In this document: positions 1 through 36,664 of the stretch, piece by piece | Position numbering within the stretch: position 1 is the stretch's first letter | Layout: each line of letters opens with the position of its first letter | Assembly (NCBI GenBank): GCA_018664115.1 | Contig: JABJOX010000031.1 | Location: 1 to 36,664, forward strand | Length of the DNA stretch: 36,664 nt | Origin: Candidatus Woesearchaeota archaeon | Lineage (GTDB): Archaea; Nanobdellota; Nanobdellia; Woesearchaeales; GW2011-AR9 | Reading direction: 5' to 3' | Translations under genes and position numbers: made by a program | Notes under the pieces: generated by a model | What the model was told of the DNA's origin: nothing | The model's input: only the letters and a program-made list of their open reading frames with translations | The model's database searches: none

Positions 1-199
1 CTTTATATCCCTTATAAATTGTTACAGGTACAGCTCCATCTTCATAAGCTACAATAAAACCCAAACCATATGCAACCCCCTTTCTATCTAAGACTGCTTT
101 TAACCCATCTTGCATGGTTTGAAATAGCTCATCCACTAATTCTCTAATACGTTCTTTCGGTAACTTTTCTCTTACTTCAAATCCAAAAACTCGAGTCAT
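1..199 (-). CDS. Hypothetical protein, N-terminal part (cut by window edge)
   Basis: An open frame runs from an ATG at 199 to the window edge, giving 66 residues with no stop. It begins MTRVFGFEVREKLPKERIRE, continues with a charged helical stretch, then reads GVAYGLGFIVAYEDGAVPV, which looks like two beta strands. The composition is that of a soluble cytoplasmic protein and I recognise no family. The frame stays open a little upstream of the ATG, including a TTG, so the start is not certain. It lies downstream of the 5S rRNA gene on the same strand but beyond that gene's T-run terminator, so it is probably transcribed separately. The C-terminus is outside the window. Confidence 0.55.
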   Translation of the reverse strand, partial: MTRVFGFEVREKLPKERIRELVDELFQTMQDGLKAVLDRKGVAYGLGFIVAYEDGAVPVTIYKGYK

Positions 200-265
200 A
201 AGTCCATTAAGATTATTCAGTTTTATCAATCTTTTGGTAATTTAAAGTCTTAAGTCTCCCTTTCT

Positions 266-277
266 TAAAAAAAATAA
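266..277 (-). terminator. T-run terminator of the 5S rRNA gene
   Basis: Directly after the predicted 3' end of the 5S RNA, the minus strand reads TTATTTTTTTTA. A run of eight T without a stable hairpin is a typical archaeal intrinsic terminator. Confidence 0.55.
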
Positions 278-391
278 TTCTCCGCGGTAAAAAACTTGTC
301 GCTATGCTCCACCGGGACATAAAGTCTGGGGGACTTAACATCGTTATGTTCAATTTGGTTTCGGGCACTTTAATACGCATAGGGCAAAAAA
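278..391 (-). rRNA. rrf: 5S ribosomal RNA, divergent and AT-rich
   Basis: This stretch is more GC-rich than its surroundings and aligns by eye with archaeal 5S rRNA. Read on the minus strand, CCCGA (365-361), GAAC (351-348), TTAAG (338-334) and CCCCCAG (332-326) sit at about nucleotides 27, 41, 54 and 60 of the RNA, close to their places in known archaeal 5S. They are followed by CCCGGTGGAG and an AGCGA segment, as in the helix IV/V arm. A closing helix I can form between TTTTTTG (391-385) and CGGAGAA (284-278), though it is rich in AU and GU pairs. Helix II is weak: only a six-pair match, TAAAGT with ACTTTA. The length of about 114 is slightly short. A TATA box lies about 25 bases upstream and a run of eight T directly follows, which supports a free-standing gene. 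Ends are approximate; a degenerate copy is possible. Confidence 0.68.
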
Positions 392-398
392 AACAAAG

Positions 399-406
399 TA
401 TTTAAA
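399..406 (+). promoter_or_regulatory. TATA box of the methyltransferase gene
   Basis: TATTTAAA is centred about 28 bases before the ATG at 431, so the transcript would start at or next to the start codon (leaderless). No ribosome-binding sequence precedes the ATG, which fits. Confidence 0.5.
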
Positions 407-411
407 CACAG

Positions 412-419
412 ATATAATA
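412..419 (-). promoter_or_regulatory. TATA box of the 5S rRNA gene
   Basis: TATTATAT on the minus strand is centred about 25 bases before the predicted 5S 5' end at 391, the usual archaeal box A distance. It lies back to back with the promoter of the methyltransferase gene on the other strand. Confidence 0.5.
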
Positions 420-430
420 GTAGTAGATAT

Positions 431-1192
431 ATGAAAAAAATGAAAAAACACTATACTGAAGGTTATAGCGAAAATATTAGATTTAAAAGAGATAATATGC
501 ATAAACCCGAATTCATTCTGACTTTTGAAACTATCAGAAAATATCTAAAGCGAGACATGAAAATTCTTGAATTAGGAGCTGGAACTGGCGCATATTCCAT
601 ACAACTTGCAAAAGAAGGTTATGATGTTACAGCTCTTGAATTAGTAGAGCATAATATGAACATGTTAAAATTAAAAATAAAACCTAACATGAAAATAAAA
701 ACCATATTGGGAAATGCAACAGATTTAAAGATGATTAATGGTAAATTTGATATGGTCTTATGTTTGGGCCCTATGTATCATCTAAAGAATAAAGATAGAT
801 TAAAATGCCTAAAAGAATCTATTAGAGTGTGCAAAAAAAATGGAATACTCATATTTGCATTTATTTCAAATTACTTACCACTTGCAGATAATTTTAAAAA
901 AAATATTAAAGAATTAATGAGAAATGAAAATAATTACACTTCAAACTTTCATCGCAAAGATGACGTTTTTACATTAGTAACAATTGATGAAATCGAAGAA
1001 TTATTTGGAAAAGTTAAATTGAAGAAATTAGATTTGTTGTCGCCGGATGGGATATCAAGATTATTAAAAGATGAAATAAATAAATTTAATAAAAAACAAT
1101 TTGCATTTTGGTTAGATTATTTGAGAAAAACAGCCAATGACCCTTCTTTGATTGGATATGGAGAACACTTATTATATATAGCAAAAAAATAA
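431..1192 (+). CDS. Class I SAM-dependent methyltransferase
   Basis: This 253-residue protein should transfer a methyl group from S-adenosylmethionine to an unknown small molecule or macromolecule in the cytoplasm. The Rossmann motif I is ILELGAGTGAYS at residues 45-56. The acidic residue that would hold the ribose is E70 (VTALELVEHN), and the post-motif strand FDMVLCLGPMYHL lies at about 106-118, followed by a helix and KKNGILIFAF. This matches the Methyltransf_11/25 type, and the length is usual for stand-alone enzymes. The last third (GISRLLKDEINKF and following) is family-specific and does not reveal the substrate. The gene is alone on the plus strand with a leaderless promoter, and it converges with the gene ending at 1275. 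An ATG three codons in is an alternative start. Confidence 0.85.
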   Translation: MKKMKKHYTEGYSENIRFKRDNMHKPEFILTFETIRKYLKRDMKILELGAGTGAYSIQLAKEGYDVTALELVEHNMNMLKLKIKPNMKIKTILGNATDLKMINGKFDMVLCLGPMYHLKNKDRLKCLKESIRVCKKNGILIFAFISNYLPLADNFKKNIKELMRNENNYTSNFHRKDDVFTLVTIDEIEELFGKVKLKKLDLLSPDGISRLLKDEINKFNKKQFAFWLDYLRKTANDPSLIGYGEHLLYIAKK

Positions 1193-1274
1193 AAAAGTTT
1201 TTCCTCTCTATTAATAATTGGGGTGTTTGAGTTCTATAAACTAAGAGTTCAATCTTCTAAAAAAAGCAGATAAA

Positions 1275-1856
1275 TCATCCATTAATATTTTCTTGTGTTT
1301 CAAAAATATCTTTTCTGCCAACTCTTGCTTTCTCAACAATTAACTTGATTCTTTTAACTCTAGTTTCTTCACGCTTACCTCTTAAAATCCATCTATAAAA
1401 CATTTTTTTAGTAGAAGGTGGAAACTTATCAAAATTATCTTTTGCTTTTTTATCTTTATCCAAAGCTTTTTTTAATTCTGCAGGCATATCTGGATTTTTT
1501 GGAATTCCAAAATCATGAGTGGGTTTACTCAGACCTTCTTTGTAAAATTTCAAGCCAAGAGAAGTCATTTTTCCTTGTTTAATCAAATCTTTAGCATATC
1601 CGAGAGTGTTATCACTCCACTTACTATTTTTATTTCTTTTAGAAAAATTCCTTATGTACGTATCTTCATCTAATCTTTTAATTGTAGTATCAATCCAACC
1701 GAAACAAATCGCTTCCTCCATTAACTCTCTATGTGAGGGGGACGATTTACCTGTATGTTTCTTGTAAACTATAACAGAAACCTTATCCTCGCTATCATGA
1801 TGCATTTCTAACCATTTTCTAAAATCATTCCTGTTGAATACAGTTATTGTCTTCAT
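1275..1856 (-). CDS. YdeI/OmpD-associated family protein
   Basis: The protein is of the YdeI/OmpD-associated type, a small cytoplasmic family of unclear biochemical role that is linked in bacteria to resistance to cationic peptides. Family hallmarks visible are FRKWLEMHH near the start, a central segment with EEAICFGWIDTTIKRLDEDT, then FSKRNKNSKWS, and the C-terminal block AKDNFDKFPPSTKKMFYRWI followed by GKREETRVKRI. An upstream ATG at 1883 would add nine residues. I prefer the ATG at 1856 (MKTITVFNRNDF) because the family starts a few residues before the FRKWLE block and because an A/T-rich TATA-like stretch (ATAAAGTTTAAA) sits just upstream of it, as for leaderless genes nearby. The resulting length is 193 residues, normal for the family. 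No operon partner. Confidence 0.8.
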   Translation of the reverse strand: MKTITVFNRNDFRKWLEMHHDSEDKVSVIVYKKHTGKSSPSHRELMEEAICFGWIDTTIKRLDEDTYIRNFSKRNKNSKWSDNTLGYAKDLIKQGKMTSLGLKFYKEGLSKPTHDFGIPKNPDMPAELKKALDKDKKAKDNFDKFPPSTKKMFYRWILRGKREETRVKRIKLIVEKARVGRKDIFETQENING

Positions 1857-1955
1857 AGCACCATCATTAATCTTTGATAACATTTAAACTTTATGAGTTT
1901 TTCTTGCAAAAAAAACGTATAACATCTTTATAATCAATTCAGAATCAAAGAAAAC

Positions 1956-1965
1956 TTTTTATAAT
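1956..1965 (+). promoter_or_regulatory. TATA box of the DUF1801-like gene
   Basis: TTTTTATAAT is centred about 26 bases before the ATG at 1986, consistent with a leaderless transcript. Confidence 0.5.
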
Positions 1966-1985
1966 ATGATTCATGTATACTCTTT

Positions 1986-2360
1986 ATGCAAGAAAAATTA
2001 GTACCAATATTTAAGAAATTAAAATTTCTCTTAAAAAAATATGAAACCCCATTAAAACCCAAGTTTGATTTAGATAGTAAATATGATCTCTGGTCATTTA
2101 AAGATTTGGAAATCGCTGGTAGAAAAAGAAATGAAGTATATTTTGCAGGATTAATAATTCAAAGTAGTTATGTTGGATTTTATTTCATGCCAATTTACAC
2201 AGACACAAAACTTAAAGAAATTATTAAACCAGAATTACTATCGTTATTAAAAGGCAAATCATGTTTTCATATTAAATCATTAAACAAAAAGTTAGAAAAT
2301 CAAATTGAAGAAGCTCTTAAAATTGGTTTTCAGTTATACAAAAAAAAAGGATGGATATAA
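1986..2360 (+). CDS. DUF1801/YdhG-like small protein
   Basis: A 124-residue soluble protein with no membrane segment or signal. The middle reads VYFAGLIIQSSYVGFYFMPI, followed by PELLSLLKGKSCFHIKSLN and an amphipathic helix ending in ALKIGFQLYKKKGWI. This order of strands and helices, with the LLKGKSCFHIK block and a C-terminal helix ending in GW, resembles DUF1801 (YdhG-like) proteins, a small alpha/beta fold of unknown biochemical role. The gene is alone, with its own leaderless promoter. The assignment is by eye and the function is not known. The coding frame itself looks sound because it starts at the right distance from a TATA box and has ordinary composition. Confidence 0.6.
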   Translation: MQEKLVPIFKKLKFLLKKYETPLKPKFDLDSKYDLWSFKDLEIAGRKRNEVYFAGLIIQSSYVGFYFMPIYTDTKLKEIIKPELLSLLKGKSCFHIKSLNKKLENQIEEALKIGFQLYKKKGWI

Positions 2361-2384
2361 TTCTTTGCAATTTGCTCCAATAAA

Positions 2385-2392
2385 TTTATATT
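2385..2392 (+). promoter_or_regulatory. TATA box of the PH-like membrane protein gene
   Basis: TTTATATT is centred about 27 bases before the ATG at 2415, indicating a leaderless transcript separate from the upstream gene. Confidence 0.5.
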
Positions 2393-2414
2393 AACAAGAA
2401 AGTATACTATTTAA

Positions 2415-2849
2415 ATGAATTATAAACATACTCAGATTGGATACTTGATAATTGTTATCACTACTTTACTAATATTATATTTTGGGTTCATTTTTATTAT
2501 GGCAAGTTTCAATATGCTTATTCTTGCTGTTATGATTCTAATAATTTTTATTTTATCATCATTTTCTTTACTTACTATCATGATTGATGAAAATAATTTA
2601 CAAATTAAGTTTGGTTATGGAATATTTAAGAAACGATATTTAATAAGAGATATCATTTCAGCAAAAGTAGTAAAGAATCATTGGTATTACGGATGGGGGA
2701 TTAGATATTGGGTTCCTCGTAGAATGTGGGTTTACAACGTTTCTGGTTTTGATGCAGTTGAAATAGAAATGAGAAATGGCAGAATAAAAAGAATAGGAAC
2801 AGATGAACCGCAGAAGTTAGAAAGTGCAATTTTAGAAGCGATTAAATGA
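2415..2849 (+). CDS. Small membrane protein with bacterial PH-like domain
   Basis: A 144-residue protein with two closely spaced hydrophobic segments, about residues 9-30 and 33-57, followed by a soluble domain. The soluble part begins with a beta strand (NNLQIKFGYGIFKKRYLI), has RDIISAKVV, a tryptophan- and tyrosine-rich loop (HWYYGWGIRYWVPRRMW), then FDAVEIEMRNGRIKRIGTDE and a short helix PQKLESAI. Two membrane helices followed by this strand pattern and a final GTDEP-type turn resemble prokaryotic membrane proteins with a bPH/YdbT-like domain, known in both archaea and bacteria. The function is unknown. The gene converges with the YdjM-like gene, with one base between the two stop codons. 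Confidence 0.65.
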   Translation: MNYKHTQIGYLIIVITTLLILYFGFIFIMASFNMLILAVMILIIFILSSFSLLTIMIDENNLQIKFGYGIFKKRYLIRDIISAKVVKNHWYYGWGIRYWVPRRMWVYNVSGFDAVEIEMRNGRIKRIGTDEPQKLESAILEAIK

Positions 2850-2850
2850 C

Positions 2851-3306
2851 TCAAAAGAAACTTTTTAAAACCACTAAGCCCATTCCAAACAAAATTACCC
2901 ATTCACCAAGTCCACCAACCCTAATCGGGCCCCTAATTTTAAAATCTGATAAAGGATAAAATAATTTAAGTCCCATGGGGGTGATTATATCTCCAAACAA
3001 ATGTGAACTATATCCAATCAAAATTGCAAAGGCATAATAACTGTTCCAAAAAACAATAAATAAAACAAATAATCCTAACCCCATAAAAATTGAATGAAAA
3101 ATACCGCGATGTTTAAACAGATAACTGATAATGGAACCAATAATTCCAGAAGCTTTTTTCATTTTACTTTTCCCATCATCAATGTCAGGAAAAATGCTTC
3201 CCAATAAAACTAAAGCCAAAAATAAAATTTCATTCCCACCAGTGAAATAATCTTTTAATAATAAAAAGAAAACAAGTCCAATCATCAAATGGGTATGAAA
3301 AAGCAT
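2851..3306 (-). CDS. YdjM/DUF457 family membrane-bound metal-dependent hydrolase
   Basis: A 151-residue polytopic membrane protein with about four hydrophobic segments. It carries the family's metal-ligand-type motifs in order: HTHLMIG at the N-terminus, GSIFPDIDD at about residues 36-44, HRGIFHS in the middle, and YSSHLFGDIITPMGL followed by LFYPLSDFKI near the end. The His and Asp residues in these motifs are those thought to bind metal in the YdjM/DUF457 family, whose substrate is poorly defined and may be lipid-linked. The length is typical for short archaeal members. The start lies 27 bases after the stop of the RPA-like gene on the same strand, so it may be co-transcribed with it or use the AT-rich stretch around 3325-3337 as a promoter. 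Confidence 0.85.
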   Translation of the reverse strand: MLFHTHLMIGLVFFLLLKDYFTGGNEILFLALVLLGSIFPDIDDGKSKMKKASGIIGSIISYLFKHRGIFHSIFMGLGLFVLFIVFWNSYYAFAILIGYSSHLFGDIITPMGLKLFYPLSDFKIRGPIRVGGLGEWVILFGMGLVVLKSFF

Positions 3307-3333
3307 TGTTTAAAGAAAAAACAATGAGTTTAA

Positions 3334-3480
3334 TTAATTTTCTTTTTCAACAGGTTCAACAGGTTCAACTTTTTCAGCAGTCTCAGTTGTTTCAGCAGGT
3401 TCAGTTGTTTCTACCTTCTCAGCAGGTTCAACTTTCTCAGCTGGTTCTACTTTCTCAGCAGGTTCTACTTTCTCCAACTT
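3334..3480 (-). repeat. Imperfect 18-base coding repeats (acidic tail)
   Basis: Several copies of an 18-base unit coding for KVEPAE, plus shorter 9-base derivatives coding for TTEPAE or PVE, make up the 3' end of the RPA-like gene. Copies are nearly identical in DNA, so copy number may vary between strains. Confidence 0.8.
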
Positions 3481-4428
3481 ATCAATCTCTTCCTGAGGAT
3501 TAGCTTTCTCAACTATTTGAACATTAAACTCTAAACGGTCAAACATTTCATTCTTTTTTGCCCGACCCATCAACTTAAATTGTTCTCCAAGAAGATCAGT
3601 TTTAACAGATTCAAATGAAGAGGGATCTTCTTTATAAGCACTCATCTCTTCTACAGTTTTACCTAAAAGATGGTTAGTTTGATTTTTCCAAAAGACGGCC
3701 CGAATAGTTCCTGCACCATCATCCAAAACTGCATTCATTACATAAGATAAAGCAGGAACAACCCCTGCTTCTTCACCTTCTCTAATTCTTCGTCCAGATT
3801 CTGGATGGACCATGAAAAAACGTGGATCGAAAACTTGCACAACAGTTCCAATCAATTCAACATTATCTGCAGTATCGTTTAAGTCAGAAATTTTCTTTCT
3901 TTCAAATGAAGAAGTTTGTCTAACATTTTCAATAGTTTCTCCTTCCGGATTAATTTCTACGTCTCCCCGATCACCAAGATGAATCTCTTTCTGATTATTA
4001 TTTTCGCGAACATAAGCTTCATTGATTAAAAGAATATCATCTTCTTTAATTTGATTCAACAAGTCTGCTTGTTCATTCCAGAAAACTATTCTAATCGTGC
4101 CAGTATCATCACCAATGATTAAAGAAGCAACTTTTCCCGTTCTATCCCCTTTAGCAAATTCTCTAATCTCGAATTTTCGAGTAACTTTACCAACAGTAGA
4201 AACATTTTTCATCCCTGAATAAATTTCTTTAATCTTCAATTTGTTCTTATTTGAATCAACTAATTCGATATTTAATTCGTTAGCAATAATATGGGCTGCA
4301 CCCTCTTCACTAATTAATCCAGAAAGTTCGTTGATTTTTTCTTTAATTTTTGATTCTAAATTTTCTAAGTCAAGCTTACCAGAAGCAACAATTTTTTCTT
4401 TAATATCTTTTAACGGAATTTTATACAT
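3334..4428 (-). CDS. RPA-like ssDNA-binding protein with two OB folds and repetitive acidic tail
   Basis: This 364-residue protein should coat single-stranded DNA during replication and repair. An N-terminal helical part (residues 1-70) precedes a first OB fold with VGKVTRKFEIREF, GKVASLIIGDDTGTIRIVFW and a closing IHLGDRGDVE. A second OB fold follows with VELIGTVVQVFDPRFF and LDDGAGTIRAVFWKNQ. These DDGTGTIR-VFW strands are characteristic of archaeal RPA. No zinc-finger cysteines are visible. The C-terminal 50 residues are repeats of KVEPAE and TTEPAE, rich in acid and proline, probably disordered and possibly a protein-binding tail. The start at 4428 is preferred over the GTG at 4437 because the site GGGTGGT (4433-4439) lies four bases before it and would overlap the GTG. 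The gene has its own promoter. Confidence 0.85.
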   Translation of the reverse strand: MYKIPLKDIKEKIVASGKLDLENLESKIKEKINELSGLISEEGAAHIIANELNIELVDSNKNKLKIKEIYSGMKNVSTVGKVTRKFEIREFAKGDRTGKVASLIIGDDTGTIRIVFWNEQADLLNQIKEDDILLINEAYVRENNNQKEIHLGDRGDVEINPEGETIENVRQTSSFERKKISDLNDTADNVELIGTVVQVFDPRFFMVHPESGRRIREGEEAGVVPALSYVMNAVLDDGAGTIRAVFWKNQTNHLLGKTVEEMSAYKEDPSSFESVKTDLLGEQFKLMGRAKKNEMFDRLEFNVQIVEKANPQEEIDKLEKVEPAEKVEPAEKVEPAEKVETTEPAETTETAEKVEPVEPVEKEN

Positions 4429-4466
4429 AATAACCACCCTTTTACAATTTTAATGTAAAGAAAACA

Positions 4467-4474
4467 ATTTATAA
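4467..4474 (-). promoter_or_regulatory. TATA box of the RPA-like gene
   Basis: TTATAAAT on the minus strand lies about 42 bases before the ATG at 4428. This predicts a short leader of roughly 17 bases that holds the ribosome site GGGTGGT. Confidence 0.5.
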
Positions 4475-4497
4475 GAATTTAGATAGTGGAGGATATA

Positions 4498-5610
4498 TTA
4501 AGAGGAGGTAAAACTTTGAATGTCTGATTCTGTTCCAGATTTAAGCGTAGTTACAGCAAAAAGGTAACTCCCATATTCTTGAGAAAGAGAACTTTTACCA
4601 ACAACATAAACCATTTTATCTCCACAAAGGTAACCTTTCCCAATTTCTTTAGTAGTACAATCGGTGTTTAGATCAGCTTTATTGACAGTCCAAGAACTAT
4701 GAGAGTAAAGTAAGTTTGCTGGTACTTGTGCAAAGATGTCTGCAGCTTTACCTGTTTGAGTTGCCAGAGCTAAATAGTCAGTATAATACACTTTGTAACT
4801 ATCGGCAGTATCATCTTTAGCAACAGAAATTTCATAACTATCAGTTTGAGTTTGTAATTCAACGTTACTAACAGTTAAAGCCCCGGTAGGAGTGAAATCT
4901 AAAGCAAACTTATATTTGATTGAATTTAAACTTGTTGAGGTGACACAAAAACCAATTTCTCTACCCGCAAAGAAATTCTCAGTATTGCAAGAAGTATCTT
5001 TCCACGTAGGGAGTTTATTAGCAGTGAGGCAAGTAGATAAATCATTAACGTTCTGACAGGTGGCAAGAAGATTTGTCGCTGTAGAAATTAACGAATCATA
5101 CTCTTGGAACGAATAACCCAAATCAACAATAAAATCTGTTTGGTAATAATATTTTCCTGACTTGGTAATAATATCTTTTTTATTTCCATCGGCAAGAAAG
5201 AATGTATCTTTAAATTCAATATTGAAATAAGAATTTTGAGGTATTTTTTTAGTTAGTTTCTTTTGACCATGTTCATTTAAAGAATCTTTAATAACAGGAA
5301 AACATTTTTTATCTTCTTTATTCCAGAGATTAATACTATTAATGGTGGCACAATCAGAACTCTTTCCTGGTGAAAAACCTGAATTCTCGGCTAATTCTTG
5401 AGCAATTTCTCTGCCTGTAGTGATAGCAACACCATCAATATGAAGGGATTCTTTTTCTGCAGCCAAAACATTATTAACTAAAAAGTCTGTTGCCCATTCT
5501 CCTTTCACGCCCACATCAACTTGACCAGTTTTACTGAAAAATAAAAATACTCCTAAAGCTATCATGATCCCAAAAATTGTCCAATGCATTAAACTTCCTT
5601 TCTTATTCAT
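4498..5610 (-). CDS. Pilin-like membrane-anchored protein, 370 aa (last gene of block 1)
   Basis: The N-terminus MNKKGSLMHW followed by a hydrophobic helix (about residues 9-25) looks like an archaeal class III (prepilin-like) signal: a short basic stretch, then G/A, then a helix that would anchor or polymerise the mature protein. The remaining 340 residues would be outside the membrane. They contain scattered pairs of cysteines (DCATINS, CFPV, LATCQNVNDLSTC, DTSCNTENFF, GFCVTS, DCTTKEIGKGYLCG) and beta-rich stretches, as in disulfide-stabilised surface proteins. No known domain is recognised. It sits one base after the stop of the preceding gene and ends the block. A role as a large minor pilin or a filament-tip protein is inference from position and signal only. 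Confidence 0.75.
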   Translation of the reverse strand: MNKKGSLMHWTIFGIMIALGVFLFFSKTGQVDVGVKGEWATDFLVNNVLAAEKESLHIDGVAITTGREIAQELAENSGFSPGKSSDCATINSINLWNKEDKKCFPVIKDSLNEHGQKKLTKKIPQNSYFNIEFKDTFFLADGNKKDIITKSGKYYYQTDFIVDLGYSFQEYDSLISTATNLLATCQNVNDLSTCLTANKLPTWKDTSCNTENFFAGREIGFCVTSTSLNSIKYKFALDFTPTGALTVSNVELQTQTDSYEISVAKDDTADSYKVYYTDYLALATQTGKAADIFAQVPANLLYSHSSWTVNKADLNTDCTTKEIGKGYLCGDKMVYVVGKSSLSQEYGSYLFAVTTLKSGTESDIQSFTSS

Positions 5611-5611
5611 T

Positions 5612-6025
5612 TTATGTTATTGATGGTGAGGTATAACATTCTCCATTATCATCATACCAATCGCATGAGAATCCAGGGATGTTAGTATAAATACTAACAG
5701 CATCACCATTACATTCAGTCTTGGTAATATAATCAGGACAACTAGTAATAACTCTTCCTGCCAAAACTTTACTGCCAGCTACTTGATCATCGATTTCTTC
5801 TATTGTAAAAAAATTGTCTTGTTGATAAATTTGAATACGGAGATTATTTACTGCTGATTCCGTTTGTCTAAATTCGGCTACACGGGTAATTGCTTGTTTA
5901 TTACTTTCATTAACACCGCCGTTCAAAATTGCTCCTAAGAAGATTAACAAAAAGAAGGCAGTAGTAATAGTAAACAGAAAATCAAACAAATCGTCCAGCA
6001 TTGCTTTTTTATTGAATCTTTTCAT
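5612..6025 (-). CDS. Small pilin-like protein with Cys/Trp C-terminal module, 137 aa
   Basis: The start MKRFNKKAMLDDLFDF has the KKA prepilin-like pattern and acidic residues just after it, then a hydrophobic helix at about 15-35. The short outer part holds a charged helical stretch (AITRVAEFRQTESAVNNLRI) and ends with TECNGDAVSIYTNIPGFSCD followed by WYDDNGECY. Such a spacing of Cys, then Cys-x-Trp and a final Cys recurs in other proteins of this cluster. The gene starts by overlapping the previous stop by four bases (ATGA), showing translational coupling. The family is not recognised. It resembles a small structural or minor pilin, with low certainty about function. Confidence 0.75.
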   Translation of the reverse strand: MKRFNKKAMLDDLFDFLFTITTAFFLLIFLGAILNGGVNESNKQAITRVAEFRQTESAVNNLRIQIYQQDNFFTIEEIDDQVAGSKVLAGRVITSCPDYITKTECNGDAVSIYTNIPGFSCDWYDDNGECYTSPSIT

Positions 6026-6489
6026 GTTCCTATTTTCTCCTGCACGTAAATAATTAATCGATCTTTAAACAAACCGGTTTGTCTTTTAACTAAAACTTCT
6101 TTAAAGATGGTAAATTTGTCAACGTTAGCATATTTATCAGTTGTTATTTCTTCACCAGAACTTTCCAATTTCAACCTAAAGTTAAATGTTTTAATTCCTC
6201 CTGCAGAAGCAGTACTATAACATTTCAACAAAGTTTCTTCATTAAATTTAACTAAATCAATCGTTCCCAAAATGACTTTATCACTGATGTTATAAGCGAA
6301 ACAGTCCGGATTACTAGTAAATCTTAAAGATATCAATTCTGCTCTAATTTCGGGTGGTACTTTAGCTAAATTGTTACGGTAACTAGCAATCACCATCGCA
6401 AAACCAATAACTACTAAAGTAATAACTAATCCGGCAATCATCCAATAGATGGTTTTCCTTGCGGCTGCAAATTGTGCTTTCTTATTCAT
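6022..6489 (-). CDS. Pilin-like protein, 155 aa
   Basis: The N-terminus MNKKAQFAAARKTIYW matches the archaeal prepilin pattern best of the block: KKA followed by Q, the residue most often found right after the cleavage site. The hydrophobic helix covers about residues 14-36, with two basic residues between signal and helix. The outer domain contains two Cys (NPDCFAYN and LLKCYSTA), possibly a disulfide, and beta-type strands (FNFRLKLESSGEEITTD, FTIFKEVLVKRQTGLFKDRL). No known domain. It overlaps the upstream gene's stop by eight bases and the downstream gene's start by four, so it is translated as part of a coupled set. Confidence 0.75.
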   Translation of the reverse strand: MNKKAQFAAARKTIYWMIAGLVITLVVIGFAMVIASYRNNLAKVPPEIRAELISLRFTSNPDCFAYNISDKVILGTIDLVKFNEETLLKCYSTASAGGIKTFNFRLKLESSGEEITTDKYANVDKFTIFKEVLVKRQTGLFKDRLIIYVQEKIGT

Positions 6490-7141
6490 TTTCTATGGGA
6501 GGGTTATATTTTTGTAAGTATCTAATTAATTTAATATTTTCTTGGGCTGGTTTTTGTTTGTCAAATTTTCCACCTGTCACAACCATAGTGTTAACAGACA
6601 TCCAATATGATTTATCTGGACTCCATTCCCAAGATTTATCCTGGTATCTATAATAAAGAGGAGTAGCAAGAACTCCCGCATCATAAGTATAAATCCCTGT
6701 ATCATCTGGGGAACCTAATTGGGGTGGAACTTTATTATCGGCTACTTCCATACATTTTTTAAGGATTATTTTTTTGTTTAATTTTTCCAAACAAACATAA
6801 TTAGCTTCTAAAACAGTTCCTTGTGCATCGTAATTCTCGGGAAGGAAAAAAGTAGTTACAATCCAAACATTTTCTTCTTCACCTTTCTTAAAAACTGAAA
6901 TTGAACCTCTTGTTAAAATAAAAGAAAATTTAGAAACTTCTTGCGGATAGGAAACAATAGCATCTCCAGGAACAGCAACTAGAGTGTCAATCATCATTCT
7001 CAATTCTTCGGCGGCATTAATTTTAGTTACTTGATCTGACTCGCCGTAAGCTTTACCAATGGAAACAGTCATATAAACAACTAGGAGAACGACAAGAATT
7101 TCAAAAGTAATCATAATTACACTGGCAGCTTTCTTATTCAT
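6482..7141 (-). CDS. Pilin-like protein, 219 aa
   Basis: MNKKAASVIMITFEILVVLL is a short prepilin-like signal with KKA and a glutamate inside the hydrophobic segment (E14), reminiscent of the conserved Glu of type IV pilins, though its spacing differs. The helix runs to about residue 28. The outer domain starts with a helical linker (VTKINAAEELRMMIDTLVAV), then beta strands, two Cys close together (ANYVCLEK and ILKKCMEV), and a Trp/Tyr-rich C-terminal half (YYRYQDKSWEWSPDKSYWM). I recognise no family. It begins three bases after the stop of the 210-aa gene and overlaps the next gene. Confidence 0.75.
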   Translation of the reverse strand: MNKKAASVIMITFEILVVLLVVYMTVSIGKAYGESDQVTKINAAEELRMMIDTLVAVPGDAIVSYPQEVSKFSFILTRGSISVFKKGEEENVWIVTTFFLPENYDAQGTVLEANYVCLEKLNKKIILKKCMEVADNKVPPQLGSPDDTGIYTYDAGVLATPLYYRYQDKSWEWSPDKSYWMSVNTMVVTGGKFDKQKPAQENIKLIRYLQKYNPPIENE

Positions 7142-7144
7142 TTT

Positions 7145-7777
7145 CTAACTTTCAAGAAGTATTGCATCTTGAGATTTTTCTATAGTGAGTGAGATTCTTC
7201 GAGAGGCTTCGTAATGGGCATCAAAAGAATAAAATGCATTTTTAGCATGTTCTATCATAAGTCGTTCAATAGTAAAACCATCTGAACAAGAATATGAAAC
7301 AACATCTTCAGGAATTCCAATACCACAACTATTTAATTTTAAATCTAAGTTTATATCTTGTTCACAAATATTTTGAATTCCAATAACGTTAACTAATCTG
7401 CTACCGGCTTCCATCACATTCACTTCTCTAAACAAACAAAGACAATTCTTTTCATCTGAACAAGAAGAAGGTTTTTCAAAAATTACTTTGTAATCTCTTG
7501 CTGCCCAACCATCAACATCAACCCCGACTTGAGATTTACCTTTCTCAAAGTAAATTACGGCAGTAGGTTCGTCAAGAATTAAAATGAAATTTTTTCTCTC
7601 GCCAAGTTGTGCTGTCTCCATCTCTTTAATCTCATTAACGAAATTAACGAAGTTATCTTTAGCTTGGTTACTCAAACTAAAAAATTTAGAAGCGAACAGA
7701 CAAGCAGGAGCAAAGATAATAATCGCTAGTAAAACTGTTACCAAAAACTTTATCATAATTGCTTTTTTATTTTTCAT
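7145..7777 (-). CDS. Pilin-like protein, 210 aa
   Basis: MKNKKAIMIKFLVTVLLAII gives the KKA pattern and a hydrophobic helix at about 10-30. A helical linker follows (QAKDNFVNFVNEIKEMETAQ). The next part, FILILDEPTAVIYFEKGK, looks like the beta strands that also open the outer domain of the 187-aa protein at 14719-15282 (FFPPEKFEHICFVN), suggesting that both are versions of one subunit type. The middle has a cluster of Cys (PSSCSDEKNCLCLF, NICEQ, NSCGIG, SYSCSDG). No known domain. Upstream, two runs of eight T separate it from the 487-aa gene, so it may be the first gene of a partly separate five-gene unit. Confidence 0.75.
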   Translation of the reverse strand: MKNKKAIMIKFLVTVLLAIIIFAPACLFASKFFSLSNQAKDNFVNFVNEIKEMETAQLGERKNFILILDEPTAVIYFEKGKSQVGVDVDGWAARDYKVIFEKPSSCSDEKNCLCLFREVNVMEAGSRLVNVIGIQNICEQDINLDLKLNSCGIGIPEDVVSYSCSDGFTIERLMIEHAKNAFYSFDAHYEASRRISLTIEKSQDAILLES

Positions 7778-7783
7778 TTTATT

Positions 7784-7801
7784 AAAAAAAATTAAAAAAA
7801 A
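7784..7801 (-). terminator. Double T-run, possible intra-operon terminator
   Basis: On the minus strand two runs of eight T separated by AA lie between the stop at 7802 and the start at 7777. In archaea such T-runs end transcription, at least in part. No convincing TATA box follows, so it may only lower expression of the five genes downstream. Confidence 0.4.
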
Positions 7802-9265
7802 TTATTTAGGAACCCATTTTCTATCTTTACAAATATAAAACTTATTACCAAACTGCAATTGTTCTTTCTCGCCAGCAGGATTACACAATCTCCATAAACC
7901 TTTATGACAAATTAATGAACCCGCCGAGGTTGATTTCCAAGAGTAAGCCATTGCATTATCTGCATCATCGCCCCTAGAATTAACAAAAGCAGTTTTTAGA
8001 TTATTGAATTTAACATAATTATTATCCTGGTCAATAATTACTTCATCTACTGCTCCAGCATAACCGCAATCATTTGTAGTTGTATCATCTTCAGTAACAA
8101 CAATCAAACAACCATTACTTTCTGGATTCCACGATGAAGAACTGGGAAATTGTCCTTGACCACAAGATTGGGCAAGACTTGAACAATCATAACCAGAAGC
8201 ATCTCCAATATAACCTCGACACATTTGAGTGATAGGTTTTTGTTCTGGGTCAGCTGAACCTTCATCATTGATAACTAATTCAACAGACTTAAATGCTTCA
8301 AATTGAAAATAGTCGAATTTCTGGTTTTTCAAAACAACATCTATTCCCATTTCATTGTTATTCTCATCTTTTTCTGCCAAATCATTTTCAGAATCAACTC
8401 TAATCTTTAACCAACATTCTTGAATGTCAGGTCCGTCACAAGCATCGCCATTGTCACCAACTTTAACGAATTTAGAATAATCAATCCGATCGTTAATAGT
8501 TTTATCATAGCGCATTGATTGAGTACTAACCCAATTAGGAACAAAATTACCAGTAGGAGATTTAGATTCGTAAAGGTTTTTCTTAACACAATCATCCTGG
8601 TCAGTTGCATCACAAACAAAAATACTAGTTTTGAAGTTTTTAGTAATATCTTCTTCGCCTAAATTTTTTGCTTGAGCTTCAACTTCAATCCACTCAAACT
8701 CTTCTGTACCACCCAAATTTTCATTAATTTTATCTCTAACCTGTTTACCATTAGCTTTAAATTTAGTAATTGTCAGATCACCTTCAGTAGGAACACCTTG
8801 ACCAGTAGAGTCTGGAACGGCTACAACAGTGCTTTTAATTTCACCGCATCTAGTTTTATGTTTTTCATCATCTGTGGCACCAGTAACAGCAAAATTTTTA
8901 CAAGTACTTCCATCATCCTCACAATCTTCAACCGGATTATTTTCATCATCAGTTACGAACCAATTACAAGTTTGTCGGTCCCATTCAGCTTTCTCTACAG
9001 TTGTTCCTTGCGGACAGCCACGTAAATCTTTCATCTCTTGACCTTTAGTTGACATACAAGGACATTGATCGAACATATTAGAAACACGGTCTTTATCACA
9101 ATCACCAAAATCATCAATTTTTTCGTTAACTCCAACAAAAATTTTTGTCAGACTAGCATCAGTAAAAATTAAAATAAGAACCAGGAAAATAAAAGCAATC
9201 ATCATCGCTACAATAACTGTAGTTACCCACTTAGCAGCACCTTTTTTGTTATTATTAAATTTCAT
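7802..9265 (-). CDS. Pilin-like surface protein with TSP3-like and CARDB-like regions, 487 aa
   Basis: I chose the ATG at 9265 because GAGGTG (9272-9277) lies six bases before it; the frame also opens at a TTG further up. The protein starts MKFNNNKKGAAKW with a prepilin-like KKG and a helix to about residue 35. Next come CDKDRVSNMFDQCPCMS and DLRGCPQGT, which resemble a thrombospondin type 3 calcium-binding repeat. A middle beta domain (from GDLTITKFKANGKQVRDKI to WLKIRVDSENDLAEKDENN) has the ending ENNN typical of CARDB/APHP-like Ig modules. The last third is rich in paired Cys and aromatic residues and ends ICKDRKWVPK. This is probably a large subunit that presents adhesive or calcium-dependent modules on a pilin-like stem. 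Function is inferred. Confidence 0.75.
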   Translation of the reverse strand: MKFNNNKKGAAKWVTTVIVAMMIAFIFLVLILIFTDASLTKIFVGVNEKIDDFGDCDKDRVSNMFDQCPCMSTKGQEMKDLRGCPQGTTVEKAEWDRQTCNWFVTDDENNPVEDCEDDGSTCKNFAVTGATDDEKHKTRCGEIKSTVVAVPDSTGQGVPTEGDLTITKFKANGKQVRDKINENLGGTEEFEWIEVEAQAKNLGEEDITKNFKTSIFVCDATDQDDCVKKNLYESKSPTGNFVPNWVSTQSMRYDKTINDRIDYSKFVKVGDNGDACDGPDIQECWLKIRVDSENDLAEKDENNNEMGIDVVLKNQKFDYFQFEAFKSVELVINDEGSADPEQKPITQMCRGYIGDASGYDCSSLAQSCGQGQFPSSSSWNPESNGCLIVVTEDDTTTNDCGYAGAVDEVIIDQDNNYVKFNNLKTAFVNSRGDDADNAMAYSWKSTSAGSLICHKGLWRLCNPAGEKEQLQFGNKFYICKDRKWVPK

Positions 9266-9282
9266 TTTATACACCTCGCGTA

Positions 9283-9317
9283 GTGAGATCAAAAAATCTT
9301 TTAAGATTTTTGCTCAC
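9283..9317 (-). repeat. Strong hairpin in front of the 487-aa gene
   Basis: GTGAG (9283-9287) pairs with CTCAC (9313-9317), and inside it AAAAATCTT (9292-9300) pairs with AAGATTTTT (9303-9311) around a two-base loop. It fills most of the 72-base gap after the gene at 9338 and stops six bases before the ribosome site of the next gene. It also takes up part of a second ribosome-site-like AGAGGTGAGC at 9312-9321. Possible roles are RNA processing, transcript protection or partial termination. Confidence 0.6.
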
Positions 9318-9337
9318 CTCTTTTTATTGAATAAATA

Positions 9338-10207
9338 TTATTGTCCACCTAAATCTTTAACACAATTGGCTGTACTAATTAAATTAAGTTCACCCAAAGT
9401 TATCGTACTTAGATCTCTTTCAGCACCAGTAAAATAATCATTATAAGTAGCATAACCACCGCCAGCAGCAGCACCTACCACCACGACAGCTGCGCAAGCT
9501 CCAAGGGTAACAACAGAACAAAGTACTACCCCAGAAACAACCGCTCCAGCTAAAGCAGTTTTCCATAAAGCACCAGAATTGCCTTCTTTATTCTTAGCCA
9601 TGTAAACAATACCATAAGAGTGTTCTGCTTCAATCGGATTAGTTAAGACCACCATGCCAGGACCACCATAACTTTGAAAATAATCTAAATACTTTAAACC
9701 TTTGATATCTTTATGATCTTTTTCAATAACATAATTTAACATTTCTTCCATGCTGATAGTGTCACCCTCAATTTTGTTTTGATCAATTGTGGCAGTATAA
9801 CATAAGAAACACTTATTATCATTGCTTGTAAGACCTAACATTTGTTGAAAAACACCCGGATTTTCTAAATTTTCTTCATGTCGACCTTCGCCAAACATCC
9901 ACCAACAACGAGCCATCATATAAGCTAATTGAGATTTAATCTCTTCACGATTACCAATGATTTCTTTATCTTGAGTTTTACATAAAACTGGCGCTAAAGC
10001 GACATTAGTACCACCAGCTTGAACAGCAGTAGTTGCCCGAAGATCAATACTGGTTTTACAAAGTAGTTCTGCTTCTTTAACTTCAGTTTTACTCATGAAA
10101 CCAAAAATGACACTAGCAATAATAATAAAAGCGGCAATTACAGAAATAATTACTACTAAAGTTCCAGCAGTAATTCCTTTTTTTGATTTTAATTTTGATT
10201 TTAACAT
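9338..10207 (-). CDS. Pilin-like protein with second hydrophobic segment, 289 aa
   Basis: The start MLKSKLKSKKGITAGTLVVI has a long basic stretch ending in KKG, then a hydrophobic helix (about 14-37). The outer part contains CKTSIDLRATTAVQ, a conserved-looking MMARCWWMFGEGRHEEN, and CFLCYTA, so several Cys near Trp residues. A second long Ala/Val/Gly-rich hydrophobic stretch at about residues 213-256 could be another membrane pass, which is unusual for a pilin. The C-terminus is short and polar. It overlaps the upstream gene by seven bases. I recall similar CW-MYGEGK-type proteins annotated as hypothetical in DPANN genomes, but I cannot confirm this here. Function unknown. Confidence 0.75.
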   Translation of the reverse strand: MLKSKLKSKKGITAGTLVVIISVIAAFIIIASVIFGFMSKTEVKEAELLCKTSIDLRATTAVQAGGTNVALAPVLCKTQDKEIIGNREEIKSQLAYMMARCWWMFGEGRHEENLENPGVFQQMLGLTSNDNKCFLCYTATIDQNKIEGDTISMEEMLNYVIEKDHKDIKGLKYLDYFQSYGGPGMVVLTNPIEAEHSYGIVYMAKNKEGNSGALWKTALAGAVVSGVVLCSVVTLGACAAVVVVGAAAGGGYATYNDYFTGAERDLSTITLGELNLISTANCVKDLGGQ

Positions 10208-11028
10208 GTTTTTAATTTACCTTCCCTTACCTGTCGAGGAATAGCGATATCTTCATCTGGATCTTCTCCTAAACAATCGTTATCCAAACCTTCTGCAGAA
10301 CTCCCATCACAATTTCCTGCAGCATCTCCCAAAATAGTTGGGAAGAAACAAATATGTTCATTATCAGGGGTATAAATAATTCCTGCATCTTGAAAATTAA
10401 AACATTCATCATTTACTATGTCTTTACCTAATTCAGGAACAAGGATTTGATTACCATTTTTACAAGCTAGAGTAGCACCTTCATAATAATGGAGAGTAAT
10501 ACTATTAACATTCCTAAAGTGATTATCAACAATACTTTTTCCGGTTAGAAAACTTTTGTCAAAATTTTTAGTGATAGTAGAATCTCCAGCAATAACACAA
10601 GGAATCATGCCCTCAATTTCAAATGATAAGTCGGTAACTAGTTGATCTCCACCAGCGCCGCCAAGAACTCTAAATTTAGTTCCGCCATCAGAACGGGTCA
10701 TCACAATAGAAGTGCCTTTCTCACCCAATGGAGAAAAACCACCATAATTAGCAAAACAATTTTTCTCTGAACTGCTTAACATTTTTTCAATAGCATTTTT
10801 TAGATTTGTCAATTGAGCTTTATGTTCTGTAGAAATGTCAGGTTTAGATGCACTTAGACCTTTATCACCAATAGAAATGTTAGGGACATATTCTTTTGCG
10901 GAATCTACGCCACTTTTAAGACTTTCAAAAGCACTTTCATCACCACCATAATAATTAAACAGTAAAAAGGCAGCAACAATAATGGGAATAATATATAAAA
11001 CTAATTTTTGGGAAATTACTGTAGCCAT
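10201..11028 (-). CDS. Membrane-anchored outer protein without KK-G/A signal, 275 aa
   Basis: This protein breaks the pattern of the block. Its N-terminus, MATVISQKLVLYIIPIIVAA, has a single helix (about 9-25) but no K-K-G/A motif, so it is probably held by an uncleaved anchor or an ordinary Sec signal. The outer part contains a charged linker, a glycine-rich middle (FRVLGGAGGDQLVTDL) and four or more Cys. It ends with acidic, calcium-loop-like sequence (GLDNDCLGEDPDEDIAIP) and a C-terminal Cys. The ATG follows directly after the stop codon of the 46-aa gene with no gap, indicating coupled translation. I recognise no family. Confidence 0.75.
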   Translation of the reverse strand: MATVISQKLVLYIIPIIVAAFLLFNYYGGDESAFESLKSGVDSAKEYVPNISIGDKGLSASKPDISTEHKAQLTNLKNAIEKMLSSSEKNCFANYGGFSPLGEKGTSIVMTRSDGGTKFRVLGGAGGDQLVTDLSFEIEGMIPCVIAGDSTITKNFDKSFLTGKSIVDNHFRNVNSITLHYYEGATLACKNGNQILVPELGKDIVNDECFNFQDAGIIYTPDNEHICFFPTILGDAAGNCDGSSAEGLDNDCLGEDPDEDIAIPRQVREGKLKTC

Positions 11029-11169
11029 TTAAAAAAGACCTCCCATTTTATCTAACATACCTTCTAAACCGCCACCTAAATCACTATACCACCACAAAAG
11101 AAATACTAACAAAGCAATCGCTAAAAAGATCATGATTAGTTGCCACATTTCCATCCCTTTTTTGTTCAT
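11029..11169 (-). CDS. Very small pilin-like protein, 46 aa
   Basis: This short gene is easily missed, but it fits exactly between its neighbours. Its ATG overlaps the upstream stop codon (ATGA) and its TAA is followed at once by the ATG of the 275-aa gene. The product starts MNKKGMEMWQLIMIFLAIAL, with the KKG prepilin-like motif and one helix (about 8-27). It ends in a short glycine- and methionine-rich tail (YSDLGGGLEGMLDKMGGLF). At 46 residues it is almost only a stem helix, so it could be a minimal structural subunit or a regulator of assembly. Function not known. Confidence 0.75.
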   Translation of the reverse strand: MNKKGMEMWQLIMIFLAIALLVFLLWWYSDLGGGLEGMLDKMGGLF

Positions 11170-11348
11170 GGTCCTAATTTACCTTTTAATGTCCAAATGT
11201 AATAAAGGAAAGCTAACCCTAAAATAATTGACAAAATTACAGTAATCATTGTTGTGGGACTGGCCCAATCAACTGCTTTTTTTCCTTTTGGAAAAAAAGT
11301 TGAAAAATTGTTTTGACAATTTTTGCTTATTTTTTTGTAAAGTTTCAT
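11166..11348 (-). CDS. Small pilin-like protein with long leader, 60 aa
   Basis: A 60-residue protein with a basic leader of about 25 residues (MKLYKKISKNCQNNFSTFFP, then KGKKA) and one hydrophobic helix at 33-52 (TMITVILSIILGLAFLYYIW), ending in a short basic tail. The GKKAVDW junction is like the prepilin-like sites of its neighbours but follows a much longer leader. After cleavage only about 35 residues would remain, again nearly all helix. It starts 12 bases after the stop of the 110-aa gene and overlaps the 46-aa gene by four bases, so these two tiny genes form a coupled pair. Family unknown. Confidence 0.7.
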   Translation of the reverse strand: MKLYKKISKNCQNNFSTFFPKGKKAVDWASPTTMITVILSIILGLAFLYYIWTLKGKLGP

Positions 11349-11360
11349 ATTTGAGAGAGA

Positions 11361-11693
11361 TTAACCGCAATATTTTTTACCATTACTGGCGATTATTGGC
11401 CCACTACATTCACCAACCTCATAGGGTTCCTTACTAGAGTCATGTTCTTTAGGATTTCCTAAACAACATAGTTCATATCCTGCTTTATTACAATCAAATG
11501 TTGATGCTGACAAAGTACTTTTAGGACAATTCTTGCCTTGAACACAAATTCCGCCTTTACTTTCACAGCCAGACAAACCACTCTCAAGTTTATTGCTTTT
11601 TCCACTAAACATAACCATTAAAATGATCATTACTACCAGAGCAATTACTGCCCCGATAATAATCCACCACATATTGGCACTAGCACGCCTCAT
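11361..11693 (-). CDS. Small pilin-like protein with six-Cys domain, 110 aa (tandem paralogue A)
   Basis: MRRASANMWWIIIGAVIALV starts with RRA and a helix to about residue 30. The outer part has the cysteine order C-E-x-K-GG-x-C, then C-P-x-S-T-L, FDC and a final CCLGN, so six Cys that could form a compact disulfide domain. A short tail adds two more Cys (GECSGPI, KKYCG). It is a clear tandem copy of the neighbour at 11690-11962: the DNA coding for the membrane helix differs at about two positions in 77, whereas the outer domain has diverged. It overlaps that gene's stop by four bases. Confidence 0.75.
   Translation of the reverse strand: MRRASANMWWIIIGAVIALVVMIILMVMFSGKSNKLESGLSGCESKGGICVQGKNCPKSTLSASTFDCNKAGYELCCLGNPKEHDSSKEPYEVGECSGPIIASNGKKYCG
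11610..11686 (-). repeat. Near-identical helix-coding duplicate, copy A
   Basis: This 77-base stretch codes for the membrane helix of paralogue A and matches 11862-11938 at all but about two positions, including silent sites. This indicates recent duplication or gene conversion. Confidence 0.8.
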
Positions 11694-11962
11694 TTTTTAT
11701 TACCCAAACAACATATGGTGTTAGGCTTATCAGGAGGACAATCAAAAAGGGTTGCTGGTAATGTTCCTTCAGGACAACCAGGTTTTTTTGGTTTACATTC
11801 ACCGCCTTTACCTTCACAACTAGACAAACCCGTCTCAAGTTTACCGCTTTTATCAGTAAACATAACCATTAAAATGATCATTACTACCAGAGCAATAACT
11901 GCCCCGATAATAATCCACCACATGTTGGCACTAGCTTTCTTGTTAAAGAGATTCATCTTCAT
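11690..11962 (-). CDS. Small pilin-like protein with six-Cys domain, 90 aa (tandem paralogue B)
   Basis: I chose the ATG at 11962 because it forms an ATGA overlap with the stop of the gene before it; ATGs at 11968 and 11956 are alternatives. The start MKMNLFNKKASANMWWIIIG carries KKA and then the same helix as paralogue A. The outer domain, beginning SSCEGKGGECKPKKPGCPEG and ending NTICCLGNKK, has the same six-Cys pattern as paralogue A with different spacing residues and more Pro and Lys. The two look like a recent duplication in which the stem stayed fixed and the exposed part changed. Confidence 0.75.
   Translation of the reverse strand: MKMNLFNKKASANMWWIIIGAVIALVVMIILMVMFTDKSGKLETGLSSCEGKGGECKPKKPGCPEGTLPATLFDCPPDKPNTICCLGNKK
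11862..11938 (-). repeat. Near-identical helix-coding duplicate, copy B
   Basis: Counterpart of 11610-11686 in paralogue B. Outside this stretch the two genes differ markedly. Confidence 0.8.
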
Positions 11963-12306
11963 TTCCATTTACAGCCAGCAGATTCACAAGTACCTTTGTC
12001 TGAGTTACCTTTACAAGAACTAATGTCATCTTTATACTGAGCTTTTAATAATTCTTTAGATTCTTCAGATTCAGCAACCTTAAAGTCATTACCAAAAGTT
12101 ACTTCTGCAGTTGCACTAGGATGACAATCGCCATATGTTATCTGCATTTGAACCATTTCTGCTTGAGCAGCTTTATCTAATCCACCCTGAAAAATTCCAA
12201 TCCTACCAGTAAAAACCATTATTAAAACCACTAGTACAATTAAAGCCAAAGCAGCTACAATAATTGTTGTTAAAGACAAACCTTGTCCCTTCTTATTAAA
12301 AACCAT
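11959..12306 (-). CDS. Pilin-like protein with KKGQ signal, 115 aa (first gene of block 1)
   Basis: MVFNKKGQGLSLTTIIVAAL is a textbook-like archaeal class III signal: KKG followed by Q, then a helix at about 11-33. The outer part is short, has one Cys in the middle (YGDCHPSATA) and ends with SCKGNSDKGTCESAGCKWK, a Cys/Trp module like that of the 137-aa protein. As first gene of the block with a strong ribosome site (GAGGTGA, 12313-12319, six bases before the ATG) it may be the most abundantly made subunit. That is inference. Family not recognised beyond the signal. Confidence 0.8.
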   Translation of the reverse strand: MVFNKKGQGLSLTTIIVAALALIVLVVLIMVFTGRIGIFQGGLDKAAQAEMVQMQITYGDCHPSATAEVTFGNDFKVAESEESKELLKAQYKDDISSCKGNSDKGTCESAGCKWK

Positions 12307-12361
12307 TTCAATTCACCTCAATTTTAGTTAATATTATTTATATTAAAAGAAAGGAAAATAG

Positions 12362-12369
12362 TATATAAA
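12362..12369 (-). promoter_or_regulatory. TATA box of block 1
   Basis: TTTATATA on the minus strand is about 59 bases before the ATG at 12306, predicting a leader of some 34 bases. The leader holds the strong ribosome site GAGGTGA, as expected for a gene with a real 5' untranslated region. Confidence 0.5.
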
Positions 12370-12375
12370 TGTTTT

Positions 12376-12448
12376 GAAGGCTTTAGCCGAGAAACGACTA
12401 AAAAATGAAGTTTTTTGAGTATGTTGCGAAGATTTTAATCTGAGAAAC
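12376..12448. repeat. Two copies of a small hairpin motif with different stems
   Basis: Two elements about 52 bases apart share the frame GAA, then a stem around TT, then GAGAAAC. In the first the stem is GGCT/AGCC (12379-12388), in the second AGATT/AATCT (12430-12441). Sequence differs but pairing is kept. They fill the gap between the stop of the gene at 12464 and the promoter of block 1. Confidence 0.55.
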
Positions 12449-12463
12449 AACGAAAAACTAGAC

Positions 12464-13033
12464 TTAATCACACAAATACAAGTTACTTTCAATCAAGCCA
12501 GCATCCGTATGTAACGGAAACAAGCCGGAAACATCCCGATCTTTAGATCTAGGACAACCACCGCCAACTTTTATTGGACCAACAATAGTAAGTGGTTTAT
12601 CTTCTTGTGCCCGAATTAATTTTACTTGAAAAACATATTTTTTATTCCACTCACCCAATGTTTCGTTTAATAATTCTTTAATCAATTGATTAGCAAAATG
12701 ACAACTATGTAACCCTTGACATTGATACAATGAATAACTGTCAGGATCATCAACAGAATAATAATCATAATTTTTTGCACAATCTTCAAGTAAATCTTTA
12801 CCTAACTGAGGTTGCACCCATTTTTGATAAGTTCCAGAACAACTTTGATCAGAGATAGTAGTTTTCATTAAAGAGGACATGGTACTATAAGCAAGACCTT
12901 TACGAGTAAAGATTTTCTTTTTAGCATCTTCTTTCAAAGCAAACTGAGCCATGAACAACATTCCTAAAGCAATCAAGATAACAATGATAACTAGACCGAT
13001 TATCTCCACTTGTGCTCTTTTTCTATTAATCAT
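12464..13033 (-). CDS. Pilin-like protein with KRAQVE signal, 189 aa (last gene of block 2)
   Basis: MINRKRAQVEIIGLVIIVIL has basic KR, A, then Q-V-E before the helix (about 10-30). This is the strongest prepilin-like start in block 2 and is like the start of many archaeal proteins with a RGQVE-type motif. The outer part has a helical linker, several Cys (DQSCSGTYQKW, LEDCAKNY, YQCQGLHSCHF, GGGCPRSKD) and a C-terminal Cys close to the end (LYLCD). A beta stretch KYVFQVKLIRAQEDKPLTI lies in the second half. It overlaps the previous gene by four bases. No known family. Confidence 0.75.
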   Translation of the reverse strand: MINRKRAQVEIIGLVIIVILIALGMLFMAQFALKEDAKKKIFTRKGLAYSTMSSLMKTTISDQSCSGTYQKWVQPQLGKDLLEDCAKNYDYYSVDDPDSYSLYQCQGLHSCHFANQLIKELLNETLGEWNKKYVFQVKLIRAQEDKPLTIVGPIKVGGGCPRSKDRDVSGLFPLHTDAGLIESNLYLCD

Positions 13034-13548
13034 GAATAAACCTCAATATTAATATAACCAAAACCATAATTAGATTTTTCTTCTGTATTATTCTCGTCTT
13101 TCAGAGTAACGACAAAATAAGTAGGTTCTTTTCTAGTCCAACCTGAAGAACCGTCTTCTAAAGGGGGCTTCTCTTTATCATACAAAATGTAAGTTTTATT
13201 TCCGGGATAAATTTCTTGCACAGTAATTTTAGCAAAAGAAAATAGCTCATAATAATAATCGTTCAAATGGGCAGTAAAAGTTTTTTCTGCATGTCTTAAT
13301 TTCATTAAATCAAAACAGTTATCTTCTGGTTCAGCTTCGCCTTTTGTACAAATTAATTCAGGTAAAAATAAAGTTTTTAAAGTGGTATCCATAGCTCGAT
13401 TTCCAAGAAGTTCTTCATTCTTTTCTTTAATTGCTATTTTTTGATATTGGTAAAAAAACATGATTCCAAAAAGAATTAGTACAAAGAAAATAAAAACGAT
13501 AGCGATAGTTTCGTTCATTCGTGCTTGTCCATTCTTTTTTCTTAACAT
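13030..13548 (-). CDS. Pilin-like protein with KNGQ signal, 172 aa
   Basis: The start MLRKKNGQARMNETIAIVFI has a basic stretch, then NGQ and an Asn/Glu pair ahead of the helix (about 14-33), resembling the Q-start and early Glu of archaeal type IV pilins. Behind the helix a basic linker (YQKIAIKEKNEELLGNRAMD) is followed by two Cys (PELICTKGEAEPEDNCFDLM) that may form a small disulfide loop, and by beta strands (KITVQEIYPGNKTYILYD, YFVVTLKDENN, YGFGYINIEVYS). One base separates it from the upstream stop. Family not recognised. It forms with its three neighbours the four-gene set behind the giant surface protein. Confidence 0.75.
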   Translation of the reverse strand: MLRKKNGQARMNETIAIVFIFFVLILFGIMFFYQYQKIAIKEKNEELLGNRAMDTTLKTLFLPELICTKGEAEPEDNCFDLMKLRHAEKTFTAHLNDYYYELFSFAKITVQEIYPGNKTYILYDKEKPPLEDGSSGWTRKEPTYFVVTLKDENNTEEKSNYGFGYINIEVYS

Positions 13549-13549
13549 T

Positions 13550-14692
13550 TTAGTATAAGGTTAAACAATCTCCTTTTTCTCCTAAATCTATATTGGCTTG
13601 TTTCAAATCTTCTGCTGGTTGCAATAAATCACCACACAAACTGGGTTTAAACAAACAGCCAGCGACAATATTTTTTAATGATTCTAAAGCACCATTAATG
13701 TTTTGTTCATAACCGCCTTTTTGAATATAATTTAAACAATCTTTATTTAATTGTAATTCTGGATTAAGGTTATAATGTGTTTCAATCTCTTTAGCTTTTT
13801 CTTCATAAATTTCGATAAGATATTTTAAACGTAAGAAAGCTTTATTCATATTACATTGATAAACTTCATCATTAGCAGCAAAAATAGCTGCATACTTGGC
13901 GGCATTTCTCTCTCCGGATAAAGAAATTATTTGGACAGGATTAAGATTAGTTTGTTTCCAAAGATTGTCTTCTTTTTTAAAATAATTCACCATGTTAGAA
14001 GCAGTAAAAGAAATAGCAGTAACTTTATCATCTTCTAATAAAGATAATTTTGCTGGAACAAGTTGATTTGGTTTAACATAAACTCCCTCCAAATCGATAA
14101 TTCGTACCTGAAAGTTTTTTTCCGGATCAATATCGGTGGGATTACTAATCAGGACACGATTAAAATCTTGAGTAGAATTATAAAATTCTTCAGCGAAGCC
14201 GTTACCATCACCAAGAATAAAATATTTTGTATTAATGGAAGTTACGTACATCATGTCAATAACTTTAAATGGTAATTTGTAAGGTAAACTCCACAAAATT
14301 AAAAGAGTAGTTTTGATTTCTTGTGGAGAAAAAATGGGGTCAACAACGTTTTGGATAGGACTACTTTGGCCTTTAATTCCAAATTCCGATAAACCATCCT
14401 CACAAGTAAAAGATAAAGTATAATCTGCTAAACCACTAACATCAATGAAATTTTTTGTTTTCTCTGAAACTTGAGCGCCAGTAAAAATAGAATCCATAAT
14501 TTGAACAACATCAAAAGCTAAAGATTCTTCAGCAGCTGCTTGCTGTTTGAAAACAAGGCCAACAAAAAAGAGAAGAATTATTGCACCAGCAATCAAAATG
14601 TAAATCCAACTAAAAGTTAATTGAATTTGTCCCGATTTATTGTAAAGACCATGTGAAGATTTTCGATTTTTATCTGATTTATTTTTAACCAT
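13550..14692 (-). CDS. Large pilin-like protein with KSGQ signal, 380 aa
   Basis: A basic leader of 21 residues (MVKNKSDKNRKSSHGLYNKS) leads to SGQIQLTF and a hydrophobic helix at about 27-47 (SWIYILIAGAIILLFFVGLV). The outer part begins with a linker (FDVVQIMDSIFTGAQVSEKT) and strands containing ADYTLSFTCEDGLSEFGI. A long alpha/beta middle follows, then a Cys-containing helical end (YQCNMNKAFLRLKYLIEIYE, KDCLNYI, VAGCLFKPSLCGDLL, GDCLTLY). Its size and single stem helix recall the 370-aa protein that ends block 1, so the two blocks may encode matching large subunits. This is a size and layout comparison, not a proven homology. Confidence 0.75.
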   Translation of the reverse strand: MVKNKSDKNRKSSHGLYNKSGQIQLTFSWIYILIAGAIILLFFVGLVFKQQAAAEESLAFDVVQIMDSIFTGAQVSEKTKNFIDVSGLADYTLSFTCEDGLSEFGIKGQSSPIQNVVDPIFSPQEIKTTLLILWSLPYKLPFKVIDMMYVTSINTKYFILGDGNGFAEEFYNSTQDFNRVLISNPTDIDPEKNFQVRIIDLEGVYVKPNQLVPAKLSLLEDDKVTAISFTASNMVNYFKKEDNLWKQTNLNPVQIISLSGERNAAKYAAIFAANDEVYQCNMNKAFLRLKYLIEIYEEKAKEIETHYNLNPELQLNKDCLNYIQKGGYEQNINGALESLKNIVAGCLFKPSLCGDLLQPAEDLKQANIDLGEKGDCLTLY

Positions 14693-14718
14693 TCTTCAAA
14701 TTAATTATGATGAGTTAT

Positions 14719-15282
14719 TTATTTCACGTCAAACAATTCTGTATGGTCGCCTTTACCTTCTAAACCAAGAGAAAATGTACCCTGAATAATTTTTTTACAA
14801 AGGAAACCAAATTCTTCTTCACCTTCAGAATCGGCGAGGGAAATTTGATAAACTTTAATGGCAACAGTAGATTGTGGTTTAAAAAAAATATTTTTTTCGA
14901 CACAATCATAACCGGTAAAACATCGTCCTTCTTCAACGCCTAATTGAGCTTCATCTAAAACATCACAAGCGAGAGGATTTTCTTTACACAATGCCTCTTT
15001 TTCTTCAACAGAAAAATCGTAATTCATGTTCACAAAACAAATGTGTTCAAATTTTTCGGGAGGGAAAAATTTTTCAATTCTAATTGCACCAAATTCAGTA
15101 TAAATCTTTTTGACAGAGTCTTCTAAATCAGTTTTAAACTGGACAAAAGCTACCTCTTCACCACTAATTATAATTTTAGAGATAGTTTGATAACCAAAGA
15201 TCATAATCAAAGCAAAAGTTAAAGCAGCAACAATAAATACAAATACTTGACCCACTCCCATTCCTTTTTTGTTGTAAATCAT
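14719..15282 (-). CDS. Pilin-like protein with KKGMG signal, 187 aa
   Basis: MIYNKKGMGVGQVFVFIVAA has KKG and then GVGQVF before the helix (about 12-31). The outer part begins with a helical linker (FKTDLEDSVKKIYTEFGAIR) and the strand pair IEKFFPPEKFEHICFVNMNY, followed by an acidic stretch with Cys (EALCKENPLACDV, GRCFTGYDC) and a beta end (STVAIKVYQISLADS). It starts two bases after the stop of the giant surface protein, so the two should share one transcript. It resembles the 210-aa protein at 7145-7777 in layout. Family not recognised. Confidence 0.75.
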   Translation of the reverse strand: MIYNKKGMGVGQVFVFIVAALTFALIMIFGYQTISKIIISGEEVAFVQFKTDLEDSVKKIYTEFGAIRIEKFFPPEKFEHICFVNMNYDFSVEEKEALCKENPLACDVLDEAQLGVEEGRCFTGYDCVEKNIFFKPQSTVAIKVYQISLADSEGEEEFGFLCKKIIQGTFSLGLEGKGDHTELFDVK

Positions 15283-15284
15283 TT

Positions 15285-18200
15285 TTATTTACCTTTCCTC
15301 TTTTTACTAATTTTTTTGAGTTTACTAAAAATATCTTTTGCTTCGCTTTTATTAACAACTTGATGAATTTTTTTATCTTTAGTTTGTTTAGCAATATTGT
15401 CCAGTTTGTTAAAAATAGATTTTTCACCACTTTTTAAACCCGGTTTAATCTCTTCTTTATGTTGAGAATATTTCTGAGCCATATTTTGCAGATGTGATAA
15501 GCCAGGATTCTTTTTCTGAATTAACCGATCTAAATGAGGAATTTTTTCTGATTGCGGACTGAATTTTCCAAATAAACCTCGCCGTTTCTTTTGTTTTAAC
15601 TTATTTACACGAGACTTTTTTAATTGTAATAATTTATTTTTCAAGTTACTTGAAACTGGTTTAATTGTTGAAGCAACTCCAGTTTTTCTAGTTACAGGGG
15701 CTCTTCCCAATGTTGGATGAGTAGCTGTTTTTCCGGCTGGAGAATAAATATAATAATAGACCAAGTAACCAACTCCACCAAAGACCATCATTATTCCTAA
15801 AAGTAAGAAAATCATGGCTAAAGTATTATCGCCTGCAGTAGAAGAAGGTAAAGGATAAGTGGGTGTAGTTGGGAGTGTAGGGTCTTCAGTAAAATCTTCC
15901 AAAGGCGCATCAGCCAAACAAGGATTATATCCATGAAGATATTCTTGATAATTGTTAATATTATCTAAATCATAATCTTCTTCATTGTCTGCAACACCAT
16001 TAGCATCAGAATCAGAATTGGTATAATCTAACAAACAATCAAAAGTATTATAACTCTTTTCCCATTTATCAGGTAAACCATCGCCGTCAGCATCTTCTTT
16101 AATTTCTTTTGTAGGAACTTCACCTTCAGCACAACCAAACTTGTTAACAATTTTTCCGGATGGTGTTTCTAGACATTGATCACATGAATCTAATGTTTTA
16201 TCACCATCTTTATCATTAAAAGGAATATGTTTAGTCCCATTTTTAGTAATATTTTGATCATCACTAACTGAATAACAAATCCAACCACTTTGATCAAAAG
16301 TTATTTTTTGGCCAAGATAATTTTCAGTAGCATTACATAATTTTTCAGTTCCACTTTTTCCATAAACAAAATCTTTACAACCAGAAATATATTTACAAGT
16401 CATTTCGGCAATTACTGAAGCACAAGTATTATTGTTGAAACTAAAAGAAACTTTTGGAGGTACTTTTTCTAAACAAGAGGAATAAGTATTGTTAACTGCA
16501 GCAAAACCGTCACTTTCATAAAATTCGCCTTCATTACCGGCAGCATCAATAGCTTTAACTTTAACGGTATACTTATTACCCAAAATTAATTCTTTGGTAG
16601 AAATTTTAAGAGGTAATTCTGGACCGGTTTCTCCATCAAGAACTATAGCCCCAACTTTTCCAGTATCAACTGGTTTTGGTTCAAGTGCAGAAAGGGTTTC
16701 GTTAATTTCTTTTTCAGTAGATTTATTTTTTTGCAATTTAGCCGCAAAATTTGCTAAGGCTGCTAATTTGCTTTTTTTCTGTTCTGCTTTTTTAACTATT
16801 TCGACATCTTTACCCTGGTTAATTACTTGATAAACGTAACCAGTAATATTATTCTCGTTAGTGTTAACAATCAAACTCATCTCCTCATTTCCACAAGTGT
16901 AATTACCATCTTCGATATTAGTTGTAATTGGTGGAGTTAAATCGTAAGTAAACTTAATTTCTCCAAAAACTGTATGGTCACTCATAACACATTTTACAGG
17001 AATAAGATGTTGACCCTCTTCAGAAATACTAATGTCAGCAAGATGAATTTGCTGATTTTCAGGATTAGTAAAAGGTTTATATCCTTCTGCGTTAAAGTCG
17101 TATTTACAGAAAGCGTTCTTTGAAGTCCCTACAGAGATGGTAATGTTCTGGTCAAAGACATAACCGAAAGGCAGTAAAGTGTTTTCAAGGATATAACCAA
17201 TCTGAGAATAATCTACTGAAAAAGTTATCTCTTCAGTCAAAGATAAATCACTTGCTCCGTTTGAACATTGAGTGTAAAGATTATAATCTTTTTTCGGACC
17301 GACAAAATTAATATTGAAAATTTCTTGATGGTTAAGATTTAATGTTTTTTCAATAGTGCCGGGGAAAGAATATTCCATATTACCATACTCTTGAGAGCCT
17401 GTACCATCTGAACCATCACTAAATTTACATAAAGTTTTATCATCAGTATCAACAAATAATTCAGTAGTAACTCCCTCAAATACTTCGTCCGGTTCAGCAA
17501 AAGCATTAATGATTTCTGGGGCAACAGGATCGTATTCTAAGAAAATAACTATTTCTGGCCCAACTTTCCCGTCAAGATCTTTACATTTAACATAAACTGT
17601 TTTCACACAACTGGTATCATCCCCAGAACAAGAGTCCGGATAAGAAGTGAAAACACTTTCTGGGAAAATTTCAAAAAGATATTTTTTATCTGCGTTAATC
17701 TGTTTAATTTTATGTTCAGGAAGAGCATCGTAATCAAATTCTGAAGAGAAGTCTATCCGACATTCAGTAGTTGGTACTTTAGTAAAAAATTGGAAGTCGA
17801 ACACTTGTTGATTACTAATACCCCATTGTTCTTCTTGGTAAAAATGTTGTTCTGGTTTTTCCAAAGTAATGCCGTAACCTTCAATCAAAACATTTCCACA
17901 AACTGGTTGATAAACAGGATTGTTAGCAAGGTCAGTTGAATAATAACAAACGGTGGAAGATTCTAATAATTCTATGGAAGTAGTATATTCCTGATAACTA
18001 CTTTTTTCAGCAGTAAAGAAATTTGCTTGACAATTGTCGCCCAGACAATAGTAAGTTTTATCACAATCAAAGCCAGTAGATGAACATTCAAAGTCAATGG
18101 TGACCATTTCAATAAAAGGTTCTTCCCAACCAAAAAGAATAGGTTTTTCTTCTCTAATTCCCTCTTTCAAAATGATTTGTGTTTCTGGTGGAGAAAAGTC

Positions 18201-21200
18201 AATCATAAAATTAAAGTAATCTTCATAAGTTTCTGCTAGATTTAAAAGTTCGTTACAAATAACTTTATGTTCGCCCGCATATTCTTTTTCAAAAAATCCA
18301 GGTAAAGAAGCAGTTTGGTGTACTTTACCTTCTTGATCAGAAATGAAATCGGCAATCTTTTCATTATTAGCGGTTAAGTATAAACCACAAGTAGCACCAG
18401 CAACAGTATTAACTTTAAATGAGATTTCGGTTTCGGAAACTGAACTATCCATTTCAGGATTAATAATGTCAATTCTTTCTTCCAAATCAAAAATGTAATC
18501 TTTAACTTTACTATTTTCATTACCGGCATCGTCCAAACAAGTTACGTTTAAATTGAACTTAACGCCTTTTAAATTTTCAAACAAAGCGTTTTTAATTTCT
18601 TCTTCTCGAGGAACAGCAATAACTTTTTTACCACCTAAAGGCAAAATTTGGTTCAAAGTAAAAGTACAGCCTACGATTTCTTTAGTTCCAGTTAAGTAAA
18701 CCGATAATGCAGTAGTATCTGCAACAGTATTAATGTTTTCATTAATTTCAAATTCTGGAACAACATTGTCAATGTAAACAAAAGTTTCCTGCACTGATTC
18801 TTGATTAAAAAATTTATCTTCTGAATAATATTTTAAATGATAAGTTTCGCCGTTGATTTTTTTACCTTGCAAGAAAGCTGAATCAATCAAATTTAAAGTA
18901 ATTGATTCGGAAAGAGCTTTTCCTGGATAAGATATTTCAGTAAAAGCTGATTGCAAATCTTTATCAAAACAATTATCAAAAGTGGTAGAAGTTAAACAAT
19001 AACTGGCAGTGCCTAAGAAATTTTCTTGATAAGGGATTAAAGAATTATCGTCTGCCAAAAGAAATATGTCAGGAGTAGCATAAGAAATAACATTGATACC
19101 TTCAGGAAGAATTTTAGTTTTTGGTGCAGAATGGTCTAATTTACAGTTATTTTGTTCGCTAGGTAAAAATAATTCACAATCAGAAGTACCATCACCATCT
19201 CCATCTTTTACACAACCATTCTCACTATAACCATTAGTGGTACCAGTCCATAAACATTTATCCCAATTACATTCATCATTAGAATTAATTATTTTTCCGT
19301 AAGGGTCTCTTTGTACATTTTGTTGGCCTGTACATTCTAATTCTGTATTGTAAGCATAACAATTACTTTGAGGGGTAGGAGATTCGCCACAACTTGAACA
19401 TTGTGCTAAATTGAAAGCTGAGAAACATCTTCCTAAGCCTGAACAAACTTCAGCAGTACAAAAATTATTTTCGAAAAGATTTGCAAAAGGATTACAAGAA
19501 GAACAATAATCATCTCCTTCCGGATCAAAAACAGCTTCTTCATAACCTTCTTCAACACAATAACCTGTTCCAGTTTCTGGAGTGGTAGAGGTTGGTAAAT
19601 TAATTAAACCATAATCAATCAAATTTTTATTTTCTGCGTCATTAACCCAATTACATTTTGTACCTAAACAATTATTGATTTCACAAGCATCTTTACTATC
19701 ATAATCAAAACAACTTTGCATATCTTGGTCTGAACAACTTTTACATTCGTTAAAAATTGTATTGGCATAATCAAAGTAACAGTAATTGGTAGTGCCTTCT
19801 TCTGGAGAACCACCATAACATTGTTGACGATTGTAGTATATACCAAAAGGGTCAGCTTGTTGAGGGCTCGGACCACAATTACCAGCATTTTGACAAGTTG
19901 CTGAAGTTTTAGAAGATTGAGTACAATAGTAATCTTCGCCAAGAAGAGGTTCGTCAACACAATCTTTGGAAGGATCTAATATGTTTTCATCAGTACACCA
20001 CCAAATGGTTTTTCTAGTTGTTTTATCGCCAACTAAACAAAAAGTGTCCCAACCGCCAGTTTCACTATGATATCTGCCTTCACAACGTTTATCGCCAACG
20101 TTCCCAGGTTCTTCAGTTTCTGATTCTACTGATTCTGTGTCATAATGAGTAATGATTTTGTAAGTGTAATCTACTCCCCATTCTAACTCATCATCATCAA
20201 GGATAAAATTTTCTCCAGGGGAAGCTGATATGATTTTACTTATTTCCCCTTGGTAAGACCTTATGATTTGGTAACCAATAACTTCTGGACAAGGTTTAGT
20301 CCATTCAATTTTCAAAACTTTCTCTCCGGGAACGGGAGTTACAAAAAAATCTTTTACTGGTTTGCCATCACCATCTTCAGTACATACACCAATATAAGTG
20401 GTTAAAAGTAAATTTTCAGTTAAACTTTTTCCTTTTTCAAAAGTGAACTCTTGTTCATACTGAAAGTTTTGATAAACAGCAGAAACGTTATGGGTTTCTT
20501 TACCAATAACTTCAACTTCAATGTTAAAAGCACCTTCAGGATGAGTTGAATAACCTTTAAACACTCCATCTAAGTAAATAGTAGCACCATAAACTACTTG
20601 ATCGGAACCAATAGTAAGTAATTTATCATTATCGGAATCAATATAAACATTACCGGAAATTCCTAAAGCTGCTGTTGGAGTTAATAGAAAATCTAAAGAA
20701 GGATTGACAGCAGTTTGAATAGAATATGGCTGTTCTTCAGCTTTAACTCCAACTTTACTAGCAGTAAAAATATAATTCCCCTTTGGCAATAAATCTGTTT
20801 TATAATTGCCTTTATCGTCAGTAAATGTTTGACCGGAAACTGGACCTGTCCAAGAAACTGTCGCCCCGGGCAATAAACCTAAAGGATCTGTTTTGGATAC
20901 AGTTCCCGCAATAACAGCAATATTTTCTACTTTTTTTAGAATAACAGTTTGTTCAGCTTCTTCTCCGGAAGATAAAGAAACAATTAAAGAGCCGGAAGCA
21001 TAATCTGTTGCAGTAATAGTTAATGAATATGTTCCAGAATTAATTCCAGGAAAAGTTGTTTTACCTGAAGTGCCCGTGGTTTGTTTTGGGATTGTTGCAG
21101 TTAAAATAACTTCTGCACCAGAGATTGGTTGTTCTTGTTCGTCTTGAACAATAATTGTTAAGGACGCTTTTTTAAGTTCAACTTGACAGATATTTGTATT

Positions 21201-21680
21201 GCAATAATTAATATCGACAGTTGAATCAAAAATAGGGGGTGCAGATGATCCTAATTTTTTTGCTTTATCTTCACATTCAAATTGAAAAAGATTATATTGA
21301 CAAAAATCTTTATCTTCAATTTTACAACATCCTGGAGAACACGACGCATCATATTCTTCATCAGGAACTGCTGTTCCACCTAATTGTGTACAGATTCCTA
21401 AAGCGTGGGTTTGACAGTCAACATTACAAATAACCTCTTCACATTCGTCTAATTCTGAACAATCTGAAGTAGGGAAAAAATGTTGATCCATACTACAGGA
21501 ATCGTAAAATTCACAGTCAACTTGTGCTTCCGTATCCAAAATTCCTGCTTGACAGTACAAATCTTCAGAAGCTTCTGGATAGAGATAACAACCAGCAACA
21601 TCAGCTAAAGATAGGAAAGAAAGGGCAGCTAATAGAAATAAACTTAAGACTACTAAAAACGTACCTCTTTTTTTAATCAT
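15285..21680 (-). CDS. Giant multidomain surface protein, 2131 aa, with membrane anchor and basic cytoplasmic tail
   Basis: Probable adhesin or surface scaffold. A signal (MIKKRGTFLVVLSLFLLAAL) is followed by a Cys-rich domain (to about 145) shared with the 350-aa protein at 25362. Then come three carboxypeptidase-regulatory-like Ig modules (about 165-425, with SGAEVILTATIP, PGATVSWTGP and YGATIYLDGVFKGYST), a fibronectin type III-like module (about 440-520) and a long Cys-rich stretch. Several Ig-like beta modules follow, then calcium-loop repeats near 1820-1920 (DKDGDKTLDSCDQC, DADGDGLPDKWEK, DSDANGVADNEEDYDLD). A Pro/Thr stalk, one membrane helix (about 1955-1981) and 150 very basic residues end the protein. 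The tail suggests an intracellular partner. It leads an operon with four pilin-like genes, which suggests they act together. Confidence 0.8.
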   Translation of the reverse strand: MIKKRGTFLVVLSLFLLAALSFLSLADVAGCYLYPEASEDLYCQAGILDTEAQVDCEFYDSCSMDQHFFPTSDCSELDECEEVICNVDCQTHALGICTQLGGTAVPDEEYDASCSPGCCKIEDKDFCQYNLFQFECEDKAKKLGSSAPPIFDSTVDINYCNTNICQVELKKASLTIIVQDEQEQPISGAEVILTATIPKQTTGTSGKTTFPGINSGTYSLTITATDYASGSLIVSLSSGEEAEQTVILKKVENIAVIAGTVSKTDPLGLLPGATVSWTGPVSGQTFTDDKGNYKTDLLPKGNYIFTASKVGVKAEEQPYSIQTAVNPSLDFLLTPTAALGISGNVYIDSDNDKLLTIGSDQVVYGATIYLDGVFKGYSTHPEGAFNIEVEVIGKETHNVSAVYQNFQYEQEFTFEKGKSLTENLLLTTYIGVCTEDGDGKPVKDFFVTPVPGEKVLKIEWTKPCPEVIGYQIIRSYQGEISKIISASPGENFILDDDELEWGVDYTYKIITHYDTESVESETEEPGNVGDKRCEGRYHSETGGWDTFCLVGDKTTRKTIWWCTDENILDPSKDCVDEPLLGEDYYCTQSSKTSATCQNAGNCGPSPQQADPFGIYYNRQQCYGGSPEEGTTNYCYFDYANTIFNECKSCSDQDMQSCFDYDSKDACEINNCLGTKCNWVNDAENKNLIDYGLINLPTSTTPETGTGYCVEEGYEEAVFDPEGDDYCSSCNPFANLFENNFCTAEVCSGLGRCFSAFNLAQCSSCGESPTPQSNCYAYNTELECTGQQNVQRDPYGKIINSNDECNWDKCLWTGTTNGYSENGCVKDGDGDGTSDCELFLPSEQNNCKLDHSAPKTKILPEGINVISYATPDIFLLADDNSLIPYQENFLGTASYCLTSTTFDNCFDKDLQSAFTEISYPGKALSESITLNLIDSAFLQGKKINGETYHLKYYSEDKFFNQESVQETFVYIDNVVPEFEINENINTVADTTALSVYLTGTKEIVGCTFTLNQILPLGGKKVIAVPREEEIKNALFENLKGVKFNLNVTCLDDAGNENSKVKDYIFDLEERIDIINPEMDSSVSETEISFKVNTVAGATCGLYLTANNEKIADFISDQEGKVHQTASLPGFFEKEYAGEHKVICNELLNLAETYEDYFNFMIDFSPPETQIILKEGIREEKPILFGWEEPFIEMVTIDFECSSTGFDCDKTYYCLGDNCQANFFTAEKSSYQEYTTSIELLESSTVCYYSTDLANNPVYQPVCGNVLIEGYGITLEKPEQHFYQEEQWGISNQQVFDFQFFTKVPTTECRIDFSSEFDYDALPEHKIKQINADKKYLFEIFPESVFTSYPDSCSGDDTSCVKTVYVKCKDLDGKVGPEIVIFLEYDPVAPEIINAFAEPDEVFEGVTTELFVDTDDKTLCKFSDGSDGTGSQEYGNMEYSFPGTIEKTLNLNHQEIFNINFVGPKKDYNLYTQCSNGASDLSLTEEITFSVDYSQIGYILENTLLPFGYVFDQNITISVGTSKNAFCKYDFNAEGYKPFTNPENQQIHLADISISEEGQHLIPVKCVMSDHTVFGEIKFTYDLTPPITTNIEDGNYTCGNEEMSLIVNTNENNITGYVYQVINQGKDVEIVKKAEQKKSKLAALANFAAKLQKNKSTEKEINETLSALEPKPVDTGKVGAIVLDGETGPELPLKISTKELILGNKYTVKVKAIDAAGNEGEFYESDGFAAVNNTYSSCLEKVPPKVSFSFNNNTCASVIAEMTCKYISGCKDFVYGKSGTEKLCNATENYLGQKITFDQSGWICYSVSDDQNITKNGTKHIPFNDKDGDKTLDSCDQCLETPSGKIVNKFGCAEGEVPTKEIKEDADGDGLPDKWEKSYNTFDCLLDYTNSDSDANGVADNEEDYDLDNINNYQEYLHGYNPCLADAPLEDFTEDPTLPTTPTYPLPSSTAGDNTLAMIFLLLGIMMVFGGVGYLVYYYIYSPAGKTATHPTLGRAPVTRKTGVASTIKPVSSNLKNKLLQLKKSRVNKLKQKKRRGLFGKFSPQSEKIPHLDRLIQKKNPGLSHLQNMAQKYSQHKEEIKPGLKSGEKSIFNKLDNIAKQTKDKKIHQVVNKSEAKDIFSKLKKISKKRKGK

Positions 21681-21710
21681 ATTATATATGATATAGATAA
21701 ATATTTATCA

Positions 21711-21720
21711 TTTATAAATA
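21711..21720 (-). promoter_or_regulatory. TATA box of block 2
   Basis: TATTTATAAA on the minus strand is centred about 35 bases before the ATG at 21680, predicting a leader of roughly ten bases. A second A/T-rich palindrome at 21700-21707 could also serve, giving a leaderless start. Confidence 0.5.
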
Positions 21721-21779
21721 TATCGAGAAGTGGTGCTTTAAAATGGACATTTATGTTAAAAAAATGAAAATAATTAACA

Positions 21780-24092
21780 TTATTTCTTTTTACAACGAGC
21801 AAGTTTAGTTTTTGTTTTCATATCGCATAAGGAACCTGAAGAATCAGGATCAAAAGAATTAAATGTGGCAGTTATATTGGGGTTTCCACAAGTACTACTT
21901 GACCAATAAAAAGAACAAGCACCTTGGAATAAATCGGGCATTTGACAACTGGAACCGTTTTTATCGTCAACTGATAATAATTCTTGGTAAGTAGGTAATT
22001 CCCAATTAGATGATCCCGCCAAAGAAAGATTTTCACAATAATTCATACAACCATCCCAATCCATCATTTGAGAAGAGGGATTTTTCTGCCAAATATTTCC
22101 AGTTTCATTATCTTTGATTGTTCCGTTGCCTTGATCAACAAACCTTTCTTCTGGAATATCAACACAATTTCCATTTTCACAAGTTTCATTATTTCCACAG
22201 TATTCTTTAGAACTCCACTCTAAACAGCTATCTGAATCATAATCGCCACATTTTTTCCAGTCGTCACCAACACATTCTTTTTTTCCAGAAGGTGAACATT
22301 CATCGTTACAAGTAGGACCGCAATTATCTTCATCTTCGCCAGAATTGCAATCATTTTGATTATCGCAAAGATAAGATTTTGGAATACAATCTCCATTATT
22401 ACATTCGAATTCGTTCGAAGTACAATCAGTTGATTTTGGTACACAAGAATTGTTTTTACAATTTTCATTGGAATTACAATAATCAATTACTTCGTCTAAA
22501 TTGCCACAAGAATCAACCCAGATAACATCTTTATCGCCGTCATTATCAGCATCGTAACAAGTTTGATTATTTTTAGGAGTGCAATCAGTTGATTTTGGAA
22601 CGCAAGAATTGTTTTTACAATCTTCATTGGAATTACAATAATCAATCACTTCATCTAAATTGCCACAAGAATCAACCCAGATAACATCTTTATCGCCGTC
22701 ATTATCAGCATCATAACAAGTTTGATTATTTTTAGGGGTACAATCAGCAGTATCTTGACAAGTGGCGATTTCTTTTTTAAAATTATAAACATTAGTTTCA
22801 AAATCAGCAAGAGTTTTACCGAAAACGTCAACATGAACTCCAGCACTAACATTAAGGCCAACGTAAACATCACACCAAGGATTATCCAAAAAATTGACAT
22901 TAGCACCTAAAAAACCTTTCACTGCTCCGTAAGGTCCAGCAACACCATAAAGTTCTAAAGAAAATTTTGGTTTAGCATAAACTTCAATCGAAGCATTAGC
23001 TTTACTAAAACTAAAAGGCGAATAATCAAAATTGTTATCGAAATTTTTAATTGGTGACCATTGTTTATTATTGTATTCAACGCCATATTGTAATTCTGTA
23101 GATTGTTGAATAGAAGTTTCGGCACTCAATTCACCGTTAGCATCAACGCCAAAAGTAATGGTGAAATTTGGAGTGATAATGACTGGAACCGGACCAATAG
23201 CAAAAGCAATCGGTGGGAATTTAACCGGTTCTAAAGGTGGTAATTGATCATGGATAATTTGAGAATATTCTCCCCTAATTTTTAATTCCAAATCTTCTGT
23301 TCCGGTAATGGTATAACGGACACGTTCGACTTTAAACCAACTAATATCTACTTCTAAATCAGCACCTAAAGCCATGTCTAAATTGCCGTCAAGGAAAAGA
23401 ATGTTATTGTATAGATTAGTATTATCAAAATTAATATTCAATCCTGTAGAAAGTGGAAATTGTTTAGTTTCGACAGAAACATTATCCATAACTGCATCTG
23501 CTTTATTGAGGTAATCTTCAGAAAAATCAAGGTGCGCTTTTACAGTTCCGTTTTGAATTGCATCTTCAAGGGTAGCTTGTTGAGTTTTTACTGTTATTTG
23601 GTTACCATAATGGGTTGTAGAGATTACTTTACGTAAAATTCCTTTTGGAGTTTTGTTATTTATTCCAGCAACAATTACGTCTCCGTTATTTAAATTTTGA
23701 GCATATTGTGAATCATCATCAAAGATTAAAGTGGTTTTATCTGCAGAAATAACGGACAAATAAGATGCTTCATTATTGCTCAATATTTTTGTAGTATTAG
23801 GAATATCTGCCGAAGAATTAGTACAAACATTATTTTCACAAGATTCATTTTCAGGACAATCAAAATTGTGATTACAAGATTTGTCTTCAACACAATAATT
23901 GTCGATACATAACTCTTGACCGGGACAATCATTATCTTTTTTACAAGAAATATTTTCTTGACTAGTTCCACAACTGCCAAAAGCGAAAGTTCCTAAAGCA
24001 AACAAAGAAACAAATTTGTTTTTGGTAGAATTTCTTATTCGTTGCAATAGAGTTGGTTTAAATTCTTTTTCAGCAATAGTTTCTAATTTCAT
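21780..24092 (-). CDS. Putative lipoprotein with LDL-receptor class A, tandem 53-aa repeats and DUF1566 end, 770 aa
   Basis: The leader has a long basic N-part (MKLETIAEKEFKPTLLQRIR), a hydrophobic stretch and FAFGSCG, where the Cys could be lipidated although the lipobox is imperfect. Cys-rich motifs follow (CKKDNDCPGQELC, CENNVC). A module with GDVIVAGINNKTPKGILRKV resembles repeats I associate with bacterial lipoproteins. A large beta-rich region precedes two 53-residue repeats (about 450-555), each with the calcium-loop-like CYDADNDGDKDVIWVD. An LDL-receptor class A domain (about 555-592) reads FECNNGDCIPKSYLCD and GEDEDNCG, with all six Cys and the acidic calcium site. The end (about 647-770) is DUF1566-like (WQKNPSSQMMDWDGCMNYCE, WELPTYQEL). 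This is likely a surface lectin or adhesin, with modules possibly gained from bacteria. Confidence 0.75.
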   Translation of the reverse strand: MKLETIAEKEFKPTLLQRIRNSTKNKFVSLFALGTFAFGSCGTSQENISCKKDNDCPGQELCIDNYCVEDKSCNHNFDCPENESCENNVCTNSSADIPNTTKILSNNEASYLSVISADKTTLIFDDDSQYAQNLNNGDVIVAGINNKTPKGILRKVISTTHYGNQITVKTQQATLEDAIQNGTVKAHLDFSEDYLNKADAVMDNVSVETKQFPLSTGLNINFDNTNLYNNILFLDGNLDMALGADLEVDISWFKVERVRYTITGTEDLELKIRGEYSQIIHDQLPPLEPVKFPPIAFAIGPVPVIITPNFTITFGVDANGELSAETSIQQSTELQYGVEYNNKQWSPIKNFDNNFDYSPFSFSKANASIEVYAKPKFSLELYGVAGPYGAVKGFLGANVNFLDNPWCDVYVGLNVSAGVHVDVFGKTLADFETNVYNFKKEIATCQDTADCTPKNNQTCYDADNDGDKDVIWVDSCGNLDEVIDYCNSNEDCKNNSCVPKSTDCTPKNNQTCYDADNDGDKDVIWVDSCGNLDEVIDYCNSNENCKNNSCVPKSTDCTSNEFECNNGDCIPKSYLCDNQNDCNSGEDEDNCGPTCNDECSPSGKKECVGDDWKKCGDYDSDSCLEWSSKEYCGNNETCENGNCVDIPEERFVDQGNGTIKDNETGNIWQKNPSSQMMDWDGCMNYCENLSLAGSSNWELPTYQELLSVDDKNGSSCQMPDLFQGACSFYWSSSTCGNPNITATFNSFDPDSSGSLCDMKTKTKLARCKKK
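22428..22745 (-). repeat. Two tandem 159-base coding repeats
   Basis: Units at 22587-22745 and 22428-22586 are nearly identical in DNA, each coding for 53 residues (starting DCTPKNNQTCYDADNDGDKD). The few differences suggest a recent internal duplication within the 770-aa gene. Confidence 0.9.
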
Positions 24093-24113
24093 TTTTATCT
24101 GTGTTTTATAATT

Positions 24114-25322
24114 TTATTTTCTCCAAGTAAGTAGAGAATTATAATCTATCCAAGGAAATTGAAATAATTCCGATGACTTAAAATCCCACACTTTATCTTC
24201 AACACCTCTGCCAAACATGAGTGCTTTTGAATTGTCTGGACTAAAAAGTAAGCCATAATATTTTTCAAATTCTAGCTTTTGATTAGAACCATCAAGAGAA
24301 ATTGAACAAAGATTCTTGTCGTCAGGAAAACAATCTTCTGGAGAACAGGTATAATAAATTTTATCTGCACCACCAAAAACAGGGCCAAAATTACAACCCC
24401 CATTATTAGTTAATCTCATTAAATTGTCTCCATCACCATTCATAAGATAAATTTCTCGTAAAGCTTTTGTTCCGTTTGGAGAAATACTAAAAGCAATTTT
24501 CCCTTCCGGAGAAGTGTCGAAAGGAAGATAAAGTCCTGACGCAGATTCAGCAAGTGGTTTGGTATACAAAATTTGTTTATTACTTCCATCAAGATCAATA
24601 GAAACCATAATATCTTTAGGGCCATTCATACGACCACTATAAACCATTTTATTGTTTGATAACCAAGAGTGTTCTCCAACTCCCGGACCTTCAACAATTT
24701 TATTAACCGTTGAAGTTGCAATGTCTAAATAATAAAGAATTCCTTGACCTTCCATAAGGTCATAATCAACAAAAGAAACCTTAGAATTGTCTGGTGAAAT
24801 CTTAGGGAAATGAGAAAAATTAAAATTTTGAAGCGTAGAAAAATAGGGGATTTCAGTTTCTTCTGAAGTACTTAAATTAATATTAAAAATTGTTCCATTA
24901 CCCCTAATAAAATATATTTTACCACAACCAATTTCATCAGTAAGATTATTACAATTATTGTCTACTCCATCACACCAATCTGTTTGTTCTGGATTAATGA
25001 AATCATCAAAGTCGTCACAATCGGTTCCACCATGAATTATTGCTTTAAAACCATCATTATCATTATCTTCATTAACAGTTTCAGGTTCTTCGGGAGGATT
25101 GACACATTCGTTATTAACACAAATTCGAGCGCCTTTACATTCGCTATTATAAACACAATCCTGCAATGAATTATCTCCATTATCACAAGACAATAAACCT
25201 GCACTGCTAGTAGCAAAGGCTAAAGGGATAGTGGCATAAAGAATTCCTTTGGAAATTGTAGTTAGGAAATTTTTAAAACGTGATGGTTTAAATTCATTCT
25301 CAGTTATTTGTTCTAATTTCAT
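24114..25322 (-). CDS. Putative lipoprotein with MopE-like metal-binding motif and TolB-like propeller, 402 aa
   Basis: The ATG at 25322 lies about 28 bases from a good TATA box, so the upstream frame start at 25334 would precede the transcript start. The leader MKLEQITENEFKPSRFKNFL closely matches that of the 770-aa gene next door and ends in SSAGLLSCDNGD, a possible lipidation Cys. Then come YNSECKGARICVNNECVN, and an acidic motif DNDNDGFKAIIHGGTDCDD with INPEQTDWCDGVDNNCNNLT (about 82-130), typical of the MopE-like putative metal-binding repeat. The rest is beta-propeller-like in the TolB/PD40 manner: ISPDNSKVSFVDYDL, DIATSTVNKI, MVSIDLDGSNKQIL, ISPNGTKA, FSPDNSKALMFG. It would sit on the outer face. 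The ligand is unknown. Confidence 0.75.
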   Translation of the reverse strand: MKLEQITENEFKPSRFKNFLTTISKGILYATIPLAFATSSAGLLSCDNGDNSLQDCVYNSECKGARICVNNECVNPPEEPETVNEDNDNDGFKAIIHGGTDCDDFDDFINPEQTDWCDGVDNNCNNLTDEIGCGKIYFIRGNGTIFNINLSTSEETEIPYFSTLQNFNFSHFPKISPDNSKVSFVDYDLMEGQGILYYLDIATSTVNKIVEGPGVGEHSWLSNNKMVYSGRMNGPKDIMVSIDLDGSNKQILYTKPLAESASGLYLPFDTSPEGKIAFSISPNGTKALREIYLMNGDGDNLMRLTNNGGCNFGPVFGGADKIYYTCSPEDCFPDDKNLCSISLDGSNQKLEFEKYYGLLFSPDNSKALMFGRGVEDKVWDFKSSELFQFPWIDYNSLLTWRK

Positions 25323-25345
25323 TATAACTGTCAAATAGTAAAAAC

Positions 25346-25355
25346 TTTATAAATA
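25346..25355 (-). promoter_or_regulatory. TATA box of the 402-aa lipoprotein gene
   Basis: TATTTATAAA on the minus strand is centred 28 bases before the ATG at 25322, placing the transcript start at or near the start codon. It decides the choice of start for this gene and may also serve the 770-aa gene. Confidence 0.55.
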
Positions 25356-25361
25356 TTGTTG

Positions 25362-26414
25362 TTATTTAGCTATTTTTCTTAATCTTTTGATAAGTTCATC
25401 AACATCTTTCTTTTCTTTGAATTTTTTAGGATGAGTTAATTTTTCTCTGAAATTTTCTTCCCGTTCTTTTATTTTATCAACAACCTGTTCAAGATTATGA
25501 AAATATTCTTTTTTCGGTTCTGGATGATATTTATTTTTTCTGTGGTGAGCACTGACAACATTCTTTAATATAGAAAATTCATCTTTAGTAATCTTTTTAG
25601 GGATTAAACCAACCGCAGCTAGAAAATCTTCTCGTTGCACTTGTTTAGCTTTGTGTTCTCTTTTTTGTTTTAGTAATTTGACCTTTTTTCTGGAAGCAGG
25701 AGTAGAGAATAATGGAGAGTACCATTTCAATTCTTCTTTTGTTTTAATGATTTCTTTCTTTTTAGCAAAAAGATGTTTTACTTTATTCCAAAAATTCTTT
25801 TTGAAATAATTAAAGTGGTAAAAATGGTGAATAACCATAATCACGATAATGGTAAACATCAAGAGGAAAAGCCAGAATAAATTTTTATTTGAATCATCTT
25901 GAGTAATGTTTTCTTCTGTAATATTAGTTTCTTCAATTACATCAATTTCTTGAGGTTGAGCGCATGATTCTAAACATTCTTTTTCTGAAGATTCGGTAAA
26001 TGAAAAATCTTGAAGATTATTTGTTGCTTCAATTTCACAAAGACCTTTACTAGTTTTGTATTGGCAATAATCTGCAAATTGACAACAACCTCCTTTAACA
26101 CACCATAACTCTTCTTCTCCAGCAGGAACTGCTCCAGATTTACATTGACTCAACAATTGGTTTGAACAAGTATCTTTACAAAAGATGGTTTTACATTCGG
26201 TAAATAATTCTTCATCATTACAACTTTCTTCTGGGAAGAAAGATTCTTCTAAAACACAATCTTCATAGAAAAAACATTCAGTTTCCGCTTCTTCAATAAT
26301 TAGATCCGAACAATGGGCGGGGCTATCGGAGTAAAGAAAACAGCCTGATTGTGCTAATGCTAGATTGATCAATAGGAGGAGGGTTAATGTTGTTATTGTT
26401 ATTGTTTTATTCAT
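25362..26414 (-). CDS. Membrane-anchored Cys-rich surface protein with basic tail, 350 aa
   Basis: I chose the ATG at 26414 because a clear Sec signal follows (MNKTITITTLTLLLLINLAL, then AQSGC) and the frame start at 26444 would overlap the previous gene. The ectodomain to about residue 150 matches, Cys for Cys, the N-terminus of the 2131-aa protein: SGCFLYSDSPAHCSDLIIEE, ETECFFYEDCVLEESFFPEE, CNDEELFTECKTIFCKDTCS, GAVPAGEEELWCVKGGCCQF, DYCQYKTSKGLCE. A membrane helix follows (LFWLFLLMFTIIVIMVIHHF). The 130-residue C-terminal tail is strongly basic and helical (KEIIKTKEELKWYSPLF, FLAAVGLIPKKITKDEF). It looks like a short version of the giant protein, without its middle modules, which suggests a shared partner outside and a tail-binding partner inside. 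Confidence 0.8.
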   Translation of the reverse strand: MNKTITITTLTLLLLINLALAQSGCFLYSDSPAHCSDLIIEEAETECFFYEDCVLEESFFPEESCNDEELFTECKTIFCKDTCSNQLLSQCKSGAVPAGEEELWCVKGGCCQFADYCQYKTSKGLCEIEATNNLQDFSFTESSEKECLESCAQPQEIDVIEETNITEENITQDDSNKNLFWLFLLMFTIIVIMVIHHFYHFNYFKKNFWNKVKHLFAKKKEIIKTKEELKWYSPLFSTPASRKKVKLLKQKREHKAKQVQREDFLAAVGLIPKKITKDEFSILKNVVSAHHRKNKYHPEPKKEYFHNLEQVVDKIKEREENFREKLTHPKKFKEKKDVDELIKRLRKIAK

Positions 26415-26425
26415 TTTAAATTTGT

Positions 26426-28915
26426 TCAGGTGATAGGGATACACGAAGCGCCATTACAATTTCCTGGTTGTCCGGTTTTTAAATCCCAACAAGGGCCAAT
26501 ATCCTCAGAGTTACAATCACGACATTCATCATTTTTACCTAAACTGCCATCTCCATTAGCATCAACAGCAATTTCTGTGCAAGCAGTTCCTCCTTTTCCA
26601 CAACCATAATCTCCGTCGCAAAAGAAACCTTTTACGAAATCATAAGAGTAAGGTTCTTCATCTTTACAAAAAACTTGATCAACTTTATTACAATTTAAAT
26701 ATATGTCTTCATTACCGCATTTATTTTCATGGGGTTCAGGAGGAGATTTTTTATCACCATCGCAAACAATTCCACTAGTACCAGAACAATAAGTTACGGG
26801 AACTCTTTTAACCAAGATTGAACCACCAATAGGGTCTGCATCTGTACCACCAAAACAACCGAATTCTTCTTCTTCTCTATAACATTCATGAAAATCATCA
26901 GCTTCATAATATTCCCAATCTGGATTACAACAAACGTGTGTTGCTAAGAAAGGACTGAAATCTTCATCTATTTTACAATTATCATTATTTTCATCACAAT
27001 CATATAATTGATACAACTTTTTATCATCATTTTTAATATAAGGAAAAGGATGGTCAGGATTAACATGAGGGATGCATTCTTTTATAGTAACATCAATTTC
27101 CGTTTTTGAACCAAGATTATTAGCACAATAATTTTTTGTAGAAGAAAGTAACAATTTCCCTGTACTTTCTACTCCACCTGAAATACCTTCTTCAGGGGAT
27201 TCAGTTAATAATTCATATTTTAAAAAATAAGAATTTGGATTACAAAAGTCATCCACACCAGATAAATCATAACAAACTGGTTGATCAGATAAAGTCTCTG
27301 GTTTAGGTAAAGTAGCTAATTCATCATATTCCTCCCCTTTTTGATATCCTAATTTTAATGTAGGAAAATCCCCATAAGTTACTTTGGGGTAAGTGACATT
27401 AATAAAAAAAGGATCTTCAGAAGAAATAAATGTTTCTACAAGATCCGAATAAGGAACAAGTTCATTACCTTTTTCAACCATATAAGGATAAAAAACTTCA
27501 AAATCTTCTGGACCAAAAGTTAAAGAATCGTCGACCAAAACTCTTACCTCTTGCCAATCACTTAAACCGTGTTCGTCGGTTGCTGTTGCTTCTAGGTGGT
27601 ATATTTTCGCTGGTAAATCTACATTTTTAACAATAAACTTTTTTGGATCATCGCTATTATCATTTATTAATTCTAGTGATTCTGTTGAATCAAAACCATA
27701 AGTAACTACATCGCCATCGGCATCTAAAGCATTCAAAGTGATATCAATCTCACCGTAATCATCGTGGCCAGGAATGGCCAAATAATCATAACTATTATCA
27801 GGATCATCTTCAACAAAACAAGGGAACTGGCTTACATAATCTAATGCAGGGGGTCGATTCTGAATAGCAAATCTGAATTCATAAGGTTCCGGCAAATTAA
27901 GAATTTCCGGAGATTTGAAAATTAAAATGGTATCGCCGTTAGCTAAAGAAATATTATCCATCTCTATTGCTAATGATTCATATTTATCATACAACAAAGT
28001 TCCTTGACAAACATTATCATCACAGCTATCGGCATTACTAGCATAATCAAAATTCTTTTTTTGTAAAGTTTGTTCAGTATAATTAAACCCAATGAATTTC
28101 CAATCATAAAAAAGAGGTCGGGCAACTGCTGCATCTAACAAAATATTAAACTTAGTAGGATAAAAGAAATCAAATTTCGAGATGTGAAAAAATTCTTCTT
28201 TACCCAAAGATAATTTTAAAGGATATTCAACATTAACATTAATTCCATCATTAGTAAAGTCAAGTTTTAAATTAATTTTCGTATCTTCAATTTTTGTTTT
28301 ATCAGAAATTTCTGATTCTGTGAAATTTTTCACACAAAAAATTGTTCGATTAATCAAATATTTTCGTAAATCACCTTCAATAGTACTTGTTTTTATTTCC
28401 CGAGAACCAAAACCAATAGAAGTGTTGGGATAAAGGTATTGACAAAATTCTGGGGCATAAGAATCGTTTTCACAAGGATAAGCGTTCTGATGTTGAATAT
28501 AATTTTCATTACTAATTCCGTAAAAAATTCTTTCTCCTGGTTGGTAAGTTACTCCTGTGATCTCTTCAACGAACGGTTTAGTGCCGCCTGGTTGACCTTG
28601 CCACAAGCGACCTTGTTTACCAATAAGAACTAAACCTGCTTCTAAAGCATCGTTTAAACAATCCTGAACATAAATACGTAAAGCTTCTTTTTTAAAAGTT
28701 TTAGAAACAACTCTTTCTTTTTCTGCTTCAAGGTTAGATAGTTTAGTATCACTAGCTAATTTTATAGTAATCATGAAAATGAAGAGAAGTAACAAACCCA
28801 AGATAAGAAAAACTGTGATTTGTGCTGACTTATTTGGAGGCATGCCCAAAAAACGTAGTTTTTTTGTGTGGCCTTTATTCTTCCAACTACTTCTACCTAA
28901 CCTCTTTTTTACCAT
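26426..28915 (-). CDS. Large pilin-like protein with KSAQ signal, 829 aa
   Basis: A TATA box about 30 bases upstream supports the ATG at 28915, giving a basic leader of some 30 residues (MVKKRLGRSSWKNKGHTKKL) before NKSAQITVFLILG and a helix at about 34-51. Near the membrane comes YVQDCLNDALEAGLVLIGKQ, followed by a domain with CQYLYPNTSIGFGSREIK and FCVKNFTESEI. The middle has an Ig/cadherin-like module with DALDADGDVVTYGFDS-type strands (about 375-460, YHLEATATDEHGLSDWQEVR). The last 200 residues are extremely Cys-rich and include AVDANGDGSLGKNDECRDC, a dockerin-like or EF-hand-like calcium loop. It is by far the largest pilin-like protein here and probably forms a stem-mounted adhesin with the neighbouring giant protein. 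Confidence 0.8.
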   Translation of the reverse strand: MVKKRLGRSSWKNKGHTKKLRFLGMPPNKSAQITVFLILGLLLLFIFMITIKLASDTKLSNLEAEKERVVSKTFKKEALRIYVQDCLNDALEAGLVLIGKQGRLWQGQPGGTKPFVEEITGVTYQPGERIFYGISNENYIQHQNAYPCENDSYAPEFCQYLYPNTSIGFGSREIKTSTIEGDLRKYLINRTIFCVKNFTESEISDKTKIEDTKINLKLDFTNDGINVNVEYPLKLSLGKEEFFHISKFDFFYPTKFNILLDAAVARPLFYDWKFIGFNYTEQTLQKKNFDYASNADSCDDNVCQGTLLYDKYESLAIEMDNISLANGDTILIFKSPEILNLPEPYEFRFAIQNRPPALDYVSQFPCFVEDDPDNSYDYLAIPGHDDYGEIDITLNALDADGDVVTYGFDSTESLELINDNSDDPKKFIVKNVDLPAKIYHLEATATDEHGLSDWQEVRVLVDDSLTFGPEDFEVFYPYMVEKGNELVPYSDLVETFISSEDPFFINVTYPKVTYGDFPTLKLGYQKGEEYDELATLPKPETLSDQPVCYDLSGVDDFCNPNSYFLKYELLTESPEEGISGGVESTGKLLLSSTKNYCANNLGSKTEIDVTIKECIPHVNPDHPFPYIKNDDKKLYQLYDCDENNDNCKIDEDFSPFLATHVCCNPDWEYYEADDFHECYREEEEFGCFGGTDADPIGGSILVKRVPVTYCSGTSGIVCDGDKKSPPEPHENKCGNEDIYLNCNKVDQVFCKDEEPYSYDFVKGFFCDGDYGCGKGGTACTEIAVDANGDGSLGKNDECRDCNSEDIGPCWDLKTGQPGNCNGASCIPIT

Positions 28916-28941
28916 AATAATAGAAATAATAATTAAGTAAC

Positions 28942-28949
28942 TTATAAAA
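28942..28949 (-). promoter_or_regulatory. TATA box of the 829-aa gene
   Basis: TTTTATAA on the minus strand is about 30 bases before the ATG at 28915. It lies in the 35-base gap after the 1729-aa gene, so the 829-aa gene may have its own transcript. Confidence 0.45.
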
Positions 28950-28950
28950 C

Positions 28951-31900
28951 TTATTCTTCAACCCGTAACTTTCCAGTCAATTGTGGCCAAACGAAATCTA
29001 AAGCTTCATCGTCAGCAGCGATCTCTACTGATTGAATATTTGTCTCATTATCAACCGTACAAACTAATTTTTTTATTCCAGAAAGTTCTTCCAAAATTTC
29101 TAAATCAGCAATTTCCGGTTTATAGGGATTAACATAATCACAAACAGGTGTTTGAAAGTTTTCAAATTCGGCGATCAAAGTTTTATTTTCAGGAAATATT
29201 TCTTTAATCACTTTAGCTTTCTTATCGCCTTTACTAAGTAAATAAATTTCTTTGAAATTCTTAGCTTCTTGAACGAAAAGGTTTTGGCCAGACAATTCTG
29301 AATCAATTCCGAAAAGGTCTTTAAACCAATCAACAACTGTATCTAGAATAGTGGAATCTAATTGAATTCCCTGCTTACTATAGATTACAGCATTAATTTC
29401 AGGCATGTACCATAAATCGCCTTCCACACTAGTGGTTGACAAATCACATTTAATAACATCAGTAGTGCCTGCACAGATAGTTTCAAAATTATCTACAATA
29501 TTTAAAGTTTGGAGAAATGAATTGGTATCAGTAATTTCTTTATTTAACGTTGTACCAAAAGCTCTCTTTGCCCCATCATCGAACTTTAAGACACAGACAT
29601 TATTGATACAGGTGTTTTCTTCTGTTTTAAAGAGTGTATCTGGAAGGGTGTTAAAGCAAGTATAAATTGTTTCTTCAGTTGGTGGTGAGAGTGGGTCAGA
29701 TGATTCTTCAGTTATAGTTAATTGTGTTCCGCCGCCAAGTTTAGAATTATCAGCATTAGGTTCTAAAATTAAAGCATCCTGATAATTTGTACAATAAAGA
29801 ATATAATCATCATCATCATTATTTTCTGCTACTTCTAATAGTTTAGTAGCCAAGAATTTTGTTCTACTACTCCAATCGCCATCTTCACAATAATGGTCTA
29901 AGACATACTCTTCGTTGTCAATACAAATTGGAGGAAGAGGAGTTTCAGTTAGAAGATCGTTGTCATAAAAATTTGCTTCAGATTCTAAATTACCTTCTTT
30001 AGTTACAAAACATTGTTTATTATCTTCACAGAAGCCCCAATTCTCGGCGTTCCAATCCCACTTAATTGGAGAATTTTTCCATTCTCCAGCAATACAACGA
30101 TAATTACGATCGTCATCAATATGTTCAGAGATTTGTGTATAATACTCTTCTTCATTCATCGGTTCAATACAAGCATAGCCGTTCCAACAATAATCTTGTG
30201 GACAACAGGCTAAGCCGGAACGTTGAATTTCGTCTTTAGGAGTATAAGAGTAATCTGTTATTGGTCCTAAGGAATCTACTAATTGTAAGAAAGGTTCTTC
30301 AACAGTTCCTGCGGTGAATTCAATTGTTAAATATGAATTTTGAGCCGTTGGGAAAGTGTTGGAAGCTGGAAGAGTTGCTTTACCATCTTTATCTACTAAA
30401 GTTATTGTTGCTGTTGCTGTTCCGGAATAGGAGAATTGTAACTCTGAATCTTTTGGGATAGCGATTCGTTCAGTTTTTAGAGTTTTGCCAGCCGGGATAT
30501 CAATTATTTTCTTTTCAAAAACTTCGTTTTCAGTATCTTCAACTTCCAAGCCCTCGAAGACTTCCCAATAAGATAATTTGCCGCCTTTAACTTGAAATTC
30601 AGCGTTAGGGATGAAATTTCTTGCAGGTAAAACGGGAGCAGTGAAATTTCTTTCATTGGAAGGTTTTGTTTCTCCCTCTTTCAATTTTAAATCTAATTGT
30701 TCAAAGTAAGTTTCAATTTCATCGATACCAGATTCTACTGGTTCTTCATAACCAACTTTAGTCAACGTTTCTGTACTCCAGGAATTAATAGCAGTGTATT
30801 TATCTATTGTTCCAAGAGTTACAGATGGAGCACAAAAGAAATCTTCTTTAACTGAACAGTAAGGTTCATTAGTGGTTAAAACAGGATTGCCATTGAGGTC
30901 TTGTTGGTCTTCAATAAAACTTGCAGCTTGACAACCATAGAAACCAATTTCAGGATCTTCTGCATAAAAATCTGGGTTAACAAGTTCTTCTTCTGAGAAT
31001 GGACTAAGGAAAACAACTTGCTGAGCAACTTTTTTTACTAACAGATTTGCTGGTTGATTAATTGTATCAGTACCAGAGATTAAAGTTTCTTTATAATCAT
31101 CATTTTCATTAGTAACGAAGTAAAGTTCATACAAGTCTGGTTTAGGATTAGTTACAGTAATTCCTTTTTCAGGGATTCCGGGAAGAGGGTAAAGACATTC
31201 AGAAGCGTTACAAGGATAGATGAAAGGTTGGTTTGTTATTGAGGTTAATGTTGATGGTTCATCTATGGTTATTGCTGCAGGCGGTTCTGCATAAATATCA
31301 ACAGTTCCAAATTCTTTAAATTGTTCTATGGAGAGTTCTGTAAACATACCTAGTGAAGAATGATAAAAATAAGCGTTAGTTAACTCCTCATTGGTAGATT
31401 TTTCAATAGTAAATTTATCAATTAATGTATTCGTATATAAATCCCCATAATAACCATCATCGTCTGCTAAATCGGGATTGTAAGTTAAAGTGGAAACTAA
31501 TTTTATACCCTCTTCAAAAGAAATTTCGAATTTATTTTGAGAATATTGAGAGGGATAAATTGATCCACCATCTTTTTCAATCAATTGATCTTTTTTAACA
31601 CAACTTTTCTCGATAGTGGCTTCTGCGAGAGATTTGCCCGATAAACAATCTGAATAACAAGAAGTTGAAAATTGATATTCATAATTGTCTATTCCTTCTT
31701 GAGGAGAATAAAGAGTCGAACAAAATAAATAAGGGGGTTTTTTAAAATTATCTTTTAAACCGATACATGTTTTTATATTCTTTTGTCCAATACAATAATC
31801 AAGTGAACTTTCCTGATTACAGATCTTATCACCAATTTCAAAATCATTATCGCAGTCAAGTTCATAACCAGAAATTATTAAATCAGATTTTTTTGGCAAC

Positions 31901-34140
31901 ATAAATGGATAATTGACAGTAACCTCTTCTTCCGAATAATCAACTTCAAATTTAACGTTCATTGTTGTTTGTTCATTAGCAAGTGGTTGCGAATTCCAGC
32001 AACCATGTTTTACTTTTAGGCCTTCAGCTGGCCCAATTTCTTTACTTTCTCCGGAATAATATTCAGCAGCAGTATTACCACAACAACTAGCAGATGGATC
32101 ATCCACTTCATTGTAATTACCTAACCAAGCATTATCCCCATAAAGATTTTTACATAAAAATTCCCCTGTAACTTCTCCAGAATTTTGATCGACATCAGTA
32201 ATCCAAGAATTATCATTTTCTGCTGAAGTATCCTGACCAGAACAAAGAGGATTATCTCCAGTCTTAGTTAAATAAACATTTTTAATTTTAATTTTATTTA
32301 AAGAAGGATTACTATCAATTCTTAAACCACTAACCACTTTAAGATTTTCAGGAATTTTTACTTTTACATGCATAAAACTTTGTGAGAAAAGAGGACCATT
32401 AATTACATCACCTAAAACACTTTTGCTAAAAAGTGGAATGAAGTCTTCATCATAAATATTATTTACATCTTTAGGACCAAAAATTCTTAACATAACATTT
32501 GCGGGAAGTTGTGATAAATCATCTTTACCAATTGCTTTACAGCTTTCATCAATTTCTTCACAGAATTGGAGCATGAAATTAAGATGAGTGTAACCAGAAA
32601 AATCAAAAAGATAATCATCACCATAAAAATCTTCGTAATAATTTGAAAATTTAATATCAATATTTGCTCCGTAGCGTTCAGAAATAACAATTCCATCTTT
32701 AAGCAAAGATAAAGTATTTAATCCTTCTCCGGGATATCTTCCTTTTATCCCTTTATTTTCTCTGTCTTTCAATTCACGAGCACATTCTGCCCAACTCCAA
32801 TGATTTCCTTCGTTGTAACAATAAAATCTATTAATCATTTTATTGACATCATCTATTCCTGAACTATCTGGAGTATAAGTTTGATAATCATCAATCGGTT
32901 TTTCTCCATAATTTTGATCACAAGTAATCCATTGATTATTATTAGAAACAATATCATAAGCCTGTTCAAGAGGTTTTTTAATGGTAAAAATGTTATACTT
33001 TGCTCCACCAGTATTAACATCACCAATAGCATTCACCCAACACCATTCTTTTCCGCAATTACTATTATCAAATACCTTTTCGGAATCACCACTATAACCA
33101 ATTACTTCTTTATCATTCTTCAAACAGATATAATTACCTGCTGAATTAGATCCTTCTTTGGTAAAATCATCTAAGCCATCATCACCACAGCAATTGTTTC
33201 CAGAAGAAGGGTTTTCTTGCCAGGAATAACCTTGATCTTCACATACATTTTGATAATTATCACAGTTAACTAAATCACAAGTTAAATCTCCTAAATTTAC
33301 CCAAACATAATTGTCATTTAATAATTGACATTGATAAACTTCTTGAGAAATTACAATTTCAGTAGCTTTTTCTGTTTCTGTTAATTCTGGTTCATCAACT
33401 TCAGATTCAATAAAAACTTCTGTTTCTCTCGTTAATTGAATATATTTATCAACTTCGTCTTTGTTACATTTTAACCAAACTTTTTTATTTTCTGTAACTT
33501 GTTGATTTCCTTTATTTAAAAAAGTATATTTTTTATCTGCACAGATAAATGAAAATCCTTTATATGTTCTAAATAAATCACAATTAAAAATATAATTTAT
33601 AGCATCATCATTATCATAACCTTCATTAGGTGGAAATGTGACTCCGATTTCTTTTTCTGTTGAATCACCTCTTGAAACAATGATTTTTTGTTCAATTTGA
33701 TCAAAAATATAACCTGGTTCAAGTAAAACCCCCGCACAATCATCATTATTTTTACCACTATCAAGTTCAGCGGCAAAAATATAACACCCCTCTTTACTCA
33801 AATGCTCATTCCAACTACATTCAAAACCTCCAGAGTTATAAATTGCTTTAACTTTCAAAACATCGGAATTTATAAGTAATGATTGTTCAAAACCAGAAAA
33901 TTGGTTATAAGCTTCTTTGTCATGAAACCATGAATTTTTCCAAGGACCTGTTGAAGAATAAGAATTACAACCCTCGGTTTCATCATCTTCACCAACAACA
34001 TCCAATTCTTCATATGATTCAATATCATTATTGGAAAAAGTTATTTGTTCTAAAGGTTCTTCGCTGATTGTATTGAAACTCAAAACTATTAGAAACAAAA
34101 CTAAAATTACTAAAGTAACCCCTCTTTTTTTACTTATCAT
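28951..34140 (-). CDS. Giant Cys-rich secreted surface protein, 1729 aa
   Basis: The ATG at 34140 is preferred over 34158 because the TATA box at 34167-34176 would start transcription near 34146. The leader MISKKRGVTLVILVLFLIVL is like that of the 2131-aa protein (both carry a KRG core). No C-terminal membrane helix is seen, so this protein is presumably released or held by partners. The sequence is a chain of Cys-rich segments (GFECSWNEHLSKEGC, CCGDDGLDDF, FYCYNEGNHWSWAECAR, CCPQDYCWNGYACIEP). It also holds beta-rich modules, one of which (about 1170-1260) resembles a jelly-roll carbohydrate-binding module: NAEFQVKGGKLSYWEVFEGL, KDSELQFSYSGTATATITL. The end has GQNLFVQEAKNFKEIYLLSK. Probable adhesin; ligand unknown. 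Confidence 0.75.
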   Translation of the reverse strand: MISKKRGVTLVILVLFLIVLSFNTISEEPLEQITFSNNDIESYEELDVVGEDDETEGCNSYSSTGPWKNSWFHDKEAYNQFSGFEQSLLINSDVLKVKAIYNSGGFECSWNEHLSKEGCYIFAAELDSGKNNDDCAGVLLEPGYIFDQIEQKIIVSRGDSTEKEIGVTFPPNEGYDNDDAINYIFNCDLFRTYKGFSFICADKKYTFLNKGNQQVTENKKVWLKCNKDEVDKYIQLTRETEVFIESEVDEPELTETEKATEIVISQEVYQCQLLNDNYVWVNLGDLTCDLVNCDNYQNVCEDQGYSWQENPSSGNNCCGDDGLDDFTKEGSNSAGNYICLKNDKEVIGYSGDSEKVFDNSNCGKEWCWVNAIGDVNTGGAKYNIFTIKKPLEQAYDIVSNNNQWITCDQNYGEKPIDDYQTYTPDSSGIDDVNKMINRFYCYNEGNHWSWAECARELKDRENKGIKGRYPGEGLNTLSLLKDGIVISERYGANIDIKFSNYYEDFYGDDYLFDFSGYTHLNFMLQFCEEIDESCKAIGKDDLSQLPANVMLRIFGPKDVNNIYDEDFIPLFSKSVLGDVINGPLFSQSFMHVKVKIPENLKVVSGLRIDSNPSLNKIKIKNVYLTKTGDNPLCSGQDTSAENDNSWITDVDQNSGEVTGEFLCKNLYGDNAWLGNYNEVDDPSASCCGNTAAEYYSGESKEIGPAEGLKVKHGCWNSQPLANEQTTMNVKFEVDYSEEEVTVNYPFMLPKKSDLIISGYELDCDNDFEIGDKICNQESSLDYCIGQKNIKTCIGLKDNFKKPPYLFCSTLYSPQEGIDNYEYQFSTSCYSDCLSGKSLAEATIEKSCVKKDQLIEKDGGSIYPSQYSQNKFEISFEEGIKLVSTLTYNPDLADDDGYYGDLYTNTLIDKFTIEKSTNEELTNAYFYHSSLGMFTELSIEQFKEFGTVDIYAEPPAAITIDEPSTLTSITNQPFIYPCNASECLYPLPGIPEKGITVTNPKPDLYELYFVTNENDDYKETLISGTDTINQPANLLVKKVAQQVVFLSPFSEEELVNPDFYAEDPEIGFYGCQAASFIEDQQDLNGNPVLTTNEPYCSVKEDFFCAPSVTLGTIDKYTAINSWSTETLTKVGYEEPVESGIDEIETYFEQLDLKLKEGETKPSNERNFTAPVLPARNFIPNAEFQVKGGKLSYWEVFEGLEVEDTENEVFEKKIIDIPAGKTLKTERIAIPKDSELQFSYSGTATATITLVDKDGKATLPASNTFPTAQNSYLTIEFTAGTVEEPFLQLVDSLGPITDYSYTPKDEIQRSGLACCPQDYCWNGYACIEPMNEEEYYTQISEHIDDDRNYRCIAGEWKNSPIKWDWNAENWGFCEDNKQCFVTKEGNLESEANFYDNDLLTETPLPPICIDNEEYVLDHYCEDGDWSSRTKFLATKLLEVAENNDDDDYILYCTNYQDALILEPNADNSKLGGGTQLTITEESSDPLSPPTEETIYTCFNTLPDTLFKTEENTCINNVCVLKFDDGAKRAFGTTLNKEITDTNSFLQTLNIVDNFETICAGTTDVIKCDLSTTSVEGDLWYMPEINAVIYSKQGIQLDSTILDTVVDWFKDLFGIDSELSGQNLFVQEAKNFKEIYLLSKGDKKAKVIKEIFPENKTLIAEFENFQTPVCDYVNPYKPEIADLEILEELSGIKKLVCTVDNETNIQSVEIAADDEALDFVWPQLTGKLRVEE

Positions 34141-34166
34141 ATATATTACTATAAACAATAATCTTT

Positions 34167-34176
34167 TTATTTATAA
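34167..34176 (-). promoter_or_regulatory. TATA box of block 3
   Basis: TTTATAAATA on the minus strand is about 31 bases before the ATG at 34140, giving a leader of only a few bases. It decides the start codon of the giant gene. Confidence 0.55.
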
Positions 34177-34261
34177 AATCTTCTTTTTCAAACAGTATGT
34201 TCGCTGGTAGTTAACATCTAATAAATCACCAATTAGAAAAAGAAGGGTCAGAAAACCAACC

Positions 34262-34269
34262 AAAAAAAA
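34262..34269 (-). terminator. T-run, possible terminator of the 198-aa gene
   Basis: A run of eight T on the minus strand lies about 83 bases after the stop of the gene at 34352. The rest of the gap between 34177 and 34351 shows nothing else I can name. Confidence 0.35.
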
Positions 34270-34351
34270 GTTGAGCAGATCACTTTTTTATTGATAGGAA
34301 ATGAATGGTTTTCCTTGACGTAACGAAAAAGATAAAGAGAAAATTAAATTT

Positions 34352-34948
34352 TTAATCGAGTGGTTTCCAGATACCATTATTCGAACAACCTAGTGTATAA
34401 ATTTTTTCAAATGCCGCTACACATTCTTCCTCACCATCACAATGTTCAATTGCCGATTCACATTTTCCACCATCTTTTTCACAAAGGTCACATTGATAAT
34501 ATGCTTCTGCTACTTGAAAAAAATCAGTATCATTAGCACCACAAATATTAGAAGACAAATCATTACAATCGTCAATATTGGATATACAATTAAATAATTC
34601 TAATGCTGGTACATTCAAGCCCTCATATTCAAATATAATATTTTTAAATGAAGATTTTTTTTCAGAAAAAGAAGAACATTGCTCAAGACAATCGTTATAA
34701 GATTCACCAAGAGAATATTCTACGTTTAATCCACCGCACTTTATCCAGTAAGTATCACATAATTTATCGCAATCACTTTCTCCGCCATTCTCTTCGACAT
34801 CTTCACTGCCGTAATTGTTGTTAATAATTGTATCGCCACAAGCGCCTACTCCGCCAACTGCTAGAAACAAAGCAGTTCCGTAAGTAGCAAGTTTACTTCT
34901 TGCCTTCTGTAAAAAAGTTGATTTTAATTTATCATCGATTGTTTTCAT
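34352..34948 (-). CDS. Small Cys-rich putative lipoprotein, 198 aa
   Basis: The leader has a basic N-part of about 22 residues (MKTIDDKLKSTFLQKARSKL), a hydrophobic stretch and GGVGACGDT, where V-G-A-C fits a lipobox. The following 18 residues (GDTIINNNYGSEDVEENG) are the same as in the 143-aa gene downstream of 35572. The mature part contains about 16 Cys, mostly in spaced pairs (CDKLCDTYWIKCGG, DCLEQCSSF, NCISNIDDC, YQCDLCEKDGGKC, HCDGEEECV). This resembles the Cys-paired small lipoproteins common in myxobacteria and relatives, but I cannot name a family. It is probably anchored to the outer face of the membrane. The promoter and ribosome site are nearly identical to those of the 143-aa gene. 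Confidence 0.7.
   Translation of the reverse strand: MKTIDDKLKSTFLQKARSKLATYGTALFLAVGGVGACGDTIINNNYGSEDVEENGGESDCDKLCDTYWIKCGGLNVEYSLGESYNDCLEQCSSFSEKKSSFKNIIFEYEGLNVPALELFNCISNIDDCNDLSSNICGANDTDFFQVAEAYYQCDLCEKDGGKCESAIEHCDGEEECVAAFEKIYTLGCSNNGIWKPLD
34785..34840 (-). repeat. 56-base near-identical linker repeat, copy 1
   Basis: Codes for the shared linker after the lipobox Cys. It matches 35415-35470 at 55 of 56 positions by my count. Confidence 0.9.
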
Positions 34949-35023
34949 AGTAAGATCGCCCCATTAAGTTATTTGTTACTTTATAATGAGAAATGCTTTA
35001 TAAAAGTTACGGAAAAAATCAAG
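34946..35023 (-). repeat. Duplicated promoter region, copy 1
   Basis: TATA box, leader, ribosome site and start codon region; nearly the same as 35570-35649, with about ten differences. Confidence 0.8.
34997..35004 (-). promoter_or_regulatory. TATA box of the 198-aa lipoprotein gene
   Basis: TTTATAAA lies about 52 bases before the ATG at 34948, with a ribosome-site-like GGGGCGAT seven bases before that ATG. The same arrangement, base for base, precedes the 143-aa gene. Confidence 0.55.
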
Positions 35024-35063
35024 ATAATAAAGCTACTAAAGTAATCCCTCTTTTTACTTTCAT
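35019..35063 (-). pseudogene. Relic of a signal-peptide gene start
   Basis: On the minus strand an ATG at 35063 opens MKVKRGITLVALLS and then stops. DNA and protein match the first codons of the 1729-aa gene (MISKKRGVTLVILVLF), and the A/T-rich stretch upstream (35064-35100, with TTATTTATAAAA) also matches that gene's promoter. It appears to be the leftover 5' end of a similar surface-protein gene whose body is gone. A functional 14-residue peptide is less likely. Confidence 0.5.
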
Positions 35064-35140
35064 AATCTAATATAAGATAACAATATCCTTTTATTTATAA
35101 AAGTAACGACGAAGTAAAACAAATTTTACTAAAAAGTTAA

Positions 35141-35572
35141 TTAATTCCAATCATAACCGAAATTTACAATACAATCGTAACCTTTTTCATTCCAATCATC
35201 TGGGTCATTTTTTGCAACAATAGAACAATATACAATGGCACATTGTTTTCTTAAAATATGAGCTATATCTTTGTCTTGAAGTGCATCATAATATGTTTCT
35301 GGTTCACAAACTAAACAATCACTATGGACTTCAGGATCATAATCTTTATCTTGTTGCATAATATTCAAATAATCATCACAAATCCCTTCATAAGTTGGTT
35401 CACCATCTGAAGTACCATTCTCTTCGACATCTTCACTGCCGTAATTGTTGTTAATAATTGTATCACCACAGCCATAAGCGCCGCCTAAAGCCAGACCAGC
35501 TGCTAAAGTTGTGATTGCTGCTTTACTTCGCATTGAATTGAATAAATCTTTTACCAAATTGTTTATTTTCAT
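35141..35572 (-). CDS. Small Cys-containing putative lipoprotein, 143 aa
   Basis: The leader MKINNLVKDLFNSMRSKAAI is followed by a hydrophobic stretch and GGAYGCGDT, a possible but imperfect lipobox. The linker after the Cys equals that of the 198-aa gene. The short mature part (YEGICDDYLNIMQQDKDY, DCLVCEPETYYDALQDKD, ILRKQCAIVYCSIVAKND, YDCIVNFGYDWN) has seven Cys and is acidic, and it does not resemble the mature part of its partner. Thus the two genes share promoter, linker and signal type, but present different domains. The ribosome site GGGGTGAT lies seven bases before the ATG. Family unknown. Confidence 0.7.
   Translation of the reverse strand: MKINNLVKDLFNSMRSKAAITTLAAGLALGGAYGCGDTIINNNYGSEDVEENGTSDGEPTYEGICDDYLNIMQQDKDYDPEVHSDCLVCEPETYYDALQDKDIAHILRKQCAIVYCSIVAKNDPDDWNEKGYDCIVNFGYDWN
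35415..35470 (-). repeat. 56-base near-identical linker repeat, copy 2
   Basis: Second copy of the linker-coding repeat at 34785-34840, with one base different. Confidence 0.9.
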
Positions 35573-35649
35573 AATAATATCACCCCATTAAGTTATTTGT
35601 TACTTTATAATGAGAAATGATTTATAAAAGTTACGGAGAAAATCAAACA
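35570..35649 (-). repeat. Duplicated promoter region, copy 2
   Basis: Second copy of the promoter, leader and start region seen at 34946-35023. It reaches a few bases into the 3' end of the toxin gene. Confidence 0.8.
35621..35628 (-). promoter_or_regulatory. TATA box of the 143-aa lipoprotein gene
   Basis: TTTATAAA about 52 bases before the ATG at 35572, the same spacing as for the 198-aa gene. Confidence 0.55.
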
Positions 35650-36032
35650 AAATCTTTAGTTTTAATTAACTTGATTTCTTTTATTCCATCGAAATGTTTG
35701 TCGTTGCTCCATAAAAGACAACCAGTAGCCAAAGTAAGGGCAAGAATATCAACGTCTTTTTTATCTTTTATCAGTAATTTAGCTTCATTAATTTTTTCCC
35801 GGTATTCTTTAAATTCATAAACTTTTACAGGAATTAAATCAAGAAGTGATTTAACAAAATCTTCAGAAACGTCTGCTTTTTTGGCAATGTAAGGAAGATA
35901 TTTAACAATTTCTTTAATGGTAAAATCAGTAGTAATAAATTCAAAATGATGGTTAAAAATAATTTCTTTAGAAAAACCACCCATTAAAGCAGAAATGAGT
36001 GGATTAGCATCGATAACAATTGTTGGTCTCAT
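35643..36032 (-). CDS. PIN-domain toxin, VapC-like, 129 aa
   Basis: This is a PIN-domain ribonuclease of the toxin type. The acidic residues expected to hold the metal are D8 in MRPTIVIDANPLISAL, E41 in TIKEIVKYL, D93 or D95 in KKDVDILALTLA, and D111 in LLWSNDKHFDG. The length of 129 is typical. It is coupled to the preceding antitoxin gene: the antitoxin stop and the toxin start overlap as TAATG. The pair would work as a toxin-antitoxin module in which the antitoxin neutralises the RNase and probably represses the shared promoter. The RNA target cannot be read from sequence. The sequence is close to the PIN_2 type found in archaea. Confidence 0.85.
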   Translation of the reverse strand: MRPTIVIDANPLISALMGGFSKEIIFNHHFEFITTDFTIKEIVKYLPYIAKKADVSEDFVKSLLDLIPVKVYEFKEYREKINEAKLLIKDKKDVDILALTLATGCLLWSNDKHFDGIKEIKLIKTKDFV

Positions 36033-36271
36033 TAAGAATGAACTCTTTTATTAAATTCGTTTAAGATATCTTTTTCTTTAATTTTCTTTTTATTTAAATT
36101 TTCAGCAATTTTATTGCTACCCTGAAAAAAAAGTTTTTTCTTTAGTTCTAAAACTTTATCTCTAACAGCTTCCTGAAAAAATTCTTCCTTGCTTTCAAAG
36201 TTAAACTCTTTCACAATAGAATTAACACTAGGTAAAAGTTCATCTGAAATATTAAAAGTTGTAGTTGCCAT
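36032..36271 (-). CDS. Antitoxin partner of the PIN toxin, 79 aa
   Basis: A 79-residue protein that begins MATTTFNISDELLPSVNSIV followed by KEFNFESKEEFFQEAVRDKV. A strand, then a helix, a turn, and a second helix with SKEEFFQEAVRD is the ribbon-helix-helix pattern of many antitoxins, which bind DNA as dimers through the first strand. The C-terminal half is basic and helical (KLFFQGSNKIAENLNKKKIK) and would wrap around the toxin. It has a leaderless promoter and is directly coupled to the toxin gene. The assignment rests on order, size and fold pattern. Confidence 0.75.
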   Translation of the reverse strand: MATTTFNISDELLPSVNSIVKEFNFESKEEFFQEAVRDKVLELKKKLFFQGSNKIAENLNKKKIKEKDILNEFNKRVHS

Positions 36272-36295
36272 TATAATTGTTAAAATGTAAACTAT

Positions 36296-36303
36296 TTTAT
36301 AAA
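36296..36303 (-). promoter_or_regulatory. TATA box of the toxin-antitoxin operon
   Basis: TTTATAAA is centred about 28 bases before the ATG at 36271. The antitoxin may bind here to control its own operon; this is inferred from the family. Confidence 0.5.
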
Positions 36304-36310
36304 TTTATCT

Positions 36311-36664
36311 CTAAATTTCTAAATTCTTCTTAGTTCCGCCCAGAACCTTCCAGAAAGCAAACAAATCTTGTGCAGAACGTAATTCGTTTTCATTTTTAGC
36401 AAAAGAAGAAAAATACATTTTAACTCTATACTTCTTACACAATTTAACATTAAGTTTCATTCGCGCAATGATTTTATCTTTATTCTTAGCATTCAATATT
36501 TCAGAAAAAGAAAAAGCAATAATTTTACCTTTCTCAGCAGCAATGCGACAAGTAATTTGATCTAATCCACCGCGAACAAAATGCACAGAATCACGAGGAT
36601 TAATTGTTTCCATGCCATAAATCAGATCAACTTTAGTTTTCTCTAAAGCGAAACGTAACAATTC
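36311..36664 (-). CDS. rnp3: RNase P protein component 3 (Rpp30), C-terminal part
   Basis: The frame is open through the window edge, so the N-terminal half is missing. About 117 C-terminal residues are present. They match the archaeal and eukaryotic Rpp30/RNase P p30 family: DLIYGMETINPRDSVHFVRG, GLDQITCRIAAEKGKIIAFS (the AaengvaiEi-type strand), FSEILNAKNKDKIIARMKLN, KYRVKMYFSSFA (the kykvpivisSgA-type motif) and the end ELRSAQDLFAFWKVLG. It is a TIM-barrel-like subunit that helps the RNase P RNA cleave the 5' leader of tRNA precursors. An internal TTG near 36661 is not a likely start. Confidence 0.85.
   Translation of the reverse strand, partial: ELLRFALEKTKVDLIYGMETINPRDSVHFVRGGLDQITCRIAAEKGKIIAFSFSEILNAKNKDKIIARMKLNVKLCKKYRVKMYFSSFAKNENELRSAQDLFAFWKVLGGTKKNLEI

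Follow-up and report, generated by a model that had tools for sequence, protein, structure and literature searches.

The window, the whole 36,664-nucleotide stretch of DNA that was analysed, is contig C44 of a 1.12 Mb Candidatus Woesearchaeota genome that is 86.6% complete. All 17 pilin-like open reading frames (ORFs) reported in a preliminary description are present on its minus strand, and each of the 17 proteins has the claimed basic N-terminus, G or A and single hydrophobic helix. The features are as follows (genes are named by their first coordinate; a slash separates the predicted −1 and +1 residues; fractions following −1 G/A give orthologues with G or A at that position).

4498..5610, minus: pilin-like protein, NKKG/S, 370 aa; ORF; −1 G/A 12/13
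5612..6025, minus: pilin-like protein, NKKA/M, 137 aa; ORF; −1 G/A 11/12
6022..6489, minus: pilin-like protein, NKKA/Q, 155 aa; ORF; −1 G/A 12/13
6482..7141, minus: pilin-like protein, NKKA/A, 219 aa; ORF; −1 G/A 12/12
7145..7777, minus: pilin-like protein, NKKA/I, 210 aa; ORF; −1 G/A 13/15
7802..9262, minus: pilin-like protein, NKKG/A, 486 aa (ATG at 9262), ectodomain with 20 Cys; −1 G/A 10/10
9338..10207, minus: pilin-like protein, SKKG/I, 289 aa; ORF; −1 G/A 15/17
10201..11028, minus: membrane-anchored protein without a class III site, 275 aa; position kept in relatives
11029..11169, minus: mini-pilin, NKKG/MEMW, 46 aa (mature 41); ORF; conserved in relatives
11166..11348, minus: mini-pilin, GKKA/VDW, 60 aa (mature 35), start codon uncertain; ORF; similar short genes in relatives
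11361..11693, minus: Cys-rich pilin-like protein, 110 aa, paralogue of 11690; ORF; −1 G/A 5/5
11690..11968, minus: Cys-rich pilin-like protein, 92 aa; ORF
11959..12306, minus: pilin-like protein, NKKG/Q, 115 aa; ORF; −1 G/A 15/15
12464..13033, minus: core pilin-like protein, RKRA/Q, 189 aa; −1 G/A 19/22; in line with the ATPase in relative G070
13030..13548, minus: core pilin-like protein, KKNG/Q, 172 aa; −1 G/A 27/30; Q at +1 30/30
13550..14692, minus: core pilin-like protein, NKSG/Q, 380 aa; AF2 model with a 54-residue N-terminal helix, then a head
14719..15282, minus: core pilin-like protein, NKKG/M, 187 aa; −1 G/A 27/28; AF2 model
15285..21680, minus: giant surface protein, 2131 aa; from cluster order and domain content
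21780..24092, minus: variable insert, lipoprotein-like, LDL-receptor class A and Lcl_C domains; outside the conserved set
24114..25322, minus: variable insert, lipoprotein-like, Cu-binding_MopE motif; outside the conserved set
25362..26414, minus: smaller membrane protein, one further TM and basic tail
26426..28915, minus: large pilin-like protein, NKSA/Q, 829 aa; Q at +1 17/17
28951..34143, minus: giant secreted protein, 1730 aa (ATG at 34143); adjoins the cluster in 15/29 relatives

The pilin run is operon-like, with overlaps or gaps mostly below 30 bp and a largest intergenic gap of 157 bp (12307-12463). The 46-aa ORF at 11029-11169 (MNKKGMEMWQLIMIFLAIALLVFLLWWYSDLGGGLEGMLDKMGGLF) has orthologues in the corresponding position in six relatives (G001, G002, G005, G008, G012 and G015) and is therefore no chance ORF. 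The giant protein 15285 begins with a hydrophobic signal segment and a Cys-rich domain, carries two CarboxypepD_reg-type domains and ends in a TM and a basic tail; its Cys-rich N-terminal domain is shared with 25362 (33% identity, E 9e-13).

Class III signal sites were assessed by motif and by conservation. A loose pattern of our own, applied to the 17 proteins and to control genes, was passed by 15 of the 17 (6482 and 26426 were missed on details of the rule) and by 8 of 207 control genes from 175 kb of the same genome, at least two of these eight being additional pilin-like genes next to the prepilin peptidase. Only 6 of the 17 passed a strict motif of the FlaFind type, and a published predictor is therefore likely to miss some of them. 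In our assessment conservation of G or A at −1 is the stronger test for prepilins. Fourteen families could be tested (the sequences of 11166 failed to align); G or A stands at the predicted −1 position in 223 of 239 aligned sequences, for 13550 and 26426 as read from the neighbouring alignment column, and mostly follows K or R. Q at +1 is invariant or almost so in several families, as it is in the DUF361 pilins that EppA cleaves (PMC2910488). Judged by pattern and conservation, these proteins are predicted prepilins with putative class III signal peptides. Two non-pilin neighbours, 15285 and 28951, also begin with KRG and a hydrophobic stretch.

The outer parts of the proteins are Cys-rich, as had been claimed (3.5% Cys in the ectodomains against a background of 1.2%), and BLAST bore out that they are mostly unrelated to each other, the exception being 11361 and 11690 (54% identical). 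The number of cysteines is even in all 15 Cys-bearing ectodomains of the window, and in 215 of 223 ectodomains from relatives, compared with 51 of 137 control proteins, a difference whose p-value takes no account of shared ancestry. Such even counts are expected for disulfides formed outside the cell. In the AF2 model of 14719 (pLDDT 94) the N-terminal helix spans 52 residues and leads into an alpha/beta head. A fold search of this model and that of 13550 against the PDB gave no significant match, a PDB sequence search with the heads gave none, and no pilin family of Pfam or NCBIfam matched the cluster proteins.

Conserved synteny, which the preliminary description had proposed as its own test, was found to be strong. 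The family-wide order is 4498-5612-6022-6482-7145-(7802)-9338-10201-mini-pilins-11959-12464-13030-13550-14719-15285-25362-26426-28951, and, in the genomes whose copy of this region was read, the core 12464-13030-13550-14719-15285 is found again across most of the taxonomic order. The inserts 21780 and 24114 vary between relatives and lie outside this recurring order. Gene 13550 is present in 53 of 60 relatives, nearly always as one copy per genome. Profile matches to 11361 and 11690 in all 29 relatives stem from shared N-terminal helices and were dropped as evidence of orthology. In two relatives (G045 and G039) 14719 or 13550 seemed to be fused into a giant ORF, which would have pointed directly to contact with the giant protein; the supposed joins are runs of N in the scaffolds, and these cases were dropped.

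The observation that an assembly ATPase and a platform protein are absent holds for the cluster and the window, but not for the genome. A divergent, single-copy ATPase of 767 aa is encoded on contig C49; it exceeds the Pfam cut-off for PF00437 and scores 1312 bits with the profile of its family (A5). A divergent, single-copy platform protein of 731 aa, encoded on contig C12, scores 1137 bits with a profile built from relatives (A1). Direct searching of the genome with Pfam T2SSF (PF00482) returned no match to this protein; PF00482 alone misses it, so the profile from relatives was required. The C-terminal half of A1 aligns with canonical TadC (hhalign, 85.9%, E 5e-6), and the platform of relative G055 has a weak Pfam T2SSF match in the opposite half. 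By these profile comparisons the C12 protein is assigned to the T2SSF type. A single-copy A24 prepilin peptidase (PF01478, E 2e-16) is encoded on contig C52 and followed by two more pilin-like genes; a search of the genome with PF06847 (Arc_PepC_II) yielded no peptidase. As these three are the sole such genes found in the 86.6% complete genome, they are, among the genes found there, the only candidates to process and assemble the pilins.

Nearly all relatives retain the ATPase and the platform as single copies, and the two genes are adjacent in several (for example G012, G055 and G058). In this genome (G000) and relatives, the ATPase locus also encodes two small, predicted cytosolic proteins that look like coiled coils by eye. 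Of the 371 genomes of the phylum, 368 have the ATPase family and 285 the 13550 family; because both are near-universal their co-occurrence tells little, and it was dropped as evidence. A weak match to 13550 near an ATPase in G057 (contig C43) was likewise set aside; the ATPase there is a different one of 932 aa. Linkage was found in one genome, G070, in which the orthologous ATPase gene is followed on one strand by homologues of 26426, 15285, 14719, 13550, 13030 and 12464 (E 1e-40 to 1e-123). This gene line ties the motor directly to the core genes of the cluster.

The genes themselves, the conservation of their sites, the paired cysteines, the synteny, the single-copy machinery and the G070 linkage are observed, and on this basis we consider it highly probable that the cluster supplies the subunits of a single archaeal type IV pilus-like machine, which belongs to the core genes of Woesearchaeota. 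The earlier proposal of a DPANN surface apparatus built from many pilin-like subunits is thereby supported, whereas the notion that it lacks pilus machinery finds no support, given the single type IV pilus (T4P)-type ATPase, platform and A24 peptidase encoded elsewhere in the genome and the linkage in G070. In such a machine one helix would anchor each of some 17 prepilins in the membrane, and the basic N-terminus would lie inside the cell. The A24 peptidase would cut them after G or A, and the ATPase and platform would drive the mature helices from the membrane into a filament. Short subunits would form its helical core, the mini-pilins of 35-41 mature residues being candidates, while the larger disulfide-braced heads could belong to minor or tip subunits. 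The giant proteins 15285, 25362 and 28951 may sit at the base or surface as anchors or decorations.

A related machine of the same superfamily, a pseudopilus serving secretion or DNA uptake through a short, non-extending fibre of many minor pilins, would account for the many minor-pilin-like subunits, the lack of an obvious abundant major pilin and the presence of a T4P-type ATPase and platform. We regard it as unlikely, as the loci read contained no recognisable substrate or channel gene and heads so large and rich in Cys suggest exposure on the cell's exterior. The processed proteins might instead stay in the membrane as single anchored proteins or short stubs, forming a coat around the giant proteins and no filament; 'bindosome' sugar-binding proteins have been proposed as non-filament, class III-processed surface proteins of this kind. 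Heads that are mostly unlike each other and match no known pilin fold, and giant membrane proteins conserved in the same operon, would fit such a coat. A single-copy ATPase and platform in nearly all relatives, and the G070 gene line from the ATPase to the core genes, would not, and we give this arrangement only a small chance.

It is very improbable that the cluster merely brings together, by chance, ordinary surface proteins with uncleaved signal anchors and no link to pili. The 6 of 17 passes with the strict motif and the pilin-like beginnings of 15285 and 28951 point that way, but they are outweighed by the G or A at −1 in 223 of 239 sequences, the invariant +1 Q of several families, the A24 peptidase and the ATPase linkage in G070.

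For the type IV pilus-like machine, use in contact with other or host cells is plausible, a reading based on DPANN biology in general together with published suggestions. A host contact role has been suggested for DPANN pili (PMC11291902, PMC6142677). A conserved set of about 20 genes bears on the question of how DPANN archaea recognise their hosts and hold on to them. The set seems to be present, at least in part, in most of the phylum's sampled genomes and its motor parts are identified, which turns an unannotated island into testable parts.

The genome has the predicted component list of archaeal type IV pili (Makarova et al. 2016, PMC4858521), which likewise combine class III-like prepilins and an A24 peptidase with a T2SSE-type ATPase and a T2SSF-type platform. 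In contrast to those systems, about 17 pilin-like genes here share one locus without motor genes, the ATPase (~770 aa) and platform (~740 aa) are divergent, and the heads are without known relatives. To call the apparatus undescribed was too strong, since DPANN pilin islands and T4P loci have already been reported (PMC6393860, PMC11291902). The islands, predicted to include FlaI and TadC (Makarova et al. 2019, PMC6393860), also contain rows of signal-peptide proteins that lack annotation and are predicted to be pilins of diverse kinds (Fig. 2A therein); compared by description, they include the ATPase and TadC, whereas here these lie elsewhere in the genome.

Hamm et al. 2024 (PMC11291902) described two T4P loci that are conserved in DPANN and include coiled-coil proteins, naming filament proteins for locus 1 only. 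Locus 2 (conserved cluster 2), found in groups including Woesearchaeota, comprises a CpaF-type ATPase, TadC and small coiled-coil proteins (PMC11291902). With its two small coiled-coil-looking proteins, the C49 ATPase locus resembles locus 2 by description, and the pilin cluster may therefore hold the filament genes missing from this published, pilin-less pilus locus, offering it candidates where it had none. A broader proposal, which we advance tentatively and with more doubt than conviction, is that the missing filament belongs to a phylum-wide DPANN organelle for obligate host contact, in which more than ten different single-copy, disulfide-braced pilins are mounted on a short-pilin core with giant anchored proteins.

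Tad and Epd systems have two separate platform genes (TadB and TadC), whereas a single long platform gene of ~740 aa is found here instead of the split pair. Very short pilins, here the two mini-pilins, also occur in Tad and Epd pili (PMC6668835, PMC2910488), where the major pilin is very short; whether one of the mini-pilins has that rank is a matter of abundance. Q at +1, as in the DUF361 pilins of Epd pili (PMC6668835, PMC2910488), is likewise found in this cluster.

The surroundings of the divergent T4P-type ATPase, a single-copy gene on contig C49, were in part shared with relatives. Adjoining it (stretch L002, 15923-18768) were two small proteins that may be coiled-coil, together with three of ~190 aa, each with 5-6 predicted TM stretches; these again adjoined the ATPase in relatives. 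Two proteases, one subtilisin-like and the other SppA-like, were encoded close to the ATPase locus (L003, 3497-7797), and likewise in the related genome G001.

Two sets of genes lay next to or within the pilin-like cluster:

2851-4437, YdjM-type gene 2851 and OB-fold RPA-like gene 3334, adjoining the cluster end
21780-24092 and 24114-25322, lipoprotein-like inserts within the cluster, carrying motifs of the LDL-receptor class A, Lcl_C and Cu-binding_MopE types

Genes 2851 and 3334 followed the cluster both here and in several relatives; the inserts were present in few relatives only. A further pair of lipoprotein-like genes (34352-34948 and 35141-35572), which share the leader stretch GDTIINNNYGSEDVEENG and differ in their outer parts, lay outside the conserved set. 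Nearby, a PIN-domain gene adjoining a small gene (35643-36271) resembled a toxin-antitoxin pair.

Outside the window, two more class III-like genes were located immediately downstream of the A24 prepilin peptidase on contig C52 (L126, 7265-8622). A 671-aa protein (L136, 4271-6286) carried an N-terminus, NSKKGQITVFIILGILMLLAL, similar to that of the large pilin-like protein 26426. Giant ORFs in two relatives (L080, 9985-15492; L086, 14329-19998) were rejected as spurious because they were created by runs of N in the scaffolds.
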